The notes beneath the pieces are model-generated. The model did not search any database, had not been told where the DNA came from, and saw only the letters and a program-made list of their open reading frames with translations. Below are positions 1 to 64,000 of a stretch of 64,000 nucleotides of DNA, piece by piece. Every line of letters starts with the position of its first letter. Positions within the stretch are counted from its first letter, which is position 1. The translations under genes were made by a program, and so were the position numbers. This DNA comes from Gari tellinella (taxonomy: Eukaryota; Mollusca; Bivalvia; Cardiida; Psammobiidae): the NCBI GenBank assembly GCA_922989275.2, contig OV277861.1:23032479-23096478 (forward strand), in the 5' to 3' direction.

Positions 1-1013
1 TTCCATAGTTGGCTGTCGCAAGATTACGGAAATTATCGAGCACAATGATCATCCTATTTTCAGTTTAAGAATGTTCAAATCTAAAGATTAATCGGATGAG
101 GATCCAAAATGTTTGCAAATGCATCTTTTGGCGACATTGACATTGAAAGGGTTTTATAGGTCATATATTTAGTTTGACCGGTTAAGCTGACGACAGTTTC
201 AAAGCAGACGATATAACAACAGTAGATGGGTTTATTTTCATACCACGTGTTGCATTCGGAAAGGTGTAAAATAGTCCCATCAAGTTCCAACTATATTCAC
301 TTCCTGGTTCATTATGCAAGTATAGTAAAGGCGATAACCCCTTATCGTGCTAAATTGTCGTCTGCTTTAAATGTATCGTCTTCGACAAAATATAAAAACT
401 AGTTTAAATGTTTTTTTTATCTGAAGAAATTTTGAAAATGAGTGACAAACAGTTGAGATCCAGATCAGACGCCGCGTTACGCGGCGTCTGATCTGGATCT
501 AAACTGTTTGCATATGTTAGCCAAATCATGCTTAGCATAACAAGGGTAATTACTTTCCCTTCAATAGCCGACTAAATTCGACTTGATAGATGGTTGTTCC
601 AGACCAGACGCTACACAATGCGGCGTCTGACCAGGATTCAAACTGTATGGCAATCAATCCAATAGTCCTTCAGTAAAGGACAAAAGTTTAAATTTCTAAG
701 TGCAGACGACATATTTCAGAAGACGATATTGTGTATCGATATTATAATAACTCGACTGTGAAACGTCGGTTAACCTTAAGGGACGCTATTTAATTGTCGT
801 CTGGCAAAATATTTGGTCTGCAACAATTTACAAAGTTGACCTTATTAGAATTCATTTCTTTTCCTTGAATTGTATCAGTGTGTCCAATAATATTGACCAA
901 GATGAGACGCTGATTTTTTCGGCATTTCATCTTGATCCAAACTGCACGCAACGGTGATAATAAATCAACCGTATCATACAGAAGGATGAATACCGGCATA
1001 CTAGTATGCAAAT
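1..1013. other. gene-free left flank
   Basis: No convincing exon or long ORF is visible. The stretch holds two H1 hairpins (446-511 and a decayed one at 592-643) and fragments of the associated MITE sequence (for example the GCAGACGAC motif near 700-730). Confidence 0.6.
446..511. repeat. H1 hairpin module, GCGTTACGC tip
   Basis: Near-perfect inverted repeat. The left arm reads CAAACAGTTGAGATCCAGAT and the right arm is its complement ending AAACTGTTTG, with GACGCCGCG-TTA-CGCGGCGTC in the centre. No clear MITE termini are visible around it. Confidence 0.9.
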
Positions 1014-1463
1014 GTAAAACCTCTCTATTACCACCACTAAATTGTTTTAATCATTAGTTGTTTACGACAGGTGAATGCTTTTAAACAAGCTGACAGTAAA
1101 ACAGAAAGCTCCTTTAGGAGTTTTCTGTTTTATTGTTACCTTGGTTTAAGCTATCACCTGTCTTTCAAACAATCAGTTAGCTTTCTTTTCAGTGGTCTTA
1201 ACCCTTTCGCTCTCAATGACGCTTGAAAGCGCGTTTGCAAACAGTTTGGATCCTGATCAGACGCCGCGGTAACGCGGCGTCTGATCAGGATCCAAAATGT
1301 TTGACACTCGTATCGTTATGTTTTAAGTCATACTACATTGAATATTAATTTGAAACGATCTTGCTAACAACAAAATTGAAGCAGACGACAATGAAACGGT
1401 GAAGAGGTAAAAAAAAAACTTACGGAAATGTTGGTAGTGAAATGGTAAATAGAGAGGTTTTAC
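1014..1463. mobile_element. MITE family D (H2 core), split by a family B MITE
   Basis: The left end AAAACCTCTCTATTACCACC matches the right end reading GTAAT-AGAGAGGTTTTAC once the nested element at 1,198-1,449 is removed. The centre (about 1,086-1,160) is an H2-type hairpin with tip AGCTCCTTTAGGAG. Family D is seen complete at 23,491-23,696. Confidence 0.75.
1198..1449 (+). mobile_element. MITE family B (piggyBac-like, H1 core)
   Basis: Starts TTAACCCTTTCGCT and ends in a degraded GTGAAATGG-TAAA, matching the TTAA-CCCTTTC termini of other family B copies. An H1 hairpin fills 1,238-1,303. TTAA target sites with CCC.. termini are the hallmark of piggyBac-type transposons; no transposase is present, so the element is non-autonomous. 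Confidence 0.7.
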
Positions 1464-1683
1464 CTTTTATGGGAAATCAGCTTGCGGAACACTTCAATTG
1501 ACTTGTAAATAAGCCAGGGGTTGAAATAACATATTAGACGAAAATAATTGAAGAAAGGAGGGTTGTTCTGCACTTAGGTAAGATTTAAATCACAGTTTTC
1601 AGAACCTATTCCATAAGTGACACTCGCTGTAACAACATCAACGAAGAACTCAGTCATTTTGTGAACAGATCGATGGAACTTAA

Positions 1684-1704
1684 ATGAACACAAAATGGAA
1701 ATAG
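1684..1704 (+). promoter_or_regulatory. short upstream ORF overlapping the main start
   Basis: An ATG 11 bases before the main start opens a six-codon frame that ends in TAG, 7 bases past the first base of the main ATG. Such overlapping uORFs can lower translation of the main frame, but its use here depends on the real 5' end of the mRNA, which cannot be seen. Confidence 0.35.
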
Positions 1705-4010
1705 CATTAATTATTGCTTTATTATTCGTTGTTGCATCTGTAGAAGCAGATAGCGACGTGATACATGGAAATCCAGTGAATGACACGTGTATTCTATCTG
1801 TGTCTAACGATTCTCGAGCCGAGTTCACAGAAACTATTCTGCGGAGACACTACAATTTCATGTATATGAATCTCCACTTTGAGGACATAAATACTACTAT
1901 TAGCTCTAAGAAATATGTTATTTTGGCAACCCATTGGATCTGGACGTACAAGGGTGAGGATGGGGGTCATAATTACCTGTTTCTACCACAAGACTTCGGA
2001 TACCTCTCGTTTGGACTTCTTTGGTCCAAGTGCAATACTTCAGTATATACAATAAAGATTCAACACGACGGCAATTGTAGTGGATTGATGATTGGCGAAA
2101 ACAAAACTGATCTTCTAATTGGAGAGGCTCTTGGTGATATGACTAGCGATATTGCTGCAAGAAGAGACAGATACAATTCCAGTTACTGGTGCTACAGCAA
2201 GAGGATGTTGATACATCCATTAGGCTTATATCGTGCCTGTGAAAACTCTATCTGCACATTGCAAACGATTGAGTATATGTGTTGTAAATATGTCATTAGT
2301 TTTACGACAAGGAAACGACATATCGAATGCTCAAAGGAACATTATCATTTCACTGCTTTATGGTGGGCTCTGCCGATAGTTTTTGGAGAGATTTGCTTTG
2401 CTTTCTATCCCCTGTTTGTATCCAAAATCGGAATCTTGATTCAACGTCTAACTTGCGATAGAACTACCAGAAGACGACGAATGTCAAGCCAGGGTGACTA
2501 CAATGACGAGGAGCTCGACTACATACGTTTAAAACAAAGTCCTCCAGTTACTCTGCTGAATACGGTGCTGTCTCCGTTGTCCATGTTCTGCCATTCTAGA
2601 ACATCTGGGAGATCTAGGCTCTGGCGAATGTTGATACTTATATTGCCAATGACTTTCCCTGCTGTTAGGATATACATAGACTGGAAATACTCCAAGGATT
2701 TCATCACGGAAGCCCTTAAACAGGGGGTCGTTATTGGATTTAGCTCTCTGGTTGCTGGTCCTCATAATGCCGAAAGGTTCATGGTTTATTTTGGTGGACC
2801 AGTAATTGCGTTAATTATGTATGTCGTATTCGGAACGGTGTTCATTATGTTCCCAAAGGATCTTGAGAAACTGTTAGTCAATGGGTTGTTTAATCCACGG
2901 GGCTATCCGCCGCTCTTTATTCTCGCTTTTCCTATACGATGTCGCGAGAAACTGGGAAGAATTTCTGTTAGGAATTATAAAGGGTACAAACGATTTCATA
3001 ATTATCTAATTCTGAACATTCATATGATATTGAATCTGAAAACATGGCGCCATGCACTGCAAATATTTGCTAACAGATTTTCTGTAAATCTATGGTGGGC
3101 AGTTAAAAGGTTAGTTGTCAATGATTATGTGGTGACAATTGTCCTTGTAGTATTTTTCCCACTTTACTTTATTTTCTGTGTCGTTGAGCTTGTGTTTTCT
3201 CTGTTTTATTTCGCTTTCCCTGTTGTAAGTTGCTTCTACATCATTTTGAACGCTTACATGAAATCTCTCGTTTCTTTCTTTGGTAACTACAATTGTTTTC
3301 TTCTTTTCTTCAGCAAACTATTTCTTGCTGGTACGGTTGTAGCGTTTTCCATCACGTGGTATATGTACTGTGTTATCTTTTTTGATGGATTTTGGTTCTT
3401 GTCAAGAATTATCATGTTCACATTTACTGGTATTGTTCAATTCCCTAAACTTTCATACGGATACATTGTCCTCATTTTTATGGCTTTTTACTATCTCATG
3501 GACAGTCTCCGCACTTTCGGATCCAGTTATCGTGACCTGCTTCAACTCAGCATCGATGTATGTGAAAGGTTTAAGAACAAAAGTTCTGACGATTTTGCAA
3601 GAAATTTATCACGTAGAAACGCTATACCTCGCCATCTATTCAATGTTATTGTCGAGAGACATCAGCCTAAGAGGGTCAAGGTCTGCTATACAGTGTTGAA
3701 AGTAGTTTCTGTTGTGTCAATTCTGTGGGTATCTATCAGGTTGTTAATAACGTTTGATAAGTTTCAAGACCTTTCCCTTGTGTCACACGTGTTTACCGTG
3801 CTGTTCATTTGCGCTCTTCCTAAAATCTTGAACGATTTGTGCTTGAGAAGTGTGAGACATACGAACAAGAAACGCCTCCGTCAACGAATATATCGTACGG
3901 TATCTGACTATTGCATGAGCCATGGAGAAGTTGACAGCGACAGTGATTTGGAAGATATGGGCTCTACTTCTATGACAGGTTATGAAACGTTAGATATTGA
4001 ATCAGATTGA
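1695..4010 (+). CDS. multi-pass membrane protein of unknown function, 771 aa
   Basis: Intact single-exon frame. Residues 1-18 form a signal peptide (MEIALIIALLFVVASVEA). Residues 19-215 are probably extracellular: Cys-rich, with about seven N-glycosylation sequons (around N29, N38, N66, N114, N127, N136, N161). Hydrophobic segments lie near 220-247, 311-328, 363-387, 477-520 (two passes), 536-602 (two or three passes), 664-688 and 693-712. An Arg-rich cytosolic-looking stretch sits at 251-263 and a Ser/Asp/Glu-rich tail at 746-771. The start ATG has a good context (AAAATGG). I do not recognise the family and see no catalytic motif; a receptor- or transporter-like role would be a guess. The CDS is free of insertions although repeats crowd both sides, and a decayed copy of its 3' end follows at 4,377-4,500. 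Confidence 0.85.
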   Translation: MEIALIIALLFVVASVEADSDVIHGNPVNDTCILSVSNDSRAEFTETILRRHYNFMYMNLHFEDINTTISSKKYVILATHWIWTYKGEDGGHNYLFLPQDFGYLSFGLLWSKCNTSVYTIKIQHDGNCSGLMIGENKTDLLIGEALGDMTSDIAARRDRYNSSYWCYSKRMLIHPLGLYRACENSICTLQTIEYMCCKYVISFTTRKRHIECSKEHYHFTALWWALPIVFGEICFAFYPLFVSKIGILIQRLTCDRTTRRRRMSSQGDYNDEELDYIRLKQSPPVTLLNTVLSPLSMFCHSRTSGRSRLWRMLILILPMTFPAVRIYIDWKYSKDFITEALKQGVVIGFSSLVAGPHNAERFMVYFGGPVIALIMYVVFGTVFIMFPKDLEKLLVNGLFNPRGYPPLFILAFPIRCREKLGRISVRNYKGYKRFHNYLILNIHMILNLKTWRHALQIFANRFSVNLWWAVKRLVVNDYVVTIVLVVFFPLYFIFCVVELVFSLFYFAFPVVSCFYIILNAYMKSLVSFFGNYNCFLLFFSKLFLAGTVVAFSITWYMYCVIFFDGFWFLSRIIMFTFTGIVQFPKLSYGYIVLIFMAFYYLMDSLRTFGSSYRDLLQLSIDVCERFKNKSSDDFARNLSRRNAIPRHLFNVIVERHQPKRVKVCYTVLKVVSVVSILWVSIRLLITFDKFQDLSLVSHVFTVLFICALPKILNDLCLRSVRHTNKKRLRQRIYRTVSDYCMSHGEVDSDSDLEDMGSTSMTGYETLDIESD

Positions 4011-4087
4011 ACAAGTCTAGCGCTGAAAACCTTGAATTAACTCCCGAAAAACGTGTTCAATGCAATGAAATAAGCCTCAAACGCATT

Positions 4088-4323
4088 CAGTGGAGAATCT
4101 GTTATTCGTTCTCGTTTAAACGCAAACGCAAAGCACTAAAACGCAGAAAAGTACAACTTTTGGAATATTCTTATAATGCATGTTTATCTTGGTGGCAAAC
4201 AGTTTGGAGCCTGGTTAGACGCCAGGTTACCCGGCGTTTGATCTGGCTCCAAACTGTTTGCATCGGAAATGATAGCTTATGTGTAAACGCGTTCAGTGGG
4301 AAAGAATAGCGTTTTCTCCACTG
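4088..4323 (+). mobile_element. MITE family A (TA-type, H1 core)
   Basis: TIRs CAGTGGAGAATCTGTTATTC and its degraded complement ending TTTTCTCCACTG. The H1 hairpin at 4,196-4,260 has the GGTTACCC tip. It inserted between the intact gene end and the duplicated gene end. Confidence 0.85.
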
Positions 4324-4376
4324 TAACACATAATAACAAGTATTAGGAACGTCCCATTCAGCGAATACTAGTATAT

Positions 4377-4500
4377 CTAGCGCTCAGTATCTGATTATTG
4401 CAAGAGACATAGGCGGATTTATGGCGAGAGTGATTTGGAAGACGTTGACTCTCATACTATGTTAGGTAACTTAAGCTATGGAATCGGATTGTATACTTTA
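4377..4500 (+). pseudogene. decayed copy of the 3' end of the 771-aa gene
   Basis: Matches 3,896-4,015 in order: CAGTATCTGATTATTGCA, then GAGAGTGATTTGGAAGA, TATGTTAGGTAACTTA and GAATCGGATTG correspond to the last ~40 codons and stop of the gene upstream. Several substitutions and small indels destroy the frame. Confidence 0.7.
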
Positions 4501-5484
4501 GGTGCATATATTATTTAGGTGTTACTTAACGAAGGACTGTGTTTATTGTCGCACTTTGTAGCAGGATAAATTGTAGGAAAATGCATCAGATTATATGGAC
4601 GATTGTGCTGATCAATGCGAAGAAATTTTGTTAGAAGAAATCATCAATATCGCAAATAGAACAATTATAACATATCAGCTGATTACACTAACAGTTTTAC
4701 GTATTGTATCACGATTATTACTGGCCGTTTAATAGGCATATCTAAATGCGGGAACGACAGGATTTTTCCCAATTAATTGCGGTTTTTTTTAATGCTTTAA
4801 ACGTTTATAGAATTGCAAACAGTTTTGAGCCAGATCAGAAAACGGATAATGCGGCGTTTGATCTAGCTCCAAAGGAACCAACACTTGGAATAGAAAAATA
4901 TCGTCAACAAATTTGAGCGGAACCACAAGTGATAGCTGCATATCTCCCAGCCGCTTCACCGAGCACACATTTTTTTTAGGTCTCCATGGCTGCCATTTCT
5001 CCGGATTTTTCCGAAAGCTTCGGATTTTTTTCTAGTACATGGTAGCTTAAAGCAGGCTGAAAGTTAAGTAGAATGCACCTTCAGGTGCATTCTGCTTTAC
5101 TTCCAGCCTGCTTTCAGCAACCACATGTCAACAAAACTAGAAACAGGCGATAGGGTAAAGGTACGATTCGGAAAATCGCACTTGAAAAATCCAAATTTGG
5201 AAATCTTAGGAATGTTTCATGTAAACTTAAGGCAGCCCTGGGTCTCGTGCTCGTATGGTTTCTAAACCATAACATTAGACAGATTTCTGATCATATTTAA
5301 AATAAAAATGAGCTTTTAGAAACAATGAATTCCGCGTATATCACAGTTTTGTGTAATAATTTAAAGGTTTTTAACTCCAACAGAAAACTGCTTCGAAAGG
5401 TGTGTTTGCGTCTTTAATCATTGAAAGCTTGCTTGATCACAATTAACATAAACTTGCTCTCATTGATCAAAACAATCATCACTC
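4501..5484. other. gene-free stretch with hairpin relics
   Basis: Contains a decayed H1 hairpin (4,816-4,872) and a family C / H2 hairpin (about 5,045-5,120, tip GCACCTTCAGGTGC). No exon seen. Confidence 0.5.
5035..5157. mobile_element. MITE family C relic (H2 core)
   Basis: AAAGCAGGCTGAAAG..GCACC-TTCA-GGTGC..CTTCCAGCCTGCTTT is a near-perfect hairpin, followed by the family C right-side sequence AACTAGAAACAGGCGAT and GGGTAAAGG. The left terminus is lost. Confidence 0.7.
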
Positions 5485-6144
5485 TTGATGAGCGGTCATC
5501 TACTTTTCTCAAATGTTGGAGAGATCAAAGCTTTGGAGAGGTTTGGAATGTACCGAACGATACACAAACTGCATGTAAAAAATGAAATTAAATCACAATG
5601 GATAGAAAATTTAAAAAATTACCTCTGTACACTAGGTTTCTCTGGAATCTGGTTTGGTCAGAGTTTTAATAGTAGCAAATGGCTTATACAAGCAACACTA
5701 CAAAAACTTAAAGACACTTTTATACAATCTTGGCACTCAGACTTAAATAGAACGTCTGAAACAAATTTGTATAAACATGTGAAATTAGTTTTTAACCGTA
5801 GTATCTATATTGATAAAATGCCAACTTACCTTTGTAAAAGTATATTAAAATTCTTTACCAGAAACCATCGCTTACCTATTGAAACAGGGCGTTGGCGGAA
5901 TATTCCCGCAACCGATCGTAAATGCACACATTGCAACGTGCTAGGCGACGAATTCCATTACCTATTTGAATGTGAATTATTTCGTACCCTCAGGGAAAAT
6001 CATATTGAACATTGTATACGACACCGACCAAGCATGTTTAAATTAATTGCTTTAGTGAATACGAACGATTATTCCAAGTTACCAAACTTGGCTGCATTTT
6101 GCCACAAAATTATGGTACATTTTAAAGATAATAATAGGTTCTAG
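5485..6144 (+). pseudogene. LINE ORF2 C-terminus, 219-aa fragment
   Basis: The frame carries the C-terminal signature of many invertebrate non-LTR retrotransposons: HRLPIETGRW, then a Cys/His knuckle C-x2-C-x8-H-x4-C (CTHCNV..EFHYLFEC). The polymerase and endonuclease parts are absent, so this is a 5'-truncated copy. The likely 3' UTR runs to about 6,868, where AATAAAACTTGGAAACTTGG forms a short tandem tail of the kind left by LINE insertion. The clade (CR1/L2-like versus other) cannot be fixed from this part. Confidence 0.75.
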
Positions 6145-6868
6145 TAAACTACTAGCATATATTAATGCTGTGTACAAATGTATTATTGATATGTACGATA
6201 TATTACTAATATTTACTTACGTAATATGTACTCTGTGCTCGCCTAGACAAGCTTTCGATTTCGTTTACCGTTTAGGCCTTTAAAATGAGTACTTACCTAT
6301 ACACGTAATTTTGTATACTTGTGCATCCAACCTTAATCCTCCGCAGCTAAATACAACCTGCAAATTTTACATTCTGAAATATTTTCAGTCAGTGTTCTCA
6401 CGTCTTGTTGCCAAACAGTTTTAATCCACATCAGATTTCGAGTTACTCGGAGTCTCATCTGGATCAATACTGTTTGCAACAGATATCACAATTGCGCTCG
6501 CAGCTTGCAGAGGGTTAAGGAAGAATGTCACCACAAACATGACTTGTTACATACTTGGAGAGACAGAGAGAGAGAGCGAGACAGAGAGAGAGAGAGACAG
6601 AGAGAGGCTTCTTCGCTTACCCTTACTCGAAAGACCGATTGCTTAACCAATTGATTGATTGACAGCTCATCCTTCAACTCAATCGACTGTTTATTTAATC
6701 CACTTTTTAAGAGTGTAGCCGTTTTCCGTTGTGATTCGAGACAGTCTGTCTCATGTCATTTGTGTGTATATGTCTTGCGTATATATATTCTTGATGTAAT
6801 TACTTGCTGATGTATCCCGTTATACGGGACTTTGCGGTTGTTATCAATAAAACTTGGAAACTTGGAAT
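6145..6868 (+). mobile_element. probable LINE 3' UTR and tail
   Basis: Runs from the stop codon to AATAAAACTTGGAAACTTGG. It is interrupted by an H1 hairpin (6,412-6,478) and a GAGAGACA-rich microsatellite (6,557-6,606), so the 3' UTR has later insertions or expansions. Confidence 0.5.
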
Positions 6869-6944
6869 GGTTTGGGGATGTTTGGTGTCTTTAGATCGAC
6901 CATTTTCTTATGGCCTTAACAACTATTCGTCAAAGTATCAACCA

Positions 6945-7092
6945 GGGTCAATGCATATAAAGCGTTCCAGTTGAGTCTGGGCGCGTTCTCAGGCATTTGA
7001 TTGGCCAGATTTGAGCCGAGGCTCAAATCTGACCAATCAAATGCTTGAGAACGCGTTCAGACTCAGCTCAAACGCTTTATAAGCATGGACCC
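6945..7092. repeat. 148-bp fold-back palindrome
   Basis: GGGTCAATGCATATAAAGCG at the left pairs with CGCTTTATAAGCATGGACCC at the right. The arms continue almost to the centre, where GATTTGAGCC-GAGG-CTCAAATC forms the turn. It is a fold-back MITE with virtually no loop; no target duplication could be identified. Confidence 0.85.
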
Positions 7093-7338
7093 AAGTCGTA
7101 TATGACACTGATGGATCCCTAATGACATATATGCATTTGTTTGTGTGTGTGGAGGGGGCAGGGGAGAGACAAAGTGTACGACGAGCATCTGTTATTACAG
7201 GGTTACTTTCTACTTTAGTTGGAGTGTGTTTGTGATAAGTGTCCTACTGATCTGGAATACCCATTCTCTTACGGCTCCGTCTAAAGACCACAAACCTCCC
7301 CAAACATCCTCAGTCCACATTTAAAAACAACTTTTCCA

Positions 7339-7470
7339 TATTCTAGCAGATTGTAGCTATAACGAGCTGAAAGTCAAGCAGAATGCGCCTTAAGGGACAT
7401 TCTGCTTTACTTTCAACTGCTTTAAGTTGATACCTGTCTTCAAAGCCAGAAGCAGGCTATTGGATAATGG
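7339..7470. mobile_element. MITE family C relic (H2 core)
   Basis: H2 hairpin with arms AGCAGAATGCGCC and GGGACATTCTGCT followed by GATACCTGTCTTCAAAGCCAGA. The tip pairing is partly broken. Confidence 0.65.
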
Positions 7471-8562
7471 GTCAATATTTATTAGTAACTGTATGTAGCT
7501 ATCTAAAGTTTTGTACAAGTTGCTCCCCTTGAAATGAAAAAAATCGTAGATTTTGATTTTAATATAATATTTTTCCATATTTCAGCTTAAATTCGCCATT
7601 TATACGCTTTATTTGATTAGATATTAAGGAATTAAAGTAGTTTGGGTTGTTTTTAAGTGGTTTAGGCAGGTTCGGAGAGGTTTGGAGTGGTTTGCGAAGG
7701 TTTGGTGTCTGTAGACGGACTGTTCTCTTAAGACAATAGTGTCATCTGCTTTTGACAACTGTTTTCTCTTTTTTGTTCTCAATTTTGAATTTATATGTTT
7801 CGGGTAAATTCATACCGTTATGAATGTGAAACAATTTGGACCCCGATCCCACACCGCCTTTAGAGCATAACTATTTGCAAAAACATGTAACTATTGTACT
7901 CGGAGTAAGGCCGAAAGGGGTTTAGCCTAATTGTTTATCATTTTCATTACAAATTTTGCTAATGAAATAAACAAGTTATAAGACAATGACTCATGCGGAA
8001 TCCGGAAAGGGCCAGTCGAATTATTATTTCTTTAACGTGAATTTTCTAGATATTTCGGCACTATCGGGGGTCCGTAGATTCATGTATATGTGTAACTGTA
8101 TAACAAGGCACTGTCTTGTTTTGATCGGTCTTGACTATAAACGGTTTACATAACTCGTTTACCTCAATATTTGATAAGGCAATAAACGAATGATAAGGTA
8201 ATGTAATAATGCTTATCTGTAATATTCGTATTATATATGTATATATGTAAATAGATAGTGTTCTGAATACAAGGAAAAAAATAATTCACAAAAAGCTGTT
8301 GAATGTGTTGAATCAATTGAGCCCTTTAAGGAGCCCTTAAATTATGGTCTGTACTGTTTGTCGTTTTGCAATATTTTTTGTGTTTTCTGTATGACTTGAT
8401 TACTAAAATAAAAGCCTATCTAACCAGTGTTATTTCGTCTTATTGCATGAAACACTTAACGAAAGTAGTAGTAATAAAGGGAGACAATCGATAATGCTAT
8501 TTATACGCCAATTTCAATAGTTATCTTCCTTTACCCTATTAACCACAACATTGCCGTTCGAG
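7471..8562. other. gene-free AT-rich stretch
   Basis: No exon, RNA gene or clear element seen. A short frame at 7,390-7,578 overlaps the H2 hairpin and is not coding. Confidence 0.5.
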
Positions 8563-8777
8563 ATACAGTACTCCCTCCCCACAACGCCCCTCCCAACATC
8601 GACTCCCTCCTAACAACGACCCTTGCCGCTGTTCCCAAAACAAGACATTTATGTACAACCTTTTCATATTGCCTTAAATCGAACTTTGAAACGATATTGC
8701 AGACAACACTATTGAAGCAGACGACACTATGACGGTGAAGGGGTAAAAACCTCTCGACTAATTTGATCATGAAAGGG
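8563..8777. mobile_element. chimeric MITE: family E left half joined to family B right half
   Basis: Begins CAGTACTCCCTCCCCACAAC (family E type) and, after AACAAGACATTTATG, continues in family B sequence (CGAACTTTGAAACGATATTGC..GGTGAAGGGGTAAAAA..ATGAAAGGGTTGAG). The H1 hairpin is absent. The join falls where the hairpin sits in complete copies. Confidence 0.55.
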
Positions 8778-9039
8778 TTGAGGACATACCATTGCCAAGC
8801 TTGACAACATCTTGGAAACAGTTTTGAACCAGCTCAACCCAAAATGCCTAAAACTCTAAACTTTAACGCACATCTAAACTTTAGCACTCATCTAAACTGT
8901 AGCCCTCGTCTAAACTTTATTTCTCATTTAATATGACATTAGACATATTTGTAACGCAGTCGAATAATATTTCTTCTGAACAGTCTTATTTGAAATTAAA
9001 AAGAATAAATGAAATACAGAAAGTTCATCCATATAAATT

Positions 9040-9237
9040 ATTAGATGTTTACGACAGATGACTACTTCAAGCAAGATGACAGAAAACCAGAAAGCTCCTT
9101 CAGGAGCTTTCTGTTTTACTGTCACCGTGCTTAAGGATATTTATGTTTGACTGTCATCGTGCTTTAAACTGTCAGCTGTATTTTATATAATCAATAATTG
9201 TCCTTTGTTTTCGTGGTCGTAATAGAGAGGTTTTTCT
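9040..9237. mobile_element. MITE family D copy (H2 core)
   Basis: H2-type hairpin AAGCAAGATGACAG..CAGAAAGCTCC-TTCA-GGAGCTTTCTG..CTGTCACCGTGCTT. The right end GTGGTCGTAATAGAGAGG matches family D; the left end is degraded. Confidence 0.7.
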
Positions 9238-9304
9238 GTATTCAACAATAGAGGTCATGAAGAATGCCTGCATATGTGCAATCCCTCGGTTGTCAAATAA
9301 GTGT

Positions 9305-9572
9305 TACAGCGCTCCCTCTCTACTACGACACCCAATGGGAGACAAAACTTGTTTGCGTTGTTCGGAGGGAGTCGTTATAGGCAGGGAAATTGATTTACAT
9401 TTGCAAACAGCTTGAATCCAGATTCAAGCTGTGAATCCAGATTCAAGCTGTGTGTCACTCGTCATTACGTTTTTTTCTGTCAAAATGTCCATTATGTAAT
9501 ATTTAGAAAAAAACAGCAGACGACAAATTTTAGCAGACGACATTGCAGCCGTGAATAGGTTGGACATAATGA
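9305..9572. mobile_element. MITE family E copy, hairpin partly deleted
   Basis: CAGCGCTCCCTCTCTACTAC and CACCCAATGGGAGAC at the left, AGGGAGTCGTTATAGG, then a collapsed H1 core in which GAATCCAGATTCAAGCTGTG is repeated, and GCAGACGACATTGCAGCC on the right. Confidence 0.65.
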
Positions 9573-9616
9573 TTCTATTAACCCAAATATGGCTATTGTC
9601 CACACTAGTAGATATA

Positions 9617-9682
9617 AGCAGACAATGTAGATCTGATGAGACGCCGCGTGACGCGGTGTCTCCTCAGGGTCTACCTATTTGC
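9617..9682. repeat. H1 variant hairpin (GTAGATC arms)
   Basis: AATGTAGATCTGATGAGACGCCGCG-TGA-CGCGGTGTCTCCTCAGG; the outer arms read GTAGAYC rather than GTTTGGATC. The same outer arm is seen at 11,930, 15,534, 19,094 and 43,071. Confidence 0.8.
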
Positions 9683-9822
9683 TATTTCATATGCAATGGT
9701 ATGATGCAGTGTCTTTAGATCACTAATGTATAATGAGTTCTTCCATCACGTACATAGGGAGAGTTTATTGTAATGTCCCGGCATAAATGATGTTATGCTA
9801 TTGCCCCCAATTCCATGTGTTG

Positions 9823-10070
9823 TTTACCCTTTCATTATCAAATTATTCGGGAGATTTTTACCCCTTCACCGCTTTATTCTCGTCTGCTTCAATATTGTTG
9901 TCTGCAAGACGCGTTTCAAAGTTAGATTTAAGGTTGATTGACTTAATAAATATCGATTGGATTGTCAAACAGTTTGGTTCCTGATCAGACGCCGCGTAAC
10001 GCGGCGCCTGATCAGGACCCAAACTGTTTGCAAACGCGCTTTAAGGAGTTATTAGGAGTGAAAGGGTTAA
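9823..10070. mobile_element. MITE family B copy (piggyBac-like, H1 core)
   Basis: Runs from TTTACCCTTTCATTATC to GTGAAAGGGTTAA. A perfect-looking H1 hairpin lies at 9,967-10,031 with tip GCGTAACGC. In-element sequence CGTCTGCTTCAATATTG is shared with the other B copies in either orientation. Confidence 0.8.
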
Positions 10071-11170
10071 ATGAAAGTACTAAGGACGAATATGGGAGGG
10101 ACGCTTCAAGACATCGATTGTAGACCTGTGTCGCTATTTCTTTTGCTTTGAATGATTATGCACTTTGATGTAATAGTTTTTCGGCTACGAAAGCATGGCG
10201 ACCAATGTAAATCTTTGTTTGATGGTGGTAATGTATCGTAATTATATAAGTAGCTGTAGTAAATTGAAATCTAAATGGCTCTATTAAATTTAACGCATTA
10301 AATTGTTGTCCAGTATAGAGTATTGCTTTTCGGGGTTTGTGTTGGGTTTTTTTTTTCAAGAGAAGTTGGGGAGTCCCAATGGAGAATAATTTCTCCACTG
10401 TAAGAAACTTTTAAGGACATACGCGACCAAATCAAATTCCCGATATATCTTAATGAAACTTTCAGTATAGGTTCTTCAAACATATCTAAGTGCCATGGTA
10501 GAAAGAAAACATAGGTTGTAGTGTTTGTTTTTATCCATGGGCACTTGAAATGTATGCATGAAGTCCATATCAGTATGCCATTTTACCTTTCTGAAATTAT
10601 GTAGGAGGGGTTAAAATAATAAGGATGCAAATCAGTTTTAACAAGCTTTACTTATGCTTTAACCCATTCATATGTCTAAAATATCGGCCTTGGTTACAAG
10701 TTTCTTTATTGCCAGGTGTCGCACGAATTGGAACCATATGTCTTTAAAACATCTATCGCATAGAACATTGCTTAATTAGAGACAGAGAAGACTACGTGTA
10801 AGAGAAAGAACCAAATGGATGGGTTTGGAAAGGAAAAACAAAAATAGTTCTATTTATTATTTATTGTGCTTATCTGAGGAAAAGATTATTAAAGAAGAGA
10901 AGTGAAAGAGACAGATCTTTGGGTTTTGACAATACTATCTCGTTTGAGCTAACAATCATTGACCTTCTGCATGAATTTGTGATTGCAGATGCAAACATTT
11001 TGTATCAAGATGAGAACCGTTTTCTTCAGTGAAGGGATATTTTTGTTTAACCCATTGTTCACTAGCGTTATTTCAAACAGTGTACCAGTGATAAATATAC
11101 CTGAAGTGAGTTCAGTTGCCACTGCATGCGGTTTATGTTAGCAGTTTGTGCCCCGTGTGCAGCCTGCAAA
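10071..11170. other. gene-free stretch
   Basis: Nothing recognised: short frames only, no splice-flanked exon and no repeat family member that recurs elsewhere in the window, apart from the phrase CAGGTGTCGCACGAATTG at about 10,714, which recurs near 41,130. Confidence 0.5.
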
Positions 11171-11173
11171 GTA

Positions 11174-11412
11174 CAGTAGAGAAAACGTTTTATTTCCCAA
11201 AAAACGCGTTTACGCTAAATCTATTACATGTATTTCCATCGAAAACAGTTTGGAGCAAGATCAGACGCCGGGCCACCCGGCGTCTGATCAGGCTCCAAAC
11301 TGTTTGCCACTCAGATTAAAACTAGTAGTCAGAATTGTCAAAAAGTTGTAATTTTCTATATTTAATTGCAATGCGTTTGCGTTTGAACGGAAGGATAACG
11401 TTTTCTCCACTG
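11174..11412 (-). mobile_element. MITE family A copy
   Basis: CAGTAGAGAAAACGTTTTAT to ACGTTTTCTCCACTG, flanked on the left by TA. H1 hairpin at 11,245-11,308 with tip GGGCCACCC. Internal order is reversed relative to the copy at 17,005. Confidence 0.85.
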
Positions 11413-11929
11413 TTTTTCAGACAGGTAGCCAACTCGCAATCGATGGTCAATGACGACCATCGATTTCCTTGCTGAACTCATGGCTGTTGTATACGGTTTA
11501 TTATTTTGCAATAAACTGAAAATAATAACTCTAAGTAGTAAGACATGGAATTGACATTGTATTGGAAAGTAGAATTGTCCACTTCAAGTTTATGGGGCGA
11601 ATGATATAATTCAGAACAAAAGTAATGCAAAAAGTTCCATAACGAGTTGAGGTTTTTATTTCTTTAGGTCTATCACCTGTCTAAGAAAACAGAAATGTTG
11701 CATATTTTGAGAAACGCAAACAAAAGGGTACTGTACAAACAAGGTTGGCATGCAATAAAACAATTACCGATGGCCTATGTCATGACAAAATCTGCCTTAT
11801 TTCATCGCAACATTGTAAAGACCAAATACATTTGTCACCCTATGCTCTGTATGGGAGTTTGGTCTATAATGCCAAATACCGTATATAATACAGCTACATA
11901 AGAATGCTTTAGATGCAAGTGGGTGTCCA

Positions 11930-11996
11930 ACAGTGTAGATCAAGACCAGCAGCCGCGTCTTTGACGCGGCGACTGGCCTTGATATACACTATTTGC
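11930..11996. repeat. H1 variant hairpin, CAGCCGCGTC tip
   Basis: GTGTAGATCAAGACCAGCAGCCGCGTC-TTT-GACGCGGCGACTGGCC..TACACTATTTGC. The central stem differs in sequence from standard H1 but is fully self-complementary. Confidence 0.75.
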
Positions 11997-12280
11997 AATG
12001 CAATAAGTCATGTTTTCTCATGACACGGCTCCTTTATATAAACAAAATGAGCCAGTCCTTCGTGAGATTACTTCTTGAGAATCCCTCAATCTCGACTGGA
12101 TTACAAATCGTAGTATTCTTATGTTTCAACCAATCACAAAATCACAAAAGTTTTCAGAGATGCTGACTCAGTTAATTGATTGAGTCGGGTTTGGAGATCA
12201 ACATATGTGTTAAAGTACGTAAAAGGAAAGAAAAAACTCAAATACGTATATAAAGATATGTCCATAGACGAAAATGATAC

Positions 12281-12825
12281 TTAAAGGGACTCGCAACCGG
12301 ATGGTGTACTTGTCAAAATAAAATAAAATACTCAAATAAAAGCAAATTTGTGGCATTATTTGGCTTCTGACATTTAAAAAATATGATCAGTCCAAAAAAA
12401 GTCTCAAGAATCGTCACCGAATCTTAGATTTTTAGATATTTTCCATCGTTTTTCTATACCGACTAGTAGACGGTATAGTTGTTGTTGTTGCTTCTCTACA
12501 CGGGCTCAGACATAAACACGAGCCGAATTACGAAGTTGTATGCACTTTCGATGGCTACACATTGAAATACGTTAAATCGATCCGAGATAAACGGATAGTT
12601 CCGTGGTCCATTGGTCTAAGCGGTTTCCCCTATTTTGCCTTCTGTCCGCCAATGCCGGGCCCCGGGTTCGAATCCCACCAGAGACCAATATTTTTTTTTA
12701 TTGAAATACATTTTTTTAAACAGAATTTCTTATCCTAAACTAATTCTTTACCATTTATATAAGCGTTTGACACATATTTACAAATTACTATTTTTAATGC
12801 ACCATCTGGTTGCGAGTCGCTTTAA
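12281..12825 (+). mobile_element. TIR element carrying a tRNA-like passenger
   Basis: TIRs TTAAAGGGACTCGCAACCGG at the left and the complement of TTAAAGCGACTCGCAACCAG at the right. A tRNA-like segment lies inside at 12,600-12,690. A second, inverted and truncated copy occupies 21,478-21,806, which shows that the combination moves or duplicates as one unit. Confidence 0.75.
12600..12690 (+). promoter_or_regulatory. tRNA-like Pol III promoter (A and B boxes)
   Basis: A-box-like TGGTCTAAGCGG at 12,612-12,623 and an exact B box GGTTCGAATCC at 12,665-12,675, followed by a T run. The 5' end cannot pair with the 3' CAGAGACC to form an acceptor stem, so this is a SINE-type head and not a working tRNA gene. 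Confidence 0.7.
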
Positions 12826-15533
12826 GATAAAGATAAATTCATGTAAAAAAAAATTAAAACTAGTATAGACAAGTTTATTTCAGGAAAGAAATTATATTTT
12901 CATATGGCACTGAACTAAATAGTTCTTTTATACAGCGAGCTTTGACATATCTTTGACCTATAATAGAAATATTAACACAATCTAACAAGAATGCGTTACA
13001 GCGCATGGTTCCATACAGAAAACACACTCTGATTGATTATTCGTTTTAATGTGTACGAATGACCAATATAAGTATGACCTATGTGACAGCGAACAATAAC
13101 CACATACTCTCTGCTCTGTTTGTAGTGTTTTAGCCAGACTCTCAAAAAGGGCAGGGGGGCACCAAAAAGGGGCAGGGGGCACCAAAAAAGGGCAGGGTGC
13201 AAACAAAGTGTGGACCCGCAACTTCGGCGAGGGGATTGTTAACATTTCTAGGTGTCTTTTCATCATATTCGAAGTCTTATAGGTCCATAAGCACTTTTAA
13301 TGTATTCAACATATAAGTCTGTAAAGATAAAGGTTATACATGTGACAATAGAACAAAGGGGAGGGTGCGGGAGGGGTGTCCCCTCCTGCGCTGCGGCGGA
13401 AATTTTTTGGACTTTAAATGATGAAATAGTGCAATTTTGCTATACAGAGATATATAATAAACATGTATGCACATGTAGTGGATTTTAGCTATACATGTAC
13501 ATTATACAGATGCATACAAGTATTATGGAAAATGGATGAAATCAGCCAATTTTTGAAAATAGAATATTAACAGATCAAGATTTTTTTTCTTTAAATCACA
13601 CATTATTAAAAAGTTACACAACTAAATTTTACTCCAGCACCTGATGATTTCCCATTACAGCTGTTGATTGAGGTTGGCATTTAAACTAGTATTCCATTCT
13701 TTTGCAACAATGTATTTTGTAAAACAGGGGTGTAAAAGCCCCAAAACGATCAATACTAGAAAATATCAATTCTCTTACTTAATTCTTTAAAAAAAAAAAG
13801 AGCAAGAAACTAGGTTATGGGGTGTCTTTACCTTTATGCAAATAGTATAGACCCAGATCAGAGTGCCCTGGGTAAGTCCTTTGTATAGGGTGTATTATCT
13901 GTTTGTCTGATTTAAGATTATTTTGAGATTTTTCTAATATCGCACACAGTTAAACATGCACACAAACAAATAGATCTACTATAAAGTACAATAATTATTG
14001 GCATTGGATTGTTGCTGTATCCAGGCAAGTGGGTGTCTTAAGGATTTTCCTATTAATAAAATTCAGCCTTCCCTAAGCAACCACCTGTCATAAAACAGAA
14101 TACAATTAATTAGACTGCATCACGGGAAAAATTAAAAATTAAGGATCTACTTAGATATGTGTTGTCACGCTGATGTTCTGTTTCAAATAGATCATTCAAT
14201 ATGAACTTACCAAAATAAAAACAACAGCACAGAACCGATACTTTTAGAAATAGAAATATCCCATTCTTCGATTCTCGCGCGTATGTAGTATTTGATGGCA
14301 GAAACGGACGTTATCAAACCAACCAAACCTCTCTCGGTCGTAACTTATTTCCCGAAACTCCAGCGAAATATACATCTGTAAGATGTAATTTGTTAATTTC
14401 ACGTCAATCATCAATACTGTCTTTCTAAATGGGTGTATATAACGTCTACATTCATTGGATGTTTAAAAAAAAGATGCGGGGAATTACCTTTCTTATAGCC
14501 AATAAAACGAGTAAAGACAACTTGTGTAAAAGTTCGAAGCACGGTGCGCGTTTGAATTTTCCATTTCCGAAATTTGGAAGACTGTTCGATCTGGTACGTG
14601 AATATTAATAAAGATTTGTATGGAAAGTATTTCCTTCTAAGAAAATTAAATTCGGTTTTAGATCTATATTCACCTAAAATGATCGTTCGTCGGGAATTCT
14701 TTATTGGCCCTGTATCGAGCATATTTTTCCAAGATCCGACTCGCGTTTGCGTTTTAATCTGTGATTTTTTTTTCAGTCTTCATAATGGATAATAATCATA
14801 TGAATGTTTAAATTTAGGGAAAAGGGTGTCGTATATTCTGTTTTTCAACGAGGCCAACATGCGTTTCGATTTATTCCGGCTTCAGTCGTACACTCGCGCT
14901 ATGCGGGGTACCACACCAGGTATACATATGTGTATCGGTCGATAACACACTATAATTGTTGATTGTCTATGACACGCGCGTGTCGCATTGCACTGATTGG
15001 CAATAATGGGATTAGCGACAGTAAGTGGTATCGCTCCGGGCAGCGGGGCGGTCTATATCAAATGGATAGGGGCACAGAATAGGGGCACTAGGGCGGATCC
15101 TTACACCGGAATAAGGGCAGAAGGGCGGATCAAAAGGGCAGAAGGGCGGGCCGCCCCGCCATTCCGCATTAGCTAAAACACTAGTTTGATGAACAACTCT
15201 CACCTACGATAGATTTGATGGATCAACGTTTGTTATTAAAGCAGTTGTTGCAAGAGTGGCGTTAAGATGTAGTGCAGACTTGGCTGCAGTATCCACATTT
15301 ACATTGCCTGCGATGCCAACTCTGTGATTGCCTGAGAAGTAATAATGCTATAATAATATCAATTTTAACACATGTCATTAAAATGTCAAACCAGAAATCT
15401 GTCTTTTGCCTTGGTTTATGATTTTAAGCACTTCGTGTCGTAAAACACCATGTATGACTGCTGTAATTATCCTAAAATTTGAACTAATTTCTGTTATCAC
15501 ACAGAAATATGTCCAAAATGTGCAAACTGAATG
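12826..15533. other. gene-free stretch with small GC patches
   Basis: No supported exon. A G-rich direct repeat (GGGCAGGGGGCACC type) lies at 13,148-13,197, and a GGGGC/GGGCGG-rich patch at 15,040-15,165 (AGGGGCAC and AGGGCGGATC repeats). The short frames in these patches are low complexity. Confidence 0.5.
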
Positions 15534-15602
15534 GCAAACAGTGTATACCCTTATCAGACTGCTCCTGAGGGAGCAGTCTGATCAGGGTCTACACTGTTTG
15601 CT
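15534..15602. repeat. H1 variant hairpin with CTCCT..AGGGAG tip
   Basis: Outer arms CAAACAGTGTATACCCTTAT and AGGGTCTACACTGTTTG; the apical stem CAGACTGCTCC-TGA-GGGAGCAGTCTG replaces the usual GACGCCGCG stem. It lies just beyond the last exon of the minus-strand gene. Confidence 0.85.
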
Positions 15603-15658
15603 CAGGCATGTCTGTCCCAATACTACAGAGTTGTTTTCTTAGGACGTGGGGTGCTGTC

Positions 15659-15841
15659 TCACACTGAATTAAAGAAGTTTGCCTCCCCCTGCATACTTGC
15701 AGAGTATATTTTCAATGCCGTGTTCCTGTCGATATTCCCTTGGCTGTACGCCTCGTTAATGACTGTCTCGTATTTGGCCACTCCGCTGTCATCCGGGTTG
15801 AAGTTTTCCCATGCCCAGTCCGTGTACACGCCAAAATTCGA
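15659..15841 (-). CDS. TENA/THI-4-like gene, last exon
   Basis: Encodes 60 residues and a TGA stop (starts SNFGVYTDWAWENF, ends SASMQGEANFFNSV). The acceptor is CTACTAG, and the phase-0 start fits the phase-0 end of the exon at 16,200-16,395. The pattern, an aromatic/Trp-rich start followed by a helix ending in E-x2-FF, is that of the C-terminus of TENA/THI-4 (haem-oxygenase-fold) proteins, where a late Glu lines the active site. Family members act in thiamin salvage or have unknown roles in animals; with a signal peptide here the role is open. No polyadenylation signal was identified downstream. Confidence 0.6.
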   Translation of the reverse strand, partial: SNFGVYTDWAWENFNPDDSGVAKYETVINEAYSQGNIDRNTALKIYSASMQGEANFFNSV

Positions 15842-16199
15842 CTAGTAGAAGAAAAACGCCAATTAGTGAAAATATTTGATGTTGGTAATTGTATTTATGC
15901 TGTGTTGAAAGTCATCGGTTTTCGGGTGGTTTTTTTTTTTAAGATCTGCCAAATTTAGTTACTCTCTGACTTTTGTTGAGACGAGTCTTTGATATGCTTA
16001 ATAATAGGTGATAGATCAATGATGGAGAAAACTAATACAGACAGCTCCGATATGAAGCTTTATGCTTTTCTCTTATCCTGAATTAAGCAGTTTCCTGTGT
16101 GCAGATATATCAATGATTCCTATGGCAAATTAACATTGTAAAATTAAATTGAGGTATATAATAATGTTAAGTATACTAGCGCTACTATAATTCTCTTAC

Positions 16200-16395
16200 A
16201 GTGTTGGTAACGCCTATCTGCTGCCCAATCCACGGCCAGAGCTTAGTGCATGGAATAATGGCAACAACGTAGTACACGGGATCGTATGTCATCGCCACGT
16301 TGTGCTCGTGATTGATGTAGTCCGAGGCAGCCTGGTTCAGAGCTATACCGCTTGCATTCTTGATTTGCCAAGTCTCGAACAGCGTCTTAGTGTAC
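16200..16395 (-). CDS. TENA/THI-4-like gene, central exon
   Basis: Encodes 65 residues after one base completing an Arg codon (RYTKTLFETWQIKNASG...GQQIGVTNT). The acceptor GTAAACAG and donor GTAAGA are clear. The block AASDYINHEHNVA followed by YYVVAIIPCTKLWPW corresponds to the TENA core in which a Tyr and a Cys in a xPC motif line the pocket of thiaminase II-type enzymes. It connects in phase to the last exon and, through AG|G, to the short exon copies ending at 25,700 and 25,965. A MITE (16,409-16,630) lies only 13 bases upstream of the exon. Confidence 0.65.
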
Positions 16396-16408
16396 CTGTT
16401 TACAAGAA

Positions 16409-16630
16409 TCCGTTTCATAAAACTTCGTACGACAAATGGTGTCGTAAGTCAGATTATAAAAGTCTCAATTATTATTTATTTCTCCATCTAATCCTGTCTG
16501 GTGACATCTCTTTGGAATCGTCACAAATAGATGTCACAAGACAGGATAAGATAGAGTAATCAGAAATTAAATGTATTTTAAAGTTTTGCCTTACGACCAT
16601 TTTTGTCTTACGAAGTTTTAGGAAACGGGG
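16409..16630 (-). mobile_element. MITE family F, beside a splice acceptor
   Basis: TIRs CCGTTTCATAAAACTTCGTA and TACGAAGTTTTAGGAAACGG (complement). Other copies are at 34,794 and 41,278. No H1 or H2 hairpin is inside. Confidence 0.8.
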
Positions 16631-16658
16631 ACCAGAGATATTGTTACAATAAGTTTAA

Positions 16659-16850
16659 CCCTTTCACTGCCAAATTTAACCGTCAAATGGCCCTTCCACC
16701 GACAACCTGTCGTTTGGTGATATGTTTCGTCTGCAATATTTTCGACAAATAATTTTTTTAAAAGTTTGATTGAAGAAATATTGATACAAGTGTCAAACAG
16801 TTCAGATACTGATCAGACATCGCGTCTGATCTGGATTCAAGCTGTTTGTA
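16659..16850. mobile_element. MITE family B relic with short H1 hairpin
   Basis: TTTAACCCTTTCACTGCCAA at the left. The H1 hairpin at 16,794-16,850 has a shortened tip (CAGACATCGCGTCTG). The right terminus is absent, replaced by the family E fragment that follows. Confidence 0.6.
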
Positions 16851-16852
16851 AA

Positions 16853-16936
16853 TGTCCCACCCTATAACGACTCCCTCCGAACAACGCACATATTTGTTGT
16901 CTCCCGTTGGGTGTCGTTTTAGAGAGGGGTCGCTGT
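16853..16936. mobile_element. MITE family E right-end fragment
   Basis: CGACTCCCTCCGAACAACGC, TCCCGTTGGGTGTCG and TTTAGAGAGGGGTCGCTGTA match the terminal part of family E. It directly abuts the H1 hairpin of the preceding relic. Confidence 0.6.
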
Positions 16937-17004
16937 ATATTAAACGCAATGCAACATTATGCAGACAAACAATTGACGATTTACTGGAATTCGAGAGGAA
17001 TATA

Positions 17005-17250
17005 CAGTGGAGAATCTGTTATTCTTTCCCGTTTAAACGCAAACGTACGCAAACGCAAAGCACTAAAACGTAGAAAAGTACAAATTTTGGAAAATTCCGA
17101 TAATTCTTGTTTATCTTGGTGGCAAACAGTTTGGAGCCTGATCAGACGCCGGGTTACCCGGCGTCTGATCTGGCTCCAAACTGTTTGCACTGAAAATAAT
17201 AGTTTTAGCGTAAACGCGTTTATTGGGAAAGAATAACAGATTCTCCACTG
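17005..17250 (+). mobile_element. MITE family A, complete 246-bp copy
   Basis: TIRs CAGTGGAGAATCTGTTATTC and its exact complement, flanked by TA on both sides (17,003-17,004 and 17,251-17,252). H1 hairpin 17,125-17,189 with tip GGGTTACCC. The copy at 42,005-42,250 has the same length and differs at roughly 4% of positions. Confidence 0.95.
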
Positions 17251-17253
17251 TAT

Positions 17254-17312
17254 TTTGGATCCTGATTAGACGCCGGGTTACTCAGCATCTAATCAACCTC
17301 TGAAGTGTTTGC
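17254..17312. repeat. second, decayed H1 hairpin abutting a family A MITE
   Basis: TTTTGGATCCTGATTAGACGCCGGGTTACTCAG with a degraded right arm ending GTGTTTGC, starting 4 bases after the family A right end. Confidence 0.65.
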
Positions 17313-17393
17313 AACGGATACCATTGCTGAATTTGACAGCTTATTCCGTGTATTAAGATATTAACTCTTAACACCATGTCCTGTTTCTAGTAT

Positions 17394-17580
17394 TTAACCC
17401 TTTCCCCAATGGAAGCGACTTTTAGCGTATTTAATTTATTCCTCCGCTGAAGAAAATAGTTCCAGTTTATACCCTCATGAACATTTACCATAAAAAATAT
17501 TTTTATATAGCCTAGCAGATGTTAGTTTAAATCAGGCTGAAAGTAAAGCAGAATTTGCCTTAAAGCACATTCTGCTTTAA
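17394..17580. mobile_element. MITE family C, left half only
   Basis: TTAACCCTTTCCCCAATGGA to the H2 hairpin start (AATCAGGCTGAAAGTAAAGC). The sequence switches to a CpG-rich patch in the right arm at about 17,580. Confidence 0.7.
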
Positions 17581-17770
17581 GCCACGATCTCACTGTCCCG
17601 GTTTGGGTCCCCGGTGAGTCCCGCCCTCTGTTCAACTGAATCGAGCGGAAACCTAGCGGAAACCAAGCGGTCGCTGTGCTTGTTGAACGATAGCGAGCAA
17701 CCTAGCGCTCGCCCGGTGTACGTTAACACCGGTAATGTGTCAACTCGGCCAATTACCAACTCGGCCTGGT
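17581..17770. repeat. CpG-rich patch
   Basis: GC-rich island in AT-rich surroundings with recurring AGCGG and CCTAGCGCTCG words; the latter is shared with the patch at 24,290-24,360. It ends in three copies of CAACTCGGCC-type repeats (17,741-17,785). Not coding. Confidence 0.5.
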
Positions 17771-19013
17771 TCAACTCGGCCAATTTAATATACTAATATT
17801 AATGAATACTCTATATTGACATTACTAAAAGTCGTTGTAGGATTCTACGACGTATTGATACAGATACAGATACTAATACACTTAGAACACTATGAATAAA
17901 GAGTATATAATTCACATTGAGGTATATTTATTTATACTAACCTTAACTACTTAACTGTTTCCTTATGTTGAATACAGATATATACACAATGCATATACTA
18001 TATTAGATAATACTAGATCTATACATAATTCTATCAGTGTAAGAATCCCATATATACTTTTTATTCGAAGTTTTGCATCGAAGATGGGAAAACGTGGAGC
18101 CTGCTTTTGAATTTGTGAGCACATATAAGATAAGAAAGCTACGATGTCGTCCATATATCACTAATATACCCGCACGGCTATTCAACTTTGCAATTTCTGT
18201 AACCCTTTCCGTGCAATTCCGTCACCTGATTTAAATATTTATCGTCAACTTTTATTTTTTATAATAGAGCATCTAATAATGAAAATGAACAATAATATAA
18301 TGTTCAAGTACATGGAATTTAAGTCAAGGATTGACTACTAGTCTTGACCCTAATCACACGCCGAGTTACTCGGCATCTGACCAGGGTCCCACTTTTTCCA
18401 ATTGCCATTGTATTTTGGATAAATCAGTGATGGGGTTAGTACTCATGCATGTACTAAGAGTGCCGAACTGTTTTGATCCTGATCAGACTTCTAGTTAAAA
18501 TTACACGTTAGTCTCGAGTACTCTCATATCAAAATAAGACCTGTGTGTAGGATCCACGGACGTATTATAATTTATATGCTATGCGCTAAAATTGCACAAT
18601 ACATTTGGTAACAAATATTAACCCCTTCCTGCCTTAACTTGGCGTTTGATAAGACTCCAAAATGTTTGACAATCTTAGATACATAGGGTGTCAGAAGTTT
18701 CGGTAAATGACAGTTTTAATTAGTTTACCTAACTTTGAAACTTGACATTAGCAGGCTGAAGCATCAACACTGCTTGCTATCATGGTTGACTACTTAACCT
18801 ATTGTCCCATAGCCAGTTTCTAGTTTTGAAAGACTGATGACCTCTTAAAGCGGATTGAACGTAAAGTAGAACGCGCATTACTTTGTCTGCTATAAACTGC
18901 AATTTGTTAAGATATAGACACTACTTCATGCCTGTTTAAATTCGAACTACATTATTCTGCGGAGGAATAAATTAAGGGCATAAAAAGGCAACTTAATGGG
19001 GTAATGGGTTTAC
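17771..19013. other. gene-free AT-rich stretch
   Basis: Intronic with respect to the minus-strand gene. It holds an H1 hairpin relic at 18,341-18,395 and an H2 relic near 18,850-18,890. Confidence 0.5.
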
Positions 19014-19272
19014 GCATTCAACCCTAGCGACGAGAATACTCGTCATAAGCAGACAGTTTACTATTGAAGAGGACACTTGTCCTATATAGATGCAGACAAT
19101 GTAGACGCTGATCACTAGTGATCAGAGGGCTCCTACAGGAGCCCTCTGATCAAGGTCTACACTGTTTGTCATTAGGCAATATATTGTGAAAATCAACCCA
19201 TATTAGTCAAAATGGACTAGACTTAATTGGAAACTTGAATTGTCCATTAAAAGCTTCAGGGGTGAATGTGTT
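19014..19272. mobile_element. MITE-like unit with H1 variant and CTCC tip
   Basis: Imperfect ends CATTCAACCCTAGC and CAGGGGTGAATG. The core at 19,094-19,169 is a long hairpin: outer arms GTAGACGCTGATCA and TGATCAAGGTCTAC, and apical stem CAGAGGGCTCC-TAC-AGGAGCCCTCTG. An extra ACTAGT palindrome sits inside the left arm. Confidence 0.6.
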
Positions 19273-19878
19273 AATCAGTCGTTTCCTTGTGCCAAAACCA
19301 AACTTATATATTTCAAATTGGTTATTTCTCGAATACCCCGTTCCCATATAGCCTGCTTGCAGTATTGAAGACAGACGTTTTGTTTAAGCATGCTAAATGT
19401 AATAAGCAATATATCCCCTCTAAAGGGCTAAAGAGCATCGAACTTCATTTTCAACGCAATTTAAACTACCATCTGCCAGAAAATAGGATTTTTTTAGTAT
19501 GGTGCATATTACTGTATCAATGGGAACTATTTTGTTAAATGGAGAAATTAATAAAATACCCAATTAAAAAGGCACATCTATGGAGTAAAGGGTTTACAGG
19601 GCCTAACAGACTAAAGGCCTGCAACTGTTACCCCTTTCCTGTATAGGCTGAAAAAACATTTAAGTAGCAGGTAGCTACTTAAAATAGGATAAGAGCAAGA
19701 AAAGGCTACTGTATGAATTTTCGGATTAACTTCCACCCTGCCGTAAACTGTCATCTTTCAGGGAATAGTAAAAGCTAATAATATTTTATCCTGAAAAAGT
19801 ATTTCCGGGGGGGGGGGGGGGGTTAGGTACAGTAAAATGGTGTATGCGACAGAAAGATTTATGCCATAAATACATCTA
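19273..19878. other. gene-free stretch with a G homopolymer
   Basis: A run of about 16 G at 19,808-19,823 preceded by CC. No exon recognised; the 83-codon frame at 19,287 lacks any recognisable feature. Confidence 0.5.
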
Positions 19879-20237
19879 CAGTGATCCCTCTCTACAAAAT
19901 CCCTTCCAACAACGACTACCTCCTTAAATTACAACGACCCGTGTCGCAGTTCCCTTATCAAGACAATACTTTCATTGCTGAAATAATCGTATGCTTAAAA
20001 TTGTCGTCTGCTGTTTTCTCAAAGTTACATATAAGTGGACATTTTGATATAATAAATATAATGACGAGTAAATAACAGCTTGAATCCAGATCAGACGCCG
20101 CGTAACGCGGTGGCTGACCTGGATTCAAGCAGTTTGCAATTTTAAGCCAAGTCTTAATCTCCCTCCTATAACGACTCCCACCGAACAACACACAATACAT
20201 GTCTCCCATGGGGTGTCGTTGCAGAGAAAGAACACTG
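19879..20237. mobile_element. MITE family E, complete 359-bp copy
   Basis: CAGTGATCCCTCTCTACAAA and the complement of CAGTGTTCTTTCTCTGC at the right, with TA at the left flank. H1 hairpin at 20,072-20,137 (GCTTGAATCCAGATCAGACG arms). Confidence 0.8.
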
Positions 20238-20290
20238 TGTCTATTTTTCAACTAAAACTTCACTCATAAATATGCACAATAATATTTTCT

Positions 20291-20650
20291 ATATCTTAGC
20301 AGATGGTTATAAGCTTAAATCAGATTGAAAATAAAGCATAATACTCCTTGAGGTGAATTCTATTTAAGTTTCAGCCTGTTTTAAGCGGTCACCTGTCTTC
20401 AAAACTAGAAACAGACCATCGGATTATAGGTTAATTGTCCAACTCTGTACAGGACAAGCAAAGCCTTCTTAATATGCAAGGTGTGCGACTCCAGTGTGAA
20501 TATTCATGGTTTACTTATCCCTTTACCCATCAGCCTGTTTCTATTTTTAATAGGTGACTACCTAAATCAGTTTGAAAGTAAAGCAGAATATTCCTTAAGG
20601 TGCATCTGCTTTTCTTTCAGTCTCCTGTAAGCAACCACTTGTTAGTATTG
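20291..20650. mobile_element. two adjacent MITE family C relics
   Basis: H2 hairpins at about 20,318-20,392 and 20,568-20,640, each followed or preceded by ACCTGTCTTCAAAACTAGAA- or CATCAGCCTGTTTCT-type flanks. Both tips have lost perfect pairing. Confidence 0.6.
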
Positions 20651-20734
20651 AGAAAATATTGCGTATGATACTATGTGCCAAATATCTACGCTCTGGTCCT
20701 TACTGTTTTTGACAAGAAGTTCTATTTGATGATT

Positions 20735-20976
20735 TCCTTATTTTTTCACTTTTGTTGCCATAGCAACCAGAGTTCTGCATTGTTTCAAATTCTTTGAACT
20801 ACTTTGGAAGACCTTGACCCATGGAACATTCCGGTGAAGTTTGGTCGCAATCAGGCAAGTGGTTAAGCAGAGGAAGATGTTTAAAGAAATTGTTGACACA
20901 CGACGTACGACGCCGGACAAAGACCGACCACAAAAGCTCACCCTTGGGCTTTTTGTGCTCAGGTGAGCTAAATAAA
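20735..20976 (+). mobile_element. Helentron/pearl-like 3' end
   Basis: Contains GTTGCCATAGCAACC, the phrase GAACATTCCGGTGAAGTTTG, a GACGTACGACGCCGGAC stretch, then a terminal hairpin AGCTCACCC..GGTGAGCT followed by AAATAAAAA. This 3' architecture resembles non-autonomous Helitron-like (HINE/pearl) elements of bivalves and the 3' end at 31,800-31,896. The family assignment is from memory. Confidence 0.55.
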
Positions 20977-21061
20977 AACAACAAGATTTGGGTCCCTTAG
21001 TGGGTAAGTGGCATCAGGAACGTAAATTATACATGTAGATACGTTCCTGGTGGCATATATT

Positions 21062-21490
21062 TGAACCTTGGTATCTTAAACTCATTTAAGTCAAAATTTC
21101 TTGTGTTTACCCCAATGAAACATTAATTTAAACTTGATTTAGAATAATAAAATATAAGCATGTCAAAGTTCAAACTTAGCACATTTGAACTTTGAAATAT
21201 AGATGTGTTCGACTTAAACGTTTGAGTTAGAGCTAGTATGAAAATTTGAGTAGTATTCCTTTTAGTGTTTAACCCTTTACCCCTTAGCCTGTTGCTACTG
21301 TTGAGAAGACGTTATTCTTTCCCAATTAATGCGTTTATGCAAAAACCATCATTTTCATTGCAAACAGTTTGGAGCCAGATCGGACTCCGGGTAACCAGGC
21401 GTCTGATCAGGCCCAAAACTGTTTTGCCATTCAGATTAACATAGGCAGTATTATCTAAAAGTTGGCATTCTATTTGAAAAATGCATTTCA
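21062..21490 (+). repeat. segmental direct duplication, copy 1
   Basis: GAACCTTGGTATCTTAAACT through the family A MITE (from about 21,297) recurs at 22,151-22,473. In this copy the MITE right end is lost where the tRNA-like element begins. Confidence 0.75.
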
Positions 21491-21806
21491 ATAAAAAATA
21501 TATTGAGCTCTGGTGGGATTCGAAGCCGGCATGAGGGGAAAATGAGTCAACCCCTTAGCACATTGGACCCAGGGCTATTTATATATTTGGGATCGATTTA
21601 ACGTACTTCAGTATGTAGCGATGGAGAGTACATAAATCGCTCGGGTTTATGTCTGAGCCTGTGATCAATTTCTGGACGCAACGGATAAAGCGATGGAAAA
21701 TATCTAATGCTACATGTAGATGCACCATACGGCTACATATTTATTTTTATTTATTTTTTTTATTTTATTTTTGCAAATACACCGTCTGGTTGCAAGTCGC
21801 TTTAGA
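21478..21806 (-). mobile_element. TIR/tRNA-like element, inverted truncated copy
   Basis: Complement of the unit at 12,281-12,825. B box as GGATTCGAAGCC (minus strand) at 21,516-21,527, the ATAAACCCGAG / AGGCTCAGACATAAA block at about 21,640-21,660, and the TIR CACCGTCTGGTTGCAAGTCG at 21,781-21,800. The other TIR is missing. Confidence 0.7.
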
Positions 21807-22150
21807 AGACACAAGACCACTTAGACCCGGTTGAAATTAAAGCAGAATGCACCATCATACACATTCTGCTTTACTTGCAGCATGCTTTAAGCTATCATCT
21901 GCTTAGATGTAGAAAATATTTATTATGATACATATTCATGTTGATAGTACAGGTTGAAAATATTTTCTTCAGTGGATGAATAAATAAGAGGCTTATTATA
22001 TGGGGTAATGGGTTAACCATTTTATCCATAGCCTGTTTCTAATATTAAAGATAGTTGACTCTCGTGACTTAAATGCATGTTTATAGTAATGCAGAATGTA
22101 CCTTCAGGTGCACTCTGATTTACTTCCGAAGATTAAAAATAATGCATGAT

Positions 22151-22473
22151 GAACCTTGGTATCTCAAACTCATTTAAGTAAAACATACTTGTGTTTACCC
22201 CAATGAAACATTAATTTGAACCACTTAGCCTGTTGCTACTGTGGAGAAGACGTTATACTTTCCCAATTCATAATGTGTTTATGCAAAAACTATTATTTTC
22301 ATTGCAAACTGTTTGGAGCCAGATCGGACTCTGGGTAACCCGGCGTCTGATCAGGTGCCAAACTGTTTGCCACTCAGATGAACATATATAAAAGTTGTCA
22401 TTTTCATAGTTTAATTGCGATGCATTTGTGTTTTGTTTGCAGTTTGAAGGAAAGAATAACGTTTTCTCCACTG
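22151..22473 (+). repeat. segmental direct duplication, copy 2, with complete family A MITE
   Basis: GAACCTTGGTATCTCAAACT to the family A right end TTTTCTCCACTG. The MITE spans 22,238-22,473 with an H1 hairpin at 22,304-22,370 whose left arm is partly mutated (GATCGGACTCTGGG). Confidence 0.75.
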
Positions 22474-22489
22474 CAGTATTAAGAGACAA

Positions 22490-22745
22490 GACCACTTAAA
22501 GCAGGATGAAAGTAAAACAGAATGCCCCATAATGCACGCTCTGCTTTACTTGCAGCATGCTTTAAGCTACCATCAGGTGTACTCTGATTTACTTCCGGCC
22601 TGCTTTAAGCTACCATCTGCTAGAATATAGAAATATTTATACTGGAAAAAACTTCATAACTGTATAAAATGAACCTCTTTTTTTCACTGGAGGTTTAAAT
22701 AACAGGCACAACGTGTCCTAGTATTTATGGAGTAATGGGTTGAAA
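22490..22745. mobile_element. MITE family C relics
   Basis: H2 hairpin AGCAGGATGAAAGTAAAACA..CTGCTTTACTTGCAGC at 22,498-22,565 and a second partial copy of the right arm at 22,566-22,625; the unit ends TATGGAGTAATGGGTT. Confidence 0.6.
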
Positions 22746-22786
22746 AGTGACATACAGCAAAGCATACATATTGTTTTAAAGACACT

Positions 22787-22903
22787 TTATTCATTCTCAT
22801 TCCATTTATTGAAGAGCCATCTCTGTCCCTCTTCATTAGAAAGGTCAATGTTACAACCAGTGTCAATAATTATTGGCAATTGCTGTGGACACTGGGAAAT
22901 GTA
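22787..22903 (-). CDS. possible terminal exon of an unknown gene
   Basis: An acceptor (GTATTCAG) is followed by 38 codons ending NKWNENE and TAA. The stop overlaps an AATAAA signal (GAATAAAGTG). The composition looks coding (LPIIIDTGCNIDLSNEEGQR), but no upstream exon or family was recognised, so this may be a false call. Confidence 0.25.
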   Translation of the reverse strand, partial: YISQCPQQLPIIIDTGCNIDLSNEEGQRWLFNKWNENE

Positions 22904-22919
22904 CTGAATACACTTCTAT

Positions 22920-23490
22920 CTATCTATCGATAATGCCGGACTCCACTTTCGTGTATTATCGGCATGGGGGGTTGTGCGTCGTGCTGATTAAAAGCATCTA
23001 GATCTAGATCTGCTTTAATTGCTCTAGCAGAATGTTTTTCTGTGACCACTCAACTGTCAACACGTCTATTTGGCAGAATCTTCACCCTGAAAAATACAAA
23101 TAACAGGCATTATAAACATAATGAAAACTTTGACAAGTGTTTACATGGTCATTCAAGAACATACTTTAGGATTTTCCAAGTGTACGAGTAACGGATAGCT
23201 AAAAATAAATAATAAATATTGATAAAACACTTACAAGTAGTTCAGGAAATATTTAAAATATAACAAATTGCAAACTTATCTTGGTCATAGCATAAAGCTG
23301 ATCTTGATTGGGATCAAAAGTATGAAATTTAGTTTTCTGATTGACAGTTTGCTATTATTTCAAGCACACGCCTCTTTGATCATCTAACAACAGATGCAGT
23401 CCGCGGCATAGTTGTGAAACAACAAAGGTTACCTATCATCGAATGCATTATACACATGTGTCACTATGTGTATAACTCCGTGGTAAACTA
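22920..23490. other. gene-free stretch
   Basis: Contains a short hairpin (GATAATGCCGG..CCACTTTCGTGTATTATCGGCAT) at about 22,930-22,965. Nothing else recognised. Confidence 0.4.
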
Positions 23491-23696
23491 CAGTATAACC
23501 CCTCTATTACCACAACTAAAAAGAATGCTATTTGATTGTATAGAAAGACAAGTGACAGCTTTAAGCAAGGTGAGAGTAAATCAGAAAGCTCCTAAAAGAG
23601 CTTTCTGTTTTACTGTCACTTTGCTTTAAGCAATCATCTGCATTAAACACTTAATAATGAACACAATTTAGTGGTCGTAATAGAGAGGTTTTACTG
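23491..23696 (+). mobile_element. MITE family D, complete 206-bp copy (H2 core)
   Basis: TIRs CAGTATAACCCCTCTATTAC and the complement of CAGTAAAACCTCTCTATTAC, flanked by TA. The hairpin at about 23,560-23,633 carries AAGCAAGGTGAGAG arms and an AGCTCC-TAAA-AGAGCT tip. Confidence 0.9.
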
Positions 23697-24289
23697 TAGT
23701 TTACTACAGTACAGGTAAATAAAGATGATGAAAGGACTGTTCTACTCCTCCCCGTTAAAACTTATTCTCACCAGAGACATAGATTAATATACGTTCCTGT
23801 TCACACCGATGTGCCGATCACAGTAGTTTGACGAAATGACCAGTTCCCGGGGGGAAGGGGGGGGGGGGGTCCAATCACGCCTTTAATCTGTTTCAAATGC
23901 AGTGTAATCTTCTTCTTCTCTTGTTTCTATATGATTTTTCTGGATCCGCACATGTATATAGACTCTATCACATTTATATAAAGACCATCGCAATGTTAGG
24001 AAACGTGCGCTGTGTAGTTTTCGACTGGGTGCCTTATACATGTATACACTTCCATCACATTTATATTAGAATCTAGTCTGGGTCCATTGTAAGGGAAAAT
24101 ATGTAACAATAGTTCACTTTACCTTCACGGCAATGTCTAAGGACATCACCCGGTGCAGTTTCGTGCTGTAGTTTGGTCTGACAAAGTCGTTTTTAACATT
24201 TTTGCAACTTTCAAAGATCAATGTTGTGCTTTGTCCGCCATCTTTGTTGTCACGGCGAGCACACCGAAGCAGCCTTTTTCAGTGACACC
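23697..24289. other. gene-free stretch
   Basis: A G run at 23,852-23,870. No exon seen. Confidence 0.4.
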
Positions 24290-24690
24290 TTCCGCTTGCC
24301 TAGCGCTCGGCGAGCAATGTCGTTCAAGAGGCGAGCGACCGTCCGCTCGCCAATCGGAAAGCCAGTTGAACAAGCCACCGGTTTAGCAAACCGGCAGTCA
24401 CCGGCAGTCGCCGGGAGTCACCGGGAGTACAACCTTGGCGGCGCCGGGGACGACCGGCTCGATCCGGAATCGACCGTCTTCCACCGGCTGCCACCGGCTG
24501 CCACCGGCTAACATCCCCGGATGCGTTAAAATGTTTAATACAACCGGGAGTCACCGGGACAGAAACCAGAACCGGCTTCATCCGGGGAACGCCGGAGCAA
24601 CGCCGGGGTATGCCGGGGCAACGCCGGATCTTTGCCGGCACATCCGGGGCAGCTCCGGGTCTCTATCGTGAACAACCGGGGTGTTTGCGA
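24290..24690. repeat. CCGG-dense degenerate array, block 1
   Basis: A CCGG or CCGGG word occurs every 9-14 bases (GTCACCGGCAGTCGCCGGGA type; CTGCCACCGG in direct repeats at 24,482-24,510). GC content far above the surroundings and the CpG count very high. The frames across it are by-products of the repeat. Confidence 0.75.
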
Positions 24691-25055
24691 GGATAAATTT
24701 GATTTATTTTTTTAAAAATGCAGATTTTTACATTTTGTTTTTAGCGTTTGCGTTTCGTCTGTGTTTTTAAATAGGAAATTATATCGTCCTCTATATTGTA
24801 CATGTATAGGGTAAATCTAATATATAAAAACGAAAGTTTTTCTTTATAAACAAATGGCTTCAGGCTAAAGTCTTTATGTCCACTACAACCAGTATGTAAC
24901 CAGATCAGACGCCGGGCAAACTGCTTGAAACTCATATTAAAATGATGTTTGAACAGTTTACAACATCAGTATGTTCTATTTTATTGCATTTCGTTTGTAT
25001 TTCATCTTTTATACCCCGAGAGACAAAAGAGAAGTTATACTAATTCACGTCCGCC
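24691..25055. other. AT-rich spacer between the CCGG blocks
   Basis: Contains a piece of family A sequence (GCGTTTGCGTTTCGT at 24,744, CCAGATCAGACGCCGGGC at 24,899-24,916). The H1 hairpin is cut after the left arm. Confidence 0.5.
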
Positions 25056-25412
25056 CCGGTTTATGTCCTTTCCGGCGGACACCGGCGGACACCGGGGTTG
25101 ATCGGGACGACACCGGTGGTCACCGGGATACCACCGGCGACGGCCGGGGTTACACCGTGTTATACCGGGATTCACCGGGAACAGACCGGCCCTGCATCGT
25201 TACTACGCCGGGCCAAACCGGAGACTCACCGGGATAGTCCGGGGAGATCCGGCTTCATAACCGGTGCTCTACCGGGGAAGACACCGGGAATGTGATATCG
25301 CAATTAATTTTTTCATAAAAAACGCACCGGCTCATCCCGGTACACCCCGGTTCACCGTCTATCTCCACCGGGACGTACCGGGACCAGCACCGGGACAGTG
25401 AGATCGGGGCTT
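25056..25412. repeat. CCGG-dense degenerate array, block 2
   Basis: Same style as block 1 (GGACACCGGCGGACACCGGG, GGTCACCGGGATACC). Right of it an H2 / family C right half resumes (TTTACTTTCAACCTGATTTA at 25,411-25,430), so the array may sit inside a family C MITE. Confidence 0.75.
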
Positions 25413-25699
25413 TACTTTCAACCTGATTTAAGTAATCACCTGTCTTTAATGTTATAAACAGGTTATTGGGTAAAGGGTTAAGATATGTGACTACTTAAAT
25501 CATGTTGAGAGTAAAGCAGATCTACTTTAAGCTACCATCTGCTAGGATATAGATAATACATGTACGTTGTATATATTTGGTTCATGTTCAGGACCGTCTA
25601 AATTGGAACTATTTTCTTAAGCGGAGGATAGAATTGAATGCGGTAAAGGGCACTTTTGTGAGGGAAAGGGTTAAAAGAGCGTGGTGAATATATGTTTAC

Positions 25700-25735
25700 C
25701 TTCTGTACGACGCCGCTCGGTCCTTTAGAAACGTC
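25700..25735 (-). pseudogene. TENA-like gene: duplicated 3' part of exon 3 (copy b)
   Basis: Encodes TFLKDRAASYR plus AG, then donor GTAAAC. It joins in phase (AG|G) to the exon at 16,200-16,395. Its 5' side is cut off at the TTAA of the family B MITE at 25,736. Confidence 0.55.
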
Positions 25736-25948
25736 TTAACCCTTTCACTATCAATGACGTCATAAAGCGCGTTTGCATTTACAGTTTGGATCCTAATCAG
25801 ACGTTTTGCTCTGGTATTGAATTTTGTTAGTCATACTGCCTTAAAATTAACTTTGAAGCGATATTGCAGACAGCAAAATTGAAGCAGACGACAATGGAAC
25901 GGTGAAAGGGTAAAAATCTCATGAAAGATTTGGCAGTGAAAGGTTTAA
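25736..25948 (+). mobile_element. MITE family B between two exon copies; H1 mostly deleted
   Basis: TTAACCCTTTCACTATCAAT to GGCAGTGAAAGGTTTAA with TTAA at both ends. H1 is reduced to ACAGTTTGGATCCTAATCAG and ACG with the right arm gone. Confidence 0.8.
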
Positions 25949-25964
25949 GAGACGGGTCGGTTAC

Positions 25965-26038
25965 CTTCTGTACGACGCCGCTCTGTCCATTAGAAACGCC
26001 TTAAAAACAATATATAGAATCCTGAATGTTATAAGCCC
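25965..26038 (-). pseudogene. TENA-like gene: exon 3 (copy a), frameshifted
   Basis: After acceptor ATATTTCCAG the exon starts in phase with exon 2 and encodes GAYNIQDSIYCF, the TENA Y-x-x-QD-x2-Y motif. It then meets TAA; after a one-base shift it encodes KAFLMDRAASYR plus AG and donor GTAACC. In TENA proteins some 30 residues usually separate these two motifs, so a deletion of non-triplet length probably removed the middle. Either this gene copy is dead, or the intact exon lies elsewhere or is an assembly loss. Confidence 0.6.
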
Positions 26039-26099
26039 CTGGAAATATATAGTAAAACCCACAGGTACTTGACACATACATCTAGATCTAATACCCCCC

Positions 26100-26640
26100 T
26101 TTTCTAGTTGCTAGATGCCAATTGCTAATTTGCCATTTACTAAATAGCAATATGCCACTTGGCTAAATGCTAGTTGCGAGTTTGTAGCCATTCTGATTTC
26201 TTTTATCTGAAGAGTGTTTGTATCGATAGCCGGCACATTTGATGATACGATTCGTAGGTGAAATGCATCTACATCGTATTTGCGGGATCTGGAAAATATT
26301 AGATATACATGGCTTCATTCAACAATATGTTTTATATTCTTTATGAATTATATTGTTAAACATTTTATTAAAATGCATATTAATCCGAATGTGGGTCGAA
26401 CATTTCAATTAGCAAATACTTATGGCTAATTTGCCAACTGCCAGCTGCCAATTGTTAGTTTGCCAGTGAGTTGCTAGTTGCTTTATGCTAATTGCCAATA
26501 CGCCACTTGCCAAATGCCTAATCTAGAAGCCATTTTGTCAATATTTCTGGTTTCTTTTCTAAAGAGTATCTGTCGGTTACCCGGAAAATTTGACGAATGA
26601 AAACAAAATGAGTAAAAGAAAATAATTTCATGATTATAAT
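26100..26640. repeat. degenerate tandem pair with TTTGCCA/GCTAATTGCC words
   Basis: Blocks at 26,105-26,250 and 26,410-26,600 share AGTTGCTAGATGCCAATTGC-type text followed by TTCTGRTTTCTTTTMTMWAGAGT. Offset about 355 bp. Intronic. Confidence 0.5.
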
Positions 26641-26773
26641 ATGAACATGTGTATACACTGCTACCCCAATCCTGTCGTTTTTGGCTTGAAAATACGATAA
26701 ATACGTGAAGACAGCATGCCCGTACATTTTGTATTTTGGCAAATAGCATTCCATAGTGTCGGTACAAACTCAC

Positions 26774-26902
26774 CAAAAGACTCAGGATCTAAGTTAGAGT
26801 GTGCGATGCCTTTGACGTATACGGACATCAGTGCCTCTACTCGGTACCCTGTCGTAGAGACCCACAAGAACTCTGACAAGGACAGGTTTTTGCCATCACA
26901 CA
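26774..26902 (-). CDS. TENA/THI-4-like gene, exon 2
   Basis: 129 bases with acceptor TTTCTTTCAG and donor GTGAGT. With the last base of exon 1 it encodes V-CDGKNLSLSEFLW...VKGIAHSNLDPESF, ending in phase 1. The pattern (S-x-FLW, then a helix to Y/F-V-x-GI-A, then LDPESF before the QD motif) is the N-terminal part of the TENA fold. Confidence 0.65.
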
Positions 26903-26942
26903 CTGAAAGAAAGTAAATTTATACTTAACCCTTTCCCCCATA

Positions 26943-27440
26943 GAACAACAATTTACAGTCGGTGGCAACGTACTTGAAACAGTGGACAAATACAAATACC
27001 TTGGAGTGATCTTTCAAGAATTTAACGACTTTTCGTCCCATTGTGAAGCGTTAGGAAAAGGAGCGGGTCGTGCACTAGGTAGCATCATCAGCAAAATACA
27101 TTCCTTGAGAGACTTGGGATTTCAATCATACGATTAACTATACCAGTCCTGTGTAACACCAATTCTAGACTATTGTTCAGCCGTATGGGGTTTCAAAAAG
27201 TACCAATCTATTGATAACGTTCAACATAGGGCAATGCGTTACTTCTTAGGAGTACACCGTTGCACGCCTATTTTAGCCATGAATGGTGATATGGGATGGG
27301 TTCCCAGTGTTTACAGACGTTGGGCTTCAATGTTGAGACTCTGGAATAGACTGATAATAATGGACGACTCCCGTATTACAAAACAAGTGTTTGAAATGGA
27401 TTACTCCAAGTGTAACAAGAGTTGTCAGAGAGACAACAAA
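26943..27440 (+). pseudogene. LINE ORF2 fragment, left part
   Basis: Encodes the post-polymerase region of a non-LTR reverse transcriptase: KYKYLGVIF, then an A-x-RALG helix, PILDYCSAVWGF, and RAMRYFLGV. There is a stop at about 27,135. The frame runs to QRDNK at 27,440, where a Helentron-like element interrupts it and the LINE resumes at about 31,893. TTAACCCTTTCCCC (family C end) directly precedes it at 26,926. Confidence 0.75.
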
Positions 27441-28434
27441 GCTCGCCACCGGCACCTTTAGAAACTTAAAAGCACACTCAAGGTCACAGAGGTCAACCTT
27501 TTTGCCTGCATGGAAAGGTCTTGTCCATATACACTGGCAAATCAAATACGAAAATAACACCTCAAGGGACATAGGAATTATAAGCATTTTTGAAACCTAA
27601 ACGCAGATTTCGAAACCTAAAACCTTTCGCGACCTTAGTTCAAGGTCAAGGACACTGGGCTAATTTTTTTGCATGCATGGAAAGATCGTGTCCATATACA
27701 CATGCATGCCAAATATGAAAGAAATATCTCAATGGATATATGAGTTAAAGAAATTTTGAGAAACCTAAACGCAGACTTTGAAACCTAAACGCGGGTCCTT
27801 AGTTCAAGTTCAAGGTCAGAGGGCTCAAACATTTTGCATGCAAGGAAAGATGTTGTCCATATACACATGCAAACTGAATATGAAAGGAATATTTCAATGG
27901 ACATAGGAGAAATAAAAAAATTGAAAAAACCAAAACACAGATTTCGAAAAAAAAAGTCAAGGTCACAGGGGTCTAAATTTTGCAGTGCCTGGAAAGGTCT
28001 TGTCCATATACACACAAAAACCAAATATGAAAGCAATACCTCAAGGGACATTGAAGTAAAAGACATTTTTCAAAACCTAAACACAAGCCCTAAGTTGAAG
28101 GTCACAAGGATTTTCGAAACTTAAACGCAGATTTCGAAACCTAAACACAGGCTCTTAGTTCAAGGTCAAGGTCACAGGGGTCTAAATGTTTCTGTGCATC
28201 GAAAGGTCATGTCCATATACACATACATACAAACTATGAAAGCAATACCTCAAAGGACATAGAAGTTAAAGGCATTTTTCTAAACCTAAGCACAGGCCCT
28301 AACTTCAAGGTCAAGGTCACAGGGGTCTAAATTTTTCTGTGCATGTAAAGGTCTTGTCCATATACACATACATACCAACTATGAAAGCAATACCTCAAGG
28401 GACATAGAAGTTAAAGGCATTTTTCGAAACCTAA

Positions 28435-29930
28435 ACACAGATTTCGAAACCTAAACGCAGGCCCTAAGTTCAAGGTCAAGGTCACAGGGTCTAAATTTTT
28501 CTGAGCATGAAAAGGTCTTGTCTACATACAAACACATACAGACTATGGAAGCAATACCTTAAGGGATATAGAAGTTAAAGACATTTTTCAAAACCTAAAC
28601 GCAGATTTCGAAACCTAAACACAGGCCATAAGTTCAAGGTCAAGGTCACAGGGGTCAAAATATGTCTGTGCATGGAAAGGTCTTGTCCATATACACACGC
28701 ATACCAACTATAAAAGCAATACCTCAAAGGACATAGAAGTTAAAGGCATTTTTCTAAACCTAAACACAGATTTCGAAACATAAACACAGGCCCTAAGTTC
28801 AAGGTCACACGGGTCTAAATTTTTCTTTGCATGTAAAGGTATTGCCCATATACACATACATACCAACTATGAAAGCAATACCTCAAGGGAAATAGAAGTT
28901 AAAGACATTTTTCGAAACTTAAACACAGATTTCGAAACCTAAAGGCAGGCCCTAAGTTCAAGGTCAAGGTCACAGGGGTCAAAACATTTCTGTGCATGGA
29001 AAGGTCTTGTCCATATACACACACATACCAACTATTGAAGCAATACCTCAAGGGACATAGAAGTTTAAAGGCATTTTTCAAAACCTAAACGCAGATTTCG
29101 AAACCTAAACGCAGGCCCTAAGTTCAAGGTCAAGGTCACAGGGGTCTAAATTTTTCTGTGCATGGAAAGGTCATGTCTATATACACACACATACCGACTA
29201 TGGAAGCAATACCTTAATGGATATAGAAGTTAAAGGCATTTTTCAAAACCTAAACGCAGATTTCGAAACCTAAATGCAGGCCCTAAGTTCAAGGTCAATG
29301 TCACAGGGGTCTAAATTTTTCTGTGCATGGAAAGGTCTTGTCCATATACACACACATACCAACTATGGAAGCAATACCTCAAGGGACATAGAAGTTTAAA
29401 GGCATTTTTCGAAACCTAAACACAGATTTCGAAACCTTAACGCAGGCCCTTAGTTCAAGCTCAAGGTCACAGGGGTCTAAATGTTTCTGTACATCGAAAG
29501 GTCATGTCCATATACACATACATACCAACTATGAAAGCAATACCTCAAAGGACATAGAAGTTAAAGGCATTTTTCTAAACCTAAACACAGGCCCTAACTT
29601 CAAGGTCAAGGTCACAGGGGTCTAAATTTTTCTGTGCATGGAAAGGTCTTGTCCATATACACACACATACCAACTATGAAAGCAATACCTCAAGGGAAAT
29701 AGAAGTTAAAGGCATTTTTCGAAACTTAAACACAGATTTCGAAACCTAAACGCAGGCCCTAAGTTCAAGGTCAAGGTCACAGGGGTCTAAATTTTTCTGT
29801 GCATGGAAAGGTCTTGTCCATATACACACACATACCAACTATGGAAGCAATACCTCAAGGGACATAGAAGTTTAAAGGCATTTTTCGAAACCTAAACGCA
29901 GGCCCTAAGTTCAAGGTCAAGGTCACAGGG
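28435..29930 (+). repeat. higher-order repeat, copy 1 (offset 1,765 bp)
   Basis: About nine units here reappear at 30,200-31,695 with the same private variants, for example CTGAGCATGAAAAGGTCTTG at 28,501 and 30,266, and CCCATATACACATACATAC at 28,848 and 30,613. Confidence 0.85.
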
Positions 29931-30199
29931 GTCTAAATTTTTCTGTGCATGTAAAGGTCTTGTCCATATACACATACATACCAACTATGAAAGCAATACC
30001 TCAAGGGACATAGAAGTTAAAGGCATTTTTCGAAACCTAAATGCAGATTTCGAAACCTAAACGCAGGCCCTAAGTTCAAGGTCACAGGAGTCTAAATTTT
30101 TCTGTGCATGGAAAGGTCTTGTCCATATACACACACATACCAACTATGGAAGCAATACCTCAAGGGAAATAGAAGTTAAAGGCATTTTTCGAAACTTAA

Positions 30200-31695
30200 A
30201 CACAGATTTCGAAACCTAAACGCAGGCCCTAAGTTCAAGGTCAAGGTCACAGGGTCTAAATTTTTCTGAGCATGAAAAGGTCTTGTCTACATACAAACAC
30301 ATACAGACTATGGAAGCAATACCTTAAGGGATATAGAAGTTAAAGACATTTTTCAAAACCTTAACGCAGATTTCGAAACCTAAACACAGGCCATAAGTTC
30401 AAGGTCAAGGTCACAGGGGTCAAAATATTTCTGTGCATGGAAAGGTCTTGTCCATATACACACACATACCAACTATAAAAGCAATACCTCAAAGGACATA
30501 GAAGTTAAAGGCATTTTTCTAAACCTAAACACAGATTTCGAAACATAAACACAGGCCCTAAGTTCAAGGTCACACGGGTCTAAATTTTTCTTTCCATGTA
30601 AAGGTATTGCCCATATACACATACATACTAACTATGAAAGCAATACCTCAAGGGAAATAGAAGTTAAAGACATTTTTCGAAACTTAAACACAGATTTCGA
30701 AACCTAAAGGCAGGCCCTAAGTTCAAGGTCAAGGTCACAGGGGTCAAAACATTTCTGTGCATGGAAAGGTCTTGTCCATATACACACACATACCAACTAT
30801 TGAAGCAATACCTCAAGGGACATAGAAGTTTAAAGGCATTTTTCAAAACCTAAACGCAGATTTCGAAACCTAAACGCAGGCCCTAAGTTCAAGGTCAAGG
30901 TCACAGGGGTCTAAATTTTTCTGTGCATGGAAAGGTCATGTCTATATACACACACATACCGACTATGGAAGCAATACCTTAATGGATATAGAAGTTAAAG
31001 GCATTTTTCAAAACCTAAACGCAGATTTCGAAACCTAAACGCAGGCCCTAAGTTCAAGGTCAATGTCACAGGGGTCTAAATTTTTCTGTGCATGGAAAGG
31101 TCTTGTCCATATACACACACATACCAACTATGGAAGCAATACCTCAAGGGACATAGAAGTTTAAAGGCATTTTTCGAAACCTAAACACAGATTTCGAAAC
31201 CTAAACGCAGGCCCTTAGTTCAAGCTCAAGGTCACAGGGGTCTAAATGTTTCTGTACATCGAAAGGTCATGTCCATATACACATACATGCCAACTATGAA
31301 AGCAATACCTCAAAGGACATAGAAGTTAAAGGCATTTTTCTAAACCTAAACACAGGCCCTAACTTCAAGGTCAAGGTCACAGGGGTCTAAATTTTTCTGT
31401 GCATGGAAAGGTCTTGTCCATATACACACACATACCAACTATGAAAGCAATACCTCAAGGGAAATAGAAGTTAAAGGCATTTTTCGAAACTTAAACACAG
31501 ATTTCGAAACCTAAACGCAGGCCCTAAGTTCAAGGTCAAGGTCACAGGGGTCTAAATTTTTCTGTGCATGGAAAGGTCTTGTCCATATACACACACATAC
31601 CAACTATGGAAGCAATACCTCAAGGGACATAGAAGTTTAAAGGCATTTTTCGAAACCTAAACGCAGGCCCTAAGTTCAAGGTCAAGGTCACAGGG
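30200..31695 (+). repeat. higher-order repeat, copy 2
   Basis: Near-identical to the block 1,765 bp upstream, including identical 60-codon reverse-strand frames, which points to recent unequal exchange or slippage inside the array. Confidence 0.85.
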
Positions 31696-31892
31696 GTCAA
31701 AATTTTTCTGTGCATGGAAAGGTCTTGTCCATATACACACACATACCAACTATGAAAGCAATACCTCAAGGGACATAGAAGTTATAGACATTTTCTTAAA
31801 ATTGTTTACGCCGTTCACGACGACGCCGACGACGACGACGACTACACCGGAGTTTATTGCAATAGCTCGTCATGTACTACGTACAGGCGAGC

Positions 31893-32451
31893 TAAAAACA
31901 ACTGGTCAAAAGACATTAAACACGTGATGTCAGAATTAGGTCTAATAGAGTCGTTTGATAGGAAAACCGTTATCAGTATTTCTTAGGCTAATACGATGAT
32001 CCATAACTACTATAGCAATATCTGGTCTCACGAAGTTGAAAAAGTACAAAAACTTAGAACATACAGACGTTTCAAAAATACATTTGGGTGTGAATACTAT
32101 GTGAAAATGAACCTTAGCAAATATGAGCGCTCAGTATTAAGCCAGTTCAGATCAGGTATTTTACCGTTAAGAATTGATACAGGCAGATATATAGGTGAAT
32201 CACGTGACCAAAGACTATGTAGATTTTGTGATAGCGACAGCGTAGAAGATGAGGTTCATTTCTTATTTAATTGTATTTATTACAATGACATAAGGCGAGA
32301 ACCCCAGTTTCATAGTTTATTCGTCGACACTGAAAACAGTCCTATAGATCAAAGACTATCAACTGCTATGACTTCATGTCCACGACAACTTGCAAAATAT
32401 TTAGTCAAAGCATATGTTGTTAGAAGAAACGTTATTTTCAATCAAAATTAG
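31893..32451 (+). pseudogene. LINE ORF2 fragment, right part
   Basis: Resumes at NNWSKDIKHVMSELGL, has a stop at 31,984, then an open frame from 31,996 with SGILPLRIDTGRY and the knuckle CRFCDS..EVHFLFNC, the same C-terminal signature as the fragment at 5,485. Together with 26,943-27,440 it makes one LINE split by the Helentron-like element. Confidence 0.75.
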
Positions 32452-32514
32452 GATGTCGCAATTATTATAGTAATAGTATGGTTGAAATATCAACTTAAGC
32501 TTTTAAAGGACAAA

Positions 32515-33440
32515 TGCTACAAGGTAAACCGTTATTCTTTCTCAACAGGCGAGTTGGTGATTAGCTGGATGGGGCGCAGCGATGACAGTTAGAATCCAGA
32601 TCATACGCCGTGCAACTCGGCGTCTGATCAAGCTTCAAACTGTTTAACTCTGGGTAATTGTCGCAGTTTTATTGCAATACGTTTGCATTTCGTTCCGTTT
32701 GAACGAGAGAGAATAACGTTTTCGACACTGTTCCATGTTGTTGTAACTATGCATTCTGTAAATGCATAACAATATTACATGTATTAACTGTGTTAAATTG
32801 AATCATGATGTTTCAATGAATACCTTATCATTGATATGTACACTGAAGAGTTCTCAGTTTTGTTGCAGGGGAAATAACTATCCTTTCCTAAAAAGCGACT
32901 TGGTGGTCCGTTTGATGGCGCACCATATAGCCAGTTTGGAACAAGTTCAGACGCCGAGTAAGTCGGCGTCTTAGCAGGCGCCAAACTGTCATACACTCGT
33001 TGAAGCGAATCACCGACGTTAGCGGTAAAATGTGACCTTCGCAGGTTTATCGCAGTGAGTTTGCCATTCGTTTCGTTTGGACGGGAAATATAATAACCTT
33101 TATGAACATTGTTCCATATTGCGGGCATTCTTTAAACGTATAATTAGATTACAACGGTGTTCGACTGATTCATGATGTTTCAATGATTACCTTATCCATT
33201 ACATGTTTGTTTATAGCCGGATAATTCGTTATCCCTTGCAAAAGAACGAGTTTATAATTTGTTTGATGGTGCCCAGCGAATTCAGTTTGGGTCCAGATCA
33301 CACACCGAGTAACTCGGTATCTGACCAAGCTCTAAACTGTCAGTCACTCGTTGAAGCGAATCGCCAACGTTTGCGATTAACTGCAATTTCCGCCACTGTA
33401 CCATGTTTTGTTAACTACATATTCGTTAAATGTATATAAA
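32515..33440 (+). repeat. three degenerate tandem units built on a family A MITE
   Basis: Each unit holds a diverged family A MITE (H1 hairpins at about 32,586, 32,934 and 33,283; right ends ..GTTTTCGACACTG, ..CTTTATGAACATTG, ..TTTCCGCCACTG) plus a shared tail (GTTCCATGTTGTTGTAACTA; TCATGATGTTTCAATGAWTACCTTATC). Spacing about 350-375 bp. Confidence 0.7.
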
Positions 33441-33572
33441 AAGGGACAAGACATTTATGTTTAAATTGGTGGTGACTTATAGGCCCACTGGGTCGGGTGC
33501 AAATTGTTTGTATTTAAACAATATTTTGTTAAAAACATTTTGTTCTATGCACATGTCACAATAATAAAATAT

Positions 33573-33599
33573 TTACTTACTTACTTACTTACTTACTTA
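33573..33599 (+). repeat. (TTAC)n microsatellite
   Basis: Six consecutive TTAC units next to the truncated left end of a family C MITE. Confidence 0.9.
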
Positions 33600-33838
33600 G
33601 AAGCGACTTTTAGCGTATCTAATAATTATATTCTTTCGCTGAAGAAAATAGTTCGAGTTTATATCCTCGTAAACAATTACCATAACAAATATTCTTATAT
33701 AGCCTAGCAGATGGTAGTTTAAAGTAGGCTGAAAGTAAAGCAGGATGTGCCTTAAGGCACATTCTGCTTTACTTTCAACCTGCTTCAAGTGATCACCTAT
33801 ATTGAATGTTATATACGGATTATTGGGTAAAATGTTAA
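33598..33838. mobile_element. MITE family C copy (H2 core)
   Basis: GAAGCGACTTTTAGCGTATC to TATTGGGTAAAATGTTAA. H2 hairpin at 33,722-33,787 with tip GTGCC-TTAA-GGCAC. The CCCTTTCCCC terminus is replaced by the microsatellite. Confidence 0.75.
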
Positions 33839-33894
33839 TGTACCATAAACAATAAAAACAAGCTTGCATCGTATGACTATTTCTGATAATCAGC

Positions 33895-34003
33895 TTAACC
33901 CTTTAACTACTAAGGCTATAAACACTGACATTTGCAAACAGTTTGGATTCTGATCAGACGCCGCGAAACGCGGCGTCTGATCAGAATCCAAATTGTTTGT
34001 CGC
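33895..34003. mobile_element. MITE family B fragment with near-perfect H1 hairpin
   Basis: TTAACCCTTTAACTACTAAG, then H1 at 33,935-34,000 with tip GCGAAACGC and perfect GATTCTGATCAGACGCCGCG arms. The rest of the MITE is replaced by a SINE-like tail. Confidence 0.75.
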
Positions 34004-34130
34004 TCTTATCAAATAGTTCAAAGTCAAGAACGCCTAAAAGTCCAAAATTTAAAAGTAAATTTTGAACGCACAATTCCTGTGCGAAAAGGGCGCTATATAA
34101 ATCTGGTTTAACAATAAATAATAATAATAT
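34004..34130 (+). mobile_element. SINE-like 3' tail
   Basis: GAACGCACAATTCCTGTGCG, AGCGCTATATAAAT-type text (GGGCGCTATATAAATCTGG) and a TAATAATAAT tail. The same tail is at 51,120-51,205. Such GCGCTATATAAAT + (TAA)n ends are typical of metazoan SINE/LINE 3' ends; the head is missing. Confidence 0.5.
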
Positions 34131-34382
34131 CAGTATAGTGGATAGCGCGCTATTCTGTCCCGTTTTAATAGAAAAGAAACGCAAACATAATGCAATAAAA
34201 TGTAAAGAAAATTCAACATTTTGAAAATGTTAACAATTATTATCAATCGAAATAGCAAACAGCTAGGAGCCTGATCTGACACCGGGTTACCCGGTGTCTG
34301 ATCTGGCTCCAAACTGTTATTAAAGGAAATAAGGATTTAGCATAAACGCGTTTATTAGGAAATAACAACCTCTTCTCCGCTG
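34131..34382 (+). mobile_element. MITE family A copy, diverged
   Basis: CAGTATAGTGGATAGCGCGC to ACCTCTTCTCCGCTG. H1 hairpin 34,256-34,317 with tip CCGGGTTACCCGG; the outer arm has lost part of CAAACAG. Confidence 0.7.
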
Positions 34383-34383
34383 T

Positions 34384-34552
34384 AGATGCGCATGCGGAAG
34401 GTCCGTGGTTCAACCCCAGTTGCCGATTTGTGCCTGAAACAGTGCGTAAAAGGGCTTCTGGGGTCTTCCTCCACATGTATTTAGCTTGACATCGCGATAT
34501 AACTGAAAAACTGTTGAAAGCGACGTTAAATCATAACAAATACAAATTAAAT
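34384..34552 (+). mobile_element. SINE remnant with B box and conserved central block
   Basis: GTCCGTGGTTCAACCCC (B-box-like) at the left, then GGGCTTCTGGGGTCTTCCTC and CGACGTTAAATC before an ACAAATACAAAT tail. This resembles the central domain of Nin-DC-type SINEs known from molluscs and deuterostomes. The A box is lost at the MITE boundary. Confidence 0.5.
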
Positions 34553-34562
34553 TATAACCTAC

Positions 34563-34611
34563 CTATCACACTGCAGGCAAACACTGCCATGAGGTACGGT
34601 AGACAGCTCAT
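34563..34611 (-). CDS. TENA/THI-4-like gene, exon 1 (signal peptide)
   Basis: ATG followed by 15 codons (MSCLPYLMAVFACSVI) and one base, then donor GTAGGT. The hydrophobic core is that of a signal peptide. The phase-1 end plus the TG start of exon 2 makes a GTG codon and continues VCDGKNLSLS without a stop. The 7.7-kb first intron contains the split LINE, the satellite element and several MITEs. The short exon is supported only by phase and signal-peptide logic. Confidence 0.5.
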
Positions 34612-34793
34612 CTTGTCGTTTTCCCTCTCTAGTTGTTGTGTTGTCACCTAGTATTCCTACCAGCAGCAAACTCAGAAAATTCATTGCAACTTGTGGTCCT
34701 TTTATACGTGTACGCCTACGCAAGGCCATATTGCGGTTTGCTTATTGTGTTGTGAAATCCGCCTCACCTTCTAGGAAAACGGTGTCATGTACA

Positions 34794-34979
34794 GGGGCCC
34801 GTTTCATAAAACTTCGTACGACGAAAACGATCGTAAGTCAAAACTTTAAAATACATTTAATTTTCAAGACGATTCCAAAAAGATATCACAAGACAGGATT
34901 AGATGGAGAAATACATGATAATTGAGACTTTTATAATCTGACTTACGATAACATTTGTCGTACGAAGTTTTATGAAACT
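34794..34979. mobile_element. MITE family F copy
   Basis: GGGGCCCGTTTCATAAAACT to TACGAAGTTTTATGAAACTG, internal TCACAAGACAGGATTA as in the other copies. Confidence 0.85.
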
Positions 34980-35322
34980 GATATTTATGTTAGGGAGAAT
35001 GGACGAGTATATATGCATCATACTATAAGTAAGCATCACTTTTTAACTGTTTTAATATTTGTTTGTGCCAATTCTCACTTTACATTATTTCAGAAAGTCA
35101 TAATAAAACATGCCGAGTCTTTGCCGAAAATGGGTATATTATACATTTCAAATGCCCACAGATAAAATAAAAACATTACAACCTATGTTTTTCTTTTTAC
35201 CACGGTACTAAGCTATGTTTGAAGAACCTATGCAAGAATTTTTTATAGAGATCATTACGCTTAACGCGGCGTTTGATCAGGGTCCAAACTTTGTGCAAAT
35301 GTCAGTGTTGTTGACCTTGACA
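34980..35322. other. gene-free stretch
   Basis: Only half an H1 hairpin (right arm ACGCGGCGTTTGATCAGGGT at 35,265-35,284). Confidence 0.4.
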
Positions 35323-35526
35323 GTTAACCCTTTACTTTATAAAACGCCATTTAGCGCATTCCATTTAATCATCCGCGGAAGAAAATAGTTCCAATCTATA
35401 CAATCATAAATATGTATTAGAAGAAATATTTTCTAAATTTCTAGCATGTGGTAACTTAAAGAGGCTGAAAGTAAAGCAGAATGCTTTCAACCTGCTTGAA
35501 GTAGTCACCTATTTTCAAAGGGTTAA
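35323..35526. mobile_element. MITE family C, H2 tip deleted
   Basis: TTAACCCTTTACTTTATAAA to TTTCAAAGGGTTAA with TTAA on both ends. The hairpin is shortened to AGGCTGAAAGTAAAGCAG..TTTCAACCTGCTT, with the distal stem missing. Confidence 0.75.
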
Positions 35527-35792
35527 AGGGTGAAACCGAATTTCTTGTTATAAGGATATTTTTAACAGCCGGATATATCTTAATATCATAACTGCCATGC
35601 CGTCATATTATTTTTTAAAAAATGTTGTTTGCTTTTATTTATCAAATTTTAAGTAAATTGACAAAAGTGATATCGTTATGAATGTCAAAAAATTTGGATT
35701 CTGATCTCACATTGAGCTACTTGGCTTCTGACCTGTTTCAAAACTATTTCCAAACAACCATTGTACCCGAGGTGAAACTGTTAAGGAGATAA

Positions 35793-36187
35793 ACAGCGCT
35801 CTCTCTTTACAAAAACACCCAATGGGAGACAAGGATTGTGTTTGTTGTTCGTAAAGAGGTGTAGTTGGGAGGAAAAATCAATACGCTTAGAGTGCTGAGC
35901 ATGAATTGGCTTACATTTGCAAACAGTTTGAACCCAGATCAGACACCGCGTAACGCGGCGTCTGATCTGGGTTCAAATTGTTTGTCATTCGTCTTTATGT
36001 TTCTTCCGTCTAAATGTCCAAAATACGTAACTTTGAGAAAAACAGCAATCAACAGTTTTAATCTGACGATATTGCAGCAGAGAAAGCGTTAGACATACAT
36101 GTAGTTGTTTTGTTGGGGCGAATAGCGGCAAGTATTGTTGTAAGGAGGGACTCGTTGTTCGGAGGGCCGTTGTAGGGAGGGAACAAT
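35793..36187. mobile_element. MITE family E copy (H1 core)
   Basis: CAGCGCTCTCTCTTTACAAA to GGGCCGTTGTAGGGAGGGAA. H1 at 35,919-35,984 with arms AACCCAGATCAGACACCGCG and CGCGGCGTCTGATCTGGGTT. Confidence 0.75.
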
Positions 36188-37170
36188 ACTACCAATAGCT
36201 GGAATATATATGTATATTCAAGGGGCTAACAATGTTTACAGTTAACGGACGCGTTATAGAAGTGTTCATGTAAAGATACAATTAAGCTCGCTTATAACTA
36301 AATTTGATATAACGAATTATTGGATATAATGAAACAAATCTTATACCCCAATCTCTTATTAACGTATATATAGTAAAATGGACCTGATATCACGAAATTT
36401 GGATATAACGAAATAATTTAAATGGTCTCGACGACTTCGTTATTTATGATTGATACGTACTGTAAATGGTTTTCATCGGGGCCTCGTCTCAATTATTTCT
36501 CAGGAATGCATATAGTGTATAGTTGGTTGCCTGAAATATTGTCACGTGCCGAGCGGTAATACACGTCATGTTTGGGGTCTGATCTGGATCCAATTTGGTA
36601 GCGTGATTCAGGATCACCCCTTTTTTCTTTTTCTCTCTCTCTCTTTCTCTATTAAATATTAACTAAAATGGACTCTCTTTCGTGCGGCAAATAAAGTAAA
36701 AGTAAGGCGTAATCAAATTTTACGTGATGCTTTATTTATATCCTATTCAATAATAAAAACTTCAAGTCACTAGACTTCTTCTATTTCTAAATAATTCTAT
36801 TCTAAAAAATAAGGCAATAAGGTACCTCACCTTTGAAATTCTATTCCGAGAGTCCTCGCTTCGTCTGCAAGCGAGCTATTTATGCAGAAAGCACGGCCAT
36901 GTGGTGTGCACCAAATTTCTGGTGCGCGCACCAGAATCTTGGTGCGATTTTACATTAAAATCGCACCAAAAATCTCTGTTGCACATAAATCGCACCAAAG
37001 TGTGCACTCCTTGTATGGTGTGCGAAGACACTGGCCCTTCGGGCGTTTACAAAACTTACTCCCTGCGAAGCTAATGTAGTCATACCGTCATGAACGTCAA
37101 AAAGATGTTGTTTATTCCTTATTAAACTTCCATAAACCTTTTCCATGGCTTTTAACTGAAAATACAATTC
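36188..37170. other. gene-free stretch
   Basis: Includes GATATAACGAAT-type repeats (36,305-36,415), a TC microsatellite (36,630-36,655) and a block of GGTGCG/CGCACC inverted words at 36,900-37,030 (TTGGTGCGATTTTACAT..AAAATCGCACCAA is a small hairpin). Confidence 0.45.
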
Positions 37171-37255
37171 TAATTGAAATGCGTTACGCGGCGTCTGATT
37201 AGGATCGAAACTGTTTGCAAAAAGCTATCGTACTCGGGGTAAGGCAGTGAAGGGG

Positions 37256-37384
37256 TTAAATCACAGGTTCTTGACACATACATGTATTAACAATTTTTTT
37301 ACTAGACGTCTTTTGCCGTTTATATATAAACGGCAATATAGGTCTAGATTTTTTTTAAATATATGTCAAGAACCTGTGGGTTAA
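37256..37384. mobile_element. short palindromic MITE with TTAA ends
   Basis: TTAAATCACAGGTTCTTGAC and the complement GTCAAGAACCTGTGGGTTAA. The centre AACGGCAATATAGG pairs with TTGCCGTTTATATA in part. A fragment of the same end is at 26,051-26,085. Confidence 0.8.
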
Positions 37385-37389
37385 ATGTA

Positions 37390-37738
37390 CATCGCTCCCT
37401 CTCTAAAACGACACCCAACGGGAGACAATAAATATGTGCGTTATTCAGAGGGAGTCGTTATAGGTAGGGAACTTTGTTAACATTTGCAAACAGCTCGAAT
37501 CCAGATCAGACACCGCGCTATACGCGGCGTCTGATCTGCTTTTAAGCTGTTTGTCATTTGTCATTATGTTTTTTTCTGTCAAAATGTCATTTATGTAAGA
37601 AAAAAAGCAGAAAACAATTTTAGGTAGAAAATGATGCATCAGTGCAAGCATAAATCTTAATTTTCGTGGGAACAACGGTGAATGTCGTTGTAAGGAGGGA
37701 GTCGTTGTGGGGAGGGCCGTTGTAGGGAGGGCTCACTG
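37390..37738. mobile_element. MITE family E copy (H1 core)
   Basis: CATCGCTCCCTCTCTAAAAC to GTTGTAGGGAGGGCTCACTG with TA at both flanks. H1 at 37,484-37,553. It ends 47 bases before the protease exon. Confidence 0.8.
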
Positions 37739-37785
37739 TACTATCTGCGAAGTAGATTGATAATGTTTGCTTTATTTACTTTCAG

Positions 37786-37948
37786 CCGGACTAGTCGGCA
37801 GGATTGTCGGCGGTCAAGACACGACCACATTGAAACATCTTCATCAGGTCTCCCTTCAGCAACAAAGTGGCTTTCACTTCTGTGGGGGCTCGGTCATCGG
37901 AGAAAACTGGTTCATTACGGCTGCTCACTGCACCTTTGGACAAACAGC
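37786..37948 (+). CDS. trypsin-like serine protease (S1) exon
   Basis: A 163-base exon with acceptor TTTACTTTCAG and donor GTAAGT. It encodes GLVGR followed by [20 protein letters not shown], then [24 protein letters not shown] is the zymogen activation site; after cleavage the new Ile N-terminus orders the active site. TAAHC carries the catalytic His, and FCGG has the paired Cys. The exons with the catalytic Asp and Ser are not seen in the next 20 kb and the signal exon is not seen upstream, so the gene is either very long or this is a stranded exon. Phases (start after codon base 1, end after base 2) are normal for an internal exon. Confidence 0.8.
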
Positions 37949-38251
37949 GTAAGTTTGAATGTTGTGAACAGGGCTGCCATAAGTTGATAAAAGAAATCCT
38001 AAGATTTCAAATTTTCAATTTTTCCGAAGACATTTTACTAAACCGTACCATTACCCCCATAGTCTTTTTCTTGTTTGGAAGACACATGACTGCTTAAAAC
38101 AGGTTGAAAGTAAAGCAGAATGCGCCATAAGGCGTTGCACTGTTATATATTTTCATTAGTTGTTGTTGTCATATAAAAAATGGTTCAAAAAGCATGTACT
38201 AGTAGAGTCCAAAAGGATAATAAATATCCACAAGATATATTTATGGTTGAA

Positions 38252-38578
38252 AGGGTTAACAACGGCCACCCGAACAACGCTTCCCTCCTTACAACAATAC
38301 CTGCCGCTGCTTCCCAAAGAAGACAGTTATGTCTTACTTTTCACTGGCCTAAAATTGCCGTCTGCTGTTTTATCTCTCAAAGTTACGTATTAGAATTTTC
38401 ATAAAAACGAGTGACAAACAATTTGGACCAAGATCAGATGCCGGGTTTCGCGGCGTCTGATCTGGGTTCAAATTGTTTGCTAATTGTATTAATATTCCCT
38501 CTCTGTAACAACTCCCTCCGAACAACGCACGCAATCTGTGTCTTTAATTGGGTGTTGTTGTATAGAGAGGGAGCTCTG
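38252..38578. mobile_element. MITE family E copy, inverted (H1 core)
   Basis: CAACGGCCACCCGAACAACG to GTTGTATAGAGAGGGAGCTC. H1 at 38,415-38,478 with arms TTTGGACCAAGATCAGATGC and GCGTCTGATCTGGGTTCAAA. Confidence 0.7.
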
Positions 38579-38964
38579 TACTAATACACTGTAAAAGCAG
38601 GTGTTTTGAATCCAAACACATATGAAAACACTTTCACGTGTTTTGGTGTTTTCTGAAAAACACTAGTGTTTTACATTAAAACATTACGTGAAACAGTGTT
38701 TTGACTGAAAACGGGAGACGCGTGTTTTGGGCTTGTAACGAGTTGAGAACGCAAAAACACGTTTTGGTATAGTTAATGTTTTATTTCAAAACACATCAGT
38801 TTTATTTTGAGTTACATGACATACGCTTTGTGATTTATTTCAAAACACATATGCGATGTATTCAAAACACATATGTTTTATGCAAAGTGACATAAACCTT
38901 CATATACGACGTAGTTTGTATACAGATCTTAACATAATGGGCACAAAATTTATACTGTTACATG

Positions 38965-39100
38965 TAACTCTTTGCCCAATAATCTGTTTCTTGTATAAAA
39001 ACAGTTTAAATTTTAAAGAATATTGAAAGTAAAGCAGAGTGTGTCTTAAAGCGTATTCTGCTTTACTTTCAGCCTGCTTTAACCTGAAAGGATTTAGAAA
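38965..39100. mobile_element. MITE family C relic (H2 core) nested in the 2.3-kb element
   Basis: AATATTGAAAGTAAAGCAGA..TCTGCTTTACTTTCAGCCTG hairpin with tip GTGTCTTAAAGCGTA. Confidence 0.6.
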
Positions 39101-39149
39101 CTATTTCTGATGGTACATGTTCATGACTATGAAATGATACTATGCTGTG

Positions 39150-39390
39150 CAGTGGAAAAGACGTAATTCTTTCCCGTTTAAATGAAACGCATATAAAACG
39201 CAATAAAATGGTGAAATATCAACTTTTAGAAATAGCTCACGGTGTATTCTAATCCGAGTTTTAAACAGTTTGGTGCCTGAACAGACGCCGGGTTACCCGG
39301 CGTCTGATCTGACTCAAACCTGCTTTCAATGGAAATAAAAGTGTTTAGCGCAAACGCGTTTATTGGGAAAGAATAACGTATTCTCTACTG
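39150..39390 (+). mobile_element. MITE family A copy
   Basis: CAGTGGAAAAGACGTAATTC to AACGTATTCTCTACTG. H1 at 39,264-39,325 with tip GGGTTACCC and a damaged right arm. Confidence 0.8.
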
Positions 39391-39422
39391 TATTTTCTTC
39401 AGTTGAGGAATAAACCAAATGC

Positions 39423-39863
39423 TTAACCCTTACCATGCTAAGCGGGACTTAGCTAGCATTTGCAAACAGCTTGGATCAGGATCAGATTCCGCGCCACACG
39501 GCGTTCGATCTAGGTCCAAGCTGTTTTCGACTCATAGTTAACTTTTCTTCATCTTACAGTGGAGAAAACGTTATTCTTTCCCAATAAACGCGTTTACGCT
39601 TAAACTATTATTTCCATTGCAAACAGTTTGGAGCCAGATCAGACGCCCTGTCAACCGGCGTCTGATGAGGCTCCAAACTGTTTGTCTCCACCATAAACAT
39701 GAATAATCAGAATTGTCCAAAAATTGCACTTTTCTACGTTTTAGTGTTTTGCGTTTGCGTTTCGTTTCGTTTAAACGGGAAAGAATAACAGATTCTCCAC
39801 TGTAAAAACAACAACATTAAAACTAGCTTGAAGAAGATGGCAATTCAGCATGATAAGGGTTAA
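39423..39863. mobile_element. TTAA-type MITE (CCCTTAYCATGCT ends) containing a family A MITE
   Basis: TTAACCCTTACCATGCT and the complement of TTAACCCTTATCATGCT. It has its own H1 hairpin at 39,463-39,526 (arms CAGCTTGGATCAGGATCAGA and GATCTAGGTCCAAGCTG), then a complete family A MITE at 39,557-39,802 as a secondary insert. Confidence 0.8.
39557..39802 (-). mobile_element. MITE family A, complete copy nested in a TTAA MITE
   Basis: CAGTGGAGAAAACGTTATTC to AACAGATTCTCCACTG with TA at both flanks. H1 at 39,620-39,684 with GCCCTGTCAACCGGC tip. Confidence 0.9.
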
Positions 39864-40911
39864 AGTTAATGTTCCACCCTGACACAGTTATAAAACACTG
39901 TCACTTCAATGTCAATCATTGTCACACACATTAACTATCACTATTTCATCTAAATCCAGTGACGACATCACATATGCTACTGGTATTGCTGGTCCATCGA
40001 CGTTGTCCGGCTAGGGCGACGATCTAGATCCATGTGCGCATATTGAATAATAGGGAGATCATCATTATTGTCCCCTTTACCATTTCCGATAAGTACATGT
40101 ACATGTAAAACTAAGGTCAACCAAAACACACTGGTCACTGTCCAATCGTGCTACAAACATTGTGTGCACGTGCAAAACGTCTTTTAGTGCACTCCGGCAT
40201 ATGTAAAAGATATTCAAACCATCATTTCGTTTGGCGCCATTGTTGTCGGAGTAACCGATAACAAAACCCCACTTTACACAAACTTGAGTATTCCATAACA
40301 ATTAGAATAAATAATTTACAAATACTGCTGGAATGAATAACTGTTCCAAAACGGGATGGCGATGATGTATGACAACAAATTCTGTATATTTACCTTGAAA
40401 TAATAACTATTCCAATGAATCGAATATAATCCAAGCGGCAGCCGTTTCTCGTGCGTAACCAAATCGTTTTCAGAACCCGTCACGTGCTTTTAGTGATAAC
40501 TCCGGGTTTTTTGTCACGTGACATTTTTCTAAAAATAAACGCCAGCACATTGACCTGTTTTCCACTGCAACGCTAAGAAAACGCTAGTGTTTAGTTAGCC
40601 TTGTAAAACGATCATTTTTGAAGAGGAACATTCTGAAAGGCTTTGATTTTAAGCCAATCTCTTTAAATATGCTAAAATTGTCATTTAAAATGGATTGATA
40701 TCAAAATAGTAGAAGAATAATATTCATCGCATGTCAATGAAAACGCCCGTGTTTTATTGAAATGAAGCTTGTAAAACACTGGCATGAAACTTTTAAACGT
40801 GTGTAAAACACTAACGATTATATTAAAAAATATTGGTGTTTTCTAGAAAGCGCTAGCATTTCGACAGGAAACACAATTAAAACACGTGTAGAATTCGCCA
40901 AATTTACAGTG

Positions 40912-41277
40912 TATAATATTCACTTTTATCAGAGTCCTGGGTTATCCCATTAGCCTTATTTGATAGAGTATTTGCCAGATTTCACATACTGACTTTTCCA
41001 TGCAGTGCCATTTCATAATTTATTTTGATTATAAGAGATTGTTTTAAACCGAAAGTACCTATGGAAGGTAACCGATACGCACTGTTTCGTTGAATAATGA
41101 TTCTTGAATTGTCGGTCTTATATACAAACCGCTAGGTGTCGCACGAATTGTGCGCGGATGCCCTTAATTAAATATGTAAAGTAAGATCACTTTCACCCAA
41201 GCGTCAATCAGTTTCCATTCAGTTCAGAAGCACCCCAGATGTTGAAAACTCTGGCAGATTTGTTAAGCATCCCCTGA
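40912..41277. other. gene-free stretch
   Basis: Nothing recognised. Confidence 0.4.
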
Positions 41278-41483
41278 GGCCCGTTTCATAAAACTTCTTA
41301 CGACAAATGTGGTTGTAAGTCATAACTTTAAAATACATTTAATTTATTATTTCTCTATCTTTTCAAGACGTTCCAAAAAGATGTCACAAGACAGGATTAT
41401 ATTGAGAAATAAATAATAATTGAGACTTTTATAATCTTACTTACGACAACATTTGTCGTACGAAGTTTTATGAAACGGGGCCC
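41278..41483. mobile_element. MITE family F copy
   Basis: GGCCCGTTTCATAAAACTTC to GAAGTTTTATGAAACGGGGC with TCACAAGACAGGATTAT inside. Confidence 0.85.
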
Positions 41484-41708
41484 TGGTCAGGATGCAACTA
41501 CTTGTAAATGTCGTATACCTGCAGATCTGATCTTGATTCAAACCTACTAAGACTTCTACCTCTTAAATGAATATTTATTACATCAATATTATCATTAATT
41601 CATATATTTCTTTTTTAAAATATTAGATCATGTTTCACACTGTTTGTACAGCATGTTAGTGCAGGATGGAGTGTATGCGTTAGATATTGATATAGGATTA
41701 AGGAAATG

Positions 41709-41822
41709 TTAGACCGAAAACGACCCTTCAAAAGGATTGAAACGACCTTTCCCTAAAATAGACCGAAACGACCTAGGTCGAAACAACCTGGACCAGAGCG
41801 ACCAAGGGCCGAAAGGACCTGT
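41709..41822. repeat. degenerate CGAAACGACCT tandem block
   Basis: About ten imperfect copies of GACCGAAACGACC-type words, ending GGCCGAAAGGACC. No coding potential. Confidence 0.6.
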
Positions 41823-42004
41823 TACCATAAATCTCATTGAAAGAGAGTGTCGTTACTACAGGCCTTCCATAGTGGGTTTTTTTTTTTCAAAATGCCGGTA
41901 ATTTTCAAATTTTGTAATTTTCAACGCGAATGAGTTCTTTCGTTTGACCAAATCACCCGCGCGCATATCAAACGCAACACATTAGTGATAAACTTTTACA
42001 TATA

Positions 42005-42250
42005 CAGTGGAGAATCTGTTATTCTTTCCCGTTTAAACGCAAACGTACGCAAACGCAAAACACTAAAACGTAGAAAAGTACAACATTTTGACAATTCTGA
42101 TAATTCATGTTTATCTTGGTGGCAAACAGTTTGGAGCCTGGTCAGACGCCGGGTTACCCGGCGTCTGATCTGGCTCCAAACTGTTTGCACTGCAAATAAT
42201 AGTTTTAGCGTAAACGCGTTTATTGGGAAAGAATATTAGATTCTCCACTG
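42005..42250 (+). mobile_element. MITE family A, complete 246-bp copy
   Basis: Same length and structure as the copy at 17,005, flanked by TA. H1 at 42,124-42,188 with tip GGGTTACCC. The right TIR carries ATATTAG in place of ATAACAG. Confidence 0.95.
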
Positions 42251-42416
42251 TAGATCTATAGATCTATATAATAAATGGTTATATAGTATTATATATAAAT
42301 GGGGTCTCTAATGTCAAACTGAATACAATTCGTACACAATCGAATGTGAAAGTACTTTCTACTCATTGTGTGATCACCATATTAAACATTATGTTTATTT
42401 ACTAGAAGTTGATCTC

Positions 42417-42669
42417 TTAACCCTTTCCCCAATAGAAGCGCCTTTTAGCGGATATGATTTATTCATCCGCTGAAGAAAATAGTTCCAATTTAATCAGCAA
42501 TGAATATGTATTATAGGGAATATTTTTCTATATTATAGCACATGATAGCTTAAAGCAGGCTGAAAGTAAAGCAGAATGCGCCCTAAGGCGCATTCTGCTT
42601 TACTTTCAACCTGCTTTAAGTAGTCACCTATCTTAAGTACTAGAAATAGGCCATCAGGTAAAGGGTTAA
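42417..42669 (+). mobile_element. MITE family C, complete 253-bp reference copy (H2 core)
   Basis: TTAA at both ends; CCCTTTCCCCAATAGAAGCG at the left, ATCAGGTAAAGGG at the right. The H2 hairpin 42,552-42,620 is almost perfect: TTAAAGCAGGCTGAAAGTAA, AGCAGAATGCGCC-CTAA-GGCGCATTCTGCT and the matching right arm. Confidence 0.9.
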
Positions 42670-42707
42670 GCAGTCACATCGTCAACGAGCCTTAAGTTGA
42701 GTGATGG

Positions 42708-42886
42708 CACCCTTTGCTCTCAATGACGTTATAAAGCGCACTGCAAACAGTTTTGAAATTACGTCAGTTATACTGCCTTAAATCTTACTTTGAAACGATA
42801 TTGCAGACAACAATATTGAAGCAGACGACAATAAAACGGTGAAGGGGTAAAAATCTCACGATTAATTTAGCAGCTGTAAAGAGTAA
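42708..42886. mobile_element. MITE family B copy without hairpin
   Basis: ACCCTTTGCTCTCAATGACG to GTGAAGGGGTAAAAATCTCA. Only CAAACAGTTTTG of H1 is left. Confidence 0.65.
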
Positions 42887-43070
42887 ACCAATTTATAAAT
42901 AAATGGGTTAAGCACGCCGTTAAAAGGAAAGTTCACTGCAATATAAATTTAGATATTAATATATTGCAATCAACATTCCCGGTATACTTTGAAGAAATAT
43001 TAAATTCAAAGGTGATATATATTCACTACAGTGTCTGTACATTAAGCAGAACATAGAATATCAAATAGCA

Positions 43071-43133
43071 AACAGTGTAGACCCTGATGAGACGTCGCAA
43101 AACGCGGTGTCTCATCAGGGTTTAAACTGTTTG
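43071..43133. repeat. H1 variant hairpin (GTGTAGACC arms)
   Basis: CAAACAGTGTAGACCCTGAT, GAGACGTCGC-AAAA-CGCGGTGTCTC, and the right arm ATCAGGGTTTAAACTGTTTG. Confidence 0.85.
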
Positions 43134-43275
43134 CCAATGTCCACTTTAGTAGACACTAGGCTTAAATTAGTTAAATGTACTATACTATGACTTGTTAATG
43201 TAACGTATCCTAGATCCTAGAGTAAAATGAATCCATTTCAGAAACCAATGACCACTTAAGTTACGGCACTGTTTT

Positions 43276-43470
43276 GGTCTGCCCATTCACTGCCAACTTT
43301 TTCATAAGATTTTTCATTGTCGTCTGCTTCAATTTTGTAGTCTGCAAGACACGTTTCAAAGTTATATTTAAGGTTGTATGACTTAATTAATATCGATAAG
43401 AGTGTCAAACAGTTTGGGTCAAACTGCTTGCAAACGCGCTTTAAGGCCTCATTTAGAGTGAAAGAGTTAA
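43276..43470. mobile_element. MITE family B copy with collapsed H1
   Basis: CCCATTCACTGCCAACTTTT to GAGTGAAAGAGTTAA. The hairpin is reduced to CAAACAGTTTGGGT-CAAACTGCTTG, only the outermost arms joined directly. Confidence 0.7.
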
Positions 43471-43838
43471 GTTACGGCACTGTTTTGGTCTTTAATACAG
43501 AAAATCAGTACATTCAATTTGCTTTATCATCACTCTGCTTTACGCTACCGTTGTCTGAATAGGTTTTTCAAAGCCGGTTTGAATGTTACATTAAGAAATC
43601 TCGCTAATGACAAGTTGTTCATCTGACAAATAATTACATCCGTAAAAAAAAACCACGATGCCCTTATCTAAAGGTCATATAACTGTGAATAATGACAGAA
43701 CAATTATAAACAATAGCGCATTCATTATGTAACATCCGTTTTACTTCTAAAATGCAGGTTTTCCAAGAAACGTTAGGAAATTGTAATACTTGAGCATATT
43801 TACAGGAAAACAACACCTTAGGACAATGTAAACCGGGT

Positions 43839-44086
43839 TTAAGACGTTCACTGTCAAAAACGTCAAAAGACACGTTGTGCAAACAGTTTGTATCCTGATC
43901 AGACGCCGCGTTACGCGGCGTCTGATCAGGATCCGAACTGTGTGACACTCGTTTCCAATTGTCGTCCGTCATAGTACTTATAATAAAAGTTCGAAACGAT
44001 ATTGCAGACAAAAATATTGAAGCAGGCGACAACATGGCGGTGAAGGGGTAACAATTTCTCGACAAATTTGACAATGAAAGGGTTAA
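43839..44086 (+). mobile_element. MITE family B copy (H1 core)
   Basis: TTTAAGACGTTCACTGTCAA to GACAATGAAAGGGTTAA. H1 at 43,878-43,942 with tip GCGTTACGC. Confidence 0.75.
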
Positions 44087-44136
44087 CTGCATCGGTTGAC
44101 TTCATTGATTCAAGACACCATTCGAGCAATACATGT

Positions 44137-44752
44137 CATGAACAATCGTTACATTTCCAACTTGAATGCTGATCTCTGGTATGGCCAAACGAACGGGCTC
44201 CTGCTTAACGCTTCAGTTCCCGTTAATGTAACGTATCGGTTCCCGTTAAAAAATGGCGTCAATTATCAAATCGACACATGTGAGTATACAAATATGATGT
44301 TTGTCCTTGGATATTGCTTGAAATGTAGACCAAGACTACTCTTACGAAGTGTCTCACACACTGATGCATGCATACGTACACTTTATTTATAGGATGAATG
44401 CTTGAGATTGATGTTTAACTTGAAAAAGTTTCTACCGTTACGGCGATTTCTGAAGAAACTGATGCTCATTTACCATAAATTGTTCTGAATAGGCAACAAA
44501 TTCAGCTCTTATCGACACCAAATATGTCCGTCGAGTAGTCTGGATACAATCGTCAACTGCATATAAAAAATAATCCGTTTAGCTATTAAACAAAATTTAA
44601 TAAAGATTTTGATTGTTTTTTATTACAAAGAACCACGCTCCAGTTGTGTGTACAACGAACATGCTCCAGATCAAAATCATAGTAGAGTTGTTTTTTTCTA
44701 AAACTCTACACTGCCGCCAACTTCTAATCGGTCATATTTGAAACGCAAATGT
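44137..44752 (+). pseudogene. duplicated gene fragment, direct copy 1
   Basis: An exon-like stretch (to 44,279) encodes WYGQTNGLLLNASVPVNVTY..GVNYQID and stops at a GTGAGT donor; the remainder is intron-like. The unit is repeated 616 bp further on. It ends with 45 bases of the 7.24-kb transposon's left end. I do not recognise the protein. Confidence 0.5.
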
Positions 44753-45337
44753 CATGAACAATCGTTACATTTCCAACTTGAATGCTGATCTGAGTATATA
44801 CACGCTGGTATGGCAAAACGAACGGGCTCCTGCTTAACGCTTCAGTTCCCGTTAAATCTAACGTATCGGTTCCCGTTAAAAAATGGCGTCAATTATCAAA
44901 TCGACACATGTGAGTATACAAATATGATGTTTGTCCTTGGATATTGCTTGTTGGAAACCAAGACTACTCTTACGAAGTGTCTCACACACTGATGCATGCA
45001 TACGTACACTTTATTTATAGGATAAATGCTTGAGGTTGATGTTTAACTTGAAAAAGTTTCTACCGTTACGGCGATTTCGGAAGAAACTGATGCTCATTTA
45101 CCATAAATTGTTCTGAATAGGCAACAAATTCAGCTCTTATCGACACCAAATATGTCCGTCGAGTAGTCTGGATACAATCGTCAACTGCATATAAAAAATA
45201 ATCCGTTTAGCGATTAAACAAAATTTAATAAAGATTTTGATTGTTTTTTATTACAAAGAACCACGCTCCAGTTGTGTGTACAACGAACATGCTCCAGATC
45301 AAAATCATTGTAGAGTTGTTTTTTTTCTAAAACTCTA
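44753..45337 (+). pseudogene. duplicated gene fragment, direct copy 2, interrupted by a transposon
   Basis: About 95% alike to copy 1. The intron-like part is interrupted after ACTCTA by the TIR element at 45,338 and resumes at 52,579. Confidence 0.55.
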
Positions 45338-45789
45338 CACTGCCGCCAACTTCTAATTGGTCATATTTGAAACACAAATATCTTAGAAAGTGTAATTTTT
45401 AGTATGTATTGTAGTACATGTATACTGTCTAATATTGCTATTTATATCACTGAAAAGGTAAATCATCGAAGCATGAATTTGTAAGCAGTAGCCATTTTGC
45501 ATATTTTCGAATTATTGCACGCGGTGCACGAGTAACATTTTGCACGTGTAATAATTGTGTGTCATTGTGTTCTCTTAATCCTGACAACATCGAAAAACAA
45601 ATCATTATAAACAGATATGCAACGCATGAATGTGAAGGAACGGTCAAGGGCAGGAGAGATGTTGACAGCTGGCTCGTTCTTAGGGGAGGTGTGTAATTTC
45701 TTTGTTGTTCTGGGGCGGAAATAGCTTAAATTGGAAAATCATTTCTTTATCGTGTAAACTCTTAGGACGCAAACCACATTTTAGGTAGC

Positions 45790-46660
45790 TAGATTGTTCT
45801 AAGGTCGATTGTTCACCATCCAGCGCCTGTGTAGCGTCCGTGACCTCCGTCGGAATCCTCATAGATGGGTCACAACTCCGACCCATGATAGGTACATCAT
45901 AGACGACGCTATATGAGTTGGCAATCGTATGCAATAAACGGTTTGTGAGATATCTGAGAAAATGGGGTGAAATTAGGTTTTTTGAATCATGGTTGACGTC
46001 AACGTCAACTTTTCGAACGTCACAACTGCGCATCAACAAATTATTTTTCTGAAATTCGTTTCTTATTACTAATTACAATCATCCAATTTAATTAACAAGG
46101 ACGTAAAAACGAGTGTTTCGCCGGCGAGGCGACATGTTTGCAGAGTGAAACATGATCGAGACAGAACTAAGGTGGGGCTCTGTTATGACGTGGGGTGGGC
46201 TATCCCTGCATTCCAAAACAGATTTTGTAAGGGTACAAGACCGTCTAAATGCGCAGCAGTTCCAGTGACAGATTGTGAGTCCCCACATTGTACACCACAT
46301 TCGCGCCAACAGTCCAATGTTTTAGCGGAATATGACACCCGTGTCCTGCCACCAGTGCTACATAACAGCTTCTTTTTGCAAATTATGACGTTGTATGCCT
46401 TGATCTGAACCTAGCCCTGACCTCAATCTCATTGAGCTCACATTGGACATCACCGATAGGTGTGCGCGACTTCGGTGAGACCATCACATTAGCTGATCTG
46501 CGGACTGAACGGGCTGCGTTGGACTTTCGTATGTTTGCCATTTACGTCAATTCAATACGAGACACGTGTCAGACAGTGATAATAGTCTGCCTACGGATCG
46601 AAAATAAGGCTCTGGAAAATGGGTCTCATGGCATGTCGTGTAGACGGGCAACATCCACTT
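45790..46660 (+). pseudogene. Tc1-like transposase remnant
   Basis: Read across frames: TTPTHDRYI (helix-turn-helix/linker region of Tc1 transposases, compare the usual VTTPRxDRYI), WGSVMTWGGLS followed by LNAQQF, then EPSPDLNLIEL (compare SPDLNPIEHLWD, which contains the third catalytic acidic residue) and a C-terminal region with CQTVI. Many stops and frameshifts; inactive. Confidence 0.7.
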
Positions 46661-47300
46661 GATTTATATTCAGCATATGTATACGAACAATTCTAGGGGG
46701 ATGTAAAGTTCTTAGGCGCGTATTAAGGTCAGAAATAGGTCAAAGGTCATTGGGTGCAGATTTTTGCATACCATAATATAAACCTAACTTTATTTACATT
46801 TCAAATATATCAAATGAACTATTATTGGTTACAATTAGTTCACAAATGTCTGTACTTGCTAAATATTATCAAAAAAGTAAAATATTACTGTCAATGTCCT
46901 TTTCCAGGGGCAATAACTCTGATTTTCCTCATTCTTTTTTATATTTTTTATAGTTATTCTTTCGTTATTTTTGTCTGTGTTCTTATAACATCAAATTATT
47001 TTTATGTTTCTTTACACCTTTGACATAAAGTAACAATTCTAAATGCAAATGGAAGTAAATATTACAGCCAATGCTATTTTCCAGGGGCAATAACTCTGAT
47101 TTTTCTCTTTCTATTTTATTTTTTATGGGAATTTGTTTTCGTTATTTTTTGACTGTTTTCTTATAGCATCAAACTTTTGTATGTTTCTTTACACCTTTGA
47201 CATAAAGCAACGATTCAATATGCAAATAAAAGTAAAAATTACAGTCAATGCTCTATTCCAGGGGCAATAACTCTGTTTTTTTCTGTTCCATATCTCCTTT
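46617..47300 (+). repeat. inverted-repeat arm, left
   Basis: Starts CATGGCATGTCGTGTAGACG (end of the Tc1-like gene), passes GGTCATTGGGTGCAGATTTT, and has three ~170-bp tandem units marked by CCAGGGGCAATAACTCTG. The complementary arm is at 51,590-52,262. Confidence 0.85.
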
Positions 47301-48924
47301 TTAATAGGAATTATGATAATTAATTGTTATGCTATTTGCAATCACTCATAGATAACCTAAAAAACTTTAATTTATTGAATGTATAATTGGTCGAAAAATC
47401 TAGAAATAGAATTTTCGTGACAGAAAAAACAATTATAAGTCACAAACAAGGGCGATAACTCTTAAAATAAGCCAGTAAATCACGTATTCTGTTCATTTCT
47501 GCTATAATAGCTGGGCACATTAGAGAAAAAATCATAAACTTGATATACAATCATCAAAGTAGGTTTACATAATATACTGATATGGCCTTTCTTTCAACAA
47601 AAAGCCCTTTTGCACCGTAAACATTCAAAATGGCCGCCATTTTTTCAAGATGGCCGCCATTTTCGGTTCTCATATACCATTTCTCTTCTAACATTTGACA
47701 TGTATGACCAAATTTTATACTTTTGGTGTTGAAATACATGTTTTTAAACATTGGCAAGGTAGTCAAGAAAAGTTTTAATTGATTTGAAGCTTACTTTAAT
47801 GCATAATGACCAATGTTTGAAAAAGAAACGTGTTTGCTTTAAGATGACCGTTACCTTTTGCACTAATGATTAATTTCGTTTCTTAAATTTTCTCATACAT
47901 GACCATTAGTCAAACTTTCGGAGTCAAAGGTAGTGCTAAAAATCACTAATTTTGTGATTGTATATTTATTAAAGAACTTGTTTAATTGGGTATTGACTTA
48001 CTTTTGGCAAATACATATACATTGTATATATATGGTTTATGAATAGTAAAGTAGTAAATCCTGTTTGTTGTTGTATTATTGCTTATGATGTGTGTATATA
48101 TTCATTGTCATATTCACAAATTTATTAATCTGAACAAAAGCGGCAACATCGAAAATACAGGCATCTGTCACTGCAATCAGTTTTCTTTAGCGCATACGCT
48201 TAATCTTCGCAACTATATGTATATCTATATCCAATAAATAGCAGCCTAGTCTAATGTATCAGCAATATATTTCTTTCATTCACACTCTACTGGACACTTA
48301 TATTATTTTGCCGTAATGCCACAAAACACAAGCTATTTAGTATGCAAATAATGTCGTGTGTTTAAACAAAGCTGCTTGGCTTGTAGGAATTGCGAAGTAA
48401 GGTTTTTTCCACTATCAGGCAAACACGTCCAGTCCAACACAATAATTGCATTAAATACAACTTATCTAATGGCTTGTCATACATAGCAATCGCAATGTTT
48501 TCAAGACTTTACTGTTTCTACATTTTAACTAATAGTAAATAAACAATAAATTGTAAATGTAAAATATTTTCCATGAAATGCATTCGATGTGGTCCATGCA
48601 GCCTTTTCTCTTTCCATATGAAAACCATCTAATACGAATTAACAGAACACGAAATATAATGCGTTGATTGTGTATGTTCAGATCTAACAGGGTCAATTAA
48701 CAAAAATATTAACTTCATTACGGGAAACCAGCTCAAGTTTGATTGTTGTACAAAGGAAACCAACTCTTTCTGTATACCAAGATCTTTTAGCAAAGGTAAT
48801 TCTAAGCCCTTGCTGCACTGGGCGGTTTGTTAGATGTATTTTGTATTTCGACAAGTGAAAAATCGAAAGACGCCTCCAATGTTGGAGACCAATTTGTTGA
48901 GACAGCGTTAAAGGATGCTGAAAC
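47301..48924. other. gene-free middle part of the transposon
   Basis: No exon. Two copies of GGCCGCCATTTT at 47,631-47,665. Confidence 0.5.
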
Positions 48925-49630
48925 AAAAGACATTAGCCATATTTTGTTGGACGCGATGTGATTGCAGAACCCTCTCATTGGTTTAGGACTTTACAAATTA
49001 TTGATTCAAGGAGTGCAACACCGACTATTTGCTCCACCCAAAAAACAAAGTCAAAGACATTAGCAAGTATATATAGAGACACGAGATCAGACAAGCAACA
49101 AGTATCGAAACAGATAAGACCTGACCTTATTAAAGCTCGAGAAAGATCTCAAGGATGTCAGACATTCGGAGAGTATGCTCAAGAATTTGTTCAGTCGGTA
49201 TATTCCCATTTCACAGGCACACCTACTCGCATTGATGTCACATTTGATACCTTGGGAGCAGGTCTATCAAAGCTGCCACTGGAAAAAATCACAGGTCCAG
49301 AAGACCCACTACCTGGACCCACTACCGCATGTCAGAGAGCCATACCTTGTGCTCGACGAGAAGTAGAAATACATGTACATTGCCGAGTTTCTATCATCTG
49401 AATGACACATTATTACCACAAGGGTTGCTTGTTGTAGCAGATGGAACGTTCGTAGGCGTTATAAATGCAAAGTCATATAGCTTCCATGCTGATAAGTTGT
49501 TGGTCGATAATAAAGAAGCTGACAATAGAATGATATTCCATGCTAAGGATGCTGTTGCAAGCGGGTTTGATCGTCTGATTGTTATATGCAGGGACACAGA
49601 CGTAATACTGTTGATGCTTTGTAGGAAATG
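48925..49630 (+). pseudogene. decayed ORF with EAD-R and DTDV motifs
   Basis: Two overlapping frames. The first (from 48,958) carries CQTFGEYAQEF..TRIDVTFDT; the second (to 49,628) carries LLVDNKEADNRMIFHAKDAV and LIVICRDTDVILLML. The pairing of an EAD-x-R helix with a later DTDV strand is seen in a large family of uncharacterised invertebrate proteins often found in repeats, and is compatible with a PIN/FEN-like metal site; this is recall, not a search result. A frameshift lies around 49,320 and stops follow. Confidence 0.45.
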
Positions 49631-51589
49631 ACGTGTTAATATGGATGTTATCCGGTACAGCAAAGCAAAGGGGATGATTCCTTGTTAACAAAATATATGA
49701 GGCACTCAAGGTCGACAAAACATCATAGGTTTCCATACCTTAACTGGTATATAGACACTTGCTGGTATAGGCAACTCATGAAAGTAAAGACATCCTTGGA
49801 CCCCATACACACACACTAATTATGTATCACCCCCAATTGGATAAGAAATCCCTCTATCCCAATGGCATACATGCAACTCGCGTCTTGCTATTGCAAGACA
49901 AAGTGCAGCTCGGCGATATGTGCTTGCTATAAAAGCCATCAAGTATGCATGTATGAATGTGGTTGTGAGGCAACACACTGTGTAACTCAGATTAATTGGT
50001 AGCATGCGTCTTTATAAGAATCCCCACATTCTCACTTTTGCTAGACGCGTCATTGTAAACTGAATGTATGTAGATCGATGATCTGATTGTTTCATAACGA
50101 AGCATAATGCATGTCTTAGTACATCCAATTGGTGATGAAAGTTCTGTAAAGTTATTCGCAAGTTTGGTCAAATGAGACCACGAGTGTATGGTTTGTGATT
50201 GTTCTTCTTCGTTCAAATATCTCTAAAAGGATAATGATATTGTAAATGTTCATTTGTAAAACTGTACGTTAAAGTATGTGAATAATTATACAGAATGTTT
50301 ACATCTAATTCATTTGGTATGTGTTAAAATTACACGTTTACAGGCTGTAAAGCACAACTTCCCGTCACAAAATTGTAAATACACCATGTTTTAGCCAGAT
50401 ACATAGTAATAACCCTTGGATTTGTCACAAAACCAACGATAACATTTTATAGAAATTCGAACCTAACATAGTCATCCATTATGTATGTTCATGTCAATAC
50501 AGTGTTCCTAAGAAAGTAATACTTAATATAATGATACTTTCCCCAAAGTGAATTTAAGAGAAACTCATTTGGCATCGCACACAATCCAATCTTTTGGCTT
50601 TTTTTTATATATCGGGGTTGTCTGTATGTAAACCATAAAACGCATATTTCAGTGATGAATTTCCATAGTGAATTACTGCTTCATGTCAATGATGTTTATA
50701 TACATGTACATAAAGTAGTTTGATTTTATAAGAAAACAGACGATAAATAATAAACAAACAAACAAACAAAAAAACATAAAAAGAAAGAGAAAAAACCAGA
50801 GTTATTGCCTAAAGAAAGAACAATGACTGTAAGATTACATTAGATTTGATTATTTAATTGCTGTTTTTATTAAAATGTACTAGGTAAACCCAAACAAATT
50901 CGATATTATAAGAAAACAGTCAAAAATAACGCAAACAATTCTCATTAATAATTGTTTAATTTGACTCATTTAAAAAATGATTTTACAAACTTACTATAAC
51001 AATTTTATAATCTTGGTAATAATATTGAAAGAATTTCCATGTTTCCATGCATCTCAATATTGTATCATTTTTATTGTGAATGTAGTTATTTGTCTTTCTC
51101 GCTTTGTAGGTACATTAATATAATTTCTTGTGAGGCGCTTTTGAACGCACAACTCCTGTGTGAAAAGAGCGCTATATAAATCGGGTATAATAATAATAAT
51201 AATAATTAAATATAAAATAGGAATGGAAAAACAAGAGTTATTGCCCCTGGAAAAGAGCACTGACAGTAATATTAACTTTTATTTGCATATTGAACTGCTC
51301 CTTTATGTCAAAAGTGTAAACAAACATAAAACATTATAAGAAAACAGTACAAAAAAACGAAAACTAATTCCCATTTAAAATTAAATATGGAACTGAAAGC
51401 AGGTTCAGTTATACAGTTATATAGGTTCCTCTAACCTGCTTTATTGCCCATGGAATAGAGCATTGACTATAATATTTACTTTTATTTGCATATTGAACTG
51501 CTTCTTTGTGTCAAAAGTGTAAACAAACATAAACACACTATGAGAAAACAGTCAAAAAATAACGAAAACAAATTCCTATTAAAAAAGAG
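49631..51589. other. gene-free right-middle part of the transposon
   Basis: A SINE-like tail at 51,120-51,205 (GAACGCACAACTCCTGTGTG, AGCGCTATATAAATCGGG, TAATAATAAT), an AAAC-rich run at 50,745-50,772, and an extra pair of the GTTATTGCCC units from 51,236 onward. Confidence 0.45.
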
Positions 51590-52262
51590 ATATGGAACAG
51601 AAAAAACAGTTATTGCCCCTGGAATAGAGCATTGACTGTAATTTTTACTTTTATTTGCATATTGAATCGTTGCTTTATGTCAAAGGTGTAAAGAATTATA
51701 CAAAAGTTTGATGTTATAAGAAAACAGTCAAAAAATAACGAAAACAAATTCCCATAAAAAATAAAATAGAAGGAGAAAAATCAGAGTTATTGCCCCTGGA
51801 AAATAGCATTGGCTGTAATATTTACTTCCATTTGCATTTAGAATTGTTACTTTATGTCAAAGGTGTAAAGAAACATAAAAATAATTTGATGTAATAAGAA
51901 CACAGACAAAAATAACGAAAAAATAACTATAAAAATATAGAAAAGAATGAGGAAAATCAGAGTTATTGCCCCTGGAAAAGGACATTGACAGTAATATTTT
52001 ACTTTTTTGATAATATTTAGCAAGTACAGACATTTGTGAACTAATTGTAACCAATAATAGTTCATTTGATATATTTGAAATGTAAATAAAGTTAGGTTTA
52101 TATTATGGTATGCAAAAATCTGCACCCGTTGACCTTTGACCTCATTTCTGACCTTAATTTGAACTTTTCGACTTTACATCCCCCCTAGAATTTCTAAGAT
52201 ATGTTCACTGAACACGAATCAGGTGGATGTAACCCGTCTACACGACATGCCATGAGGGGTCA
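51590..52262 (-). repeat. inverted-repeat arm, right
   Basis: Complement of 46,617-47,300: CAGAGTTATTGCCCCTGGAA units (at about 51,610, 51,785 and 51,960, preceded by two more diverged ones), AAATCTGCACCC, and CCCGTCTACACGACATGCCA at the outer end. Confidence 0.85.
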
Positions 52263-52578
52263 AAAACGGTCAAAATGTTGGTAGACTATAAGGGGCTAAT
52301 GTGGTCACAGCCGAGATTTGGTTCCGTTAGTTTACCATGAATGCTCGAATGTAAAAGGCGACTTTCAGAATCGTGTTATCTGTGACTTTTGTGTTGGGGG
52401 TAATGTTGTTAAAATGGCTATATGCATTTTTGTTGAATGAATGTCAGGCAAATAAATTGGCGTATCTGATGTCAAAATATTTGTAAATTATTTATAGTGA
52501 ATAATAATATGTATTGCATATTTAATTTCATCTGCACAGCTAAATTTACAACTGACCAATTAGAAGTTGGCGGCAGTG

Positions 52579-52775
52579 TAGACCAATTTGAAATTAATAG
52601 TTGCATCTGAAGTAGAATACCGTCTCAATTGCTATCGCCGGCAATGTTTTGTAAGTTTACTCTGTTATTTTAATTATATAAATCTGTTACTGAGACCGTT
52701 TGAATAGCCAGGTCACCCACATTTTTAGGATCCAAATTGTCAACAGACATTATGAATGAAATTAATTTTCAAGCA
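52579..52775 (+). pseudogene. continuation of gene fragment copy 2 beyond the transposon
   Basis: GACCAATTTGAAATTAATAG to CACCCACATTTTTAGGATCC and AACAGACATT matches, in inverted orientation, 56,965-57,121. It covers the end of an intron and the start of the exon intact at 56,844-57,035. Confidence 0.6.
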
Positions 52776-52936
52776 CAGGGCATTATATCTCGTTGCAGTT
52801 AAAGATAAGGAAACGAAAGCGGATCTTCCACCTGTGCCTGTTATAACATCCCTTAAAAATATATCGTTGATAAGACCAAGAACACCAAGAACGTGAAAAC
52901 ATAGATCTTCATTGGCCTTGAAAATTAATTTTATAC

Positions 52937-55640
52937 CCTCATACTACCTACTCCTAACACTAACACTACCTACTCCAAACAATACTCTACCTATCCCTAA
53001 TACTACCACTCCCTACCCCTAATACTACCACTACCTACTTCTAACACTACTCTACCTACCCCTAATACTACCTACTCCTAACACTACTCTACCTACTCTA
53101 ATACAACCACTCCCTACCCCTAATACTACCACTCCCTACCCCTAATACTACCACTACCTACTCCTAACACTACTCTACCTCCCCCTAATACTACCTACTC
53201 CTAACACTACTCTACCTACCCTAATACAACCACTCCCTATCCCTAATACAACCACTCCCTACCCCTAATACTACCACTACCTACTCCTAACACTACTCTA
53301 CCTACCCCTAATACTACCTACTCCTAACACTACTCTACATACCACTAACTACTCCTAACACTACTCTACCTACCCTAATAGTACCACTACCTAATCCTAA
53401 CACTATTCCTAATACTACCACTACCTACTCCTAACACTACCACTATCTACTCCTAACACTACTCCGAACACTACTACTACCTACTCCTAAAACTACTCCT
53501 AACACTGCCACTACCTACTCCTAACACTACTCCTAATACTACCACTACCTATTCCTAACACTACTCCTAATACTACCAACTCCTAACACTACTTCTAATA
53601 ATACCACTACCTACTCCTATTACTGCCACTACCTACTCCTTACACTACTCCTAACACTACTTACTCCTAACACTACTCCTAATACTACCGCTACCTACTC
53701 CTAATACTACCACTACCTACTCCTTACACTACTCATAACACTGCCACTACCTACTCCTTACACTACTCCTAACACTACTTACTCCTAACACTATTCCTAA
53801 TACTACAACTACCTAGTCCTAATAGATACGATAGACTCAAGCAGGAAACGCAACACAAACAATACACCCACCTCTCAAGCAGGACACACACACAGTCATA
53901 CCATAACAAACACACACACACGCGCGCAATCCCATTCCTTCATCTACACGCTAAATAGAAAACAACACGCAAGACAAACATTAAGCAAAGTGAATATAGG
54001 AGCCCGCCTTAGTACGGTCAGCAGCAACCAATAATTAATTATAAATAAATTATTAACAACCACTGGGGGTTAAACCTGGGTTTAGGGGCGCCATACCTCT
54101 AACACTACTCTACCTACCACTACCACTACCTACTCCTAACACTACTCTACCTACCACTACCTATTCCTAACACTACTACTAATACTACCAACTCCTAACA
54201 CTACTTCTAATACTACCACTACCTAATCCTAATACTACCACTACCTACCCCTACCACTACCTACTCCTAACACTACTCTACCTACCCCTACCACTACCTA
54301 CTCCTAACACGACTCTACCTACCCCTACCACTACCTATTCCTAACGCTACTCCTAATACTACCAACTCCTAACACTACTTCTAATAATACCACTACCTAT
54401 TCCTAACACTACCACTACCTACTCCTAACACTACTCATAACAGTACCACTACCTAATCCTTACACTACTCCTAACACTACTTACTCCTAACACTACTCCT
54501 AATACTACCACTACCTACTCATAACACTACCAACTCCTAAACCTACTTCTAATACTACCACTACCTACTCCTAATACTACCACTACCTACTCCTAACACT
54601 ACCACTACCTTCTCCTTACACTACTCCTAACACTACTTACTCCTAACACTACTCTTAATATTACCACTACCTACTCCTAACACTGCTCTACCTATCCCTA
54701 CAACTACCTACTCCTAACACTGCTCTACCTACCCCTACCACTACCTACTCCTAACACTACTCTACATACCCCTACCACTACCTACTCCTAAAACTACTCT
54801 AACTACCCTAATATAACCACTACCTACTCCTAACACTACCACTACCTACTCCTAACACTACCACTACCTACTCCTAACACTACCACCTCCTAACACTACC
54901 ACTACCTACTCCTAACACTACCACTACCTACTCCTAACACTACCTACTCCTCCCTACCACTATCAACACCTAATACTACTCTACCTACCCTAATATTACT
55001 ACTACCTACTCCTAACACTACCACTACCTACTCCTAACACTACCACTACCTCCTCCTAACACTACCCCTACCTACTCCTAATACTACCACTACCTACTCC
55101 TAACACTACTCTACCTACCCTAATATTACCACTACCTAATCCTAACACTACCACTACCACTTCCTACTCCTAACACTACTCTACCTACCCCTAATACTAC
55201 CGCTACATTACTCCTTACATTACCACTCCCTACCCCTAACTTAACCACTACCGACTGCTAACACTACCGACTGCTAACACTACCACTACGTACTCTACCC
55301 TAATACTACCTACTAACACTACTCTACATACCCCTAATACTATCACTACCTATTCTTAACAACCACTACCTACCCCTAATACTACCACTACCTATTCCTC
55401 GCACTACCACTACCTATTACTAGCACTACCAATACCTACCCATTACACTACTCTACCTACCCCTAATATTACCACTACCTACTCCTAATACTACCACTAC
55501 CTACTCCTAACACTGTCACTACCTACTCCTAACACTAATATGTCTACCCCTTATCTTAGCACTCTACTATATATGTACTTTTTCTACTTCTAACACTAAA
55601 GCTAGATAACTTCTACTACAACAACAACTACTACTACTAC
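52937..55640 (+). repeat. 2.7-kb array of CTAC/CTAA-type repeats, almost free of G
   Basis: Variants of CCTACTCCTAACACTACCA with CTACC and CCTAATACTACCACTAC fill the interval; G is nearly absent on the + strand outside 53,820-54,098. The complementary strand is rich in GTAGTG, TTAGGAGTAGG and TTAGGGGTAGG. The unit length is variable (16-32 bp) with local higher-order order. Confidence 0.95.
53820..54098. mobile_element. non-repetitive insert inside the array
   Basis: Breaks the array with GATACGATAGACTCAAGCAG..ACACACACACACGCGCGC..GAGCCCGCCTTAGTACGGTC..CCACTGGGGGTTAAACCTGG. No TIR seen; it may be a decayed SINE-like insert, but boxes are not convincing. Confidence 0.45.
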
Positions 55641-56119
55641 CATTACCCCTGTGGGACAGGAGTAGTGCTCAGACAAGGCAAAAAGACATCAATGTAAACA
55701 AATACAAATGCGTCGTTGACTCCCGAATGGGCGTCAGTTCAAAGAAGGCATTGTGCCATACAGTGATATTGACCTTATATACAAACACAGTTTTACGTTG
55801 GACAAGTCTCTGCAGAGTGAGTGAAAAAGTTATGAGACAAAAATGGCCTTCAAACTCATTTTGGTTCATTCAAGCGGACGATTGCTTTCATGTGTGTCCT
55901 TTAAAAATAACAATCCTATTTAAATATTTATTCGTTTTTATTCTCACCTCTTTAAAGAAGTTAATATTATTAAAATTCTAAATTTGCTTTCCCAAATGTT
56001 TGCAATCCAAACGGTATGTCCCTGATTTGCATATGAACAAGGTGTTATACCCCCGGCCAGCCAAAAACAGTTAAGACTGCCAAAGAGTTATCTTTCGTGT
56101 GTCTAATTGTTGTGGTTGT
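55641..56119. other. gene-free stretch
   Basis: Short open frames on both strands (55,669-55,981) show no recognisable protein. Confidence 0.4.
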
Positions 56120-56235
56120 TTAATCCCTTCACTGCCTTACCCCGAGTACGATAGATCTAGTTATTTGCACACCGTGTTGTTCCTGACCAGACGCCGCGTA
56201 ACTCGGTATTTGATCAGGTTCCAAACTATTTGCAA
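56120..56235. mobile_element. MITE family B left part with worn H1
   Basis: TTTAATCCCTTCACTGCCTT, then a decayed hairpin CTGACCAGACGCCGCG-TAA-CTCGGTATTTGATCAGG. Confidence 0.6.
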
Positions 56236-56569
56236 CCAAGATGAAAATGTGGCGTAAGAAAAAACAAAAACGTATTTCTACATTTTGTTGCATTTCGTTT
56301 GCGTTCTGCACTCATCTCAATAATTCAGGCCCAAATACATGTACCTAAAACAAAATCTACATTTGATAAATGAAACCAGACTTCGCGTATCGCTGCTTCT
56401 AATAATGGTCTACTATTTGTCCATGTCCTGCTATGTTTAAAATATACTAAATGCATTTGCAAGACCCAGTGGTCTACCCAGAATTCCAAGAAGATTGGTT
56501 CATGTTTTTGTTACTAATATGATCCACAAGGTAACTTATAACCCGCAAAGGTACTTAGTGTTGAAAGAG

Positions 56570-56795
56570 TTAACCCATTCGCTGCCTTACCCCGAGTCCG
56601 ATGGTTATTTGCAATCAGTTTGAATTCTGATCAGACGCCGCGTTACGCGGCGTCTGATCAGGATCCAAACTGTTTGACACTCATTTCAATATTTCTTAAA
56701 TCAAAATACATGTAGAACCTAAAAATTAAATTTCAAAAATAAAAGCAGACGAAAATCGTTTAAAATTGATGACGTCACGGCAGTGAAGGGTTTAA
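56570..56795. mobile_element. MITE family B copy (H1 core)
   Basis: TTAACCCATTCGCTGCCTTA to GGCAGTGAAGGGTTTAA. H1 at 56,612-56,675 with tip GCGTTACGC. Confidence 0.8.
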
Positions 56796-56843
56796 ATGGG
56801 TTTATGGTGCCGATGAATACATTTTAACAGAACACGGACTTGT

Positions 56844-57035
56844 TTACCCCTTGGCAATGTAAAATTGGGCGTCGGTTAAATTCAAATTAGCTTCAGTGAA
56901 AATATTTAAGTTTAAATCTTTTCCTACCGTAATATCGTCTGCTTTTAGATTGACGTATGCAAACACGTCCCTAACGTCTGTTAACAATTTGGATCCCAAA
57001 AATGTGGATGCCCTGAGTATATCCAAACGTTCTCA
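56844..57035 (-). pseudogene. exon of unrecognised gene (fragment, inverted copy)
   Basis: Open for 61+ codons after a possible acceptor TTTACTGAG: RLDILRASTFLGSKLLTDVR...NLTDAQFYIAKG and TAA. The composition looks coding. The related piece at 52,690-52,770 is truncated by mutation. If the upstream fragment at 57,558-57,720 is its preceding exon, simple joining at the GTGAGT donor gives a stop, so the true structure is unresolved. Confidence 0.4.
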
Positions 57036-57099
57036 GTAAAAGATCTATATTTTAAACCGGCGATAGCAGTGGATAAGATATTTTACTTCAGATGAAAAG

Positions 57100-57730
57100 G
57101 TTTATTGCAACTTGATTGGTCTAGAGTTTTTGAGAAAAACCATCAACAATGATTTTAATCGGGAGCGTGTTCGTTGTACACACAACTGGAACGTGGTTCG
57201 TTGTAATAAAAAACAACCAAAATCTTATTTGTTTGCTAGCTAAACGGATTATTTTTTAAATGCAGTTGACGATTATACCCAGACTACTCGACAGACATAT
57301 TTAGTGTCGATAAGAGCTGAATTTGTTGCCTATTCAGGACAATTTATGGTCAATGAGCATCAGTTTCTTCAGAAATCGCCGTAACGGTAGAAACTTTTTC
57401 AAGTTAAACATCAACCTCAAGCATTTATCCTATAAATAAGTATTACATATGCTTGCATCAGTGTGTGAGACACTCCGTAAGAGTAATCTTGGTCTGCATT
57501 TCAAGCAATATCCAAGGACAAACATCATAGCTGTATACTCACATGTGTCGATTTGACAACTGACGCCATTTTTAACGGGAGCCGATACGTTAGATTAACG
57601 GGAACTGAAGCGTTAAGCGGGAGCCCGCTCGTTTCGCCATACCAGTGTGATATACTGTTTGCACCATCAGAAGGAATCTTTTCTAGCAGCGTGGCTATAC
57701 CATATTTGGTATCCAATACCTCACCTAGAT
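57100..57730 (-). pseudogene. gene fragment, inverted copy with empty transposon site
   Basis: Complement of the fragment at 44,137-45,337: WYGETSGLPLNASVPVNLTY is encoded, with one base lost shortly after (LK then frameshift), followed by the same donor CACATGTGAGT. The preceding residues (GIATLLEKIPSDGANSISH) extend the exon beyond what the direct copies retain. The unoccupied TA site is at 57,122-57,123. Confidence 0.55.
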
Positions 57731-57739
57731 ATAAGACTG

Positions 57740-57855
57740 TTTCTGTTTCTAGTTTACAAAAACAGGTGACCAGTTAAAGCAGGCTCAAATTAAAGCAGAA
57801 TGCGCCTTAAGGTACATTCTGTTTTCTTTGAGTCTGCTTTAACAATTCATCTGCA
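57740..57855. mobile_element. MITE family C relic (H2 core)
   Basis: AAAGCAGGCTCAAATTAAAG, tip GCGCC-TTAA-GGTAC, and the right arm TGAGTCTGCTTTAACAATTC. Confidence 0.65.
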
Positions 57856-58429
57856 AGACTATAGTGTGTTCTGTGTATACTTAAGAAATGAAATGAATTT
57901 TTTCGGCGATTATGCTAAATAAACGACATAATATTGATCGGCAAATTCCATGAATCGCATTCATGATGAATTTGCCAATCATGTTCTGTCTTTTATTTTG
58001 CTTAAAAGCCGAAAAAATCTGTTCATTTCTTATATATACATTATATTTGCTGTAATTTCTTATATCAAATAAACATTTCATTAGTATGCAAATATGTTTA
58101 ATCCATATTAGAGGTTGTTAAACACTAAATATTTGTGCACTGAAAAGAAACAGCCATAACCGCGTTACTGAAACAACGCAACAAAATGATTCCCGAAGAG
58201 CAGAGGAATACGCCCCGCCTCCTCTGCGCAAGTTATCAACACGTCCCACCCTCTCGAGAAATTGCATCTATACAAATTAAACGTCTTTTCTCAAAGGAGT
58301 TGAATAGGGTGAATGTTAATATAGAGCGTTGCATTGCAGTGTTATGACCTTGACCTCTGTGACCTAGGTTATGTGTAAGGTTTCTTTTGCGTTTACGGTA
58401 GGTATAAGCTAAGTACTGTAACAAGTATA
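57856..58429. other. gene-free stretch
   Basis: A small hairpin CGGCAAATTC-CATGAATCGCATTCATGATGA-ATTTGCC at about 57,940-57,977; otherwise nothing. Confidence 0.4.
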
Positions 58430-58528
58430 TTAGTAATTAAGTTGTATATTTTGTGTTTAAAGCTTAAAGTCACATCAAATATTTGACTTTAAGCTTTAAA
58501 GTACAAAATATACAGCTTAATTACTAAT
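58430..58528. repeat. 99-bp palindrome
   Basis: TTAGTAATTAAGTTGTATAT pairs with ATATACAGCTTAATTACTAA; the stems continue through TTTAAAGCTTAAAGTCA / TGACTTTAAGCTTTAAA to a loop of about 9 bases. Confidence 0.9.
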
Positions 58529-59170
58529 CATCGTCATGGTTAATCATATCTTAATTGTATGAATCATATGTTAAGATATTAAGCGCCTGCCATCAAAAAT
58601 TTAAGCTGTTCTTCTTGTTTTACGCACCTGGTCAAATCCATGGGCGCCGCCATTATTTGTATGTGCGTGACCTAATAATCGATGTTATATTAGGCAGGGA
58701 ACCGGACTACACTAATAATTTTCCCTGCAATAATATAAGGTGTAGTGATACCCATGTCCGTTCGTCCGTACAGTCATGCACCTCCGTCCGTTCGAACCTT
58801 ATATTACGAGAAAATCCTCGTCATCTATCTTCTTCAGTTCAATGTTCGACCAAGACATTTTTACCAAACTATACAAACAAATTCAGTTCAGTGTGTAAGT
58901 CAATTTATGATTAATGTTATGTTTATGACAAAATTAATATACACGCAACGTTTTAATTATTTATGATAACAATATTACAAATCAATCAAATAAACCAACG
59001 TAGACTCTGCCCGCGGTTGCTGGTCCAACGTATACAGCACCAGACTTGGCACCGGCCCATATTAAGCCAATGTTATTTCGATGGCCGACGTGGGGATCGG
59101 TTTTTATCGTTCAAATCAATCCGGCGCCCGTCCGTTTCAAAACATTCACCCGACACCCGTGCGGCGACCG

Positions 59171-59394
59171 GTAACGCAGTAGAATGACCCACCCCTGCCA
59201 AAATGACCCATGGGTCATGTCACTACGTAGAACAGTGACCCGGGTCATTTTACTACGTAGAAAAATGACCCCAGACCGTAGAAAAGGACCCCATCGACTC
59301 GTAGTAGAATGACCCCCTCACGGTCTGGGGTCATTCTCTACGTAGTATAAAGACCCGGGTCCTTTTGCACAGGTGGGTCATTCTACTGCGTTAC
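59171..59394. mobile_element. palindromic element with GACCC and TACGTAG words
   Basis: Ends GTAACGCAGTAGAATGACCC and its exact complement GGGTCATTCTACTGCGTTAC. Inside, ACTACGTAGAA and TGACCC / GGGTCA recur (GTGACCCGGGTCATTTTACT, GGGGTCATTCTCTACGTAGT). CGACC occurs just outside both ends and may be a target duplication. Confidence 0.8.
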
Positions 59395-60140
59395 ACGACC
59401 AGTCGCCAACCGATTGTGATTGTGTTTAGTTCAGCTTAAACATTTTTTTTTCTGTATGAATAAGGAAATGGATCGGTTTTACACATTGTTGCAACATTAG
59501 ATTCGACTCCATCCCTACAGTGTATATAATGAATGAATGAATGAATGGTGTTTTACGGCCCATCGACACAAAAGGTCATTTAGAGCCGAATAAATAATGA
59601 CAATATCAAATTTAAACAATATCAACTAATAAATTACGTCAATGTTAGTCCCGATCAACGGGAAAGTAAACAAAATATGGACAAAACATAATCAACATAC
59701 TAATATTTATCTTTTTTAAAAAATATAACATTTCAAATTTAATAATATAAACTAATGGCTTTTAAAAATTCAAGTATTTTATAAACGTCTACAAATTCAA
59801 ACAGTTCCCGCAGGGAATCTGCCTGAAAGAACCTATTTCTGATCAAAGTTAAATCAGCACAATCAATAAGAATGTGCTGAATTGTGTAAGGTTTACAGTG
59901 TATATAAACAATGAAAGATTGTCTATAAAAAACTGAAACATATTTGTATATATAGATATCTTGTAAGTAACGAAAAATAGGAGTACAAAACACATACTGT
60001 TAATTCATCGACCCCTAGTGCCACGTTTCGCGTCTTTTACAAAAAAACATACTGTTTAAGGGAAGTAACTCGTACTCACTTACACTCCTGTGAGCGAATA
60101 GGTTATTCCAAATACAAATACATTTTATGATTATGTCAAG
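59395..60140. other. gene-free stretch
   Basis: (GAAT)n at 59,529-59,547 followed by TGTTTTACGGCCCATCGACA, a phrase that looks like a repeat family. No exon. Confidence 0.4.
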
Positions 60141-60374
60141 TCCAGAGAGAGAGAGAGAGAGAGAGTGAGAGGGTGAGAGAGTGAGATAGAGAAAGAGAAA
60201 TAGCGATAGAGACAGAATGATAGAGACAGATTGAGAGAAAGAGAGACATACAGAGACAGAGAAGCAGAGACAGACATACAGATAGAGCGAGACAGAGAGA
60301 CAGACAGAGAGAGATAGAAATAGAGAGATAAAGAGAGAGACATAGTGAGAGAAAGGTAGAGAGAGACAGAGAGT
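60141..60374. repeat. GA/GACA-rich microsatellite
   Basis: Impure (GA)n with GACAGA interruptions over about 230 bp. The long Ser/Leu-rich frames across it are by-products. Confidence 0.9.
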
Positions 60375-60599
60375 CAGTGCAACTGTGACGAGTACACTTT
60401 TCCTATGCAAACATTGCAGATCTAGAGCCAGGTCGGAGAGCTCCTTTAAGATATTCACTGTTTGTAATTTTGCAATATATTAACAAAAATAACCCTTACT
60501 ATTCATAAATAGACTAAATTAAATTGGAAACTGTAACTGTACATTCAGGAAGATTAGAAAAACGTTTTTCCCTGTTTTATTGAATTGAGTTTTAGTTTC

Positions 60600-60641
60600 G
60601 GTCGTATTTAAATAGGAGAATAATAACGTATTCTCCACTGT
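60600..60641. mobile_element. solo right end of MITE family A
   Basis: CGTATTTAAATAGGAGAATAATAACGTATTCTCCACTG; the left part and H1 are missing. Confidence 0.6.
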
Positions 60642-60657
60642 ACATGATTTGTCTGCA

Positions 60658-60832
60658 TTTTAAACCATTCAATGCCTTACCCAGAGTACAAAAGTAACGC
60701 GGCGTCTGATCAGGATCCAAACTGTTTGACACTCCTTTTGTTATTTCTGTAGTCAAATTACCTTTGAAACTAAAAAGTAAAAGCAGACGACAATTATTTA
60801 AAATTGATGACGTCATTGTGGTGAAGGGGTAA
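60658..60832. mobile_element. MITE family B copy with only the right arm of H1
   Basis: TTTTAAACCATTCAATGCCT to GTGGTGAAGGGGTAAAG. ACGCGGCGTCTGATCAGGAT at 60,692-60,711 lacks its partner arm. Confidence 0.7.
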
Positions 60833-60977
60833 AGATGTTGTCATGTTTATTCACAATTGGCAGCCGAGCACAAATTTTACTCTATATGCAATATCAGAGC
60901 ATGTTAATTCAGATTAATGGTTCAGGAGACGTTGACGTTGAAGAACACTCCGCTACTTGAATAATATCCCCGTTTAC

Positions 60978-60978
<1 letters not shown>

Positions 60979-61016
<38 letters not shown>

Positions 61017-61030
61017 CTCTCTCTCTCTGT
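60979..61030. repeat. (CT)n microsatellite
   Basis: About 25 CT units with one GC interruption. Confidence 0.9.
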
Positions 61031-61204
61031 ATGTATCTCTTTGTTTCTTTCCTTCACGAGCACACACTACGCACATATTGCGCGTACGCATGCACCCACC
61101 AGACCCCACCCACCCATCCAACCAAACCCACGTACACTCGAACACGTACAGATTGGCAATAAAACAACGATTGTTTGTTTTTTTACAACATTTTATTACA
61201 ATAC

Positions 61205-61345
61205 GTCACATTAATGTGCGGCCGCAGAAACGTGAAATCGGGGGAATCTTGCGGTGACCGCAGGTATTCTACGGCGGCCGTGCGGCGTATCCCAATATTA
61301 CATAGGCCGTAGAGCTCGCCGTAGATAGACTAGTCGGATTTTGGG
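61205..61345. repeat. CpG-rich patch
   Basis: GTGCGGCCGCAGAAACGTG, GCGGTGACCGCAG, GGCGGCCGTGCGGCG and GAGCTCGCCGTAG in AT-rich surroundings; similar in style to the patches at 17.6, 24.3, 25.1 and 59.0 kb. Confidence 0.45.
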
Positions 61346-61432
61346 GAAATCAAACTTCTGAAGCATTTTGGGGGGAAAGTTGACAGGCCACCTTTTTATC
61401 ATAATTAAAGTGTGCTGAATCCATTTAGGGTG

Positions 61433-62200
61433 CCTGTCACCCTCTCCGATGCATTGAAAGCCCAAAAATTGTAAAAAAAACACAAAATGGCCGCTATTTT
61501 TCGCTATTATATCCAATCTTTTTTTTATCAAATATACCTAATGCATCTGCTTCTCCTAATCTATATGGTTTATCACAACAAATCTTTACAGGAATGCTCC
61601 TGGGTTGATTCTCCATAAAAAATTGCTAACATGAAGATGTCTGGTTGCCATGGCCACCAAAGTAAAAATAGAGAAATCTTAAAAAAGTCAAATTCTTGTA
61701 AAATAAATCACATGGCCCAAAGCTTAGATACTAAACCACATTTTAACCATAATTTAAGTGATGTGAATCCAGTTTGTTACCTGTTCCCCTCTCCGATGAA
61801 GTTGAAGGCCAAACATTGGTAAAGAAAACAACAACACAAAATAGCCACCAAAACGCTAAATTTTCGTTATTCTATGCAGTCTTTCTTGGATTAAATACAC
61901 CTAATACATTTTCCTCTCAACCACATGGCTGATAAGAACCAACTGTACAAGACTATGTTTTGGGTTAATCTCTTTAAAAAATGATTCCATGCAGACTTTC
62001 TGTTGTCATGGCAACAAAAGTGAAAAATCAGGTTTTTCGTTATTTTATCCAGTTATTCTTTGATTAAAATTAATACTTCTAATACATATGCTTTTCCTTA
62101 ACCTCGTGGTTCATTAAAGCAAAACTTTACAAGAATGTTCATGGGGTGTATCTCCTTTAAAAAAAATAGTTGCCATAGCAACCAAGGTAATGAAAAACCA
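61433..62200 (+). repeat. degenerate tandem repeat, ~170-350 bp units
   Basis: CACCCTCTCCGATGCATTGAAAG-type and TTTTCGTTATTYTATSCAGT-type blocks recur (61,433 and 61,783; 61,497, 61,866 and 62,037), each with a GTTGCCATGGCAAC-like word. Confidence 0.65.
61771..62030 (+). repeat. inverted-repeat arm, left (partner at window end)
   Basis: AGTTTGTTACCTGTTCCCCT to GCAACAAAAGTGAAAAATCA is the complement of 63,741-64,000. The partner runs off the window, so the full structure is longer. Confidence 0.8.
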
Positions 62201-62771
62201 AGAATTACTCTTCTTGAACCCGCCATCTCCACACATACACACAAGTCCCAAAGCTTAGAAAATTGATGGATACTTACTATTACCTAGTAGACCTCTATCA
62301 AGTTTATACCTGGATTTAATTTTAGGGGTGTAACAATACACTCAAAACGGTATTTCAATATGTTACAAAATTAATAAATTTGCCCCGAACCAGGGTCAAC
62401 AGTTTTGCATAGACTTATCCTCTATAGGAAAAGAAATATTGTCAAAAAACACAAAGCCCAAGCTTGTATATTAGCATAACACAGTAGACCTTTATCTTGT
62501 TTGTTTAAATTATCGCTTAGGCTGATGGTTGGCCCCTGCCAACACAAACCGTTCAGTGTTTGTAAAAAAACGTACAACGCAGAGCTTAGACATTTTGTGT
62601 ATAGTAAGGCCTAGAAGACATCTATCAATCCGTTTTTTTAAAAGCATATCTCCGTGATAAAATTTACATTGCCCTTTCGTTCTTGTAAGTTACTTTTGTC
62701 CATGTACGAACCTCGTGTCAAAAACCAATAGTCCCAAAGCTTTGATATCTAGTGTAAATCATCACCAAGTA
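62201..62771. other. gene-free stretch
   Basis: Phrases TAGTAGACCTCTATCAAGTT (62,285), CAGTAGACCTTTATCTTGTT (62,484) and GTAGTAGACCTCTATCAGGT (63,060) form a further loose repeat. No exon. Confidence 0.45.
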
Positions 62772-62934
62772 CAGTGCTCCCTATCTACAACTACTCTCCT
62801 TACAATTATACCCTCTTTAAAACAATGCTTGCCATAGTTGCATAAACAACATTAATTTATTTCCATATACCCCCTCTAAACAACAAACACACTTTTTGAC
62901 TCCCGATGGGTGTTGTTGTAGAGAGGGAGCACTG
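62772..62934. mobile_element. MITE family E, 163-bp copy without H1
   Basis: CAGTGCTCCCTATCTACAAC and the complement of CAGTGCTCCCTCTCTACAAC, flanked by TA on the left. The hairpin and its surroundings are absent. Confidence 0.85.
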
Positions 62935-63740
62935 CAAAATTCTTCAAAGTTTGTAAAAAAATTGCCATATGGTCAAACATTACTAATGAAAACGTTTTTT
63001 TAATACATTGTCAAAAACATAAGGTGACACATACTAGATTTGTTTTGTAAAGAATAACGTAGTAGACCTCTATCAGGTTTGTTAAGATCATAGCCCTGGT
63101 ATCAATATCGTACCCTCCCCGCGGCTCTTATGTCAAATTCTAATGACACATCTGAACTATATAGAGTCAGTATGGTCCTCTTGTTAAATCACTTTGATCA
63201 CACAAATAATGTCTGATGGATAATTGAATAAAATGCACCAGCTTCCAAGTGATGTGTTTCGTGAATTTCTGAAATGGAAACTTGTAGCAAATAGATCAAA
63301 GTGTTGATTTAATCAAGTTGATCTAGACAAAAGCCATTGTTTGCTGAACAGAAAGAAGAATGGTGAGAAGGAATTATTTGTATCACAAAGACCACAACTG
63401 CCTTAAGAAAGTGAGTTTTAGATCCACATAGCAAATTACAAGAGAAGTGTGCTGCTTGAATTTTGACAAACAAATCAATATGTAATGTCATGATAATGAG
63501 CCCCATGCGGCTCTTAAAACCTATTCACAAGGACTGGGACCACTGCATACCTCTTGTATAATCAGAAGAGAGTTATTTTTCCAGCTGCAGTTAAGTTTCT
63601 GAAATCATATCAAATATTCTCTCGATGTAGGTGAACAATAGTTGGGTATCGCCCGGGTACCTCTATATCCGCTTCTCTCTGTGTGTGATGTCCAATTAGC
63701 CCAATTAGCCCAAAGTTAGCAAAGTTTGACAAAATTAAAC
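62935..63740. other. gene-free stretch
   Basis: No feature recognised beyond one copy of the TAGTAGACCTCTATCA phrase. Confidence 0.4.
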
Positions 63741-64000
63741 CAACCTGATTTTAACTTTGGTTACCATGGCAACAAAAAGTCAGTGAAATCATTTTTAAAG
63801 AGATTGACCCAAATAAAAGTCTTGAACAGTTGGTTGTAATCAGCCATGTGGTTTAGGAGAGGAACATGTATTGTGTATTTGATCCCAGAAAGACTGCATA
63901 GAATAACGAAAATTAGCTTTTTGGTGGCCATTTTGTGTTGTTTTTTTTTACCCATGTTTGGCCTTAAACTTCATTGGAGAGGGGGGTCAGGCAACAAACT
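63741..64000 (-). repeat. inverted-repeat arm, right (continues past the window)
   Basis: Complement of 61,771-62,030, starting at CTGATTTTAACTTTGGTTAC and still matching at the last base. Confidence 0.8.

Follow-up and report, generated by a model that had tools for sequence, protein, structure and literature searches.

Three described systems come close to the elements reported here. The passages of PMC2872659 on CMITE and CMITE-IN of the coral Acropora describe short TTAA-type MITEs whose insides are better conserved between families than their ends. CMITE-IN is a new element that arose from a CMITE inserted at a TTAA inside another element, and the same passages call the origin of the conserved core a mystery. 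In mammals, MER6 is a Tc1/mariner-type (TA) MITE that carries a nested element, a SINE, and has spread as a composite; PMC6887750, which describes it, mentions no hairpin. Finally, the stem-loop models of MITE amplification (Izsvak et al.; Hikosaka and Kawahara), as summarized in PMC8268682, assign a role in copying and rearrangement to palindromes or inverted repeats that lie within MITEs. As set out there, the models explain tandem repeats and copying, but not a hairpin that is common to families with different ends. How new MITE families arise, and why the inside and the ends of an element can differ in history, is an open problem.

The 64-kb stretch of Gari tellinella DNA analysed here (the window) holds one core in a TTAA element and in a probable composite, together with a candidate empty site and two mosaics that are broken at a hairpin. 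As in the coral elements, the insides are more alike between families than the ends: a hairpin and a body are common and the ends differ. The proposed origin of one of the clam families (family E) is like that of CMITE-IN (PMC2872659), except that its host element has TA sites, and the passenger would be a TTAA-type MITE where that of MER6 (PMC6887750) is a SINE. The clam core also differs from the coral core as described in PMC2872659 in that it holds a 67-bp palindrome and occurs in TA-type elements as well. No homology was detected between the printed 60-bp coral core and the window (best score 22, shuffle mean 24.7, 39 of 40 shuffles as high).

The hairpin, H1, is a near-perfect palindrome of 67 bp, with two 32-nt arms (GCAAACAGTTTGGAKCCWGATCAGACGCCGSG and its complement) and a 3-nt loop. 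A profile made from 21 clear copies was used to search the whole window and gave 54 non-overlapping stretches at E<=1, of which 41 had E<1e-3 and 36 were at least 51 bp long. When 20 first-order Markov shuffles of the window were searched at equal database size, there were no matches below E=1e-3. This confirms the many-copy hairpin of about 65 bp proposed in a first-pass annotation of the sequence. Folded as single-stranded DNA, six H1 hairpins gave -28 to -40 kcal/mol, whereas their shuffles averaged about -7 to -8 kcal/mol, and each of the six folded better than every one of its 200 shuffles.

Literature searches by topic and by arm sequence gave no report of H1, and Rfam gave no match at the gathering score. 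Residues 36-90 of the translation of a B element, which span the hairpin, found nothing in a protein search, and phages searched with positions 1200-1400 of the window gave no match. In bacterial contigs the H1 apex pattern had six matches with arms unlike H1 beyond the pattern, and these were taken as ordinary terminator-like hairpins. Viral contigs had no matches for the apex pattern and none for the long arm pattern. A 16-base half-arm pattern gave 59 viral stretches, but the best E-value of the H1 profile over 65 fetched loci was 0.018, which was taken as chance.

In families B, C and F the ends are CCCTT-like and the target duplication is TTAA, as in piggyBac-type elements. TTAA is present at both ends of the elements at 39423 (C), 56570 (F), 25736 and 43839 (both B), and at one end only of the B elements at 1198 and 9823; the latter has TTAA at 10,067 and TTTA at 9,823. 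The CC[C/T]T end motif of piggyBac-type elements (PMC2872659) is found as CCCTT at B 1198, B 25736, B 9823, C 39423 and C 445, and there are two departures, F 56570 (CCCATT) and B 43839 (GACGTT). In family B, H1 lies at 1237-1304 (plus strand; TTAA at 1198), at 9965-10031 (minus strand; element at about 9823-10070) and at 43879-43944 (plus strand; TTAA at 43839 and 44083). The F-type element occupies 56570-56795 (plus strand, H1 at 56611-56677). It had been listed with that at 43,839 as family B; TTAA is present in both, and the left end of the 56,570 element, here called F, is unlike that of B. The C-type (CCCTTACCATGCT) TTAA element at 39423-39863 (plus strand) has H1 at 39462-39528. A second C-type hairpin at 445-511 (minus strand) lies in an element with decayed ends, neither of which has an exact TTAA.

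Families A (CAGTGGAGAA ends) and E (CAGTGCTCCCTC-like ends) lie at TA sites and show the TA target duplication of Tc1/mariner-type elements. From these sites and their CAGTG-like ends we take both families to belong to the Tc1/mariner superfamily. Three of the eight family A elements inspected have TA on both sides: 17005-17250 (minus strand, H1 at 17122-17188), 39557-39802 (plus strand, H1 at 39619-39685) and 42005-42250 (minus strand, H1 at 42122-42188). All three have the CAGTGGAGAA ends that had been reported for them. The other five have TA on one side, and the outer end of one element, at 34132, was placed by eye. Three family E elements are at 19879-20237 (minus strand, H1 at 20073-20137), 35794-36189 (plus strand, H1 at 35919-35985) and 37390-37738 (plus strand, H1 at 37486-37554), again with the ends expected. 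The last of these has TA on both sides and the other two on one side only.

The element positions given in the first-pass annotation were right to within one base (35,794 replaces 35,793), and H1 is indeed carried by TA-site elements (A and E) as well as by TTAA-site elements (B, C and F). Because this hairpin is found in elements of both target types, at least two transposase types are implied, as the annotation had argued; we infer these types from target sites and end motifs. Two further points needed correction. The complete family A element at 39557-39802 is nested in the C-type element at 39,423, the TTAA of which was confirmed, so two of the examples overlap. Additionally, H1 had been described as central, which is roughly so in A only; in B, C and F it is near the left end.

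When the flanks were aligned in one orientation, B, C, E and F were found to have common sequence to the right of H1, in the order CACTCGTnTTnATATTTCTTnnGTCAAA, then TAACTTTGAAA, then two GCAGACGACAAT-like units. Examples of this body (CACTCGT...GTCAAA...TTTGAAA... and the two units) are at 1305-1434 in a B element and at 35986-36112 in an E element, both on the plus strand. In an anchored permutation of 100-nt right flanks, E (four copies) matched B/C/F (six copies) with z 8.7 and none of 300 permutations as high. With 55 nt, the first 5 nt being removed, z was 3.8 (0/300). The left flanks gave a weaker signal (40 nt, z 1.8, 14/300; 15 nt, z 3.1, 2/300). Consistent with this, a profile of seven B/C/F flanks alone detected three of the five unmixed E copies (9467, E=6.9e-9; 35986, E=4.5e-4; 20067, E=2.5e-3), the other two being absent at E<=0.5. 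Homology beyond the hairpin was what the annotation had named as evidence against unrelated carriers. The common body provides it for B, C, E and F, and the claim stands for A, in the flanks of which no homology could be demonstrated.

Family labels were given by eye from the flanks, ahead of the tests. When 43 copies were scored by flank, 23 could be assigned to families and 20 could not, the two mosaics being among the latter. The copy's own family scored highest on both sides in all 18 A, B and E copies, and the five C and F copies gave mixed results, mostly among the TTAA families. Some of these scores are raised because the 100-nt flanks extend beyond the element ends.

We think it somewhat more probable than the alternatives together that H1 is the heart of an old TTAA-type MITE core that has spread by change of ends, by nesting and by exchange centred on the hairpin. 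The core would be a piggyBac-like TTAA-type MITE made up of CATTT, the 67-bp hairpin, CACTCGT and a stretch of about 100 bp that holds two GCAGACGACAAT-like units. In the first route of spread, the core would have transposed and come to have different ends in B, C and F; the body that these families have in common is observed, and the order of events is our suggestion. There are two successive right ends in the B elements with hairpins at 1237, 9965, 25781 and 43879 and in the mosaic at 16794, the inner one (GGTGAAGGGGTAAA-like) lying about 35 bp in from the outer one (GTGAAAGGGTTAA-like). These B elements look as though a new right end was gained.

The second route, insertion of a whole element into a TA-type MITE, is well supported by family E. 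The inner left flank of the E element at 35794-36189 keeps a relic C-type end, which aligns with the left end of the C element at 445, including the CCCTT tip (TACGCTTAGAGTGCTGAGCATGAATTGGCTTACAT in E and TACCCTTGTTATGCTAAGCATGATTTGGCTAACAT in C). For this one E copy the alignment scored 38 where the null maximum was 29, so that none of 2000 shuffles reached it; with the second C element, too, the count was 0 of 2000. The relic is weaker on the right than on the left. Against the C element at 445, the numbers of shuffles as high out of 2000 were 0 for the E copy with its hairpin at 9403, 13 for that at 35919, 16 for that at 20073 and 1992 for that at 37486; no copy of the four stood out when the second C element was used. 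In the flank scoring, the left flank of the C element at 445 scored best with E (34), which fits a nested origin of E.

There is also a candidate empty site, E0, at 62772-62934 (minus strand). This 163-bp element matches the profiles of the E left half (E=2.3e-14) and right half (E=1.2e-6), the core is absent, and a TTAA (62852-62855) lies between the halves. Its left half scored above all 500 shuffles for five of five E copies and its right half for four of five; for the fifth (9403), 80 of 500 shuffles were as high. E0 may be the ancestral form or the product of an exact excision. The TTAA could be due to chance, as by a rough estimate one would be found within a few bases about 1 time in 10 in AT-rich DNA. 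Taken together, the data support well the view that E is a composite, in which a C-type TTAA MITE with H1 jumped into a TA-type MITE and the whole was then amplified. E most likely gained H1 within a complete TTAA-type MITE.

The third route would be exchange centred on the hairpin, for instance by template switching or ectopic conversion from the hairpin of one family to that of another. Its products would be two clear mosaics, which are present among the 43 copies scored by flank, and most likely the hairpin of family A. The mosaic at 16655-16935 (minus strand, hairpin at 16794) has an E left end and E-type left arm, a shortened apex, a B/F-type right arm and body and a B-type double right end, so that its two hairpin arms are of different subtype. 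Its left flank scored 126 with E and its right flank 42 and 34 with F and B against 25 with E (null maximum 29). The mosaic at 56121-56350 (plus strand, hairpin at 56167) has an F left end (score 46) and hairpin, followed by about 73 bp that match the right flank of family A (56235-56307; profile E=1.3e-7, A score 39) and an F-like body that resumes at 56309 (local score 36). This arrangement suggests that a short tract, starting and ending at the hairpin edge, was copied from an A element. Both mosaics would fit template switching or conversion between hairpins.

Since these two copies change family at the hairpin, we think that H1 is an exchange point between element families, and the proposal of the first-pass annotation that H1 is a recombining unit gains some support. 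Two mosaics in one window are a small number on which to base exchange. Moreover, the hairpin is the sole sequence common to A and F, so that a role of the hairpin in promoting exchange does not follow from a breakpoint at that place alone. We put forward only tentatively, as an idea that is more probably wrong than right, that H1 acts as a recombination hub: a perfect palindrome present in unrelated MITEs would permit them to exchange halves by template switching, the core would move between piggyBac-type and Tc1/mariner-type ends, and families would evolve by swapping ends. If this holds genome-wide, it would offer a testable way for elements to switch from one transposase to another; if not, a module common to MITE families would still be explicable largely by nesting. 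A further stretch, 8562-8766, has a reversed E-type right end (8562-8649) followed by a B-type body (8664-8766) at the expected place of the hairpin. It is a possible third mosaic, without a hairpin.

The main alternative is that all the carriers are one MITE family with diverged ends and bodies. The hairpin would then be the slowest-changing part, kept by selection (as a protein site or as an aid to transposition) or by templating of one arm on the other. We consider this unlikely on balance, though a serious contender. It draws on the body common to B, C, E and F and on the finding that hairpin identity exceeded flank identity in all 110 between-group pairs; part of this extra conservation is ascertainment, because the copies were found by their hairpins. 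Additionally, ACTC is found no more than 12 nt from the hairpin in three of nine A, three of three A2 and eight of 12 other copies, against 3.4% of window positions, and the H1 module may possibly extend weakly beyond the hairpin. The A flanks, however, are at the random level. Their identity to B/C/F was 0.59, that of E flanks 0.64 and that of random 100-mers 0.57 (sd 0.03). By eye, homology of the A flanks to the B/E body had seemed plausible, but the anchored permutation of A (nine copies) against all others (12) gave it no support, with nothing notable on the right (z 0.7, -0.8 and -0.0) or on the left (z 1.2 and 0.0). The hairpin of A is nevertheless about as close to B/C/F (identity 0.81) as that of E (0.79 to B, 0.82 to C and F together); identity between A and E is lower (0.76). 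Were A merely an older branch of the same family, its hairpin should be more diverged from B/C/F as well, and exchange of the hairpin would explain A better than descent from such a branch.

The stem itself gives mixed evidence on the one-family alternative. Stem cells with a compensating change on both sides numbered 46 against 22.0 in shuffles (0/500 as high) and the covariation score was likewise reached by none of 500, but kinship among the copies inflates both measures. Double-change stem pairs (10 against 8.0, 86/500) and pair types (36 against 32.3, 33/500) were not clearly above shuffles, and decay of CpG can yield matched changes in both arms. There is also one A-A stem mismatch common to all nine aligned A hairpins, which argues against frequent arm-to-arm repair. 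At this position a left arm of E type would not match a right arm of B type, as would suit an A family founded by a mosaic, although a single mutation would serve equally. Selection on the H1 palindrome, or its repair, is possible. In the favoured account, that of an old TTAA-type core, H1 would persist because these families have no other stretch of homology in common, and a perfect palindrome may also be favoured in amplifying elements.

At 32583-33343 there are three H1 hairpins (A2) exactly 348 bp apart in diverged units, resembling a tandem MITE array. The first and second have A-like right flanks by profile, and the third resembles the second by eye.

It is improbable that H1 is a small mobile unit that inserts by itself into many MITEs, the separate mobility that the annotation had also suggested. 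Such a unit would account for family A, which has only the hairpin (and perhaps CACTC) in common with other families. It would also suit a second type of H1-related hairpin (H3 type, with a GCAAACAGTGTAGACC-like outer arm), copies of which are at 9618-9681, 43068-43134, 11927-11996, 15534-15601 and 19118-19169. The flanks of the four that were scored (all except 19118) match none of A, B, C, E and F. The apex of these hairpins varies between copies and the two arms of each copy still largely match. A flipped hairpin was considered for H3-type copies and set aside because the pattern is too ambiguous. Against separate mobility, H1 subtype tracks family. Of the 36 stretches that reached 51 bp, 26 hairpins were picked and aligned, and a tree of 22 of them, which left out 6411, 43068 (H3 type), 56167 (mosaic) and 35686 (badly decayed), had three family-label changes against a shuffled mean of 9.4 (0/200 as low). 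A lies on one side of a branch with SH-aLRT 93; none of the 19 branches was starred as strongly supported.

Direct repeats of at least 4 nt at the hairpin edges were not in excess (they were present in 6 of 29 full-length copies and in 22% of random stretches), and E carries H1 along with about 100 bp of the common body. Finally, no clean difference in the hairpin alone was seen among the hairpin-less body copies examined closely, which instead keep scars with remnants of the arms: a collapsed H1 of 27 bp at 43405-43431 (minus strand) and a left-arm remnant at 42743-42756 (plus strand) in B-type elements, and a collapsed, partly duplicated H1 at 9403-9455 (plus strand) in an E element. There are also part-hairpins at 25781 and 60694. 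Subtype that follows family, the lack of edge duplications and the scars together suggest that H1 probably does not move separately.

Chance, or a general bias towards palindromes, can be given practically no weight: there are further long palindrome families in the window, but H1 copies agree in primary sequence as well as in shape and the shuffled windows gave none below the same cut-off. One of the further families (TTAAAGCAGGCTGAAAGTAAAGCAGAATGCGCC-like arms and their complement, unlike those of H1) is found at 5040-5123, 33719-33788, 42549-42620, 23553-23636, 1080-1149 and 9069-9132, and some of its members have an apex, GCTCCT..AGGAG, that resembles the apex of some H1-related hairpins.

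The window contains several other features. A reading frame of 772 residues at 1692-4007 has, among 21 matches, 40-45% identity to named proteins of Mercenaria, Ruditapes and Mactra and 25% to one of Mya. At 27478-31794 there is a tandem array in which the units (TTTCGAAACCTAAACGCAGGCCC...) measure about 145-167 bp, and at 52936-55537 a C-rich array, strongly GC-skewed, that is built of CCTAACACTACCACTACCTACT-like units.
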